Below are positions 1-64,000 of a DNA stretch of 64,000 bases, one piece after another. The stretch is taken from the NCBI RefSeq assembly GCF_964355755.1, contig NC_092670.1, positions 32,847,795-32,911,794 on the forward strand, written 5' to 3'. The translations under genes were made by a program, and so were the position numbers. This DNA comes from Antedon mediterranea. Its lineage: Eukaryota > Echinodermata > Crinoidea > Comatulida > Antedonidae. Each line of letters begins with the position of its first letter. The first letter of the stretch is position 1. The notes under the pieces were generated by a model, which saw nothing but the letters and a program-made list of their open reading frames with translations, ran no database searches and had not been told where the DNA came from.

Positions 1-842
1 GTTATGTCCTTTCAACGGGACAGACAGCCAAATTGGTCGCTAAGGTAAAACTTACCGAAGAAGATAATTACCAGAAGTTCACATGTAAAGAAAGGCGGGA
101 TCAACAGACAGCAGATATGTGTGAGGTAACACCGTTGAAAATTGCGTCAGAGGTAATGGTTACGGCTTCACTACAGCCCACGTATCAAACAGCAAACGTA
201 ACTTTTTCTTGTGAAGCAAAAATGTTGCCAATTGTTTCAAGATATTCGTGGAGTTTTGATGGAAACTCGATTCAAGATGGTGGACGTTTTCAAATATTAA
301 ATGGTGGAAAGACACTTATTGTTCAGAATGTATTGCTTGATGACCACAAAAAGATAGCAACCTGCACAAGCTTTAATCGACTTGGTCTAAGTAAGTCAGG
401 CTCAAATATTGTTATGATAGATCCTGAAATGATTCCCCCTTCAATGATAAAATCTGACAAAGACTTATTCATCCTTGGTATTGGAGCTGGTTTTTCAGCG
501 ATGGCTATCCTTGTCGTTATATTCTGCATCGTTGCTGCAATTGTAAAGAAAAATGCCAGAAAGAATTCTAAACCTCTTACTGATTCCGATGAAGATGAAG
601 AAACAGCATGTAAGGCAATCGATGGCCATACGAGGTCAAAGTGCAATCCATATGCGTCTAGTGATCTAGGAGTTAGTGGGCCTACATCGATGTCTGAAAG
701 ATGTCAGGAGAAAGAACGCCAACTTGACCTCGAGGCAGAAAGTGACCAAGAAAGACGCTATTTTACGTTAGAAAAACCAGATGCTGAGAGTTTCAGTAAG
801 CCTGAATCATTATATGCTTCAATCGAAGAAGAACGTTTATAA
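1..842 (+). CDS. Immunoglobulin-superfamily membrane receptor, C-terminal part (5' end outside window)
   Basis: The frame is open from the window edge (first full codon at 3) to a TAA at 840-842, giving about 279 residues. It starts in the end of one Ig-like domain (KFTCKERR). A second Ig domain follows with the usual Cys (VTFSCEAK), Trp (YSWSFDG) and second Cys (KKIATCTSF). A hydrophobic stretch LFILGIGAGFSAMAILVVIF and onward, then basic KKNARK, is a typical transmembrane and stop-transfer segment. The roughly 100-residue cytoplasmic tail is acidic (DSDEDEE) and carries tyrosines in RRYFTL and, 11 residues from the end, SLYASI, which fits the ITIM consensus. A role as a cell-surface adhesion or signalling receptor is inferred from architecture; the exact family cannot be named because most of the ectodomain is missing. 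An AATAAA lies at 983-988. A 107-residue reverse frame inside is a shadow. Confidence 0.85.
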   Translation, partial: YVLSTGQTAKLVAKVKLTEEDNYQKFTCKERRDQQTADMCEVTPLKIASEVMVTASLQPTYQTANVTFSCEAKMLPIVSRYSWSFDGNSIQDGGRFQILNGGKTLIVQNVLLDDHKKIATCTSFNRLGLSKSGSNIVMIDPEMIPPSMIKSDKDLFILGIGAGFSAMAILVVIFCIVAAIVKKNARKNSKPLTDSDEDEETACKAIDGHTRSKCNPYASSDLGVSGPTSMSERCQEKERQLDLEAESDQERRYFTLEKPDAESFSKPESLYASIEEERL

Positions 843-982
843 AATAATATTTATGTTAATGTTAATCAAAATACAAAAAGTGTCTGGTACTATTTGCACT
901 TTCAATCCGAAACTGCTTGATAGTGATTTTTTAATTTGTAAGGTTATTTCTACAATCAAAACTCAATTTTTGTTTATTATAG

Positions 983-988
983 AATAAA
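983..988 (+). terminator. Candidate polyadenylation signal of the Ig receptor
   Basis: AATAAA lies about 140 bases after the receptor stop codon, the first such hexamer downstream. Another is at about 1124. No transcript evidence; the position is the only support. Confidence 0.4.
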
Positions 989-3292
989 TAATTTTGATAA
1001 TAGGCCTATATAATAACTTTTTAATAAAAAGCAGATGATGTTTGAAATAAATAAGAAATGTAAATTAACTACTGTTCATAACTAGTATGAGCATGAATTA
1101 TTTTAAATTAATAGTAAATATTAAATAAAGGGTTCAGTTTTATTTTAGTAAAATTTGACTAAAGTTATCAATGTATATAATATAATGACAATATCATTAC
1201 TATTAATATGTTTTGTAACAGTCAGTCTGTATCTGCCCTGTTGGCTTGGGTATTAAGTGGAAACAATACTAAGGTCGAAATTCTCCATAGATCATCTTTT
1301 CATTTCTCAGACAATGTCTAAAGTTTAATATACATCAATTGTGGCTTAGGTTACCATAATATAACATTTATAAGTTGTAGACGTCTGTCATAATATTGTT
1401 CTCCTAAATTTTAATTTGGAATACATGAATTATTAATATTAATACCGTATATATATCATTATTCGTTAACAACAAATTTGTATACCATTATAAATAAAGA
1501 AACGAATGTACCGAACTGTTATTAGGATTAAATGCGAAACTTAGATTATTAAATTTTCTCAATGTTAAATTTATTTGTAATAAAAATTGTACTAAACTAA
1601 TTAAATATTACAAAATCAAACCGTGTATCATTTAACTTTATAATTTTGTTATATGTAAGCCTAAAAAATGCAAATGCATAGATAACAATATTAAGAAAAT
1701 GTTATGAAACAAAGCGAAACAGTTAAAATAACAACATGTAATGTCGGTGTTCTTGACCTTCTATCACGTGATATTAATAATCCCGTGGTCGTATTCACCA
1801 ATCACACTTAAGTATGATTATTTTACTTAATTAATAATATTTCAATAAAGTCAATAGGTATTTTAGAATGGTTGGTATTTGTAGGTACCAGAAGTTTTTC
1901 AAATGTTGAATTTGTGTGAGTGGTAAATAAGTGGTTACTTTTATATGAACACAAAGAACAGTAACACCAGTGCACGTTAGTAAACATTTTTAAAATGTTG
2001 TACCGTAAACTAGAAGCATAATTTCAAGTTTGACTAATTCCGGGCATTTTAATATCCAAAAGCTTTTATTTTTGGCGAAGTAATCAATGCTTTATTTATG
2101 CAACTATGTATTGGTATTTTTTTTAATCATTTTTTTTACTGAAAGTTAAAAGGTTTATACAATTATGACAGACAGTGAATATTCAAATCACCTATGTTAA
2201 AAAAATTGCTCTTCGATACTGAACAATCTTTTCACTCTAACTTTCAGGCGACAACTTGTAAGTTTATAATTAAAATGCCGTTGACAATTACATTTATCAT
2301 AATTAAAAGCAATCAATTTGCAGGCCTATTATTTGCGTGCGATAATACATGTAATCACTTTATATAAAGCCCATAGGCGCTAATCGGTGTGTTGAATGAC
2401 GATCAAACATGAATAACAGGATAATCATGATAATGAATTACATCGTGTGAATGCACATCGTTTTTCACACATCCCCGTTATCCCAAGGGAGTTAAACATA
2501 CGTTCTTAGTAATCCAGAAAAAAAGAGGTAGCCGAAGTTATGTTTTCCTCCTTTTTTCCTATTATGATATTTATTTTTTTCATAAGTAAAAGTGGCAAAT
2601 AGGATTAATCAAGCCCGAAACAGGTTGTTTAAAATTTGGAATATCAGATTACCGTAGATATTGGCTGAATTCAAGCTTCTTATAAAAACCTATTCACTGA
2701 TGTTCATCGTACATAATATATACATTTAAAATAATTATAAGGAGTAGATGTACGAGTGGATGAAATATATATTTAGAATGTTACGCCAATACATTTTATG
2801 CCCCACTTATTTATACAAACAATATAAGTAAATCAAAATACACGCAGAAATACAGTAAAAATATATAACATGAAGACTAGTTAAAAAATCCCTAATCGGC
2901 TCTATTTTTAAAAAGGTTCCCTTTGTTTTAAAATCTTCTATATATTTACAATTGTTTGCTGATTACTGTTATTGTTAATTTGATTTTATTTTATAAATTC
3001 AAATAGAAATGAACACATTGACGAAGACAATTTCAATACGATCAACATAAATTAACAGAACCAATATTATAACTACAAAGCAGATGTACATATAGAGGAT
3101 TTTCCGCCCTGTATACAGTCCTCGAAGGAAATAATTATACCGTATTACATATTGAAATCACGAAATATATGTTTTAATATTCAACTTATAAAAGAAGCTT
3201 GTATGCAAACGACGATGCGTTTATTCACACCGGGAAAACGTAAGAACGAGAAATCTGAAACATAATTAGATGTCCCTTGCTATCCCAATAGT

Positions 3293-3341
3293 TTGGGAGC
3301 AGGAACGCTAGTAGACCAAACCCAGTACTGTTTTGATTACG
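3293..3341. repeat. 49-bp direct repeat, copy 1
   Basis: The segment starting TTGGGAGCAGGAACG recurs at 3909-3957 with two visible mismatches and in the same orientation, 616 bases apart. It includes GTAGACCAAACCCAGTAC. This could be a dispersed repeat end or termini of a small insertion; no coding sense is visible. Confidence 0.6.
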
Positions 3342-3591
3342 ATCAACAAACATTTTAATTTATTTATTAAGTTCAATATTAAAAATCAAAACGTGGCAGG
3401 CTATAGCGCTTGACCTTTGACAAGATCCCCTAAACTTTATAAATTTAAACTTACGATACTTACAAATATTGTATAATTATTCAGGAAAAGCCACTCCATA
3501 AATCTTTGCTTTTCTTTTTTATATCTATATTTTTAAGTTTATACTAGTAAATATCTTTTTATTGCTATTATAATCATAACAATAAATAGTA

Positions 3592-3597
<6 letters not shown>

Positions 3598-3644
<47 letters not shown>
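3598..3644. repeat. TA dinucleotide microsatellite
   Basis: An uninterrupted run of about 23 TA units, read directly. Confidence 0.95.
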
Positions 3645-3650
<6 letters not shown>

Positions 3651-3908
3651 TAATATTTATCGCATACAGTCTAGGATAATTAATTGATACAAAATCATTA
3701 TACCAAACTACTATCTTCTTCTCCTTATATGCGGAACATTATTTGAATAATAGAACAAGTCACACATCTACACATAATCAAACATCGTATACTCTATCTC
3801 TAACAATATTTCAATCTTCTATCGAAGTATAATCGTTATCTCGGGACCGTTCTATGTTCACCACCAGGTAGGCTTACTTTATCAAGGCTTCTATGAATGG
3901 ATGACTGG

Positions 3909-3957
3909 TTGGGAGCAGGAACGTTAGTAGACCAAACCCAGTACCGTTTTGATTACG
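3909..3957. repeat. 49-bp direct repeat, copy 2
   Basis: Second copy of the element at 3293-3341, same strand. The 567 bases between the two copies include the TA microsatellite. Confidence 0.6.
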
Positions 3958-5504
3958 CTCATGCGGAAAATTACCTCACGACGAATAACCCCCAATCTAT
4001 AAGACCGAACACTGCGCTCCCCGCGAATATTATCCCACAGAATAGAATAATCAGTTGCGTAATTGCAGATTAAAAAAGAGAGGACGGGATAGGCCTAACT
4101 AGAAACATAATGTGCAATGTCAACATTATAAGACGAAGATAAACAAGAGAAACTTATGATGATTTTGAAGTTGGTGGTGATAATGAAATTCTTTAATTTA
4201 AAACATTTTATTAGCTAATTTCAATATAATTATTCATTATAGTTATTTAGTTATTACTGAGCTGCATTCAGTATATTTAGTGGGTGTACTTTATGTCAAT
4301 AATTCTTATTGCACTTAAAGCATACGGTAAGATGTGTAATGTTATAAACGTGTTAAATAATTAATTATTAAATTATCATATTACATTTATTATAACGAAA
4401 ATAAAGATGATGATGTTGTAAATAATGATGATGGTGAGGGTCTTAGGATAATGATAATACTCTTAATACTCAATAATGATATTAATAGAAGGCCTACAAA
4501 AATGACAATAGGATTGCTGCAGCTCCTAATCCAGTGAAAAGATATAAAACTAAATCATAGCATTCTAGACAACGTGAACGAAGTCGAGGCACAAACTAAA
4601 TGTGCAATTGTAAACTTAAGGAAAGAATGAGAAGTAAAAAACATATCCGACCTAGATTCATCATTAAAGAAACTTTAAAAAGTATCTCAAATTTCTTTTC
4701 TGTAGGCGTGGGTAAAGTTATTTAAATTTATAAAATGTAATCCTGTGTTTAATGCACATTAATAATATTTAAAACACTTGTGCTGATAATCTAAAGTAAA
4801 TTGCCTAAATTAATATTTCATTAAGTTAAAAGGTTTCATTACTATCGATTCGTTTAGTTTTGTCGATAAAACTAGAGAAAGGTAAAATTAGCCGTCTTTT
4901 AATTTCTACACGCAATCCGTAAATACTCTCAGACGGTGTTCTAAAAGAACATAGGGCTAATCAACGGATGTAAATGTTTGTATTTAAGCCAGCAATCTAG
5001 GTTGGTGATGATAGTATAAAGCTATTAGTAAATTACATAATTATAGAGGCGTTTCGATGATAATGCTTGGACGTATCCTCGATTTTAATACTATTGTGAG
5101 TAAAATTGTTCGGTATGCGTTAATTAAAGGGCTTTCACTATAAATTATACAACATTGCTTTGCTATACTTATAACGATTAGAAAATAGGAAATGTAGTTA
5201 ATTTGTGACGAATTAGACGGATTGACTTAATCAAAGAGAAAAGTAGCAACTGCTGTAATAGGCCTACTCTTTTTTACACAAAAACCATGGCACTATTTTA
5301 TTTCAAAATATTCTTATTGAATATGTTTGTTGTTTCTATTTGCTCGCTGAAAGTACCACTTGGATATATTTATTATGCCATTATTTTTTTTTGTGGTGGC
5401 CCACGTTTCAATTGTTTTCATAATAAATAAATTTGCATTTGGAATTCCTTCTTGATTTTAGCCCTTTCAATTTAAACAATACTAATTTAGTAAGAACAAG
5501 GGTG

Positions 5505-5741
5505 TAACGCAACGTAATTGGTTTTGCCAATCACAGGCGATGAATTATTCGAACAGTCGCTTGTCATTGGTCAACTCGCTTGTTGCGTCTATGTCCTTGC
5601 GTCTCCGTCCTTGCGTCTCTGCTATGAAACTAACTGTAATTTGACCAATCACGATGCGATGGACCATCCGAACTTTCGCTTGTGACTAGTCAATTTAGTT
5701 GTGTTGCGCCTACGTCATTGTGTTGCGTCCTAAGTGGGAAC
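5505..5741. mobile_element. MITE-like GC-richer segment
   Basis: A locally GC-richer block with repeated TTGCGTC and CCAATCA motifs. It begins with AACGCAACGTAA and ends with TGCGTCCTAAGTGGGAAC. That end matches the terminus of the better-defined element at 47904-48110 (AGTGGGAAC), so the two probably belong to one non-autonomous DNA transposon family. The left end lacks the matching TTCCCAC, so this copy is degraded. Confidence 0.4.
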
Positions 5742-7142
5742 AATGAGTGCTACCTATGTTAATGTCATACAATATTAATTTTATTTGTGTTTGTTATTAA
5801 TATATTATTCGTCAACTACACTATTATTTATAAATAATTTAGTAACATACAACTACCATGAGAGTATGACTTAATAAGACTAAGTAGCCTGGTTAGGGAT
5901 GCGCGCTCAAACTTCACATCCAAAATAAATACGCCTCAATGGTTCTTGCTTAAGTGGTAATTATATAAATAATTAAAATCATAATTAATATAATGCAACA
6001 GGCTTCGTGGGAAATTTAATTATTTCTTTAATAAACATAAAATTAAATAACGGTCGTGGTAAACAGAATAATTATTAATAAAATGCACTATTACACCTAG
6101 CTATTTGTTTATGTAAATAAAAAATATAAAAAAAGTATAAAATAGAAAAATAACAAACTTGAAATTAATAGAGTGAATGGTAACTCTCATAATTGTATCT
6201 TATAACTATCATAATTATACTATTATTTGCTACTAATTAATCGGGTCATGTTATTATGAACTTGATCTCGATAGACATGTAGTTGCATTTCTTCCTTTCT
6301 ATGTATCCATTATTTATCCATTTTGTATGGCTAACGTTTATATTATTATGTTTTATAGGCATGTAGACTTTTTTATTAAAAAAAAAATGGTTTGTAATAG
6401 AAACATATATAATTTTGTAGATTTTAACCTATTCTTAGTGAAAAGGATTGTACATAGGAAGCTAAAAAAATGTTCTCTGAAATTATTGAATAGGCCCAAC
6501 ATTATTTCAATAGAAAACGATATTTGTTAGTAATTATGTTATGACTGGGGTAATAATGTTTAGGCATACAGCGCATTATTATTATTATTATTATTATTAC
6601 TATTTATTATTACAATTATTATACTAAATAAATTACTATTTTCCCTCTTCCCGGGTTTATTATTATTATTATTATTTAAAACATAACAAATACTTTGCCA
6701 ACAAAAAGTATAATTTAAATTACACTCTTCATTGGGTAAACGAGTTTCTAATAGCAATATAACTAATTATGGAGTCTAAGTGTTAAATGTAAACATTGCT
6801 TACGCTTGTTTTTGTGCATATAGAATGATACCGGTAGATAGTATTAGGAGATACCAATTAAAATACTAATCGTTTGCATTGTCGGAATTAGCCGACCGAC
6901 ACCGTGAACAAAACTTCGAATTAGTCCCTAATTTAACGTCAAAGAAGTATGAAAATAATGGCTTGGTTAAACCAGTCATGTAACTAATTCCTCTATTCAT
7001 ACCAGACACTTCTGTACACAGTACTTCGATGTACAGTTTATATAAGCCAGATCTTTCTTCCAAACTAACTTGCTGTGAACACGCATGCGCAAAGCTTTCG
7101 ACGAATTAGATGTAGTGTGTTTCTAGCTGGGAGATTCTGAAA

Positions 7143-7153
7143 CGTTATATAAA
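7143..7153 (+). promoter_or_regulatory. TATA-like element upstream of candidate first exon
   Basis: GTTATATAAAGG lies about 155 bases before the ATG at 7303; a second TATAAA-type motif (AGTATAAAAAC) lies at about 7235, 65 bases before it. Either could position transcription of the exon at 7303. Support is motif and spacing only. Confidence 0.3.
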
Positions 7154-7302
7154 GGACTATTATGTTGTAACTATATGATAATCTTCGATCTTTGAAGCAT
7201 AGTCACGTTAATTTATACAATAAACATTTTGTAGTATAAAAACACCTAGTTGATCGTCTGCCACTCGTCTGTAACACCTCAATACACAACCATCAATATA
7301 AG

Positions 7303-7328
7303 ATGTCTCGCCTTCAAACTAATCCAAG
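7303..7328 (+). CDS. Candidate 5' coding exon (MSRLQTNP...), gene unknown
   Basis: ATG at 7303 opens MSRLQTNP and runs two bases into the next codon before a strong donor, AG|GTAAGA, at 7329. Two TATA-like motifs lie upstream. No following exon is obvious nearby. The exon leaves phase 2, which is exactly the incoming phase needed by the first recognisable PRDM14 exon at 21681. It could therefore be a distant PRDM14 start, but that needs a 14-kb intron across a large repeat and is inference only. It could equally start an unrelated gene or be chance. Confidence 0.3.
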
Positions 7329-9046
7329 GTAAGACGGTACTTTTTTTCAAATAAGTTAACGCACCGCACACATTGATAAATTTTTGTAAAATTAAAACGT
7401 GTAGCGGTACCGTAGGAAATAAACCGGTTTACATTTTACTATTTTTACTTTTTAATCCATGCCATTCGTTATGTCTCGTTAATAAAACTAGTTAAATAAA
7501 ACGAAATTATTATATTGACGGTATTATAGGCCTACGAATAAAAATACTTTTTCTCACATGACCAATGAAAGTAGAATTTACAATGAAATCAGGTAACTAA
7601 TGTTTGTTTGAATGAGAATACATATAAGAAAATTAAAAGAGAAAGCAAAGATCATAAAGAAAGACAAAAATGGGATGTCTGTATTTTACTTTTTGTAAAA
7701 GATCATGTGTAGGTCTACAACTTATGCCTAATTAATTTAATTTCAAAATAAATTTACATGTAAACTATGTATTACATTCAAATACATTTTTGTTTGACTG
7801 TAATTAAATACACGTAGAGAGATGTAAGTCATGTAAAATTGAATTTATGTTTTTAAAACGATAGCATTAAATAACATAATATCATTGAGTTAACGATAGT
7901 GTTAAAATATTAAATTCTAATAAATAGGCCTATTTTAATTTTAATTTCGTTATTTTAAATAGTTTAGAATTCACTCAAATTACGTTAATTTATTTATTTA
8001 TTGTTTTTAGTTATTAGTTAGAACATAAAAGTATCCACACAATTGCTATACACTACGTTTTTTAGAAGTTACAAACATTTAATTACAACATTTTAACCAC
8101 ATATGATTTTGCTTATATTTTTTATTCTAAATATATTTCTAAAATATAGCCTGTTATGTTTATTCACTTATCATTCGTTTATTCAGTGAAGAGTAATAAT
8201 TTAACTCTTCACTGGTTTATGAATGCATTTCTGTTTGCTTTGAACTTTAGTACGTAATATAAATTGTTTGATCTTGGAATGTTCTCCCCTAATTGTTCCT
8301 TTTAATATTAGGCTTATTCACTTATCAATCGTGGCGTTTATGCATAGTTTTTACTTTTAAACTTACTTGTTGCTACTGTATGATAACTTTGGAAATAATT
8401 AAATGTTGAACAACATAAATTCTAAACACTTGATAATCGTAGTTGCAAGTAAACATTGTCTCATTTCCTGAAACAAACTATTGTTGATTTATCCACATTA
8501 AAGCGTGTGTACATATTTTCAAACTGTTTCCATTTTCTTTAAAACTGGTTGGAAAATTATGTAGAGACTAAATTCAAAGACATTTGGTACTCTAGGCTAT
8601 TGATATTACAAGAAATATGTCATTTCTTTACAATAAATTGCTGTTCTCATCAGGTAGCCTATTCTATATCTATAAAACTAGTTTGAAAACAATGTATGAT
8701 GTGTTCAAATGTGGTGGTGTTATGCCCAAATATGGGAGTGATATTAAATCATCATATGAGCACATCACAGTTTAATAGTGTAGACATAGCTTAATATACC
8801 AGATATAGCAACCAAAAATAGTTGCAATTTGTTGGAACTCTTTATACTGCAATGCTCTTTCTATACTATACAACTAGTTAAAAAAAAAGTGATATGCCAA
8901 AATACGGTAGTGAGATGATATCATCATTTCCATATAATAATAGACACTCAACATAACGTTTGATAGTGTAGACAGAACTTAATGTATGTAGCCAACTTGA
9001 GATTTTTATGGTGAGGTGTTATATCTGACTTTTTTTAGTTTTAGTT

Positions 9047-9262
9047 ATCAATTTATGACATGGTTATGACAGGGAAGAGTAATTTCACTTTCATGGCTAT
9101 GGATAGGCCTATTTTGTAAATTACTATTATTTATATTTATATTAAATTCTGTAGTATTAAATGTATTAAATTAATATAAAACATGTATTTTAAATAGTTT
9201 TGAATTATCTAATATAAAGGAAACAACACAAGTATATAGATAACATTTAGGAAAGCATCCTC
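9047..9262. repeat. 216-bp tandem duplication, copy 1
   Basis: From ATCAATTTATGACATGG to GCATCCTC, immediately followed by what reads as an identical second copy. A recent duplication or an assembly artefact. Confidence 0.9.
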
Positions 9263-9478
9263 ATCAATTTATGACATGGTTATGACAGGGAAGAGTAATT
9301 TCACTTTCATGGCTATGGATAGGCCTATTTTGTAAATTACTATTATTTATATTTATATTAAATTCTGTAGTATTAAATGTATTAAATTAATATAAAACAT
9401 GTATTTTAAATAGTTTTGAATTATCTAATATAAAGGAAACAACACAAGTATATAGATAACATTTAGGAAAGCATCCTC
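9263..9478. repeat. 216-bp tandem duplication, copy 2
   Basis: Second unit of the tandem pair starting at 9047; I see no mismatch between the copies. No gene is visible inside. Confidence 0.9.
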
Positions 9479-10729
9479 CTTGAAAAAAAAAAAAAGTCAT
9501 CAAAGATCATAAAAACAGGGATATATTCTGTTAACAGTTATACAATCTAATAAGGACAAGTAGAATATAAATCATCATACGGGCAATTTTATAGACCGAA
9601 TTGACTATATAATCATTAGCCTTTGATGTATACAATATCTCTCTATATAATTAAGTGCAATAATATAATTAATTTTGGATTACATTACACGACGACACCA
9701 TTCACCAAAACAATAATTATAGTGTGGTAGATATCACTAATGTAGAATTGTACACATGTATTGTTTGGGAGCGGAAAAAGTATAATTATATCCTACAACA
9801 GTATGATTAAAAAGCGTTGTTTGATTAGAATAGTTATTCATTCACCGACTTCAAATGTAAGTCACTAATGTGTTGGAATATCATTTAAGGTTATTTAATT
9901 TATTGGTGTCAATATAATTACATGTACCTTATCGTATTTGAGACTTAATTCAAATGGCAACAATGGAAAAGTGTCATTCTTGATTAGAGTGACAGATATT
10001 GAATCAAATAATTACCGTAACCCAATTAACAACACGACGATGCGATAATTATATAATTAAATATACAGCTAAATCGTTGACATTTTGTGATGATATTACA
10101 GTAATAATATGGTAAAAATAAATTAAATCAACGTAATGAGTAAAAAAACTTATCGAACTATTTAATCATTGCTGACGAAGGAACAGAGTTTTCTCACAGC
10201 CGGACGTATTTTGTTCGCTATCTTCATCTTTAATAAAACCCACTCACTGTTCCTATACAATACACCAACGTTTTCTATGCTGTTTTGTATAAAGGCCTAT
10301 AAAAATCGATATTATGGTACTCTAACTGTATAAAGAGCGGGAGAATAAGACCTATAGAAGCACGTTTTTTTATAATTTTTTTAAAAAGTAATTTACCCTT
10401 GGATTTAGTGTAATTTCTCCCTTTTGTTGTTAACACGTTGATATGGTTTTCCTTATTTTGCGTTTAAAATGATTTGTAATACATATTATATTTAATTTAT
10501 ATAATACAAATACCATAGGCCTAGGTATACTTCATTGAAAACCTACAGAGCTTAAGCAAATCAATTTAAATCTAAGATGACAAAGTTTGCTTAAGCTAAA
10601 ATGTATAGTGTACATTTTTGCCAGCCGGTATCAAAGAGTGAGAAATCAACACCTCTGGAAGCGATATGATAATGGTTTCATTCAGTATATTATGTGCACA
10701 GCAAAATTTGAAATTCTAAGCAAGAAAAA

Positions 10730-12260
10730 AAAATCTTGTTTTAAGAAAAAATTCTTAAAATAAGTATTTTTTTTCTTGTCAAGATTTAAAATTACTTAAA
10801 ACAAGAAATAATTTTCTAGAAAAGACACATTTTCTTAAATTAAGTTTTGCAATATTCTTGAAAATGCTTATTACAAGAAATATTTTACTTAAAATAAGAA
10901 GTCAATATCATTCTCTTCTTATTAAGAATAGTTTTGCTTAAAACAAGATTTGAAAATACTTAATTTGAAAAGTATTTTACTTAAAATAAGAAATCTATAT
11001 TATATTTATCCCTATCAAGAATATTTTTTCTTAAATCAAGATTGATGAATTATAAAAATTACTTAAAACAATCAATATTTTTCTAGGTAAGACAAAGTTT
11101 CTTAAATTAGGTTTCGCAATAGTCTTGAAAATACTTGTTTTGAGAAATATTTTACTTAAAATAAGAAGTCAATTTCACACTACCCTTATCAAGATTATTT
11201 TTACTTGAATCAAGATTCGCAATATTCTTGAAAATGCTTATTACAAGAAATATTTTACTTAAAATAAGAAGTCAATATCATTCTCTTCTTATTAAGAATA
11301 GTTTTGCTTAAAACAAGATTTGAAAATACTTAATTTGAAAAGTATTTTACTTAAAATAAGAAATCAATATTATATTTATCCCTATCAAGAATAATTTTTC
11401 TTAAATCAAGATTGATGAATTCTAAAAATTACTTAAAACAATAAATATTTTTCTAGGTAAGACAAAGTTTCTTAAATTAGGTTTCGCAATATTCTTGAAA
11501 ATACTTATTTTGAGAAATGTTTTACTTAAAATAAGAAGTCAATATCATACTATCTTATCAAGACTATTTTTGCTTAAATTGAGATTCGCAATATTTTAAA
11601 AAATACTTATTTTGAGAAATGTTTTACAGTAAAATAAGAAGTCAATATCATACTATCTTATCAAGACTATTTTTACTTGAATTAAGATTCGCAATATTCT
11701 TAAAAATACTTATTTCGAGAAATGTTTTACTTAAAATAAGAAGTCAATATCATACTACAGTATCTTATCAAGACTATTTTTGCTTAAATTGAGATTCGCA
11801 ATATTTAAAAAAATACTTATTTTGAAAAATGTTTTACTTAAAATAAGAAGTCAATATCATACTATCCTATCAAGACTATTTTTGCTTGAATTCAGATTCG
11901 CAATATTCTGATTTTGAGAAATGTTTTACTTAAAATAAGAAGTCATTATCATACTATCTTATCAAGACTATTTTTACTTGAATCAAGATTCGCAATATTC
12001 TTTAAAATACTTATTTTGAGAAATGTTTTACTTAAAATAAGAAGTCAATATCATACTATCTTATCAAGACTATTTTTGCTTAAATTGAGATTCGCAATAT
12101 TTTTTAAAATACTTATTTTGAGAAATGTTTTACTTAAGATAAGAAGTCAATATCATACTATATCCTATCAAGACTATTTTTGCTTGAATTGAAGTCAATT
12201 CTATTTTAATATTCTTAAAAATACTTATTTTTTGAGAAATGTTTTACTTAAAATAGATTG
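10730..12260. repeat. Left satellite array (about 90-105-bp units)
   Basis: The core ACTTAAAATAAGAAG recurs about 13 times at roughly 90-105-bp spacing, with partners such as CTTGAATCAAG and CAATATTCTTGAAAATACTT. A higher-order duplication of about 200 bp is visible: 10847 onward repeats at 11217 onward, a shift of 370. Short open frames (for example 11914-12192) come from the repeat and are not genes. Confidence 0.9.
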
Positions 12261-13317
12261 TCAATATCCTTATATTCACACAACGGTAGAGCAGTTAGCA
12301 CTTCAGTTTCAACTGATGAAAGAATCTGGGTAATCAAACTGTTTGTGCTTTGAATAATCGATTGCACTGCAACCTAAAGAAAATAATATTGATTTAATAT
12401 TTTTTATATTCAAGTTTTAATATGTTTAAAAATTAAGTTGTGCTTTAGTTGGGGAGCTATGCAGCCTAACAAAAAAAAATGTTATTTGTAACAATGAAAT
12501 TGGTCACAAAAAATGCAACATAAACTTTGAGTGTATAATGCCTAGGCCTAGTACCCAAGTCCTATAGTTACTATAGCTAATAGTCCTGTATAAACAGTAC
12601 CAGCAAGGCCTAGGAAATAGACGTATTTCTCTAATAAAAAATAGTTTAAAATGCATAATTGTTGTAATTTTAAAGCAAAATGGCTTACCTGTGGAATCTT
12701 GTTTCTCTCCTTTAATTTTAGTAGAAAGAAATCAGCATTTTTTATACACTATTATCTGCTTGTTCATCCTCTAGTTAGTAGGCCTTCTTGCTGAGCATCA
12801 ACAAGATAATTAATATTAAACAATCATTAACAGTATAACAATACTAGAATTATCACTACTACTATCGTCAGTTGATAAATCATCCCCGTTATAATAGTTT
12901 TTTTCTTCATTAACTTCGTCAGTCTCCTAGTCTAGGCCTAGTTCTACTTCATCCTCAATTGGCATCCTCGTTTTCTCCAGGCATACTTATACTGATGTTT
13001 CCATCGTCAACTGCAGGAGGTTGCCGATTGTTATACTCGTCCTTAAAATGGCGTCTTATGACATGCTTGTAAAACGAATTGTAAATTCCAAAGCTTGCCG
13101 GGCAGCGAACCACCAATTCCACATGTTACTCGAAAATTCGGAGTATTTCCATGAATTGAATTATAATGCCTTAGCAAATAGGGTAGCAAATACTGTACCT
13201 ACTTCAGTTTACTGGCACCAACTTATCGCTTTTTTTCGGACTGTAACAAACATGTGTCATTATTATTGTCTGTCGTATTACTGTTGGTCCAGACGTTTTA
13301 TAGATTTGCTTTAACCA

Positions 13318-13341
13318 CCATGGAGGTTTATACCTCCATGC
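13318..13341. other. Short perfect hairpin
   Basis: ATGGAGGT, a short TTAT loop, then ACCTCCAT form an 8-bp perfect inverted repeat just after a TAA. It is not followed by a T-run and has no assigned role. Confidence 0.5.
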
Positions 13342-13499
13342 TTTAACGTTGAGCAGTATAATGACCTTATACATTCTGGGTAAAAGGCCAGCGATAAATT
13401 TTTGGTTATAGTTGAACAGTCGAGACGCAGAGTGCTCAAATGACCGTTAAATCGCTAATTTTCCCCTGCGCATGCGCCATTTTTATACCAGGAAGTAGA

Positions 13500-14870
13500 A
13501 ATTGTTTACACTTAGCGACGAACCGCGATGAATTTTTGCATGGAAGAGCCTTCAGAAATCCAGTAAAATTTCACCAATCAGGAACCTAATTCACTTGCCA
13601 AATATGGTAAAGGCTTACCAAATATAGAAAGAACCTTCCCGCCGACTTTTTTTCGTATAAAATGACGGACATTTAAATCGGCGTCCATTTTTCGAAATCG
13701 TAGCTGTCGAGGGCTCACGTGAGGTAAGTTTTGATTCTGGTTTGTTTTGGTTTGAAACAAACCAGCCGATTTTTTCTTCAAAAGCCAAAATTAATAACAT
13801 TCTAGTATGTGTTCAATACACATATAATACATATTCTGAGAAAGATTTGGCTCTGTTCATTCATGAGAACTATTAAAATTTAGTGCAAGTTGAGCAGTCA
13901 CTTTTTTCGGGCCGCCGCCATCTTTGTATGTATTCCTTAGCTATATCGTAGATAGCGCCTGTGCTTTAACAGATCAATCTTTACCAATCACGGGGCTTTG
14001 GTTTGACATATTAGGTTTTGATCGACTATTTATTGATTATCACGCAATTATAATGTTATTTGAAGTTATATTTTGGGGAAATTTGTAATTATAAACTGAA
14101 TAAAATACATTGATATTTCGGTCTGTATATAGAAATAGGGCCGGCCTACTGTAACTAGTAGTAGGGCGGATCAACTGTCCACTAGGGCTAGCTAGGCCGA
14201 TCTGTTTAGAAGTTTCCTATATAGTTATTTCGTACGGATTGAACTATTAGTAATTACCCTATGCTATTGGAACTAAATTTGTAATTTTTTTTATTATATG
14301 CACCTAGGCCTAGTCCCAGCTGTAGAGCATACTATCTAGGCCTAGGCTAGCAGCTAGTCAGAGAAGAGCCAGTCAGCCGGCTCCTGCCCAGGCTATTATG
14401 CTGATGCTAGGCCAGCTGGAGTGTTCAACACTCGGCCAGAAATCGATGGTACCAAGCTCACCAGATGTACTAAAATAAACCTATAAAGGAAGTATACAAT
14501 GATACTGTAATATTTTCTTTTTATTTTATTTTGCAGGTGTTTGGATGCCAGCGTTTGATCACCTCAATTAGTCAGCATACCGTATCAAGCCAGAATGTCT
14601 GCTTACTGTTGTGAACCAACTTTCATGTGCATTTACTACGCCAATTTATATCAAGTTTAATATGTGTGCTATGTAAATAAGTTATAGAACTATATGATAT
14701 ATTTGATTTTATTTAATAATATTATAATAATTAGATTTGTTTTTCTTAGAATAGTATAAAAATAGTATTTTTACATGCAGTATAATTTTGAAAGTATTTA
14801 TGCCAATACTTTGCCATAAAAAAATAAAAACATCTCGTTACATTCTGCATTGTCTAGGATTAATTTCAAT
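13500..14870 (+). ncRNA. Possible two-exon noncoding transcript
   Basis: A GC-richer stretch before 13723 ends in a strong donor, CACGTGAG|GTAAGT. At about 14523-14535 there is a good acceptor (pyrimidine tract then TTTTGCAG) followed by about 330 bases without a long frame and an AATAAA near 14822. This is the look of a short spliced noncoding RNA, but no transcript evidence exists here and the exon bounds are guesses. It lies inside the 10.7-20.5 kb element. Confidence 0.2.
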
Positions 14871-16263
14871 AATAATAATATAGGTGCTATTTAAAAACAA
14901 AAATTTAAGAAATTTCAGCAGGTGGCTGGTTTCTGTTTTGTTTTTATATTCAATTTCCATTTTATTGGAAATTACTTAATCCAAACTAATATAAATAAGT
15001 TTATAAACCAGTATTTGTTCCAGTTATATTGCCGTATAGCTTTCATCATGGTAGTGTAAATATTGTATAGTGTATAATAATTACAGTATATATATTTATT
15101 TATTTTATCAGCATTTAACTTCTATCTAGTCTTTTTAAATGTTATCGTATTTATGTTTAAATTTGTGCTGCATAATTGTATTAGGTTACATGTTTCTCAG
15201 TTCTCCAAAATATACCAAAGAGATTCATTCAGTTAAAATTACACTTTTAATGTTTTATAACTCTACCAGAATCATTTTTGTATATTTTAGGATAGTTTGT
15301 TAATGATAATTTTTATCATACAACAGTTATGAGTTGAAATAAAATAAAGTATAAATTTAAAAAATTCTTCTTTGTGTTTTATTTTTATTATGTAGTTTTT
15401 GAAGAATTTGTGGTGTGATGATTGCAGTGATGGATTGTGCATTGTAAATTAATATTTATTAATTAATAACAATAATAAATGGAATTTAAAATTAAATCAC
15501 ATAAATACTGTAATGCAGTCGGACCTTGACAGTTTTTATTAAAAGCAGTCTGATTCCCCTACGACTAATGCCATGACGTCATTTTAAGCCGTCTGGTGCT
15601 GTAAGGCTATTGCCATTACGTCATTTCTCTCGTCGGAAAATGGCTGCTATTTCAGAATTCATTCGCTTCACTCAAACGAATCCAGCCGTTTTTTTCTTCA
15701 AGAGAGTTTAACGATTTCCTTTGGTAGAAATGTTTGGAATATATATTTACGTCATATACCTAAAATCCGTGACTGTTCATACGATTTTCAGTGAGTTATT
15801 AAATTTTTTTCGACTAAAGTTACTCATCACTACGCCAGTCGCCGCTAGCCTACGCTAAGGTCGCCACAAACTTTCACTTGGCTAGGCTAAATATGATCGA
15901 ATTTTTGAATTCTATACAGGTAAAATCCCTTAAATATTATTTATAAATACAAAATACCCTGTAAATCGTTAATAAAATCTCATAATTTTACACGGAAATT
16001 CAGAACTTTTTTCTCTCGATCGCCGGTAGCAATGGCGGCGATTCAAATTTCGAGATTGTGATAATTTCGAGGTCACGCAACTCTGCGTCTCGACTGTGAA
16101 AAACAACACTGTGTGTGGTCGATGACCTAGCTCCCGGCGGGATCATGGCCAACGGTTTTTTAAAGTAATCATTCAAAATCTAGAGTTTGTAAGTAAAAGA
16201 CACCTTTCATCGCAATTTATATATTAAATGCTTCAATAGGCCGAGCAAGATTAGTCTAATATA

Positions 16264-17499
16264 ATGTCGAAGGAAGACGCTTTGTTGAAGATCCGAGAAA
16301 TAGATGAAGAAGTGGCCAACATTTTAACAGGTTCGTAGGCCTAATAATTATATTTTAATCTGCCAGCAGTCTAGGCCTAGCCTAGGCTCCTTCCTAGTTA
16401 GTAATACTGTAGGCCTGGAACTAGTAGGTCTAGGCTAGCTTACTATGCCTGTACTGACGGACAGGTGTATAGGTTTAGCTTAGCATTTTAGTTCAGACAT
16501 TGACAGAGGGGACAAATATTGTCGGACCTATTTCAGCTAGGTATAAGGAAGGCCTAATAATAGATAATACAATTATAATGTAACAGTTATTTTGTAATGT
16601 AGCCATGAAATATCTACGAAGGATTATATTATATACACATATTCCAATGAGAAATATAATGACATTTAAAAACACTTCTTTATATTTAATTAATTGTACA
16701 CACTAAGTAATCCCCGAAGTGATCACATCGATATTGAAACTTAATGTTTTTAACTCTAAATTTAAAAAAAACATACTAAAAAAACAAACAAAAAACATAC
16801 GTACTGCATAACTAAAATTGTTATATTAAATTTCTTTTTAAAAAACTGTGTTATTTACAATATCTTAAATTATTTGTTAGGTAATTGAAGAAGTTCGAAG
16901 GATACTAATTATCACTAGGCAAAGAGGAATGAAATACAAAAGAAAGCTTTTTAAAAAAGTGCTTAGCAAATTTTTCCAAAGAAGAGAATAATATAGTTTA
17001 TTTTGGTATTTTAAAGAGAAACACCAGTCCTCCATCTGGTAAGTACAGTGTATGTTTTTGTACTTTTATCTATTCATAAATAGTTTTATAATGGACCAAT
17101 GGTAGTGAGGAAAATACGTGTACATATTGTGTACGTATTTTTAACAGCTTGGTTCGACTCAAGCTAGTGTCATGCACTCCTCCCTTTGACAACTAAAATT
17201 AAATAAATGACTTATGAATATTAATTTTTGACATATTAATGCTCTCCTGGCCAGCCCACCCTTTCCCCTTCCTTTTACATTGACCACCTACAAAACTGTA
17301 GGCTACATTATTAAAAAATTTGAGCTACAGTATATCAAGTTTATGTCCATACATTATTCCACTCATTTAAATAAATTTATATAATATAATGTTTTCAATT
17401 TGTTATTTTTGTTTAGGTTCAAAGATAACCCATATGTTGTCAAATCTGTCAAACATATTTGTTGGGAAAAACTCATCAAAAAAAGTCTGCCGACCTTGA
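16264..17499 (+). CDS. Candidate small two-exon protein (49 residues), unknown
   Basis: ATG at 16264 opens MSKEDALLKIREIDEEVANI and continues LT before a donor at 16331 (CAG|GTTCGT), leaving phase 1. An acceptor TTTGTTTAG at 17416 starts an exon at 17417 that joins in frame and runs 27 codons to TGA at 17497-17499. The first exon has a charged amphipathic character, loosely reminiscent of the N terminus of Mediator subunit MED11, but I cannot confirm that and the following residues do not look like MED11. Frames of the second exon other than phase 1 are also open, so the join is uncertain. It may be a decayed gene piece captured in the surrounding repeat. Confidence 0.25.
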
Positions 17500-18589
17500 A
17501 GGTATTTAGTGTTTTTTTAAATTTAAAATACAAGTAACATTATGTACATTAAAAAAAAATATATTAAAGTGTTTTTTTAAAATCAAATTTATCTTAGCTT
17601 AAAATTCGAGGTATATACTATGTTTGCAATAATTTATTAAAATCAAACAATTAAACAAAATTTACATTTAATTGTATGATTGTTATTATAAACATTGATA
17701 CGGAATAAAAACATCAACCAGGATTGAGCACCGTTTTGCGTATTGTCTTCCTAAATAGTAATATTAAAAATAAATTTAGACCCTAATAATTTAACTAAAA
17801 ATAATAGATACAGCCAGGCCTGTCTTTGGGATCGGTATAAACAGGGCAAAGTTTGTGATTAAAAAGTTCAAATGCATATTCCACCCACCCTTATGTCTTA
17901 TAATGTAAAATTATTCTTACCACCGTTCTAATATTGCGTCATGTTTTTGTGTTTACCGCCCCAGATATAGGACTCTAAAACCACACCGTACCCAATTAGT
18001 TGATGATGTTACACATATTTTAAATACAGTAATAACTAAAACTATATTAATCTCTTTTCATTTTTAGGAACATGAATAAAGATCCAGAATCCTGGTCTTC
18101 ACGCCGATCAGGTAATATGCCGGTATTGCTTTTGGACACAGAAATGGCCTACATTAAAGTTTAGCAAACAATTCTAACTACAAAGAAAGCAAAATTAGAT
18201 GAGGCTCTAGTTACTCTCCTCTCCACTTTTTACCTTCTGGATTTCGATTATCCAAAATGAAAAGAAGTAGGCCTCACTATCCTTTAACAGTTAGTGATTT
18301 GTGATGAAAACACACCTGTACACTTGACAAAGGCTGTTGAATCATCATTAGTATACATTAATAAATTTAAAGACACCTAATAGTTTAAAGCCCAGGTGCG
18401 GGAGAAGAATTTTACGAAATTTGTATTTTACCATTTTAATGTTTTTAAGTTTTCTTTTGATGGCATTTTATTATTAATAAAAACAAGTTTGTTTTAAAGA
18501 AGTTGTATATATTATTTTACCTAATGTCATGTAAATTGTAGTTCTTAATAAAAATAACAGTATTGTTAATATTATGTTTTATAACATTC

Positions 18590-20458
18590 TTGAATTTATT
18601 TGTTTAAGTAAAATAATACTTAAAATGAGTATTCATTTATCGTTCTTAAAATAAATTTTTAATGATTTATATTTTATAGAATTCTTGTTTCAAGCAATTT
18701 TTTTCCCAATATAAGTAAGAATTTACGAATTTTAATTTGATAGAATTCTTGTTTCAAGCAATACTTTTCTTAAAATAAGTAAACATTTACTGGTTTTTAT
18801 TTGATAGACTTCTTGTTTACTTATTTTAAAAAAAGTTTTGCTTGAAACAAGAATTCTACAAATAAAAATCGGAATATTCTTACTTATTTTAAGAAATATA
18901 TTGCTTGAAACAAGAAAACTAAAAATATAAATCGGAATATTCTTACTTATTTTAAGAAAAATATTGCTTAAAACAAGAATTCTTAAAAATAAAAATCGGA
19001 ATATTTTTACTTGTTTTAAGAAACATATTGCTTGAAACAAGAATTCTACAAATAAAAATCGGAATATTCTTACTTATTTTAAGAAAAATATTGCTTGAAA
19101 CAAGAATTCAAAAAATACAAATCGGAATATTCTTACTTATTTTAAGAAAAATATTGCTTGAAACAAGAATTCTACAAATAAAAATCGGAATATTCTTACT
19201 TAATTTAAGAAATATTTTGCTTGAAACAAGAATTCAAAAAATACAAATCGGAATATTCTTACTTATTTTAAGAAAAAAATTGCTTGAAACAAGAATTCAA
19301 AAAATACAAATCGGAATATTCTTACTTATTTTAAGAAAAATATTGCTTGAAACAAGAATTCAAAAAATACAAATCGGAATATTCTTACTTATTTTAAGAA
19401 AAATATTGCTTGAAACAAGAATTCAAAAAATACAAATCGGAATATTCTTACTTATTTTAAGAAATATATTGCTTGAAACAAGAATATTAAAATTAAAAAT
19501 CGGAATATTCTTACTTATTTTAAGAAAAATATTGCTTAAAACAAGAATTCTAAAAAATACAAATCGGAATATTCTTACTTATTTTAAGAAAAATATTGCT
19601 TGAAACAAGAATTCTACAAATAAAAATCGGAATATTCTTACTTAATTTAAGAAATATTTTGCTTGAAACAAGAATTCAAAAAATACAAATCGGAATATTC
19701 TTACTTATTTTAAGAAAAAAATTGCTTGAAACAAGAATTCAAAAAATACAAATCGGAATATTCTTACTTATTTTAAGAAAAATATTGCTTGAAACAAGAA
19801 TTCAAAAAATACAAATCGGAATATTCTTACTTATTTTAAGAAATATCTTGCTTGAAACAAGAATTCAAAAAAATACAAATCGGAATATTCTTACTTATTT
19901 TAAGAAATATATTGCTTGAAACAAGAATTCTATAAAATACAAATCGGAATATTCTTATTTTAAGAAATATCTTGCTTGAAACAAGAATTCAAAAAAATAC
20001 AAATCGGAATATTCTTACTTATTTTAAGAAATATATTGCTTGAAACAAGAATTCTATAAAATACAAATCGGAATATTCTTACTTATTTTAAGAAATATAT
20101 TGCTTGAAACAAGAATTCAAACAAATAAAAATCGGAATATTCTTACTTATTTTAAGAAAAATATTGCTTGAAACAAGAATTCTATTTTAAAAAATCGATA
20201 AATTGTTACTTATTTTAAGGCAGATACTGCTTAAAACAAGAATGAAAAAGCGATTAAATTCTTGGTAAGAATATTGTTCTTAAAGTATTATTTCTTGGTA
20301 AGAATAATTTTCTTGATAAGAATTTGTGTGATTCTTGTTAAGAATTTTACGATTCTTGGTAAGCCAAAAAGTATTGAAATACGGACAAGTCAAAATTTAC
20401 TTGTTTCAAGAAATATTTTGCTTGAAACAAGTTTTTTTTTTCTTAAAACAAGAATCAG
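18590..20458. repeat. Right satellite array (63-bp units)
   Basis: The unit containing CTTACTTATTTTAAGAAAA, ATTGCTTGAAACAAG and AAATCGGAATATT repeats about 20 times at exactly 63 bp. Because 63 is a multiple of three, frames stay open across many units and mimic proteins of 102-191 residues. At about 18815 the orientation flips: units before it run in the opposite sense, giving a palindromic junction. A multi-unit block around 19154-19480 is repeated near 19600-19870, showing higher-order structure. The last 240 bases diverge into CTTGGTAAGAAT-type variants. Confidence 0.9.
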
Positions 20459-20773
20459 AATTTTGCTGTGTGGTTACTGATTGAGTGTTAAACATGAGAT
20501 TATTCTATTTAGCAAAGCTAATTATTTCTTATGAAAATACGTGATTATAAATAATAGTTTATGTAGTGTAATGCATCTCGTTAAACCCTAACAATGAAAT
20601 TATTCCACGAACGTCCTTCCCAAACTCGCGTACTGGAATCTCTGTGACAACATAATTGTTTAACGTTAATACAAATCACAATGTGCTTTAACAGTTACAA
20701 TACGAAGTAATTAAAATGTTACGATGAGTGCTAGTTTAGCAAACAACTAGAGGACAGTAAACATTCGTAAACA

Positions 20774-20807
20774 ATGGAACTGGCTCGATCTCCATACAAG
20801 AAAGAAG
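20774..20807 (+). CDS. Candidate upstream exon (MELARSPYKKE), possibly PRDM14
   Basis: ATG in a good context (AAACAATGG) opens MELARSPYKKE and meets a possible donor AAG|GTACTA at 20808. It lies about 0.9 kb before the first certain PRDM14 exon on the same strand. The phases do not agree: this exon ends in phase 1, while the exon at 21681 needs phase 2. Either an unseen exon intervenes, a different donor is used, or this is not part of PRDM14. Confidence 0.25.
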
Positions 20808-21057
20808 GTACTATTTTGTATTCCAACATCATCTGTTGCTAATTATTACAGTGTATTAATCGCCTGATAAAAAGATAGTTGGTCTTTACCAGGGCTATTT
20901 GGAAAGACTTATAATACGTTTGATGTATGAAATAAATCAATGTGATCATTTCGAAAAGGTTCGACAGACTTTATATTTTTACATTACAAAACCAGTACTG
21001 TTGAAACACCTTGCAATATGTGCAGAAATGAAAATATTATAATTATAATACTTGTAG

Positions 21058-21086
21058 TAGTAGTACTACTACTACTACTACTACTA
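21058..21086. repeat. Palindromic trinucleotide run
   Basis: TAG repeats run directly into TAC repeats (GTAGTAGTAGTACTACTAC and on), so the stretch can fold on itself. Confidence 0.9.
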
Positions 21087-21680
21087 ATAGTTTAGTTCAT
21101 CCTGTGAGTGAGTTTGTGCTCGCAGTTGGATGAGTATAAAAAATATGATTTAAAACAATAATACATACAAGCTTAAAAGATTATCTTTTACCTACAAGAA
21201 CTATTTACTTTCAAGATATGGTTAACGTTAACGTAAGACCAGTTAAGATTGGATAAAGTGGTTTAAAAAAGAAATTGTAGCTTTGCTGCTTTCTTTTATT
21301 TAATATTAGTTTATGTATTTTTTTTTCTTTCGCATTCGTTTTTAATATTATTATATCTTGGGGTGGGTCAAACTTAAAGTCTTTCTGACTTATATGACCC
21401 CTCCCCCCCACATGATTACTTCATTGTATTTATTATCCTGTTATGTTGAATTGAAAGTACAGAGCACGATGGATATATGGACATAGACAATTTTAAATGA
21501 TTAAAAAGAGATAGATGTTTATGTTAACATTGGTTGTAGTGTACACGGAAAGAAGGGAGTACAGACGGTTTTTGCTCTTATGATCTTTCCTACTAGTTGT
21601 TACAATGATTATGATTGGCGAATGAAAATCATCCTCATTATGATATTAATCATTATTATTTTTCTTGATTGTTACACTAG

Positions 21681-24600
21681 TCTAACTCTACGATGGCCCC
21701 CACCATTCGGCAAGCTGGTGAGCAACGACGACAGTCGAACAAGCATCCCGCTTCACAATCATCATCTGTGGTTAGCACCAGAATTTCTACGACCACCACA
21801 CCGTGCTACGATTGAAACGCCAACATACCACGCAACTCGACCTAAACATGTTAATGTCGATAAAAACAACAATCGAATAAAAAGTATAAAAGAAAGTCTA
21901 CAACCACTACAATTTTCCTTCACTCGAGAAGAACTTGACACATCTCTGTATGGTTACAGTAAGGGGCAGATTGGCTGGACGGGACATGCGCTGTCGGGCC
22001 TACACGTGCACAATCCTGGTAGGTACTTATAGTTACAATGCAAATCAAAACATTAATTTAACAACGCGCCAATTTCAACTAGAATCAAACTCACGCATTC
22101 TAAATTAAGTATAACTAGATTTAATTCGTCACTATGACGAATTATAGGTTATATGCATTGATTTTAATAAAGATAATTGATTGATATAAGATATTGATTG
22201 ATTGATTTTCTCAGAATCTTTGTTATTTATAATATAAATAAATAAATAAATAAATAAAGATCCTGACAGAATCAAGAGGTTATATGCATATCATGCATAT
22301 AACCTAATTGGTATTGGGAAAACAGGAGACTTCATGGTTAATTTGTATTGGTTAATATGTTATTTACTCTTTATTCAAGTATCTTAGTTACATCACATAA
22401 TATACAGTAAGGTCACGTATTAGAAAACTCACTCATGAGACTGAAGGTAGAATTGAATCAGTGATGAAAAATAAGAACAATTTGTCTTAACTTGATGCAA
22501 GTGTTAGAGGTGTTACTGATGTGCCTACACATTGAAAAATTTACAAGGTTAACGATAGATTAGAAAAGCTTTAACAAAAGGATGTTAATTTGAAAGGTTT
22601 TCAGGGAGTACTTGTGAGTAACACGGTCAACAGTTAACCTATTATAGCGTACACAACGGGTTTAAAGGACACAATACGCCAAGTAGGCATTACAATAAGG
22701 TCGGTAAACTCAAAGGATAAACCAATGTTTCCTCCAACCAGAGTACGCATACCTTGTAATTGGCGATTTTATACTGATTTTGATACCATTATATCATTAA
22801 GGGTGTGTTGGACGTTGGACTACTGATCGTGAGATCACGTTTCGAATCCAACTCTCGCCGCATTGCTTGTACCCTTAGACAAGATACTTTACTTACGTTT
22901 GCCTCTCTCCACCCAGGTGTATAAATGGGTACCCGGTTAGATCAAGACAAACAACGCTGATTACTTGCTGCATTATGGGAGTATGTTTCCAGGCCATACG
23001 TGTTTGGTGCAAAAAATGACCGGGGCAATAATGTTCAGGGCTTAGAGGTTTCACAACATTAAGCGCTATATATATCCAGGATATTATTATTATTAAATAC
23101 ACTGATCGTTATTGTATTTTGTTTTCCAAAATATAGGTTACACATACTATTATTTTACCACCATAACTATTTTAAGCAGAACGTATTATACAATCATTAT
23201 TCTGAACATTCCTATGAATAATACGTCTAGCAGTAACCTAAACAGCATGGATATGTAGTGTACTATACTGTTATTGTTTATGTAATTGTTTCTTTAGCGA
23301 TAAGAAAAATCAACACATCTAAATCAGCCGTAGACCACATTGATATTTCACAGATGGACATACCAAATGGTAAGTGTTTTATTACATGTTTCTACTAGAT
23401 AGGTAACTTGATGAACTTTATTTTCATTTCTTAAAATCTTCAACAATAACTACCTTAATAAAACTGACTAAAGTGGACAATGCAATGGGCCTACCTAATT
23501 TTTCAAATACAGTGTTACTGATTTCAAATATGATGTGTGTTTGTCGTTTGTTTCAGGAGTGATCATCAGAAAGACGTTAGTAGGTGGAAACACTCACCAT
23601 GGTGCGTTCTGTGACAAAGCAATGACGCCGAAAGGAACTAAATTTGGTCCATTCCGAGGTAAAATCGTACACCCAAGTGAAATTAAAACCACCGATGATA
23701 ATAGTTGTATGTGGGAGGTAAGTTTAAATTGTATAAGGTGAGAAGCAAAATATTTAACATATAGGCCTAGCGAATATTGGCTAAAGACATAATAACGGCA
23801 AGCAGGGTTGTTTTTTTTTTCACGGTTGCTTGATTAAAATGTGTGTAGGCCTATCATACAACTACTAGGCCTGTCTTCCACGTGAAGCTGCTATGTAGCA
23901 CATTAAAACATTTCTTTGCTCACGCTTTCATTTCTCCAACTCTGCACAGAATATGGATCCCGTGGCATGTAAATGATCAGTAGGCCTACACCTGGAGATA
24001 ATTCACTGCTTGTTTTCAATAAAGTGGGCCTACCTACAGGTTTAAGCTTCTCTGACCACCCAATACTACCCTATTTACTCATGATGGACATGTGCCCAGC
24101 AATCCGTTTAAATCTAAAAATTCCGATCGATTTCAGATATTTGTTGAAGGTAAATTGAGTCATTTCATTGACGGAAAGGGATGCACCGGATGCTGGATGG
24201 CGCTAATAAACAACGCCCGCTACGCTCAAGAACAAAACTTAACAGCGATTCAACAAGGAAACGATATCTACTACGAAGCATGCAAAGACATACCTAGGGT
24301 AATACAAAATCTTTTAAGTTTGAATAATACAATTATTTACGAATTTGCAATGAATTTATGCGATGATAGTTCAACCTCCCTTCCTTTCACACACATTGTG
24401 TAGCACCAAATCAAACACCAAAACAATACATTTGAAATCATGAAACTGTGTAAGGACAAAATGGGCACGGGTTATGATACACCTACGATCATAAAGACGA
24501 GTTTTTTTATAAACATAATTACTTATGAGCTAATGCGTGCGAATACATTAACGGCACTAAACTTTATACGACCAAGAAGCACAGGGCCAAGAACCACATC

Positions 24601-27600
24601 TTCAAACCACTGTTGTTTGGGGAGAATATAACACAAATAGCACAGTTAAATATGTACAGCATATACCATAGAGATAAGTACAACAGTCACGATTTTTTGC
24701 AACCTTTGTGATACAATATTTATTTTCATCCCATTTTCTTATTTTTCCAGGGCTCTGAACTTCTAGTTTGGTACGGTGATTCATATCTGCAGTTCATGGG
24801 AGTACCAGTGTCAATCAAAGCGATAGCAACTTTGAATTCTGTAGATGATCAGAGTAGTGACAGTAAGTTATATCTTTCTAGAAAGCAGTTCATAAGTTAC
24901 ATAAACTACACAACTACACATCTACACATTATAGAAAAACTGTACTATAGAAGCTAGCTAGTTAGCAGGCTATCTATCATGACTTAGAAACAACGATATT
25001 CAGATCTGGTATATCGTGTTATTCTTTTACTTTGACTTTTTAACAATTGTAGATGGCGGTATAACATTATAGGAACTATTTCCTTTTTTTAGACAAGGAA
25101 GGATTCAAATGCAACAGATGTGGAAAAGTGTTCGCTTACCAGTATTATCGTGACAAACATCTTAAATACACCAGGTGTGTTGATCAGGGTGACCGGAAGT
25201 TCCCGTGCCATCTTTGCAGACGATCTTTCGAAAAAAGAGACAGACTTCGTATTCATATCCTTCATGTTCACGAAAAACACCGCCCTCATAAGTGTAATGT
25301 CTGTGGTAAAAGTTTTTCACAGGTAAGCAATATAATGTTACAACTATATTTTCGGACATTATTTATTTACTGTAGCCTATAACTTTTATTTTAAAATAAG
25401 TCTTAGAAGCAAATTTGAAATATGCAATTACAGGCATATGCAACAACTTGTTTGATCATTCACATAATTGCTCAATACACATTTTAGTATTGTTCTTAAT
25501 ATTAATTAAGCCCAGTGTTACAACAATTTCTTATTATAATAGACGAGCTATAACATTTAATTCAATATTAGGCAGGATGCATACACAAAACTGTTCATAA
25601 TTAGCAAATGATATTCTTCGCAATCCTGTTTTTAACATCTTTGTTTTCTACCAATATACATAATAAAAACAATTACCTAATAGTCTGCTAAGATGCTATC
25701 ACGTAATACATGAATGTTACTAACATTATATTTCTGTTATTTTCATTTTAGTCAAGCAGTTTGAACAAACACCTTCGTGTGCACAGCGGAGAGCGCCCAT
25801 ACAAATGCGTATACTGCAGTAAGGCGTTTACAGCCTCTAGTATCCTAAGGACTCATATTCGTCAACACAGTGGAGAGAAACCATTTAAATGCAAACACTG
25901 CCTCAAATCATTTGCATCACATGCAGCACACGACAGTCATGTACGCCGAACACATACAAAGGAAAAGTCTAGCGTCTGCCAGTTCTGCGGCAAAACGTTC
26001 ACCCAACCGTATGAACTAAAATTCCATATCAGTACAGGTGTACACACAGGTGGGTCTAACGCTAACAACTAGATTTTACTACAGAAAAAAATCTCAATAA
26101 ACTGTACATACTACGTATGGATGATAAATAATATAATAAAACTTTAGTTATGAATAATCCGTAACAATTTCTTCGTCATACTCCGATCTTTTACTTTAAA
26201 CGTTCGCTTATAAATACGTACAGACCTTCTAAAATGACTTCGCTGATACTATTGACGATAAGTGTTTCCAATGACGTATTTCAGGGATAGTTGCTGTTTT
26301 TTTAGTCCAGCCGTAAATACAATTTGACCTTATGTCCTGCGGCAGGTTTCGATAAATGTGTACAGCCACATCAAAACCAGGCGCTTGTCGCTAGATAGGG
26401 ATTTGTGTAAAATGCATTTGAATGTGTGAAACTCATATTTTGACCATTTTGTTTTTTTACCATTATCTGATAGGAAATTTACCGTAGATTTCAAAAATAT
26501 ATATCTTATTAACTAATTCAAATGGAAAGGTGGTAAAAATTACATAAATCTGAGCCTCTATCCTCGTGTTTCGATTGAAAGAACGTGGTAATTCGTTATA
26601 AAAAAGCAGTTATTTTCGTCATTCCTACGCCGTAATTTTGTAGATAACCCCTGAAAGCTTGGTATCATTCGATAGGTATTTTGTTCATGAATCTAAAAAT
26701 AAATGAGTGATGTCACAGATTGTACGATTTAGACCAATAAAAACCGATTTTATAGAACCCTTTAGTGTAAACAAAAACGGCCTTGTTGCTACGAACACGC
26801 TGAAAGAAGCGATGTGATTGGTTTAATTTTGTCACATGACCCATCCAGCATGGCAAATTCCAGGTCAACAAAATCTTATCGCTAGTACACGCTTGTCGAG
26901 AAAAATATATTTTTTATAGTTCATCTAGTACTGTACACATTAATACTAAAGTGACGTGTACTGACTCAGACTTGATAACAATAAGTTATAACATACTAAA
27001 GTAAAGGGCCTAGCTAAGTTATTTATCGTAAGAGTTGATATTAGCAATGTAACTCTCAATCCACTGGCACTAGGCCTAGGCCTAGATAGGTACAGTAGGC
27101 TAGACCTGGCTCTACTAGGCCTAGTACTATAAGCCTAGACTAGGCGGAGATCCGCCTAGGCCTACTACTACGCTGGGCTACTAGCCTAGATAGGCTGCAT
27201 GGCATAGTAGGCCTAGCTAGCTAGTAATAATAATAGTAATAACAACAACAAGGCCTAGCCCAATTAAAATAAGATAGAGTTTTCCTCGCTATAGTATAAT
27301 AAGCCTCCTGGAAGGCTTTACTTTACTTACTAGGCCTACTGCTGGGCTATTTTATTTATTTCAATTTGGTTAAATTTCATTATGCTTAAAAATTGCCAAT
27401 GATGGGTTGGGTGTGTGGGGAGTGTGTGCAAAACATAAACCGTAAAAACCAGAAAACCAGTACAACTACAATACAATCCCTCACAAATAAAATACTGGTA
27501 CCTTGGCTAAATTTCACGTTATTCATCATGCTTAAAACATTGTTTAAGCTAACAGGTGTGTCTATCTGTCATGATCAGGCCAGGTGCTGGTTCAACAATA

Positions 27601-29272
27601 GACGTATTACATAACTTTAACAACAGTAAAATCCAGTACAATACAAATCCCTCACAAATAAAATACTGGTACCTTGGCTAAATTTCACGTTATTCATCAT
27701 GCTTAAAAACATTGTTCAAGCTAACGGGTGTGGCTATCTGTTATGGTGCTGGTTCAACAATAGAATACATAACATTGTTTGAAGGTTTGCATGGTGAAAT
27801 CAAATGTTGATATAAAGTTTGCGGTACACCACGTATATTAAGTCTGAAAAGAACTGTTGAGTTTCTCTTACATACATAACATTAACACTAAAAACCAGTA
27901 CAATACAAATCACTCACAAATAAAATACTGATAATTGAATTTTGCCGACCAGAAACGAGGGACATTGTGTGCCCTGCGCCATTTTGAACAAAAAGCAGAT
28001 AAAATAAAGTAAAAAGAGAAATAAAATTGAATAAAGTTCATTAATAAAATGTTTGCTGTTTTTTTTTAAATTTGTTTAGAACTAATAATAAGCTAAGGCA
28101 ATCTTCCTGAATACCTACTAGTAGGCCTACTGTATTATTCTTACACTACACTATTATAAATGAATTTGACAGATTTTACGTAAATTAGTGGTACTTTGTA
28201 ATCGTCATAATTAACTATGATAACCACCTCGGATTTTGATGAAATTTTCATGAATATCAGAAAACACTATATTGAATAAGTGTGCCAAATTTCAGAATGA
28301 TTGTTTATCTAGAAGGTAGTGTTGCTAAGGTGTTAATTGTTCAATCTGTAACAGCATGGGGCAACTTCCTGTCTGATTTGTCATTAAACTTTGACTGTTA
28401 ATTACTCAGTAATTACAAATAAATTGTAGTATAAATGCTATATACATTTATTGCCATAACTCTGGGAATATTTGCTTGATTTAAATGATCCAAACACCAT
28501 TTTGAAGGATATATTGTGAGGAATACCATTATAGTATCAACTAAAAAAATATATATTTCACCAAGTGCCTGGTTTTGATGTGGCTGTACACAAATGTATA
28601 TTACCTAAATTCCACGAGAGTTCTTAGAGCATTATAATTTATCTATTGCTTTTAATAATTAATTGTTAATAAATGCTAAATAATGTATTTGTTCCTGGTG
28701 TCCTCCTTATACTGGAGTTAAACTATTTATGAGACAATATTTTATTATGAATTATACGTAATATATATATGTACCGTAACCAGCAGGCAGGTTGATCTGT
28801 ATAGCATACGTCCATAGAAATTCATTTCTGATACTGTAGAATACTGCACTATTTCATAATAAGTTAATATCCTAGTTTAAAATACTGTTTTATACGTGTA
28901 TAACTTAATCAAAATAACGTTCTAATTTAGAATTACTGGGTCGGACAAACTAATCCACTTCATTGTTCCAATTATCTTATTTATTTATTGATATAATTTG
29001 TTCTTTTAAAAGGAAAAACACCATACAGTTGCACGGAATGTGGAGACGAGTTTGGTACATCATCGGCACGTGATCAACATCGCTCAAGTATGATGTGTTC
29101 AAAAGTTGGCCCTAGTCGAAAGTTACACACACTGGATGATTTACCGTCTGGACAGACACAGATCCATAAAATAGTAAACGCACTCACGGTACCAATGGTC
29201 TCGAAAAACGACTGTATGGACGCTATCGCTCAGAATTTCCCTCACACGTTTTTCCCTCAATCTGTCAATTAA
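21681..29272 (+). CDS. PRDM14: PRDM14-like PR/SET-domain zinc-finger protein (start uncertain)
   Basis: Eight exons join with matching phases: 21681-22018, 23298-23369, 23557-23717, 24137-24298, 24751-24862, 25093-25322, 25752-26049 and 29013-29272, all with GT/AG borders, giving about 543 residues without the N terminus. A pre-SET motif (FTREELDTSLYG, HALSGL) precedes the PR/SET domain (MWEIFVEG, HFIDGKG, ELLVWYGDSY). Then come zinc fingers: a C2HC (CNRCGKVF...KYTRC), five C2H2 (including SFEKRDRLRIHILHVH and FTASSILRTHIRQH) and a seventh C2HC in the last exon (CTECGDEF...MMC). The linker and finger sequences match vertebrate PRDM14 closely as I know it. In vertebrates it is a nuclear DNA-binding regulator of pluripotency and germ-cell fate; function here is inferred. 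The last intron (3 kb) carries a transposon-like element. The gene is convergent with lectin A. Confidence 0.92.
22235..22258. repeat. AAAT microsatellite
   Basis: Six units of AAAT (TAAATAAATAAATAAATAAA) in the first certain PRDM14 intron. Confidence 0.9.
22277..22305. promoter_or_regulatory. Perfect 13-bp palindrome with octamer-like half sites in PRDM14 intron
   Basis: AGGTTATATGCAT, three bases, then ATGCATATAACCT form a perfect inverted repeat. A single half (AGGTTATATGCAT) also occurs about 130 bases upstream, near 22147. ATGCAT-type half sites resemble paired POU-homeodomain sites, but the spacing differs from the known MORE element. A regulatory role is speculation; a cruciform or chance is possible. 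Confidence 0.3.
22795..23097 (+). mobile_element. tRNA-derived SINE
   Basis: The left part reads GGACTACTGATCGTGAGATC then a B-box-like TTTCGAATCC. The body follows (CATTGCTTGTACCCTTAGAC, TCTCTCCACCCAGGTGTATA) with a 3' tail of AAGCGCTATATATATCC and ATT repeats. This organisation (tRNA-like head, conserved body, short tail repeat) is that of tRNA SINEs. The A box is not clear, so the head may be truncated. It lies in a PRDM14 intron and is related to segments at 42.04 and 49.26 kb. Confidence 0.75.
26358..28591. mobile_element. 2.2-kb TIR element in the last PRDM14 intron
   Basis: The ends are a 30-bp inverted repeat with one mismatch: GTGTACAGCCACATCAAAAC at 26358 and its complement ending at 28591. 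The same four bases, AAAT, flank both sides (26354-26357 and 28592-28595), consistent with a target-site duplication. No transposase frame is visible, so it is a non-autonomous DNA transposon of unidentified superfamily. It contains a TAGGCCTA-rich stretch (27060-27260) and a 171-bp tandem duplication. Confidence 0.75.
27460..27780. repeat. Tandem duplication, 171-bp period
   Basis: CTGGTACCTTGGCTAAATTT and surrounding sequence occur at about 27495 and again at 27666, with a partial third copy near 27896-27930. Copies differ by small indels. The 73-residue frame at 27393 lies across it and is not protein-like. Confidence 0.85.
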
Positions 29273-29593
29273 AAACAGTGGTAATATTGGCTTATCATTG
29301 AATGCATTGGATTGAAATACGTAGAAAAAGGCCTCATTTATAAAAGTATTTACTAAGACTTACTTAATTGATTAACATAGGAACAGTTGTTTCATCGATA
29401 TTTATATGTGTTTAAAAATAGGCGTAGGCATATCAAATGAAGGCCTAGTCAGTCATGTAAATACAAGCAAGAAGAGTATATATCATTAACACCACTTTGC
29501 AGGCAGATTAGCAAGGTGAAATGAGGCTGAGTTGAGAGGTTACTGGTGTTGATATGTTATGGACACAAACCTTGTGTTTTTACGGTATTTCAA

Positions 29594-31846
29594 CTAGTTT
29601 AATACACGGACACAATATTTCATCTTGATTAGATTGTTGGTGACAGTCAATCTTTGGCACTTGGAACGCCGACTGATGATCGTCGTTGGTACTACAAATA
29701 ACAATGAATATTGGTAAAGGGCACGTCAATGGTAGCGATGGAGTATTGGCAAAGTGCGAGGCGTTCAAGGCAAGCGGGCATGCGAAGCGCGCCAAAAATG
29801 TGTGCCAGGTATCTAGTTTACAATGTAAAGAGTTAGAGTTTATCTTAACGTGCTTGTCCTACTATGCTACGATATTGTTTAAATAAATTATTTATATTTT
29901 CATAATATATCTAAATAGATATTGATGTTCCACACCAATGGTTATTAGAAGGTACTCCCGCATTATTGGTCTTAAATATAATCTTTATAATCTCAGGCCT
30001 TTTCTCATAAATTTTGCTATTATTATTATTATTAGTGATGAAGGAGTTTTCAATATTTTTATTTTGAAAAAATAATTTTGTTGAAAATTGTTTTCACCTG
30101 ACTCATGTTGATACTATTATCAAAAAAAGCAGTGTTAAGTTATTCAATTCAATTCAATTCAAGAAACATTTATTTATTTATGTAAATATTTATCTGCTGA
30201 GCCTATACCATGCGTATATAATTAATTATAATTAACTTACACTGTTCACATATAGTTGGCAGTTCCCTGGTACAGAACAAATCATGCCAAAAACCGCCAC
30301 GTCGATGATTTAAATTGGCACAGTCTTCATAATTTCCACTGGGTTCTTGGGGTGTGTCCCAATCTAAAAGACCACATCAAATATTAGGTATTTCTGTTTA
30401 GAATTAATTTAAAGTAATGTTAGTCACATATTTGGCTGCTATAAGTTGATGATACATTTGAGTTTTCGTAGGACTTTGGTGTTCTACATTCATTGCATAA
30501 TGTGTAAGTCTATTTGAAAGCCAAGATCGATTACTGTGATAAGATGGGTACGTTTTTACAACGTTTGTTATTATTCAATACTAGTTTTCCTTATTGCTTC
30601 TATTAAAAAAACACATATCCAAACTATACAAAGGGTAACAAAAAGGGGTGTCGATCGACTTCATATTTACAGCGTACACAATTGGTCTACATTTTTACAA
30701 AGGTATAGTTATACATCTGGAAACAAGAACACAATGACTTGAATCGGCGTTGAAATCAAAAACGTGACAATGCAAATGATTGCTGTCAATAAAAGAAACA
30801 CTGGCCCGTTGCGTGCATATTCTGTGGGCGGTCCACGCTCTGTCGGCAAGATACAGACTGATTCAAGTCTTTGTGTTCCTTTGTCCATGATTATACTTCT
30901 ATAGCTAGATCTTCTTCCCGACACCCATTCAAATTCGCCATCGCTATCTGCATCAACGAGGCCAATCCAAGCTCTGTCTATTCCCGAATATTCAAGTATT
31001 CTATCTAACCACTTGTTTTCTGCTTCACTGGTAACTTCAACTAAATCCCCATTGAAACTTTGGCATTTTTCTCTTCCGGAAGTCCACGTAGCAAGTGTTT
31101 CAATGATCCTGTAGCATTTATAAAAATCGACATTGTAATGCCATCCTTTTGGACAATCTGAAATTGAAATGAACTTCAAAATGAATTATTATTCTGGAAA
31201 GTGCACATGGTAGTCTAAACTTTTACAATATTAATTATACTCATATTTTACTAGTTCGGCTTCATTCAATGTGGGCAAACAATAAAAAATATGTCTTATT
31301 TTAATGTATAAGTACCATTATATTTTTCTTATTCGGCTCCACTAACGCCGGGGCGGCTTCAATATGAAAGGTAGGCTACGATTTTGTTAACTAGTAGTAT
31401 TAATTAACTTAAAAACACACAATTTAGTAAGAATTGCAGATCCAAAAATTGCAGATCCCAACAGTTTATCTAAAACAATAGGCTATTGTATACGACTTCC
31501 TGATGACTCACTTCTATTAAGCACTATGAGACAACTGTGTCACTTATGTTTTATATTTTACATGAAGAGTGCGGCCAGCTACATGCTGGTCGTACGAAAC
31601 AAATTTGTAGTGATTAAAACAATGAAGTAACCAAGTTTTCTGCTGTTATTTTATTTATTTATTTATGCTCTACCTTGGTATTGAGCACTCTATCTAAACG
31701 GTCTGAAAATTTCAACCTGAATATATATATATATATATAATTTTACTTCTCGTTTTGATTTAGCTTTTCGCTTTAATTTTGTATCTCCATTGAGATCCAG
31801 CCACTGATACCCACAGCATTGTCATTTTTCAGTAATTTGCCTTTGG

Positions 31847-31918
<72 letters not shown>

Positions 31919-31994
31919 TTTGCAACTCACCATCACAAATGACGTACTGTGTAGCAACCAAAATTGACAATAATATCCGTCCATTTGTTTTCAT
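29594..31994 (-). CDS. Secreted C-type lectin A (four exons)
   Basis: Exons in coding order are 31931-31994, 30897-31157, 30241-30363 and 29594-29691. All junctions are phase 1 with GT/AG borders, giving 181 residues. Exon 1 encodes a signal peptide (MKTNGRILLSILVATQYVIC). Exons 2-3 encode one C-type lectin domain: CPKGWHYN, the WTSGREKCQSFNGDLVEV helix region, AWIGLVDADSDGEFEW, then PQEPSGNYEDC, GFWHDLFC and PTICEQ. The EPS plus WHD residues lie where calcium and sugar are bound; EPS is close to the mannose-type EPN. Exon 4 adds a basic tail (SRRSKCQRL...KMKYC). It is probably a secreted pattern-recognition lectin. Exon 4 is only 321 bases past the PRDM14 stop, in convergent orientation. Confidence 0.9.
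31719..31738. repeat. AT microsatellite
   Basis: Ten AT units in lectin A intron 1. Confidence 0.85.
31740..31850. repeat. Repeat block shared by lectin A intron 1 and lectin D intron 3
   Basis: TTGAGATCCAGCCACTGATA with its flanks (CGTTTTGATTTAG before, CATTTTTCAGTAATTTGCC after) recurs at about 55195-55300. Positions within the two lectin genes differ, so this is a dispersed repeat or a rearranged piece rather than a conserved intronic element. Confidence 0.7.
31851..31914. repeat. AT microsatellite, about 30 units
   Basis: A long AT run ends only about 15 bases inside intron 1 of lectin A, next to the exon 1 donor. It accounts for tyrosine-isoleucine open frames on both strands, which are artefacts. 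Confidence 0.95.
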
Positions 31995-33786
31995 TTTTAA
32001 CAGAAAATTAAATATTACTTGGTTATCTTTAGCTCAGGCTATGGTATACGATATAACAACTGTTCGTTGTGTGAAGTATAAACAGGAATTCACAATAAAC
32101 ACACAGTGTAAACGCCTAGTGTTGATTGACTACTATTTTCTTGTTACTGGTAAACGCACTTTCCTTAAATTAAATTTTTTATCGTCTACACGTCAAAGAA
32201 GCAACACTTATTGCGTCGACAAGAAATACTACACTCCAAGATAAGTAGGTTATCTTTAAAATATTCTGTAGTGAAATAATAATTAATTAACGTTTCTATA
32301 CGTAATTAGAAATGCCAATATCAAAACAATTAAATATAATTGTTCACCAACTTTTGACGCAAGAACTTACACTTACTTGTTATTGTTTACTAAAATTAAA
32401 ATTTAATGAACATTGTATATTTATATCATATTTGTCCTCCAAGCTTTTCAAGTTACGTCTATAGTAAACGGACGCAATGATGAGTGAATGAACGAAAATA
32501 ATTATTAGCATTTTGATTATAGATACGCGGACAGCTATCAAGCGAATAAATAGAAAATTTAAAAAGAAAACAATATTTGATCTGCATTACCTATCTTAAC
32601 ACGTAACTAATTGATTAATAAAACAGTAAACAAGATACAGACGTATCTATGCAGATTTATCTGTAATCTGTAACTTTTATTTTTATTGTTTTTAATGATA
32701 CCCTGCATGTTTGTTGTTCTGTTTTGTTTTTGTAGTTATATATATTCTACAGTTTATGCATATTATGTATTGTCATACAGATCTAATTAAGTAATTAGTT
32801 TTTTTACATTTTGTTTTGATGTTATGTATTAGTATTTTGAACTTTGTGACTTATGTTATTTTTAATTTTGTCTGTAAATTCGACCATTAACACCATTAGC
32901 ACCATTAACTGATAGATGTGTGCCATCGATATAAAGGTGATTCCTATGAATAAATACATAAATAAATAAATAAATAAATACTTACCCCAGAACGAATATA
33001 ACATTCTTTCTGATTTGAAATCAATCATTATATTCCACCGTCCAAGTTACAAACAAACGTTTAATGTTATCGATTAAGTTTCAGTCGTTTCCCAACTGAA
33101 ACTATGGCTTTAATTAGAAATTTATTAAAAACATTGCACAATGAAAATTACTGTTATTGATTTGTCGATCTTTTCCCTGATTATTTAGTCATATACTAAA
33201 CCAATATAACCTAATATTTTAATACAAAACAATTTGATACAGAAGATTAATATCAAAAGTTTGTAGTATAGAGCTATAAACACAGGGATAGTGATTTTGG
33301 TCATGGATTTGAGACACACCTAAAGAAACGTCAAAACAAGATGGTTTAATTATAAAGAAAATAATGTAAGTGATAATAAAACAATATAAACAAACTCAAA
33401 GAACATTTTGGAAATCAGAAATGTAATTACTGTATAATGTAAGGAAAAGTTAAGTTGTAACTAAGGAAACGATAATACTCTAAACTTTTTCCTTATGTCC
33501 CCTTTTTGCTTCTCAAGGATATAGGCGCTGCTCACTCAAAAACATGTATGTTTGTCGAATTCTTTCAATTATGTCAGTTCATCCTTAAAAATGTTGATAT
33601 GATCTCATTATGAGAATAATTCTATTATTATGTTTTTGCGACAAATATTTGAAACACAAATGGTTTAAATTCTGGTAGTATGTTTAAAAATTGCACATTT
33701 ACCATCGGGACAAGCTCATTAATTTAATTAATGAAATGTTCTACTTTTTTTTGAATTACTTATGTTAAACAAATTGACGATTCTTC
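31995..33786. other. 5' flank of lectin A and spacer
   Basis: No gene is visible. The 140 bases before the lectin A start show partial similarity to the 5' flanks of lectins C and D (a pyrimidine-rich CTTTTGCTGA/GTATAC region), and 32389-32430 resembles 58500-58540 upstream of D. An AAAT microsatellite lies at 32951-32980. The remainder is AT-rich without recognised features. Confidence 0.4.
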
Positions 33787-34115
33787 TTTGTTCCAAATTA
33801 TTGTATTCATTTGTGTATTTCATCTGTTTTTTTAAAAAGGACAAACACCGTGTAGTGTCACAAAATCTAGTGAGTAGTGGGTTTGGTATCATCGGTAACT
33901 GATCAGCATCGATCTAATATCAGTGTTCAAAAGTTTGCGCTAGTAGAAAGGTGGACACACTGAATGCTTTACCCTCTGGACACTGAGACACACATATTCA
34001 TACAATTGTAATTGACGATGGACTAAGACTTTTCCACGCACGGACGTTTTCCCTCAATCTGCCAGTTAAACAGTGCTGATATTGGCTCACCAATGAATGC
34101 ATAAGATATTAGTTG
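33787..34115 (+). pseudogene. Decayed copy of the last PRDM14 exon (relic 1)
   Basis: It aligns along its length with 28960-29300: a similar acceptor region (TTTAAAAAGGACAAACACC), then GTTTGGTATCATCGG, GATCAGCATCG, GTGTTCAAAAGTTTGC, TTTACCCTCTGGACA and TTTTCCCTCAATCTGCCAGT. Several indels and stops destroy the frame and the zinc-finger cysteines. No other PRDM14 exon is copied, so it came from a segmental duplication starting in the last intron. No intact lectin exon follows. Confidence 0.8.
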
Positions 34116-35200
34116 CAATATTATTGTAAATTAATAATATTGCATCTAATGAAAAGGTCAAAATAGGCTTCAATAAAGAGCTATGCATTTACTAGGAATT
34201 TACCTGAATATTAGATTTTTGTTAAAATAATAATACAATTATTAAGTTACTGCGACCATGATTTTAAACAACAAAATATCTTTAATCCATTCAATTTCGG
34301 ACTCTTTCAATATATAGCTCTGTGCTCTCCATGCATGCTCTACGCGTGCGCGTTTAGTTTGTATAACAACGATTCTCTATAGTAATACATTGCTTTTTTG
34401 TTTAATGTTTGCAGGAACTTTATAATTTCGTTATTAACTTAACAAAAATCTTAAAACAAATTGATTGTTTTTATATGAAATTCGATATTTAAAGTCTTGT
34501 GAACATTATAAATTTTTAATTGCAAAGGACTTGGCTCCATACTCTACATAGGCATAGTTGGACACACATATGGCCGGTGTGCACCCCACTTGACTTTCTA
34601 AAATCCGTCAACGCAATGCCGTAACTCTTTCAATATATGGTTATGGGTGTAAACAATACCAAAGCCTTGTAGTTTGGCCTTTCTTTTATACAGTCCAGTG
34701 TTCTAGCATACGTTGATAGTACTTATAGACTGGATTTTGGCCTATCATTCATACACACGGTATCGTTATGCAAACAAAACCGATGTAGACCATTTTAAGA
34801 AAGGGTTTGTGCATTACCCAGTCTCGTCTACATGTCACCACCAGAAGCTCACAACACTGAATAAAACAATTAGTGCGTAAAATTGGTTTTTGGTGTAAAA
34901 GGTACCAACATCAAACTTCGGAGTTTTCAGGTCTCTAATATATAGCGGGTCTGTAAACAACCAGTTAACAACGGAGCAACTAACACTCATTCATTCCAGG
35001 CAATGGTGCCTGCTTTTATTTTATCTGTAGGCCACGGGCCCATAGATTCAAAATATATTACAGTAAGGTTGACTCTCTCTATTTTAACAATACAAATAAA
35101 TACTTTGATAGAATAACATAAGCATTTAAATCTGTTAGTAACTTATGTAATTTTGGATAAGAGGGATTACGTCAATAATTAGGAATCAGTAAAGTTTCCC
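34116..35200. other. Spacer of the degenerate lectin unit
   Basis: By position this is where lectin exons 4, 3 and 2 would lie after relic 1. I see no CTLD-coding remnant. The stretch 34990-35060 (GCCACGGGCCCATAGATTC) looks like a piece of an unidentified dispersed repeat. Confidence 0.35.
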
Positions 35201-35219
35201 TTTCTGCCTTATAAGCCGG

Positions 35220-36360
35220 ACATCTATATATAAATTTACGTAAGGGCAAAATTCGGTAAATCGCGCCTTACTTCTAGAATTTTTACTCGATGGTATATAA
35301 AGTTGGTTCGTACTTTCGGTAGGCCTACTGATTTTAACCACCTGATGTAACCCTGTTTACTAATTAAAATTATTTATTGACGATTAAAACGCATTTAGGT
35401 TCAACGATTTGCCCCAAATAGGGGTGTTTTCCGATCTTGGTATACACTGTCTAATGGAAGCTCATCTTGAAAAATACCCGCCACAAAAATGCGAGGAGGC
35501 TTCGCATTTTCCTATCTCCTCCTACGATAATTGTTTTTAATAGCTGAAAACCGGTTGAACAGCTCGAGTACAGCATAATAATGTTGAAGACGATTTTCTT
35601 TAAAAAATACTATTTTGATAGATTTAATATACGATTATACAAATGTATTGATTTGCGATGAATGGAACATCCCAATCTCTCAGTCTGCCAGAGTTTGGTT
35701 TAACACAAGTAGGTAAATTTATGAGCCATTGGTTTAACACATACGGTAGGTAAATATATGGGCCCTTTGAGAATAAACTTGACAATACTGTAAATACCTA
35801 TTAACTATTTTTGGTCCTCATTTGAATCGAGCATTTCTTACTGTGAATGTTCGTACTGTTAGATGTAATATAAAAATATATACAAATAAACTTTATTACT
35901 GAGATTGTGGATAGGCTCTACTGTTAGATATACAAATAAACTTTATACTGACAGTTCCTTCTCAACGTTTGTATTAATTAATAATTACCAAAAATATAAA
36001 CGTCGTAGTGGTGTATCGTGACATGTACTTTAATATTTCAATCGATTATGACAGTGACAGTTTTAACAAAGTATTAAATCGCAAATGTTTTACTGTATTT
36101 AGAGGTATATTATTTATAGGCCTATAAAACATGAAAAAAATATTTCGTTACTGAGTGGATAAAGAATATATTTAAAAATTGTTCCTCTTTGTACCTATCC
36201 GCTTTCCCATCCCTCAACCCTAATGTTACATACAAAAAACAAATTCAAAAATTTGGACTCATTTTGTGGTAAGTTTCTCCTTCGGAAGTAATTCCCAGGG
36301 TGCTCATTTTAGTTGACTACATAAATCATCGTGTCTATTTATTTGTTTCTGTAAACGACA
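35220..36360. repeat. Orphan copy of lectin D intron 1 sequence
   Basis: Matches about 56990-57690, which lies between exons 2 and 1 of lectin D. Shared stretches include AATTTACGTAAGGG, ACTTTCGGTA, TTAGGTTCAACGATTTGCCC, ATATAAACGTCGTAGTGGTG and TAGTTGACTACATAAATCA, in the same order and orientation with indels. It indicates a former lectin gene copy here whose exons are lost. Confidence 0.8.
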
Positions 36361-36563
36361 ATGTATTTTCACTATTCGCAATTCTTAGTCTAAAACCATA
36401 GACGCACTTGCGTACATGATCGTAGACATAGCTTCAAGGAATTATCATTTTACTCTAATAATGATATTTAAGTTTTGTGATCTTACTTGAATCTTACTTG
36501 AATCTTCGGGCTCTTGATTAAGTCAAATGCCTTTTAAACGCCCTCCATTTCTTCTGTATTTAT

Positions 36564-39500
36564 CTAGAATTGGTAGCAAAATTTATCTCCCATTGCTCTG
36601 TCTTTGTTTAGTTGATCCTTGAATGCATTTATGTTTTCTGCTTGTACTGTAGTGTGGAATAGATTGTTCCATGTGTTGACGATTCTACATGAAAAGGAGT
36701 GGCTTCTGATTTTCAGTCGGGCTCTTGGCTTTCTTAATTTGAATTGATGGCCCCTTGTTCTACTGTCCTCTCTAAAGTCAAAAAAGGTTTCGGCTTCAAT
36801 ATCATCCAAGCCCTTGATAATTTTAAACACTTGTATAATGTCCGCTCTCCTTCTTCTGTAATTCAGTGTAGGTAATCCAAGCTCTTTTAATCTCTGATCG
36901 TAAGATTTATCTCTTAACTTTTTGACAATTTTAGTGGCCCTACGCTGCACTCTTTCAAGCTTATCCAAATCACCTTTTAGGAGAGGGTACCATATACAGC
37001 TTGCGTATTCCAGATGAGGTCGAATTATACTTTTATAAAGGGGCAGGAACATATCCTTATCCATGTAAGCAAAAGATCGCCTTACCAATCCAATGAGTCT
37101 ATTTGCTTTATTTACAGCTTCATTCGTATGTAGTGAAAATTTTAAAGACTGATCAAAAGTAACTCCAAGGTCCTTTTCAGTATTGGCATTTGGCAGATCC
37201 TCGTCACCTTCCTCTGTTGGCATAGTGAATTGCATTTGTGGATTTGAATTTCCATAATGTATTACTTTACATTTATTAATGTTGAATTTCAGCTGCCATC
37301 TTTTAGACCAATCGGATAATGCCTTGAGATCATTTTGAACAGTATCATTTCTGTTTTCATACACAACATTAAACATCTTAGTGTCATCTGCAAACATCCA
37401 TACTTTAGATTTAACTGCATCAGGTAGGTCGTTTATGAAAATGATAAATAATAAAGGGCCTAACACGCTGCCTTGAGGGACTCCGCTTTTAACCGTAGAC
37501 CATTCAGAAAATGCTGCGGCCACTCTAACTCTTTGTCTCCTCCCAGTCAAAAATTGATGTATCCATCTCAGTAGGTTTCCTTTTATTCCGTACGCTTCCA
37601 ATTTTGTTATTAATCTCTGGTGGGGGATAGAATCGAATGCCTTACTAAAATCCAAATATACAGCATCAAAGTTTTCTCCCGCATCCAGCAATTTCGTCCA
37701 TTCTTCCATCACCTCCAGCAATTGTGTGACGCAAGATCTACCTTTCCGAAACCCATGCTGTGCTTTTATAATAAGGTTTCTATCATTTAGAAACTGTATA
37801 ATTTTGTCTCTCACAATTGATTCCAAAAGTTTGCATACGACAGATGTCAAACTTACTGGCCTGTAGTTTCCAACCTCCGTCTTGTCCCCTTTCTTAAAAA
37901 TTGGTACTACATTTGCACATTTCCAGCACTCCGGTAACTGTCCAGTCGATAGTGATTTGTTGTATATTGACGTCAATGGAGTTGCAACAATTTCTTTAAG
38001 TTCCTTCAGTACTCTTGGATGCACGTCATCTGGTCCAGCTGATTTATTTGAGTTCATCTGCTGAAGGAATATAAGCACTTCCTCCTTTGTCACTTCAATT
38101 GACTCCAAATGGTCATCCACGTCAACTCTTGGTGTAACTTCTGGCAATGACTCGAGGTCTTCATTCGTGAATACACTTGTGAAAAATGCGTTGAAAATTT
38201 CCGCTTTATGCTGATTGTCATCAGCCATATTACTCTTTGCATCCTTCACCAATCCAATAGATTGAGTTGTTTTGGTTTTCTCTCTTACATATTTCCAGAA
38301 ACTTTTAGGATTTGTTTTTACTTCATTGCAAATTTTCCGCTCCAGTGCAATCTTTGCTGCCCTTTTTTCACCTGTTACTATATTTCTTGCCTTTTTGTAA
38401 CTGTCATAATCCTTCTGTTGTCGAGACCTTGTAAACTTTTTCCATGCATTATGTTTCATTTTAATTTTCCTCTGAACGTCACCAGTCATCCAGATAGGTT
38501 TATTTTCTTTTTTTATGTTTGACTTGGGAATACAGATCTGAACAGCATTTCTTATTGATTTATTTAAAGCTTCACAGGCCTCTTCAACATTTGTATTTTC
38601 AAATTGGTAGTCCACCTCAGTAATCAGTTCTTTCATTTTAATATAGTCACCCTTGTTGAAATTTAGCTTGTATTCCATTTTCTCTTGTATTTTAGTTACA
38701 CAGTCATATGAAAACAAGATTGTTACGTGGTCGCTTTTTCCTAATGGTGGACCTATCTCAATTTCACTTATTTTGGTTTCATCCATGGTGATTACTAAGT
38801 CGAGTATGTTAGGTGTTTGACCATCTCGAAATCGTGTTGGTTGCTGTATACACTGGCATAGAAAATTATCTCTAAGGCATTCTATAAACCGATTACTTTT
38901 ATGTGTTTCATTTTTATTTGTACTCCAAGAAATCCAATCAATTTCAGGAAAATTGAAATCTCCTAACATGATGAAATCAGAAATACCATTTAGTTCACTT
39001 GCTTTGTTGATAGCAGATAGTAACGCTTGATTATTTTCGTCAATACTGTTAGGACTTCTGTAAATACATCCGCATAATAGTTGTTGCCTTTTATTTATTT
39101 CAATTTTGATCCATAGTGCTTCCACAAAATTTAAATTCAGTAATTCGTTACAGATACTGGCATTCAGCTCTTCCTTCGCAAAAATAACCACACCTCTACC
39201 ACTTCTGCCAGAATCAAATTTTGTGTATCCCTTGATGCTTAACTCAACTTCCAATATGTCTGTACAAGTTTTGTTATTTACTTCAGTTATTGCAACCACA
39301 TCAGGTTTCCTTTGATTTGTAATATCACGTAACTCACCTATTTTATTTCTCAGGGCATCTGCGTTTGTGTAAAGAAATTTCTACGACTTCTCATGAAAAT
39401 CAACAATATCATCGTTTCTTAAACTAGATTTCTTCTGCTTTAATCCTTCTATAAAAGTTTTAAATTTTTTCTTGTCCTCTGAACATTTTTTTTTTCTTAT

Positions 39501-39611
39501 AAATTTTTGTTTCACTTTTCTTTCTAAGTTAAAATAATTTTCTTCAAAACAAAAAGATTCTATATTTGAAAATTCTTTATGATGATGAACTAGGGCCTCG
39601 AAAACGATCAA
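36564..39611 (-). pseudogene. LINE ORF2: AP endonuclease and reverse transcriptase, one in-frame stop
   Basis: A single frame runs from 39611 to the stop at 36564, broken only by a TAG at 39381-39383. The 911-residue part after 39299 has the endonuclease motifs (MLGDFNFPEIDW, SDHVTILF). It then has the full reverse-transcriptase set: GNYRPVSLTSVVCKLLE, QHGFRKGRSC, YLDFSKAFDSIPH, GVPQGSVLGPLLF and the catalytic FADD. The C-terminal LERVQRRATKIV and ELGLPTLNYRRRRADI region is characteristic of the CR1 group. The normal endonuclease start lies just after the TAG (KFLYTN...LRNKIGEL), so the stop splits the N-terminal extension from the enzyme. ORF2 begins 35 bases inside the end of ORF1. Reverse-strand frames within (37882, 38208, 39106) are shadows. 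Confidence 0.9.
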
Positions 39612-40618
39612 ACGCCAGTTCGCTATCCCGCTTCATAATTTTACCTCTTCTTATAACAAGATCAATCTCGCCGTTATCTTTCCTTGATCTTAGTTCCTGT
39701 CTTAACTCATAGTTCATTTGCCTCTCTTTTTTTGATCTATCAGGATTAATATATATGTTCTTTAGAAATGCGTGATCCGTGCTTCTAAGTTTTTTTTGCA
39801 TTTACCATCACTTCCCTTTTACTTTTCAGGCTATCCAGAGAAACTCTTGCCATTCTACACCCGTCTTCCGTGTATTTCCCAAGCCTGATCACTTCTGTTA
39901 TTTCAACTCCCTCTATCTCTAGACACTCATTGAATAATTTCTCAATAGCAACCCTGTCTTCCTTCAGTCTCTGCTGAGAACTTTGGTTATCAGATTCAGG
40001 TAGATTTTCGATCACAATATTTAATTTACGAGATTCTCTATCTCTATATTCTTCAATGCCTTCCTGAACACTCTCTTTAATTTTCCCATCCATTAGATCG
40101 TAGCTCTCTTTTAATTCTATCAAATTATTTCTTGTGTCGACCTGGATTTTTTCAATGACTTCAATGTTTTTATTGGTTAGTGATGCTCTAAGCGCCTGAT
40201 CTTTTTGCGTTTTTTCCACAATATTTAATCTCGCATTCATATTTTCCTGCAATTCATTTATCTCCGCAATTTTCTTCAACAAAGGTAACTGTACAAGGCA
40301 TGTATCACATGACCATAAAAAATTCTTTATTTCGCTGTCGGAGAGGAGAGCATACATTTTATTTGAGAGTTTTGAACATTTCAGGCAGAAACACCTCTTA
40401 CAAATGTCACAATTTACGCCCTTATCCTTTTCGCCTATGATGGTTTTACAGATAGCACAAGCTCCCTCAACTGACTGTGGAGTTGCTTCCTGTTCAGGTT
40501 GGCTAGGCCTAGGCCTAGCATCTGCAGGCCTAAATCTAGGTTCCAGTTCCATATCCTTTCTATCCCTTGCCTTCCCTCTAGTAGTAGGCCTACCTTCAGC
40601 CATGGTTGTTAAGTTCAA
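39577..40618 (-). pseudogene. LINE ORF1: zinc-finger/coiled-coil RNA-binding protein, frameshifted
   Basis: The frame from 40618 encodes an N-terminal basic region, a PHD-like cysteine cluster (CAICKTI, CDICKRCFCLKC, CDTC), a coiled coil (ELQENMNARLNIVEK) and an RRM-like part (RKLNIVIENLPES). It stops at 39785 after a run of eight A. Protein-like sequence continues in the next frame to 39577 (STDHAFLKNIYINP and on), so one base was probably gained in the A-run. The family role is binding the LINE RNA. Confidence 0.85.
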
Positions 40619-40650
40619 GGAACACTAGGCCTAGCCCCTACACCCTGCTT

Positions 40651-41690
40651 CCAGGACTCTATGCTCCTCTGTATGGATACTGTAGGCTTCACATGGGTCC
40701 AGTTGACTTACCCCGACTTAGCAAACACGCTTCCAGAATATCGAAAAATATATCCTTTTTGATACAAATTTCTTGGTACTAGTACTTATTATCAATTAAT
40801 ATATCATATCATCCACTTTGAAGAACAATTTAAATCCCGGTTTCAAAGATTTTAGCAGATTTAATTCATGAGGTTCAGAGCAAAATAAAACTACATGTTG
40901 CATTATCGAATAGCGCCACCGCTATAATGTGATGAGGTCCTTATCAACGAAATGCAATTAATACATGCATTGTCTTATTAAAGGTAGTTTTGTTAAATTA
41001 CCTTATTTGCTGTATACACGTCACAGAAGCTGAAATGTGTAACAATAAACACTTAAACACAATATTGTTAATTTCCTGTTGAAATTGTTTTTTATTTTTG
41101 TTATATATGATTTGTATATGAATGTACTATCCGAAATAAAGGAAATTAATGAATGATTAAGTATTCTAACAATGACTTTTGTATAGTGGAATATGAACTT
41201 AATAAAGGTTTCTTTAAAGCATTAGAAATATCAAATTACACAACTGTACTCTACCTATATCGATTTCATTTTTATTAGGCATAATCTACCAAGAACTTAC
41301 AAAAATTAAAACTTAGACGTAAACTTTAGACGTGAGAAATTTTTATTTTATGTTTTTGCAATATTATTATTTAGCATTTTTTGACTTTTTTGATATCATA
41401 CACTCATACATGTGTACTCTCTACTACAATGAAATGAACTGAAAGCATACTCTACTAGAGTAAATAATGTCGTAATTGCAGTATAATAATTTTGAAATGA
41501 ATTGAACAATCCTTATATGTAATACTTTGAATTTAAAATGTTGATTTCTACCCTTCTCAGTTATTACATGTTTAATTACTTGGCGGTTGCAATAAGCGGT
41601 CACTTTGATTACTGCTTAAACAAACTACTTTTCATTTCTTTGTTAACTGTATCTTATCTTTAAAATGTAACTATTTTTTCGTTTGTTATG
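40651..41690. other. LINE 5' boundary region and spacer
   Basis: The first 100-150 bases may still be LINE leader. The rest is AT-rich with no recognised gene, SINE or lectin remnant. Confidence 0.35.
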
Positions 41691-41694
41691 ATTA

Positions 41695-41880
41695 CATTTT
41701 CATCTCATTTGCACAATATCACGCTTTTATATACAGTGTTCAAAAGTTGTCGCTAAAAAGGTACACACTGGATGGTTTACCGTCTCAGGTTAAATACCCA
41801 CACACGCATATAATTGGGAACGTTATGAAAAACGAATTCAATTCAGTCAACTAGAATGTTTCGATGAATAAATTATGTTG
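41695..41880 (+). pseudogene. Decayed copy of the last PRDM14 exon (relic 2)
   Basis: GTGTTCAAAAGTTGTCGCTA, GTACACACTGGATGGTTTAC and CGTCT align with the same order in 29090-29150, and AACGTTATGAAAAACG matches the later GGTCTCGAAAAACG. Frameshifts and gaps abolish coding. Located just before the last exon of lectin B, as expected if tail and lectin were duplicated together. Confidence 0.75.
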
Positions 41881-42039
41881 ATGTAGGCCTTCTGTTGTAG
41901 AAACTCGGTGCATAATGTCTTGTAAAAAGCTCCAGTATTCCCTACTTTAATTACTACTTTAATTACAATTACTATATTTTTCAAAATGGAAATCATATTG
42001 ACTACTGGTTGCCACCGAACAAGACATTATTTTTATTAA

Positions 42040-42140
42040 GGGATTGTGGAGCACAAGCCTAACGTTTGTCGCACTGTCTGTGTCCTTAAGCAAGGTACTT
42101 TACTTACGTTTTCCTCTCTTCACCCAAAAAGAGAAGACAG
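42040..42140 (+). mobile_element. SINE fragment in lectin B unit
   Basis: CTGTGTCCTTAAGCAAGGTA and TTACTTACGTTTTCCTCTCT match the body of the SINE at 22.8 kb. The tRNA-like head is mostly deleted compared with the copy at the same relative place in unit C (49264). Confidence 0.7.
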
Positions 42141-43255
42141 GCCTAACATTCTAACATTAACAAACATATGCAGATGTTTGAAACATGCATCATGATACTT
42201 GACATCATTGGAGCTATTTTATGGCACAATATTTCATCTTGATACGATTGTTGGTGGAACTTAATCTTTTACACTTAGAACGCCGCCTGATGATGATTCT
42301 TGGTACTGTAATATACAAAGAAAAACAATTTGCATGATAAAAAAAAAGGATTAAAAGCTCGTCATTAGCATATAAAATATACCGGATCCAACAGTTGGGA
42401 TTCTTTGTCTAAATGTGTTAGATGATGGATGTGTGTGAGTGTTTCTGCATCTTATGTGAGGCCTATAGAAAGTAAACAACCATACCTATATTGAAGCTCA
42501 ACAAAAGGTAAGACTATGCACAGACTACATAATTGGTATGTTTATTATTTAGGATGAAATGAAAAAATGCGCTAGGTTGTGTAGTACTTTGATGTCATTG
42601 ACTGTGCCAGAGTGCTAGACTGTTATTATTGTATTAATATTAACTGTTTTGTATGTATTGTGGTAAGAAGATTTTTATTTTTTATTATGCGAGATATACA
42701 ATAATAATATTATAGTAATAATAGAAATTAGTCTGTAATTGAAAGGAGTATTCCTAGAATTAGAAACGTTAGAAAATTTACCGGCGTTTTCTGCCTGTGC
42801 ACGCTGCAGTTGTTGTTGCTCCCTTATCGTTAGTGCAGCGCTCGCACGGGTAATTTATAGCGTGTTTTTATTTGAAGGTATTTGAGGTATTTTTGTGTGA
42901 CCGCCGGGAACATTTAATTTTTAGATTTGTCGCAGTCAATCATAAGATCAAAGGACTGTTACAAATTCCTATCCTGGCAAGGCAGGCTTAACATCCTGCT
43001 ATAGATTACCTTGATTGAGCCTATAGATGAAATGTATAACACTAACTGTGACTTACACTGTTCACAGATTGCTTGGAAAGTCCAGAGGGCACATGGAACT
43101 TTGCGCCAAAAACCACCAACTGTATGATCTAGAATTGTACACTCCATCGTTTCAAGGAAACTGTACCAATCTAAAAGATCATACTATAAATTTAGCCAAT
43201 TTATTCCTTAAATTTAATGTTAGCATATACAAATTCTTTTTAATAACAACACATT

Positions 43256-43390
43256 ATTTGTTCCAGGGTAATCAGAACTGACCCAATCTAAAAGGTCATA
43301 CTATAATTTTAGGCATTTTTCTTACAATTTAATGTTAGCATATAGACAAATTCTATTTATTAACACAAATATTTTGCAATGTTAAGCAAT
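43256..43390 (-). pseudogene. Duplicated 5' piece of lectin B exon 3 with its acceptor
   Basis: About 117 bases upstream (in gene sense) of exon 3 the same acceptor and exon start recur: CTTTTAG then ATTGGGTCAGTTCTGAT. The flanking CATACTATAA and TTAATGTTAGCATATA are repeated too. This second start resembles lectin C exon 3 (ATTGGTACAGTTCTGATG) more than B's own does, and it runs out before the WRK region. Confidence 0.7.
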
Positions 43391-44465
43391 TCAAACGGGG
43401 CGCCGTTTACCGTATTTAAAAGCCAACAATATTATTTCTGGTAGTGGATCAATTCCTCTCGGATAAGGAATATAAACCGTAAGAACAGTGTACACAGTTT
43501 GCCCGTGTGTACTTTCAAGAACCAATTTCATTATTTGACACGAGATAGGGAGATACCACGGTGAACTGATTCACACAATTGCCCTTTTCAAGGATTACCA
43601 CCTATCTGATGATTAAGTGATTCATTTAAAATAATAATAATACATTTATAGTAATAATTCTTCCTAAATGTGGTCTTAAAAATAAAGATAATAAAATATA
43701 TATACTAACAGACTCAAAGGTGCTGTTCTGTTTAGTGTATGTAAATACGAATAAGCTTCGAAAGATGTAAATATACATTTAATGGGTAAATATTATTATT
43801 CTGAGTAGAACAATATGTATAGGGGTTGAAAATAATAATATAAATCATTTTAAAGAGGAGAAAGAAAACAATCCTGTAATTATATTATGATATTATTATA
43901 GTTACTAGTAGTTAACCACCAAATAGAGATTGAGAAGAAAAAAAAACATGTTAACTGCTATAAGTTTGGTAAGTTAAAAACTTAAAAAAAACATTTTTAC
44001 AGGACCTGTTTTCGGATTGTGACTCATTACAAGGTGTGTGTAGGCCCTTTGATTGTGATTTATTATATTCGATCATTTACAAATGTATTAAATCATACTT
44101 GTATAGCTAGATTTGCTCCCAGACAGTCATTCAAAGTCATCACTATCCAAATCAACGTAGCCTATCCAAGTTCTTTGTAGGATTGGGTCGGAATATTCAC
44201 TAAGTTGGTCATCTAACCAATTGTTTTCGTTTTCCCTCAAAATTTCAACTAACTTGCCATTGAAACTTTGGCATTCTTCTCTAACGGAAGTCCACGTAGC
44301 TGTCGCACTGGTGAATAAGTAGCATTTAGAAAATGTAGCATTGTAGCGCCATCCAATAGGACATTCTAAGAATGAAATAAACTTTTTTGATTCGGATTTG
44401 GATAATGTGAACAGTACGTCTAAACTTGTTAGATCGTCGTAGTAGTGATGGGATTTGGCAATGTT

Positions 44466-44975
44466 GTAATGATATTCAGTGAGTAATGATGACATTCGGT
44501 AAACTAGTGATGCCATTCAGTCAGGTAGTGATGACATTAATCAAGTAGTGATGACATCCAGTAAAATATTGATGACATGCAGTCAAGTGGTGATGACATT
44601 CAGTAAAGTAGTTAAGACATTCAGTCAAGTAGTGATGGCAATGAGTAAAGTAGTGACGACATCCAGTAAAGTAGTGACGAGATTAAGTGAAGTAGTGATG
44701 ACATTCAGTAAAGGGTGATGACATTCTATACTGTAGTGATGACATTCAGTAAAGTAGTGACGACATCCAGTGAAGTAGTAACGAGATTAAGTGAAGTATT
44801 GATGACATTCAGTAAATTAGTAAAGACATCCAGTAAAATGGTGATGGCATTCAGTAAAGTAGTTAAGACATTCAGTCAAGTAGTGATGGCAATGAGTAAA
44901 ATAGTGAAGGAATTCAGTAAAGGGTGATGACATTCAATACTGTAGTGATGGCAATGAGTAAAGTAGTGACGAAAT
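44466..44975. repeat. Minisatellite, about 20-bp unit, part 1
   Basis: Degenerate repeats of AGTAGTGATGACATTCAGTA and the variant AGTAGTGACGACATCCAGTA, often followed by AAG. It is in intron 1 of lectin B. Frames such as 44715-44927 and the end of the 129-residue frame on the minus strand are artefacts of it. Confidence 0.95.
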
Positions 44976-44984
44976 TCACAAAAT

Positions 44985-45297
44985 TGATTGAAATATATAT
45001 TTATACTGGGTAACCTCTTCAGTCAAAGACTGGTCTCCCAGAGGGCCCAGTTGGTGATCAGTGGCTGTGATGTACTAATACACCGGGGTAACCCCCTACT
45101 CGTCTCGAAAGATGTACTAGGTTCTTTAAAGTGCACACGAGCAAGTTGTGTACACTGGACCTACGGTTTATAGTCCTTATCCGAGAAGACTCGTTCTACC
45201 ACCAGAACCATGAAGTGAGTGAGCCTCGAACCCATGCCGATGTTATGGCTACGTGATTACGGTTCCACTGTCTTAACCGCTCGGCCACTCACCCACA
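44985..45297 (-). mobile_element. tRNA-derived SINE inserted in the minisatellite
   Basis: On the minus strand the head reads GGTGAGTGGCCGAGCGGTTA, with an A box TGGCCGAGCGG. About 60 bases later comes a B box GGGTTCGAGGC, a class II tRNA (Leu/Ser-like) promoter arrangement. The body follows (CTCGGATAAGGACTATAAAC, GGGGGTTACCCCGGTG) and it ends at about 44990. The minisatellite resumes on both sides, so the insertion is younger than the array. It is not a functional tRNA gene: the folded arms are not complete. Confidence 0.8.
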
Positions 45298-45765
45298 GAC
45301 ATTCAGTTAAGTAGTGATGTCATTAGGTAAAGTAGTGACGACATCCAGTAAAGGGTGATGACATTCAATACCGTAGTAATGAAATTCAGTGATATAGTGA
45401 CGATATCCAGTAAAGTGGTGATGACATTTAGTAAAGTAGTTAAGACATTCAGTCAAGTAGTGATGTCATTAGGTAAAGTAGTGACGACATCCAGTAAAGG
45501 ATAATGACATTCAATACTGTAGTGATGATGACATTCAGTAAGTAGTGACGACATCCAGAAAAGTAGTGACGAGATTAAGTGGAGTAGTGATGACATTCAG
45601 TAAATTTAATATCGACGGAATTAGGTAAAGAGTGATTACGTTCAGTAAAGAGTGATGACATTTAGTAAAGAGTGATGGCATTCAGTAAGAGTGATTCTAT
45701 TTAATAATGTAGTGATGACATTCAGTAAAGAGTGATGATATTCATTAAAGTAGTGATGACATACA
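45298..45765. repeat. Minisatellite, about 20-bp unit, part 2
   Basis: Continuation of the array at 44466-44975 beyond the SINE, with shorter AGTAAAGAGTGATGACATT variants toward its end. Confidence 0.95.
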
Positions 45766-46309
45766 ATTTCTGGATACTACTACTATAGGCGTTTTGAGTG
45801 TACGACAGAAGACCAAACATTTCATCATGTATATAACCCAAATCTCGTTTGGTTCCAAGTGAATTGAGGCTCTCCCATAATGTATTGTTAACTGCATTGT
45901 ATAAGCAACCTTCAATGTATTGTATAACAAAATATGTTGTTGTTGATATCCACTTATAATACCCAAAGCATTTTGGCGTATGTTATGGGTAGTGGTGAGT
46001 AACAGATGGAGTGATCATTATGTGAAATGTTCATGTACGAAATATGCAAATGGAATATCGATGGATAATTGAAGTAAAGGGCAAGCTTTATTTTTTCTCG
46101 ATAGATACTTCATACGATCGTCGCTAATAACAAAGTCATTTCTAATGTAATAAGTATATTATTCTTTACTGCATATAACACAATATTACACTATTGCCAT
46201 CGAAAAGTGAATTGGATAGAATGGATTTTTATTTAAACTTCACAAAAGACGTCGTAGGCCTACGTGAACTCACCGTTTGTTGCGTCGCCCTTTTTAGTCG
46301 CGTGGAAGC

Positions 46310-46400
46310 GACTCTATAGTTCACTATGTCGGTCGGTTGGTCGGTCTGTCTCCCTGTCTGTCTGTCTGTCTGTCGGCCTGTCTGTCGGTCCGGTATCACT
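46310..46400. repeat. TCGG/TCTG repeat with conserved flanks, copy 1
   Basis: TAGTTCACTATGTCGGTCGG leads into GTCTGTCTGTCTG repeats and ends CCGGTATCACTATGC. The same flanks surround the copy at 46975-47050, so this is a dispersed element rather than two chance microsatellites. Confidence 0.85.
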
Positions 46401-46974
46401 ATGCGTTTTATCGCTTTATGACCTTATCTTGATATCAGTTTAATCTAGCTAAGTCAATTTTTCACAGAATATTCCTTATGGCCAGGAATCGATGTGGTTA
46501 TGTTTTCACGGTGCGCAATAAAAAATTACGCGGTCTACGCACGATTGAACGAAATCACGTTTGTAATCATATCTTAACAACCACGAATCACAATTAAATA
46601 AAATTTGGTACTAATAAATTTCAGGGCATAAATCATCATATGGCAATACAATTACGTGCGTAGCGCATGTAACGCATGCGTACGCGCTCCTTAAAATTTT
46701 CAAAATTTATTTTCGATGAAATAAGAGTACATTTCAGGCAATTTTAAGCGTTTACAAAATTGCCATGAGTGCGCATATTTTTGCGTGCGCACTGCGCGTT
46801 AAATGTTATTGCGCATTCTTTTTGCCCGATTGATGTTTTCTTGACTTACTTTTCAACTCGAAATTACGTTATACGAGCACGTCGAAAGTGACAGGCTACG
46901 CACGTGTAAATTAAAAAAATATAAATGTTTTAAAACATTTCAACATTTTTAAACATGTTCAGTAATTTCGGTCA

Positions 46975-47052
46975 GTATAGTTCACTATGTCGGTCGGTCG
47001 GTCTGTCTGTCTGTCGGTCTGTCTGTCGGTCTGTCTGTCCGGTATCACTATG
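46975..47052. repeat. TCGG/TCTG repeat with conserved flanks, copy 2
   Basis: Same left and right flanks as copy 1 (TAGTTCACTATGTCGG, CCGGTATCACTATGC). A degenerate copy in the opposite sense lies at 48875-48915 (GACCGACCGACCAACCG...GACATAGTG). Confidence 0.85.
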
Positions 47053-47389
47053 CATTGTAGCACGCGACTTAATGGCTGTTGGCCTTGTTAATAATGGTCG
47101 CACTTTGTAATAAAAGTTGTCGGTAATACATAGTGCGACAATTATTACAAAGTGCGACGCAACAACCGTTGCATATTGGAAAAATGATGGCACATTCTTG
47201 ATAGTCATAAAACGTATTAAATTTAGTTACACTAATCTACGATAATAAATGCAATAAACAGCAAACGTTCGGATAGATGTTGGGCTCCCAACATAACATT
47301 TAAAAACCATTATTTTAAAACTTACCATCACAAATGACGTAATGTGTAACAACCAACATTAACAGTAATATACGTCCTCTGGGTCTCAT

Positions 47390-48945
47390 TTTTACAACTA
47401 CACTAATTTAGAAATATCAAAATGACGACAATAACACTGTTATTCAATGGAAATATAATTATACTTAATAAAATTAAAAATACTATACCATATTGTTTAT
47501 TAATATAATTTTTGTGAACCTGATTCTTTTAAAGTTACAATATCCACATCATAGCAACTCATGTTGTTCTATTAATTTAATTAGTAAGAATATGATTGCA
47601 ACAGAAGAACTGATAACACAATTACTATTATACCATTTATAATTTACTAACTTAATTAGTGTTTCTGTTTCAACAATAATTTAATGTAGTCTAAGACACA
47701 CACTCACAAGTAAAATGACGACAAGACATCCAATAGGAGGACTTTTCTCCAATCATTTTGTTTAAAACCCGTAATATTCAGAAAATATCTCAGAATGTTT
47801 TTTTTTTAATGTAGGCTACTCAATATATTATATGCTACTTAAATTTGGTTTTTTATTATTTTGACTTGTTGGCGTTGACCCGGCATTTCAAACTAAAAGA
47901 TTGGTTCCCACTAGCGATGCAAACCTAAATAAATCTACGCAACGAAAGAAAATGCCCTTCCGATACGTGTGTTCTCCCCCGTCTGCGTGAAATCAACCCT
48001 GCGATGTTTTCAGCACTGATGCGTCGTCGTTTCCCACTTGTGATTGCACAATACAGCACTTTGCGTCAATACGTCGTAGCGTTGCGTTACGTTGCATCTC
48101 TAGTGGGAACAACGCTTTGAGAATGAGGAATCTTCAGTAATGTTCATAAGTAGGCCTATGTGATGTCATATCGTGGATGTACATGAATAAGGATGAATAT
48201 AATTATGTCTAATTAGCTTTAATTAAGTACGTTCTTAAATTAATTTAGCGCAGGAATATTAAATCTATTCACCACTCTACAGTTGAACATTACAAATCAT
48301 TTCTGGGTCTCATAGATTATATAATCAACACACCTCAAACCTGTTGTGTGTATGTAAATTTGGTGTAATGGTTATGCTACCACTCTTCAACTAACAATGG
48401 TTTCAGTTGACTAACAATAGAACAGCAACGCCAAAATCAAACGGGTGATTTTGAAAAGAAATAGGTTTTTTTTTTAAAATAATCGTATCAACAAACATGT
48501 ACATTGAATGAAATTATGTTTTAAACTTACAAATTATAACTCTTTCTTCTGAAAAATGAAGTTTTTTTGGACAAGTAGTTCTCGAGAGAATGCAATTTCA
48601 GTTAACTTGTTACTTCGCCAGCTTTTGAAAATATTATCCTATCTTTTAACACTAGCCGGTATGAAAATAAAATCCTTTTTAATCGCTTCGGCTTGCAGAA
48701 GGTACAAAAGATACCAATTGCTCTTGATAGTGGTAAGCGTTTGTAATGGAGAAATCCGCTTACGAGAGGCTAAATTATATTTATTATATCAACTATCATG
48801 ATGCGTCCTTATGTAACTCTACTAAAAAATAAGGCCATATACATGGCTGCAGTCGCGTGCTCAAGTTAGTGTTTACTGACCGACCGACCAACCGATCAAC
48901 CAACTGACCGACATAGTGAGGTGTAGAGTAAAAATCATATTTATT
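47390..48945. other. Spacer between lectin B and unit C
   Basis: No gene is supported; the 81-residue frame at 48556 is not protein-like. It contains the MITE at 47904 and an inverted TCGG-type repeat at 48875. Confidence 0.5.
47904..48110. mobile_element. MITE, about 207 bp
   Basis: The left end GTTCCCACTAGCGATGCAA is mirrored at the right end by TTGCATCTCTAGTGGGAAC. The interior is GC-richer (TGCGTCAATACGTCGTAGCG) and noncoding. This is a non-autonomous DNA transposon; the superfamily is not assigned because the target duplication is unclear. Confidence 0.7.
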
Positions 48946-48947
48946 CG

Positions 48948-49110
48948 TTTGTTATGATGACATTTTCACCTCATCGGCACAAGATCATCATCGATTGAAT
49001 ATACAGTGTTTAAAAGTTGACGCACAAAATTGAGAACGCCCTTGCGCTGCTAATGGTCTCGAAAACGAATTCAATTCAGTCAAATAGAATGTTTCGATGA
49101 ATACATTATG
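48948..49110 (+). pseudogene. Decayed copy of the last PRDM14 exon (relic 3)
   Basis: CTCATCGGCACAAGATCATC, CAGTGTTTAAAAGTTG and CTAATGGTCTCGAAAACG align with 29045-29210. It is closest to relic 2, including the following AATTCAATTCAGTCAA, in line with B and C being sister units. No frame survives. Confidence 0.78.
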
Positions 49111-49263
49111 TTGATGTAAGCCTTCTGTTGTAGAAACTTATAAAATATTTTAAAAGGGTAAAAAGCTCAATATTCACTAGAATTTACTATTGTAATTACG
49201 ATTCCTATATTGTTAAAAAAAATGGAAATTACATTGACTACTGGTTGCCACCGAACAAAACAT

Positions 49264-49412
49264 TAATAAGGAGTGTAGCGCAGAGTATTGGACGTCGGAA
49301 TACTAACCGTGATATCGGGAGTCCAAGTCTAACGTTTGCCGCACTGCCTGTGTCCTTAAGCAAGGTATTTTACTTACGTTTTCCTCTCTTCACCCAGAAA
49401 GGGAAGACGTCA
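49264..49412 (+). mobile_element. SINE copy in lectin C unit
   Basis: AGTATTGGACGTCGGAATAC, TAACCGTGATATCGGGAGTCC and then TGTCCTTAAGCAAGGTATTT match the SINE at 22.8 kb, here with the tRNA-like head kept. The flanks (GACTACTGGTTGCCACCGAAC) are shared with unit B, so the insertion predates the B/C duplication. Confidence 0.75.
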
Positions 49413-49503
49413 GGCCTAAAATAATCTAACATTAACAAAAATATGCAGATGTAAATAACTTGAGAGTTTGAAACATGCATCATGATACTTGACGGCATTT
49501 GAG

Positions 49504-52481
49504 CTAGTTTATGGCACTGATATAATATTTCATCTTGATACGATTGTTGGTGGAACTTAATTTTTTACACTTAGAACGCCGCCTGATGATGGTCCTTGGT
49601 ACTGTAAATTACAAAGAATAACAATTTGCATGATAAAAAAAAAAGAATTCAAAGCACATCATTAGCATATCAAATATACCGGGTCCAATAGTTGAAGGGA
49701 TTCTTTGTCTGTGTAAGCATAATGTGTTAGAGGATAGACGTGTGTGCGTGTTTCTGTACCGTATGCGAGGCCTATAGAAAGTAAATAACAATACGTAAAT
49801 TTAAAAGAAAAAACTGAACAAAAGGTAGGACTGTGCATAGACTACAAAATTGGTATGTTTATTATTTAGGATAACATGAAAAAATGCGCTAGGTTGTGTA
49901 GTACTTTGATGTCATTGACTGTGCCAGGGTGCTAGACTGTTATTATTGTATTAATATTAACTGTTTTGTATTGTGATAGATAGAAGGAGATTTTAGTGTT
50001 ATGCGAGATATATAATACAAATTTGAGATAGAAAAATTTGTTTGTAATTGAAAAGAGTATTCGTAGAATAGAATTAGAAATTCACCGGCGTTTTCTGCCA
50101 GTGCACGCTGCAGTTGTTGTTGCTCCCTTATCGTTAGTGCAGAGCCAGCACGCGTAATTCATATGCGTATCTTGATTTACAAGCCATTTTTGTATGAAGT
50201 CACGGACGTCATAAGATCAAAGATCACTGTAAACAAATCATAGCTTGACAAGACAAGCTCAGCATTATGTTGTTAGATTACCTTGATCTGAGCCTATAGA
50301 TGAAATGTATCACATGCATTAACAATAATAACACTAAATGTGACTTACACTGTTCACAGATTGCTTGAAAAGTCCAGGTGGCACATGGAACCTTGCGCCA
50401 AAAACCGCCAACTGTATGGTCTAGAGTTGTGCACTCCTTCGTTCCATGGCCATGGACATCAGAACTGTACCAATCTAAAAGGTCATACTATAATTTTAGG
50501 CAAATTATTCCATAATATTAATGTTAGCACAAATTCTATTTAATAACACAAATATTTTGATGTTACACAATGCAAATGTCCAAGCGATTCAGAACAGAGC
50601 GCCGTTTACCGTACCTAAAAGCCAAAAATATTATTGGCTTAGGTTCGAGGCCGACTCGCTTCTATTTCTGTATTGGAAAAATTTTTTTCGGATAAGGAAT
50701 ATAAACCGTAAGAACAGTTTACACAGTTTGCCCGTGTGTACTTTCACGAACCAATTTCATTATTTGAGACGAGATAGGGAGATACCACGGTGAACGGATT
50801 CACACAATTGCCCTTTTTAAGGGGATTAACACCTATCTGATAAGTGATTAATTTAAAATAATAATAATTTTATAATAATAATTCTTCCTAAATGTGGTCT
50901 TAAAAAATGTAAACAATACATGTAAATAGATATAATTATACTTAATAAACAGAACAACCTCTTTGAGTTGTTTAAATATAATTTTTATAATTCAAAACAA
51001 TGGTTTCTGTCTTAGTAATATTAATCTTCAGGCCAAATTCATTAAAAACTATAGTTTATGTAGTATGGTAACCATTCTGAGGAGTTCTGCTGTTTAGTAC
51101 CAGATCAGCTGCGTATCCTCCATGTACATTATTAAAGATTCACACTGATGATGGAAAGCGCTTCCCGATACGTATGTATGTAATGCGCCTTGAGCACTAT
51201 TGAATGGTATGTGCACTATAAAAATCCTGTTATTATTATTATTATTATTATTGTTGATAACCGTCGTTGAAATAAAAGATGAGATTGAAACTACTCAAAC
51301 GAGTTGTTCTGTTAAGTGTATTTCAATACTTCTCACTTATAGAAGCTTTGGAAGATGATAATATACAATAGTGGGTAAGTAGTATTATTCTGAGTAAAAC
51401 AATATTTACAGGGGTTGAAAATATAAATAATTTTAAAGAGGAGACAGAAAACAAACCTGTAATTATTGTTTATGAAACACTGAATGAATAAAGTTACTTG
51501 TAGTTATACATTAAATAGAGAGAGAGAGAAAAACAACAAAAACTTTTAACTGCTATAAGTTAATAAATTTGAGTTTTTACAGGTGGACCTGTTTTCGAAT
51601 TGTGAATCATTACAAGGTGTGTGTATGCCCTTTCTCAATCTCAGATATTTCCTCATCTTTCTCGTTTCTAGTTTAAATCAAGTTTGGTATGGCTATTTTT
51701 AGACTAAGTATTTATATTTGATCATTTACAAATGTATTAAATCATACTTGTATAGGTAGATTTGCTCCCCGACAGCCATTCAAATTCATCATCACTATCC
51801 GAATCAACGTAGCCAATCCAAGCTCTTTGTAGGACTCGGTTGGAATATTCACTAAGTTGGTCATCTAACCATTTGTTTTCGTCTTCGCTCAAAATTTCAA
51901 CTAACTTGCCATTGAAACTTTGGCATTCTTCTCTAACGGAAGTCCACGTAGCTATCGCATTGGTGAATAAGTAGCATTTAGAAAATGCAGCATTGTAACT
52001 CCATCCAATAGGACATTCTAAGAATGAAATCAACTTAAAAATGACCTTTATTTTTATTTTTATTCTGATTTGAATATTGTGAACAGTCTTTTATTGTATG
52101 TCCCACTGTGTTTTTTTTCTTAATTCGGCTTCAATAATACTAAGTCAAAGAGCCCTTCACAAAGTAAAGGATGAAGCTTTGATTCTAGTAGTATTGAGTG
52201 TTACATCTCCCTGGTAGTCACCTCAGTTTTAATTTTGTGGATGCCATATTTGGCTGCTGTGTATTAATTTGTCAATGATTTTTAAATATATCTCACAGCC
52301 CGCCATGTTGGTGCTGATAAACTCAATACCTTTTTCTATTGATGAGGTACTATCAATTCTGTATTACATTTTTCTTGTATTCCATTATGTAACAATTATA
52401 TAAAATTTAAATCTCACCTTCACAAATGACGTAATGTGTAGAAATCAAAATTGACAGTAATATACGTCCTTTTGTTTCCAT
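49504..52481 (-). CDS. Secreted C-type lectin C (four exons)
   Basis: Exons in coding order are 52418-52481, 51748-52017, 50349-50474 and 49504-49601, phase 1 throughout, giving 185 residues. The signal peptide is METKGRILLSILISTHYVIC. The CTLD has CPIGWSYNAAFSKCYLF, WTSVREECQSFNGKLVEI, AWIGYVDSDSDDEFEWLSG, then SSDVHGHGTKECTTL, GGFWRKVPC and AICEQ. Neither EPN nor QPD is present, and the WND-type triplet is WRK, so classical calcium-dependent sugar binding is unlikely. The basic tail is LPRTIIRRRSKCKKL. It is the closest relative of B; intron 2 carries a later LINE fragment and (TTA)n tail absent from B. Confidence 0.9.
50990..51260. mobile_element. LINE fragments and (TTA)n tail in lectin C intron 2
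   Basis: On the minus strand about 51125-50995 reads like a decayed reverse-transcriptase motif (GGYAADLVLNSRTPQ, then FNEFGLKINITKT). Next to it on the plus strand is a LINE/SINE-type 3' end (GGAAAGCGCTTCCCGA, GCGCCTTGAGCAC, CTATAAAAATCC) with TTA repeats to 51253. The corresponding place in lectin B lacks it. Confidence 0.6.
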
Positions 52482-54190
52482 TTTTACATACATCTTTAAT
52501 CTGTAAACACACCATGAAGAAAAGTCATGGGTTAAAAATGAAAATCATATTTGAAAGTAGTAACTTATGCTGCAGCTTAAACTTGGTGGAAATAAAAATA
52601 AATATACAGAAAACCTTTAGACTTGATACTTCTTTTGCTGAAGATTATGGGGGTATACTACGATGTATAAACTGTTCGTTCTGAACTAAAGGCGTGCAAT
52701 AAAAACATGAACGATAGATATTAATAAACGCATACAGCGTTGATTGACGTACGACAATATAATAGTTTCGTTAAAAACGAACGACGCATTCATTCTTATA
52801 ATTTCTCGTCACAGCATTATATAACATTATCAATTTTTACTCTAACAACACTTACAATTAAGTACGCTAGATATAAATTCATAACAAATTAACACTTTCA
52901 ATAAGTAGACTAACACAGAACTACCTGTATAGTATCTAGTGAAAAACTTAATTAATGCTACTATAAATAGAAATTCCAAATGCCAATCATACATTATACT
53001 CCTCTTAGATCAATTTTATTTGTTTGTCGGTGTCAAACATAATATCATTGCTACTACCAGGTTCCATATACGTTAACGTTTATTCGCAACAATTAGGAAC
53101 ACTACCAATTAATTGTTAAGTGAAATTGAAAAGTAGTAAATATGTTATTATTAGAACAGGTACGTTTGTAAAGTAAAGACATTCAGTCAAGTAGTAATGG
53201 CATTAAGTGAAGTAGTGACGACATCCTGTAAAGGGTGATGACATTCAATACTGTAGTGATGCCATTGAGTAAAGTAGTGACGCATCCAGTAAACTAGTGA
53301 CGAGATTAAGCAAGTGTGATGACATTCAGTAAATTTAATAACGATGAAATTAAGTAAAGAGTGATTACGTACGTTCAGTAAACTGTGATGACATTTAGTA
53401 AAAAGTGATGACATTCAGAAAGAGTAATTTCATTCAAAAATGTAGTGATGACACTCGGTAAAGGGTGATGATATTCAAAAAAGTAGTAGTGATGATAGTC
53501 CGCATTGTTTAAGCAACCTTTAATGTATTGTTTCAGTGGCCTAATACGTATACAAAATTTTACTTTAAATTGTTTTAATACGTATTAAGTATAGTATTTT
53601 TTACTGCGTATAACACATTCTTACACTATTGTATACGCGTGTAAATTATCAAAATATTATGCTACTTTTGAATGTATACTTATTAATCATGTTAAACAAT
53701 GACTGTATGCTTTGCTTGAATCTCAAAGACGTTGATGCATCATCCTTTTCGTCATTTCTTTTAATGAGTAAAAGAAAGGCTTCGGTTACATAGGACGTTG
53801 TGATAAATGTCCCCTTCATCGATACGTGGTCAACATCGTGTTGGTGGTATTGTTAGACAGCTGCAAAAAGTTACAAAAACAGGAAGCTGTTCTCTACAGT
53901 CATTTTATTGTAATACCCAGCTGAAACAATTGCATTATAGTTAAACTCAAAGTTAAGTTTTTATAGTAAAGTTTGCTTATATTGGTTAGGTTTTACAGAA
54001 TTCAATACAAAATAAATGTTGCGTTGATGACCCACTTTTTTCATTATGTTTCGCTAACAAAGTGTCTCTCACAAACTAGAGCGAATTCAGTATGTTTATT
54101 TTTAAAATTGTAATTCGCGGGGGAATCAGAGCTATGCAGTAATTTACTAAAAAAAATGTGTCTATTTTAACATTTTATATTTATTTGAGA
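52482..54190. other. 5' flank of lectin C and spacer to unit D
   Basis: No gene is supported. About 52600-52680 resembles the 5' flanks of lectins A and D (CTTCTTTTGCTGA, TATACTACGAT) and may hold the promoter. It contains the minisatellite at 53172-53497. Confidence 0.4.
53172..53497. repeat. Minisatellite, second locus
   Basis: Same AGTAGTGACGACATCC / GTGATGACATTCAGTAA units as in lectin B intron 1, but here upstream of lectin C. Either it was carried by duplication and displaced, or it amplified twice. Confidence 0.9.
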
Positions 54191-54194
54191 AAAA

Positions 54195-54275
54195 AATACC
54201 AACTGTATGAACGCTCATGCACGTTTTTCTTCAATCTGTTGAGATATAAACAGGAATGATATTGGTTTATGAAAC
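54195..54275 (+). pseudogene. Decayed copy of the last PRDM14 exon (relic 4)
   Basis: Only the 3' part is left: AACTGTATGAACGCTCATGC, CACGTTTTTCTTCAATCTGT and ATGATATTGGTTTATGA align with 29208-29300. It lies about 520 bases before the last exon of lectin D. Confidence 0.65.
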
Positions 54276-54794
54276 AATATTTAAGTTAACAGGCCTATAT
54301 ATTAGTATTGTTACATTATACCTGTGTACATCCTTGCCATTTGTTGTATCACGTGTTTATCAGTACTATATTAGTTTTTTTGTAACATTTGGAGAATGGT
54401 GTCAATCTTATGAATTCTTCCCATTTAACTTAAAAACATTAATTATTATGTAAACTAATAGTTATAAACATATGCATTATTCCTACTTTAAACAATTAAG
54501 GCTTTGTATTCAGTGTTATGTTAATTAAATATATTTAAAAGAAAATTGTTATTTAAAAAAATGTCTGTTTGTTTCACCAAGGATAGTGAAATAGATTGAG
54601 AGTGTAATTTCACTTCACTCACTTGTTTCATACAAATATTTGACCAAAAGCTAATAAAAGTCTCCAGTAAAGCACCGACAGTACAATGCAGTAATGAATG
54701 TAACAAAAAATAGCAGGCCTATAATAATAACAACACCTTGCAGACAAAATGTATTTAACTTACCTCATGTTATTTGGCGGTGTTACAGCTAGTT

Positions 54795-57700
54795 TCATAC
54801 ACGGATACAATCTATCTTGATTAAATTGTTGTCAACAGTCAATCTTTGACACTTAGAATGCCGCCTGTTGATTTTTCTTGGTACTACAAAAAAACATAAC
54901 AATGAATAATAGTTCGATATGAGTGTGCCAAAAAATGGCGAAAACTTAAACAGAATTATAAGGATTTCTAGATGGCCACTGCAGTGGTATGGTCATTGCA
55001 GTGTTCCCCAGAATGAGTGAACAAAGAAAGACGAATAATATATTGATACTACATCCTGCTGGTTAGAGTTACAGCAAAGACAATTTATCAAAACAAATTC
55101 TTAATAGAATTTTAAAAAGATATATAATATTAAACACTGAGGAAGGGCTTGAGTTATCGAAAGATCTGGTAATTTATTTGGCTTTTTTATTTACTTTATC
55201 GTTTTGATTTAGTTTTTTTGCTTATTTTGTTTGATCCATTGAGATCCAGCCACTGATACCCAAATGATTGTCATTTTTCAGTAATTTGCCTTTAGATTTA
55301 GGCCTATATAAACATCGTTAGATGTATTGTCCCCCTCAAAAAAACAATTCTTACAATTTTGTTTTAATATGCCATTTTAATATCACAAAATAGTTATCCA
55401 TTTTGACCAAAAATTGGATCGAAAAAAACATTTATTAAACCTAAAAAACTGTAATTTAAAGCAAAAATTAGTCAAATTGACTGCCAGCCAATGGGTTTGT
55501 TTGAAAGAGCTTTTTTTAAGGAAGGTGTTTAACTTTATAAAAACTACAAACTAATCTATTAAATCATCATCATCATCATCTTTTTAAAGAGATTACTTAA
55601 CATTTATCATGGGTCATGTTAAGATATATGCATTGCTCGATTGACCATAGGTGAAATGTACCAAAATAAAATGCAATTAACCTACACTGTTCACAGATAG
55701 CTGGAAACTGCCAATATGCACAGGAAGCATCATGCCAAGACCCACTACTGAAATTATTCAGAATTCCACAATCTTCATTATTATCCAAATCGGGTTGACT
55801 TGGTGCCCAATCTAAAATATAATACTATATTATTAGCAGGTATTTTCTTTTCACAGAATGCTACAGATTGGAGATCTGATATAAGGATTAGAAAACATTA
55901 ATTATTAGTAATTAATAATGATAGTTTGTTTTTATTTCTATGATCTTTCTAGCAGACATTGTGTGTCATCGTCTGTTCTCACAGATCGAAAGCTACCTTT
56001 TTAATATTGCAGAATGATGTAGACCGCAATCCTCAAGATGTTAACGTATCAGAAAAAGTGTATTATAATTCTTATATATAAGTTTATTTTTTAAAATGAT
56101 GTTACGGTGCACCGCTCACTTGCCGGCAGCTTTTAGGCTTTGTGTAGGCCTACTGTACGATTGATTTAATTTGAAATAATTATAATGTTAAATGTAACTT
56201 ACAATGATACTAAATTAACAGCCTAAATACCATTAAATCGAGATATAGTGCACACATCTTTAAACAACCCATTGAATCAGAGTAGGGAGTAACCCCCGGT
56301 TTAATGGTTCACCTCAACCCCTGTCGTTCATAGTTGTCGACGATGGAGAGGACCTTATCAAAACTTCCTCAATTAAGGATAAGTATTAATACAAATGAAT
56401 TCATACTTGTATAGTTAGATATTCTTCCTGACAACCATTCAAATTCGTCATTGCTATCTACATCAACGAGACCAATCCAAGCTTTTTTTATTGCCAAATA
56501 TTCAAGTATTCCATCTAACCAGTCGTTTTCCTCTTCACTACCAATTTCAACTAAATCACCACCGAAACTTTGGCATCTTTCTCTTCCGGAAGTCCATGAA
56601 GCAGATGTATTGGTGACCCTGTAGCATTTTAAAAATGCGGCGTTGTAACTCCATCCGATTGGACATTCTGAAACGAAAATATATTCGTACAGAGGATTAC
56701 ATATCGATAATTGCACACACGTAAACATACAACGGACCTATGTTGAATAGTAGCCAATTCAGATTTTTTTGGACCAAAAATTAGATCGAAAAAAAATTAA
56801 CTGAAAAGCGAATGGATTTTTGGTAGAATTTAACTATTTTGTCATTTTCTAAGGAAAAACATATTTTTTTCCTATTATTAAAACTACAAAATAACCTATT
56901 CAAAGTCGGATTTAAGTAATCTTCATTTTTCATATTTTTAATTTAATACTTTTAATTTACATTGTTATTACATTGTATTATTTACATGATTATCTAAATA
57001 TGAATTTACGTAAGGGTAAAAATCGGTAAATCGTGCGTTATTTCTATAGAATGTTTACTCGATGATATAATTATAAAGTTGGTTCCTACTTTCGGTACTG
57101 ATTTTAACCACCTGGTGTAACCCTGTTCACTAATTCAATTGAGTTAGGTAATTAGTTATTGACAAAATAAAACGCATTTAGGTTCAACGATTTGCCCCAA
57201 ATAAGGGTATTTTTCGATCGTGGTTTACACTGTAATGAATGTCTATCTTGAAAATACCCGCACACAATAATACGAGGATTCCAATCTCTTAGTCGCTCAC
57301 ATTTTGGTATAACACAAGTAGTTAAATTTATGTGCCTTTCCGAGATAAACAACCTTTGACAATAAATACATAAACCATTTTTGTTCCATTTGAAGTTTTT
57401 ACTGTGAGTGTGGTGGTACTGTTTAAACACATAATTAAACTTTATTACTGACAGTTGCTTCTTAATAGTAGTATTAATACTTACAAACAAATATAAACGT
57501 CGTAGTGGTGTTACATAAAAACAAATATGTCGTCACGGATAAAGAATATTAACAAATTGTTCCTCGTTGCATCCACCCTCTTACCATCCCTCAACCCTAA
57601 TTTTACAAAATAAATTCAAATTTGGTTGGTTCAAATTTGACTAATTTTAGTTGACTACATAAATCACCGTGTCTATTTATTGCGTATATTTGAAAACGCC

Positions 57701-57981
57701 AGTTTTTTACGCTGAAATTACTGTGTATTCGAGAACCATCTAGTATACATAAATACGTCGTAGTAGCAGTTTGAAAAACGGCACCTGTTCCAAACGTGAC
57801 GATATAGTACTTAATTATGTAGGCCTATTTAATGTGTATGTAAACATGTTTGTATTGACTTACTGAATAAGTAAGTAAAGTACTAAATACTAAAATAAAA
57901 AACATTTGTAGACTTACCATAACAAATGACGTAATTGATAGCAATGACAATTGATAGTAAAATATATCCTTTTCTTCCCAT
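54795..57981 (-). CDS. Secreted C-type lectin D (four exons), QPD type
   Basis: Exons in coding order are 57918-57981, 56407-56667, 55686-55811 and 54795-54883, phase 1 throughout, giving 179 residues. The signal peptide is MGRKGYILLSIVIAINYVIC. The CTLD has CPIGWSYNAAFLKCYRV, WTSGRERCQSFGGDLVEI, AWIGLVDVDSNDEFEWLSG, then PSQPDLDNNEDC, SWHDASC and AICEQ. QPD with Glu and WHD is the galactose-type calcium/sugar site layout. The tail is LPRKINRRHSKCQRL and ends DCIRV. The alternative reading through the exon 3 donor ends in an unconserved extension. Introns carry the shared block at 55195-55300 (intron 3) and the block duplicated at 35.2 kb (intron 1). Confidence 0.92.
56990..57690. repeat. Intron 1 block of lectin D, source-like copy
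   Basis: Counterpart of 35220-36360. The minus-strand 112-residue frame at 57152-57490 is inside it, is not conserved in the other copy and is not a gene. Confidence 0.75.
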
Positions 57982-58933
57982 TTTGTTTTACTTTCACCTA
58001 ATTCTGCAGGAAAAGCCTAAAATCAACAATCCTGTTTTAAAAAGTGGAAACTTATGCTGATAAAAAATAAATGAAATTAAAATAACTAAAATACAGCAGA
58101 ATTTACTTCTTTTGCTGACTATATTATGTATATACAATCGCTCTCAGAAACAAAACTGAATTTAAAAGTAAGATAGATATACAATCTGAAAAGTAGGCCT
58201 AATTGAACCAATGTTATCGTATTATACACATTTGCTTATTCTCTAGAAGAACTCTAGTTTTTCGTCCCACGAGTCACAGCAGCTCTCTCAGTATCAAGTT
58301 CAATATTAAGTAACAGAATAGCAACTTTCAATAATCAGGCTAAACGTATATGTTTACTCTGAAATTTAAATGTAATGAACGCGTCTTTACAACAATACAA
58401 ATGTCAATAACTATCATACAGATGTCGCACTTCTTGTATCAATTGCATTTGTTTCTGACTTACGTTTATTAGGAAAATATACGAACACTTTGCTATTGTT
58501 CACTGAAATTAAAATTTAATGAGAATTTTATTAATATATGGCACAAATCGTTATTTCACAGCATTTCAAAATTATGAAGATAATGGAATAACGTAGTATT
58601 ACAACCGTAACAAAAATAAAAGGATGCAAAATTACTTTAATTTGGGAATAAATTAGTTACAGCTGAATATATCTAAGTTATAGGTGAGAAATTGCTACTA
58701 ATTTAAAATTATAATTAATTGGTTGTGGCTATTAAAATTTAAATACTTATAATATAAGAAAATATAAACACTGTAGTTATTTTATAATTTATATATTATC
58801 AAATTATGATACAATTACAAAACCAACATTATGTGTAAGTGTAATAAATTACCATTCATAACAAATACTGTAGCCTAGTGTCTACATGAACATTCTAGAA
58901 TAAGTAAGATGAGTGGAAATAGACTTTTCAGTC
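57982..58933. other. 5' flank of lectin D
   Basis: No gene is visible. The segment at 58105-58145 (TTCTTTTGCTGACTATATTA) shares a promoter-like region with lectin C, and 58500-58540 matches sequence upstream of A. Confidence 0.4.
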
Positions 58934-59127
58934 AAACAAATTGCAACAGTTTGTTTTTTTGCTGAAACATGCTCAACTATATGTAGATATTATCATATCC
59001 AAAATCTACCCTGATCTGCCCATTATAAATTACCTAATTTGCATAAAATCAAAATGGCTGCCATTTTACAACTTTGATCCCAATTATCTCTTAAACCATA
59101 AAGAATTTGGTGTAAGAATGTATTGAA

Positions 59128-59455
59128 CACAAATATAAACATGACCCCAAATATTCAGAATAATATATTTGATTTGTCTTTGGGGTCAAGGTCATAGGTA
59201 ATTGCAGTTTGACATCTAAAATATGCTAATTATCTCTTAATCCATTAGGTATTTTGAATAAGAATGTATAAGTACAAATATAAATGTGACCCTAAAGATT
59301 TAAAATATTGTATTTGTCTTTGGGGTCAAGGTCAAAAGTCATTCCAGTATGGCCTCTAAAATATGCTAATTATCTCTTAATCCATAATCCAGGTATTTTG
59401 AATAAGAATGTATAACTATAAGTACAAATATAGGCCTAAACATAGACTTGCCCCA
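59128..59455. repeat. Internal tandem repeats, left group
   Basis: Units contain ATATGCTAATTATCTCTTAA, AATAAGAATGTATAAGTACA and GTCTTTGGGGTCAAGGTCA. They occur between two and three times and are related to the right group. Confidence 0.85.
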
Positions 59456-59459
59456 AGTC

Positions 59460-60430
59460 TGTATTATCTTTTTTTTTTATTTATTTGTTTTTATTTCGAC
59501 CGCGATTTTTGTCTGAAAATACAGACTTGTGAAACACGTATAGAAATCGATTTGCAGACCGCAAACATACGATAAGAATGACGTAGGTTATCATACCGTA
59601 TTTGGCTATATGGGGCGGGCGGTATGTAAATATGGATTTCGAATCAACCAATGATCATTTTGTTTCAAAATGAAAGAGATCGAGTACGTAGGCCTACCAG
59701 TGCTTAATGTACGATCGAGACTGTTGAAATATAAAATAGTAATGCCAAGTTGTTTTGTTTATTAATTGTTTAGTCCTTGGCCTAGGCCTCTTTCGTAGGT
59801 CCTACTCAACTCGCACGTATGACCTGCCAAATAAAACGCCAATGAAGTAGGCCTACATACCACCGGCACACAACAGGGCTACACCACCACACAGAACAGG
59901 ACAGGGTCTCGGTGGGAATTAAATCAAAATTATCTCCGCGTAATAAATGATCCATTCAATGTTTGATTTGCGGAGAAGCTAGCCTATTATATACCAAGAC
60001 GAGTTTTCATGTTTCAAAGATCCCATCAAATGTTTACCAGACTACTAGTACTGTACTAGGCATATAAAATAATTTCTAGCCTTCAGAACTTTCATAAATG
60101 TACCAAAGTACACATTGTCTAAACGTAATATAGCGCATGCGCATCATCTTAGTTGTTGAGTCTTTAAAATTCAGAAATATGAATATTTACACGGTGTACG
60201 AGTGAGTAGCCAATCGCATGCAGCTGAAACTAGTCAACCGGATAATCGTATGCACCAAGAATTCTTGGTGTCAAACCACGTGACTTGTGCGTGTTTCCCC
60301 AGACGGAGTATCCAAAATCAAGTAGTATACGTATGAAACGCCATCTGTGCCAACATATTTATCTTTTAACTAATATTAAGACAAAACTCCGTCTGGAACC
60401 CAGACTAGCCTAAACATGACGCTAACAGTT
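59460..60430. other. Unique interior of the 3.6-kb element
   Basis: A GC-richer, non-repetitive stretch between the two tandem groups, with TAGGCCTA motifs and GCGCATGCGCAT. No frame of interest. It may be host DNA captured by the element or a separate insertion. Confidence 0.35.
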
Positions 60431-60439
60431 TAGAATAAT

Positions 60440-60920
60440 GTACAGTAATTGAATTGTATTAGGGTTCAAGGTTCAAAAGGTCATCTAATTACACTATATA
60501 AAATTTGAAAATAACTCTCAAAACATCAGGTATTTTTAACAAGAATGTATTTAATATAAATATGACCCTAAATATTCAGAATGATGCAATTGAGTTGTAT
60601 ATGGGGTCAAAGTCAAATGTCATCTAATTATGCCATATAAAATATGCTAATTATCTCTCAAAACATCAGGTATGTTTAACAAGAATGTATTTAATATAAA
60701 TATGACCCTAAATATTCAGAAAGATGCAATTGAGTTGTATGGGGTCAAAGTAAAATGTCATCTAATTATGCCATATAAAATATGCTAATTATCTCTCAAA
60801 CATCAGGTATTTTGAACAAGAATGTATTAATAGAAATATACAGCAATATGTTCTTATGATTTGCATTTGATTTGTATTGGGTCAAGATAAAATGTCATTA
60901 TCTTACAATATAAAATACTC
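60440..60920. repeat. Internal tandem repeats, right group
   Basis: Three to four units with ATATGCTAATTATCTCTCAA, AACAAGAATGTATTTAATA, AATATGACCCTAAATATTC and GGGGTCAAAGT at about 130-140-bp spacing, in the same orientation as the left group. Confidence 0.85.
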
Positions 60921-62544
60921 TAATTATGAAGTGAATTCATTTCAATTTGTATGATGTACCTATGAACAAATCATATCTATTTTGAAAAGCTCATTTGAGT
61001 TAACTTCAGGGATCAGAGTATTAGGAAATGTGTTTTAATTGTAAGGAATTACATTTATTATTATTATTTGTTTTTTTTTAAATTATAATAGTACACTATG
61101 CTAAAATATGTGACACAAAAACTGTCAATCCTGGCTGGCTGTGTGAAGTGTTTAAACTGAAATTATGGGAAAGTGTGGAAACACCTTTACTTACAAAATT
61201 TGTAGCTGTGAAAATGGAGGTCATCTGGTTCAAACAGTAACCAACCACTTTTTAAACAGTAAAACCTAACCCTAACATTGGGAAAAGTTAAGTTGTACTA
61301 ACCAAAGTGGGCGCAGTAGTGAAAGATGACATATTATGTGTATTAAGAATACAGAGACTATGTGAACTAAAAATCTTTAGAACAAGTGTCTATAGTTTAC
61401 TTTAGTATAAGAACGAGTCCTCTGCTCTCAAATGACACAAATACAGAAAATATAGAGATACATTAAAAAAAAAAGAATATTTCGTAACACTCTAAATTTT
61501 TAAGTTTGAAATGGATGAAAATTTAAAAAATCCAGCCATTAAAAACAAGTGTAGTTTGTATTCATATTTAAATACCCTTAGTGTATGTTAAAATTTATCT
61601 AAACACAAACATTTTAAAGTATCCGTATATATTAGGATTAAGTAACAGTTATATTTATTAATACTTTTATTAGCAAAATGATGCTTCAATCGAGAATTTA
61701 ATGAATACAGTAAGACAGTAAGTCATTGTGATACTTACTAAAGTATACTTTAACAAAACTAGTTCTTTGCAACTGTTGTTGCCTAGTTTAACTGTAGATA
61801 ATTTGATTTAAAAAAAAATTATTGATGATAATTTATAAATTACTAATTATCAGAAAGCTAAGTTTATTGGTCTACTCTGATGTAATTTTACTGAATTCTC
61901 AGTGCAGGGAGAATTGTCCAGAGTATGGCAAAACATCTTAAAAAGTAACTCCATTGACGATCGAGTCTGACCCAAGAATTATTTAGACATTTTTGTGACT
62001 AATGTTTATGAAATGTAAGGTTATAAGCTTCGTAAGCCCCCCGTAGGCCTACTAAAGTAGGTATGCCTAAATGATAAAATTAAATGTCAAAATAAGCTAT
62101 ACTGTATGGTATAAAGTAAATGACCTACTAATCCTATGTAAATTTAGTAGCTATAATATTTATAAATAAACAATTTTTTCAAAATGTTTAAGGTAAAATC
62201 ATTGACCTAGTAATCTCTGGGTGGGAGGGGTGTGGGCGCAGTGTTCAGAAATCAATCTGCTGCAATGTCTGTACTGTATATGCTATGTTTTTAGTAGTAG
62301 TAAGACTATTATGCAAATTGATTTAAAGGATAATTTTATTTTATTATTTTCAATACATTCTTACACCAAATTCTTTATGGTTTAAGAGATAATTGGGATC
62401 AAAGTTGTAAAATGGCAGCCATTTTGATTTTATGCAAATTAGGTAATTTTTAATGGGCAGATCAGGGTAGATTTTGGATATGATAATATCTACATATAGT
62501 TGAGCATGTTTCAGCAAAAAAACAAACTGTTGCAATTTGTTTTA

Positions 62545-63118
62545 CTTAACGCCTATTTTTCATCTATGTTTAGATTTTTTATTATTGTGAAGCTGTTTAA
62601 AGTGTTTACTCGATCGTTGAAAGTTGAAGTTGATTTAAATTAAAGCTTTGTTTTTGAGTTATTTTACAATTTTGTGAATTTTATGTCACAAGGGAGTTCC
62701 TAAAGTATTTCAACCGCTCGAAAACATACGTAAAGGGAGTTAATGACCTAATTTGGTGGCAGCGGTGTTCGACCTAATTTGTTGGCAGCGGTTATTTCTA
62801 TCTACTGTTCGATCGATTTAACTGTGGATTTATCTAAAGTTGTGATATTTTGTGGTAGCAGTGCTTTTTATCTACTGTATTGTGCCATAGATTGGTGGCT
62901 GTTTTAGGATCAACTGTACAGTTATTGATATATTTTGTGGAAACGGTACTTACGATACTGTGATATTTTATGGAAGCCGAGGTGCTACGTTTTGTTTAAT
63001 CGTAAGTACACAAACATTGTCTTAAGAACAGTACATTATTATATTTGGAATAGTAGACTTGTGAACGTCTCGGTAACTACGATTAACTAGTAACAAGACC
63101 CCCATCCAGATTTAAAAT
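62545..63118 (+). mobile_element. Candidate 5' LTR/leader of a Ty3/gypsy-like retrotransposon
   Basis: It precedes the gag-like region on the same strand. At 62751 the phrase ATTTGGTGGCAGCGG has the style of a primer-binding-site region, and degenerate repeats of it follow at about 62779 and 62850. The LTR bounds cannot be set because only one end of the element is in the window. Confidence 0.35.
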
Positions 63119-64000
63119 ATGGCTGATAAACAATCAACAACAAGATCCAGTAGAGAATACAGCGGCGGCGATGAATCTTATTCTGATGTAGAATCGGTCC
63201 AGGCATTACAACCTGAACAGCAGACACAAGAGTCTGGACCAACCAGTGGACATAACCCTACAGGGGCTGACTCATTTTCAAAATATGTTTTGTTGTTGAT
63301 GCAGAAGATGATGGAACACACCCGAGAACGTATTACGTCGGGAAGATATTGAGAAACAAGAACGTTTACGTCAAGAAGATAATGAAAGACGTTGGGAAGA
63401 TATTGAGAAACAAGAACGTTTACGTCAAGAAGATATGGTAAAACATAAAGAAGAAATGGAAAGACAAGAACCTTTACGTAGAGAAGATATGGAGAAACAG
63501 CAAGCAGTACTAGTAATGGCGTTAATGGATAAGATTGCAAAACTTTCTGATAGTGATGATATTGAAAATTAATTATCTTACTACGTTTGAACGAATTTCT
63601 AGCACCTATGAGTGGCGAAAAAACACTGGGTAGTAAAACTGATACCACATTTGACAGGCAAAGCAAGAGCAGCCTATGCATAACTACCAGTGACAGAAAG
63701 TAACCAGTACGACATAGCGAAGAAAGCAATATTACAAAGGTATGACTTAACTGAAGAGACATAAAGGTTTAGGTCAATTAAAAAGAAAAGTGAAGAAATT
63801 TATAGAGAAATGTTTGTTGGGTTGAAAGATTTATTTACAAAGTGGGCTAAGCCTGCTGATATAAGCAAAGATGATTTAGCAGAAATTATTATTTTAGAGC
63901 AATTGATAGATATTATGCCCACAGGGGTACAAATATGGGTTAAAGAACATAAACCAGATTCTGGATTAAATGCTGCGGAATTAGCAGATAATTATTTTCA
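63119..64000 (+). pseudogene. SCAN-like gag region of a Ty3/gypsy-type retrotransposon, frameshifted
   Basis: ATG at 63119 begins a short N-terminal part (MADKQSTTRSSREYS) that stops at 63350-63352. A second frame then carries a charged repeat (EKQERLRQED, twice) and stops near 63570. A later frame, open from about 63790 to the window end, reads like the SCAN domain (EMFVGLKDLF, LEQLIDIMPTG, WVKEHKP). SCAN domains are known to derive from gag of Gmr1-like gypsy elements. At least two frame breaks show it is not functional as read. The 194-residue frame on the other strand (63178-63762) is the antisense of the repeat. Confidence 0.7.

Follow-up and report, generated by a model that had tools for sequence, protein, structure and literature searches.

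Why do pieces of the last PRDM14 exon recur between lectin genes in Antedon mediterranea, and what was the unit that was copied? All positions below refer to the window, i.e. the whole stretch of 64,000 nucleotides that was analysed (contig NC_092670.1, positions 32,847,795-32,911,794, forward strand). Its plus-strand gene is assigned to PRDM14 from sequence, having a SET domain closest to PRDM14 among the PRDM proteins followed by C2H2 fingers: the SET-domain exons, joined by hand at approximate joins, have the PRDM14 structure 5ecj as their best match (E 3.9e-42), and these same approximate joins match PRDM12 more weakly (E 2.2e-24). The best-fitting donor for the terminal exon lies at 26050, in the preceding exon; with the acceptor at 29013 it gives an in-frame join that completes the zinc-finger linker HTG-KTPYSC. 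The terminal exon (the tail) encodes a degenerate finger (zf-H2C2_2, E 2.2e-5, below its cut-off) and, used as a protein query, is found at a single place in the genome. PRDM14 and lectin A converge there, with about 320 bp (0.32 kb) between their stop codons:

29013..29272, plus strand: PRDM14 terminal exon, from which the relics derive, with its acceptor at 29013 and its stop codon at 29270-29272
29594..31999, minus strand: lectin A, convergent with PRDM14, exon model (last exon 29692-29597 plus stop; CRD exon 2 30364-30242; CRD exon 1 31158-30898; signal exon 31994-31929)

The initial annotation had described this arrangement and proposed four decayed copies of the terminal exon on the plus strand. 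We find all four, at 33.8, 41.7, 49.0 and 53.8-54.3 kb:

33783..34167, plus strand: relic X, from pairwise alignment to the tail
41705..41822, plus strand: relic B, from pairwise alignment to the tail
48956..49066, plus strand: relic C, from a profile of relics B, C and C' (weak pairwise)
53782-53892 and 54192-54309, plus strand: relic D, in two pieces separated by about 300 bp, from a profile of relics D and D'

Pairwise alignment scores were judged against 100 shuffles and 200 AT-rich control queries from elsewhere in the window. By this measure the homology to 29013-29272 is clear for relic X (score 267; maximum 46 in shuffles, 70 in controls) and relic B (score 81; maximum 48 and 78, respectively, with 0/200 controls reaching 81). 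Relic C (48968-49019) scores 56 against a shuffle maximum of 41, and is insecure by this comparison since 5 of the 200 controls reach the same value; relic D (54192-54309) is not significant at 59, the shuffle maximum being 54, 30/200 controls reaching 59, and the tail in reverse complement scoring 53 on this stretch. Relic D', introduced below, also scores 59, as do or exceed 20 of 200 controls. As relics C, D and D' are not significant pairwise against AT-rich controls, their identification rests on profiles, by which C and D are firm: the B/C/C' profile recovers the PRDM14 tail at E 9.8e-23, and the D/D' profile recovers it at E 3.1e-5 and, in a colinear match, at E 0.0017, together with relic X (E 7.6e-5), the reversed and 15 block-shuffled controls of the D/D' profile giving nothing below E 0.25. 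Where alignable, the relics share 76-80% of their bases with the tail, on which ground the idea of very young copies was rejected. In five of the six relics, X included, none of the three plus-strand frames is free of stops; short relic B has one stop-free frame.

The homology of relic X starts at 28958 and so takes in no fewer than 55 bp of the last PRDM14 intron, as well as part of the 3' flank; given this intron sequence, what was copied was DNA and not mRNA. A common left breakpoint inside the last intron had been expected. A breakpoint there is seen for X only; in B, C and D the visible homology begins within the exon, and intron and flank profiles had no match to the PRDM14 intron beyond X.

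Relics B, C and D sit, as first reported, directly before the last exon of a minus-strand lectin, at 0.40-0.48 kb from its last coding base:

42226..47389, minus strand: lectin B, whose CRD exon 1 (44366-44103) has an in-frame TGA, making it a probable pseudogene
49507..52481, minus strand: lectin C, exon model
54792..57981, minus strand: lectin D, exon model
41007..41271, plus strand: probable remnant of the 5' flank of the unit X lectin, just left of relic B, from a flank profile

By their match to Lectin_C (PF00059) the duplicated genes are classed as C-type (immune-type) lectins: in the three scanned (A, C and D) CRD exon 1 lies above the cut-off; CRD exon 2 of lectin A falls 0.1 bit under it, and CRD exon 2 of lectin C, scanned alone, gave no match at 0.001. 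A stretch that is open in both B (near 42.7 kb) and C (near 50.1 kb) was left out of the lectin exon models, as the reading frame does without it. Behind relic X a lectin exon was searched for and none was found. The stretch 41007-41271 is recognized by a five-sequence flank profile at E 1.3e-5 (E 1.1e-4 for 41158-41271 with the signal exon omitted), and by single lectin flanks at only E 0.015 and 0.47. The 5' flanks of lectins A, C and D are themselves homologous, the C-profile matching A at E 1.4e-5 and the D-flank profile matching C at E 5.2e-5 and A at E 0.0015. Another candidate remnant of the unit X lectin, 35222-36343, which matches the first intron of lectin D and locus L001, was rejected as a dispersed repeat (3257 candidates in a first look through the genome; at least 89 matches from the 40 scored).

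The same contig carries two further relics, C' and D', at a distance of about 350 kb (C1:33.22-33.23 Mb). Relic C' precedes a minus-strand C-type lectin (both in locus L001), with the last coding base again within 0.40-0.48 kb; a lectin exon was searched for in unit D' and none was found. Positions 1-2484 of locus L019 align to 52371-54533 of the window (86-88% in the larger pieces, 73% in one) and hold the same order of C signal exon, D relic and 3' flank of the D relic. In the distal block C is thus again followed by D, each with its relic. Throughout, the strand is constant: plus for 6/6 relics, minus for lectins A, B, C, D and C', all five of which have exons parted by introns.

In an unrooted tree of 21 paralogues, a branch with support 96/96 sets the lectins that have a tail or relic (A, B, C, D and C') apart from the others; the branch is present in 98% of 200 bootstrap trees, and 0/500 label shuffles came as low. 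Within this group B, C and C' fall together, their lectin bodies being some 76-80% alike, as do A and D. The observed placement of the relics, the intron in X, the grouping of the lectins and the repeated C-D order together argue, with a probability of roughly 0.9, that the amplified unit was the PRDM14 tail plus its convergent lectin, copied by tandem duplication of DNA, after which the tail decayed. This bears out the unit that had been proposed from the window, as well as the suggestion that the relics serve as internal markers: they mark the unit starts.

Other origins of the relics have to account for the same observations. The region is rich in repeats, 35222-36343 being one close by, and the relics might be copies of a dispersed repeat that happens to lie in the last PRDM14 exon. 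Genome searches, however, matched only the PRDM14 locus and the distal block, all on contig C1 and all on the plus strand, with the tail (3 places), relic C' (6 matches in 5 places) and relic D (2 matches) as queries. Weak matches can escape such searches, the tail query alone having missed B, C, D and D'; at the sensitivity of the searches made, this extremely improbable origin is refuted, and the ground for rejection that the initial annotation had named here does not hold. Processed copies of PRDM14 mRNA would explain why no exon but the last is represented, a pattern typical of 5'-truncated retrocopies, but relic X retains 55 bp of intron, relics B, C, D and C' share one relation to a lectin, and the distal block shows the order a second time, so that we give retroposition next to no weight. 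The direction of copying is not fixed by an outgroup, the lectin tree being unrooted, and noncoding DNA of an older lectin unit could conceivably have become the last exon of PRDM14. Against this very improbable course stand the possible 26050/29013 splice, which would complete the linker HTGKTPYSC in frame as expected for an original part of the finger array, and the degenerate finger that the exon encodes.

It is a more serious question whether the whole 370-kb minus-strand lectin array arose from units of tail and lectin, with the older relics decayed past recognition. The 19 family matches listed between 32.876 and 33.245 Mb are all on the minus strand, like lectin A, and even in the relic-bearing group the relics are near the limit of detection; yet no relic was found in the DNA examined at the 16 other lectin loci (last exon located in 5 of them), and the tree sets the relic-bearing lectins apart from the rest. 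At these 16 loci the best match to the relic queries had E 2.7e-4 and the others E 0.007-0.71, and all were set aside as chance or simple repeat, the best ones coming from bases 48900-48929 of the C query, a repeat outside the relic. A five-sequence relic profile gave E 0.84 to 9.8 at L003, L011, L013, L015 and L017 (likewise set aside), and pairwise scores were 33-52, with a mean of 46 and a maximum of 73 in 100 controls at one locus. Either most of the array was free of the tail at its origin, or the relics in it have aged beyond recognition or lie too distant to be seen; a tail-bearing origin of the entire array seems unlikely to us.

One part of the initial annotation is not supported as stated, namely that selection kept the lectin and not the tail. 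The CRD frame is intact in only 4/7 units (A, X, B, C, D, C' and D'), no lectin exon having been found in X or D' and B having its TGA, and across the two CRD exons dN/dS comes to 0.41-0.71 in 10 pairwise comparisons. In ungapped base identity, the coding part of relic X holds up against the tail (176/221) no worse than CRD exon 1 does between lectins (230/276 for A-D, 214/277 for A-C); the contrast of tail and lectin lies in indels and stops.

The tail may have been not neutral at first, if the 3' untranslated region of lectin A ran antisense through the PRDM14 terminal exon; a working lectin copy would then have had to include the tail, and transcripts from lectin copies could be antisense to PRDM14. 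We consider this doubtful. The first canonical minus-strand AATAAA/ATTAAA below the last coding base of lectin A occur at 28984 and 28980, some 29 bp past the PRDM14 exon; measured from the left edge of the X copy, they lie about 25 bp inward. In the alignment, the signal is not kept at the corresponding place in relic X, which counts against the antisense reading. The distance to the nearest such signal is 194 bases for B, 297 for C', 567 for C, 612 for D and 613 for A. AT-rich DNA has many of them: at 32% G+C an AATAAA should turn up, by our estimate, roughly every 600 bases, which makes any argument from these signals weak.

Returning to the duplicated unit of tail and lectin, its history may be pictured as follows. 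A tandem duplication, by unequal exchange or another such process, would have begun in or beside the last PRDM14 intron and taken in the complete lectin together with its 5' flank. The copied tail, cut off from the PRDM14 promoter and upstream exons, would have decayed, and of the lectins behind copied tails some would have been kept and some lost. Later rounds would have copied one or two whole units, a C-then-D block now lying at 33.22-33.23 Mb as C' and D'. A single founding event and an expansion outward from the PRDM14 edge are presumed here. Being independent of the lectin sequences, the relics mark start, strand and order of the units, so that the duplication history becomes readable without genes perhaps shaped by selection or exchange. 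The array also illustrates a plain rule, that a closely convergent gene can carry its neighbour's tail along when duplicated.

In the human red-green opsin array, truncated TEX28 copies are partial copies of a flanking gene riding with the tandem genes, and the lectin array resembles it in having flanking-gene fragments within a tandem array. In invertebrates, C-type lectins and further immune gene families have likewise expanded with tandem duplication, and the portion of that literature surveyed makes no mention of flanking-gene fragments as unit markers; a literature search joining PRDM14, lectin and tandem duplication found nothing. The closest known case is the human RCCX module (STK19-C4-CYP21-TNX), where, according to the available text of PMC8362596, whole genes are tandemly duplicated with the truncated TNXA and STK19B, and TNX runs in the opposite direction to CYP21, whose 3' end it overlaps. 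Convergent geometry and non-functional pieces of neighbouring genes in a tandem unit are thus common to both. A complete gene with a truncated flanking piece is found in units C, D and C'; strand and order are as constant as described above; and copying at the DNA level is seen in the X intron and the intron-bearing lectins. As far as that text goes, RCCX differs in carrying truncated pieces of two genes, against one neighbour in the lectin array, and in a copy number that varies among people; judged by their divergence (roughly 75-88% alike), the copies in the lectin array are older, and some of them lie about 350 kb away. The general interest is modest because this type of event, a duplication that carries a truncated neighbour gene, is already known, and the array of PRDM14 tails and lectins is a clear new example of it.

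The gene on the plus strand of the window (C1:32847795-32911794, G+C 31.7%) is PRDM14, whose SET exons, joined by hand, match structure 5ecj (PRDM14) at E 3.9e-42, with PRDM12 as runner-up at 2.2e-24. Its terminal exon (the tail) can also be spliced from an alternative donor at 26038. Alone, it matches no Pfam family at 0.001; when the last part of the exon before it is added, zf-H2C2_2 matches at 2.2e-5, under the family cut-off.

Features discussed in the text (window positions unless marked C1, the contig NC_092670.1)
25065-25382 and 25752-26072, plus strand: PRDM14 zinc-finger frames, downstream of the SET exons
29013-29272, plus strand: PRDM14 terminal exon; in-frame splice possible from donor 26050, completing the finger linker HTGKTPYSC
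29.6-32.0 kb, minus strand: C-type lectin A (signal exon, two CRD exons, short basic last exon)
35222-36343: dispersed repeat (3257 candidates, 40 scored)
36564-40624, minus strand: LINE-like element whose long open frames encode an endonuclease and a reverse transcriptase (the latter at 36564-39380), with another frame upstream
41007-41271, left of relic B: probable remnant of a lectin 5' flank
42.2-47.4 kb, minus strand: C-type lectin B, same four-exon make-up
49.5-52.5 kb, minus strand: C-type lectin C, same four-exon make-up
54.8-58.0 kb, minus strand: C-type lectin D, same four-exon make-up
C1:33225842 (L001), relic plus, lectin minus: relic C', then C-type lectin C'; locus found by tail search

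The core of the initial annotation, that the tail was copied together with a convergent lectin, is borne out by the decayed copies (relics): X is clear, B stands in pairwise comparison, and C and D stand by profiles. Relic X (33.8 kb) is unambiguously a copy of the PRDM14 tail. Chance likeness was gauged with 200 control queries from elsewhere in the window: none reached the score of relic B against the tail (81; control maximum 78), five reached that of C and 30 that of D, so that C and D are unsafe on pairwise scores alone; on D the reverse complement of the tail scored 53 vs 59 for the tail. Both are nevertheless safe because profiles of their own paralogues match the real tail and X. The real tail is matched at E 9.8e-23 by the B/C/C' profile, and X at 2.6e-14. 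For the profile of D and its distal counterpart D' the values are 3.1e-5 and, colinear, 0.0017 for the tail and 7.6e-5 for X, and the 442 kb searched contain no other match at E <=1. When the D profile was reversed there were no matches, and 15 block-shuffled versions of it yielded two (E 0.25 and 0.53). Stops interrupt all three plus-strand frames across X, C, D, C' and D'. Over the 118 bases of relic B one plus-strand frame is free of stops, which is taken as chance in a short piece since the start of the exon is missing and no PRDM14 exons lie before it. An 81-codon stop-to-stop frame (41609-41854) spans relic B, and part of it resembles the tail; this too is put down to chance.

From relic to last coding base of the lectin the distance is 0.40 kb (B), 0.44 (C), 0.48 (D) and 0.43 (C'), the PRDM14 and lectin A stop codons being 0.32 kb apart; from signal exon to next relic it is 1.8 kb (A to X), 1.6 (B to C), 1.3 (C to D) and 2.1 (D-type to C'). 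The 5' flanks of lectins A, C and D are homologous, and the probable flank remnant left of relic B is matched at E 1.3e-5 by the flank profile and at E 0.015 and 0.47 by single flanks. Unit X would formerly have been complete and have since lost its lectin, whose place is now occupied by the LINE-like element and the dispersed repeat. The latter has one copy in the first intron of lectin D and several in the distal block. A short element (22805-22916) is present again in B, C and C', where it lies between the relic and its lectin; it is probably a shared insertion marking this sub-group. Homology to X begins at 28958, inside the last PRDM14 intron, that to D at 29025 and that of the B/C/C' profile at 29057; when searched for with the tail exon, relics other than X start between 29025 and 29081. 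One founding breakpoint for all units would fit these edges. For the final 600 bases of this intron, the only match besides themselves is a short one at 26353-26400. Elsewhere in the window, an inverted pair of 211 bases (58917-59127 and 62349-62558) is 97% alike, and a 216-base sequence stands in two perfect tandem copies (9047-9478), which may be either very recent or an assembly trait.

In the genome (354 Mb, 18 contigs) the tail as query matched at C1:33225842, and relics C' and D as genome queries found no additional places. Right of C', positions 1-2484 of locus L019 repeat window 52371-54533 (two larger pieces 86-88%, a third 73%), comprising the signal exon of C with its 5' flank, then relic D with the 3' flank of D; therefore the unit order C, D is kept in the distal block. 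On the left lies a D-type signal exon with 5' flank (L001 2240-3568, 85% alike). No CRD exon belonging to it turned up in L018 or on this side of L001, and no lectin exon of D' in L019.

CRD exon 1 of lectins A, C and D passed the PF00059 cut-off in a scan of these three, and that of A has at least 120 genome matches at E <=0.001 (223 candidates, 150 scored). Among the matches listed, 19 lie within C1:32.876-33.245 Mb, all on the minus strand, and one at C1:34.75 Mb, also minus. Four related lectins among those listed stand on the plus strand at C1:31.77-31.82 Mb, about 1 Mb left of PRDM14; the DNA fetched around three of them shows no relic. Beyond lectins A, B, C, D and C', sixteen loci (L002-L017) were taken with ~5.8-7.1 kb 3' of CRD exon 1, leaving out the matches at 31781780, 33099984 and 33207121 (the last without 3' flank). 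None of the 16 has a relic beyond chance level in the DNA fetched; five of them (L002, L003, L005, L015, L017) gave a match, at whatever level, to the last exon of the lectin, so the relic position may lie outside the fetched DNA in the other 11, and the DNA of L014 stops just beyond CRD exon 2. The signal exon and 5' flank of L002 (6757-7261) are 81% alike to those of lectin B, and its CRD places outside the relic-bearing group on a long branch; L002 is possibly a mosaic.

An unrooted tree of 21 lectins, with B translated with X at its stop, sets A, B, C, D and C' on one side of a branch (support 96/96), with A and D (94/82) and the trio B, C and C' (98/97) as sub-groups. Away from CRD exon 1 and the DNA around it, lectins B, C and C' are ~76-80% alike; the 5' flank of C' and relic D' come closer, at 86-88%, to C and D. 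CRD exon 1 of B (44063-44384) and C (51712-52036) is 93% alike and low in synonymous change, adjoining unit DNA being 74-79% alike, which may reflect either constraint or exchange. In lectin B this exon has a tryptophan codon changed to TGA and lacks one codon next to it. The further proposal of the initial annotation, that selection kept the lectins, is not upheld. Across the two CRD exons, pairwise dN/dS ranges over 0.41-0.71 in 10 pairs, and for CRD exon 1 alone over 0.38 to 1.13; both ranges are rough, with 49-51 and 70-74 synonymous sites. Because these values are rough and pairs containing the broken B are no different from the others, we make no claim of selection; the CRD frame is intact in only four of seven units.

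Duplication of tail plus lectin is a clear example of a type of event already known. The best comparison is the human RCCX module: according to PMC8362596, TNXA is a truncated copy of a gene that itself lies opposite to CYP21 and overlaps the CYP21 3' end.
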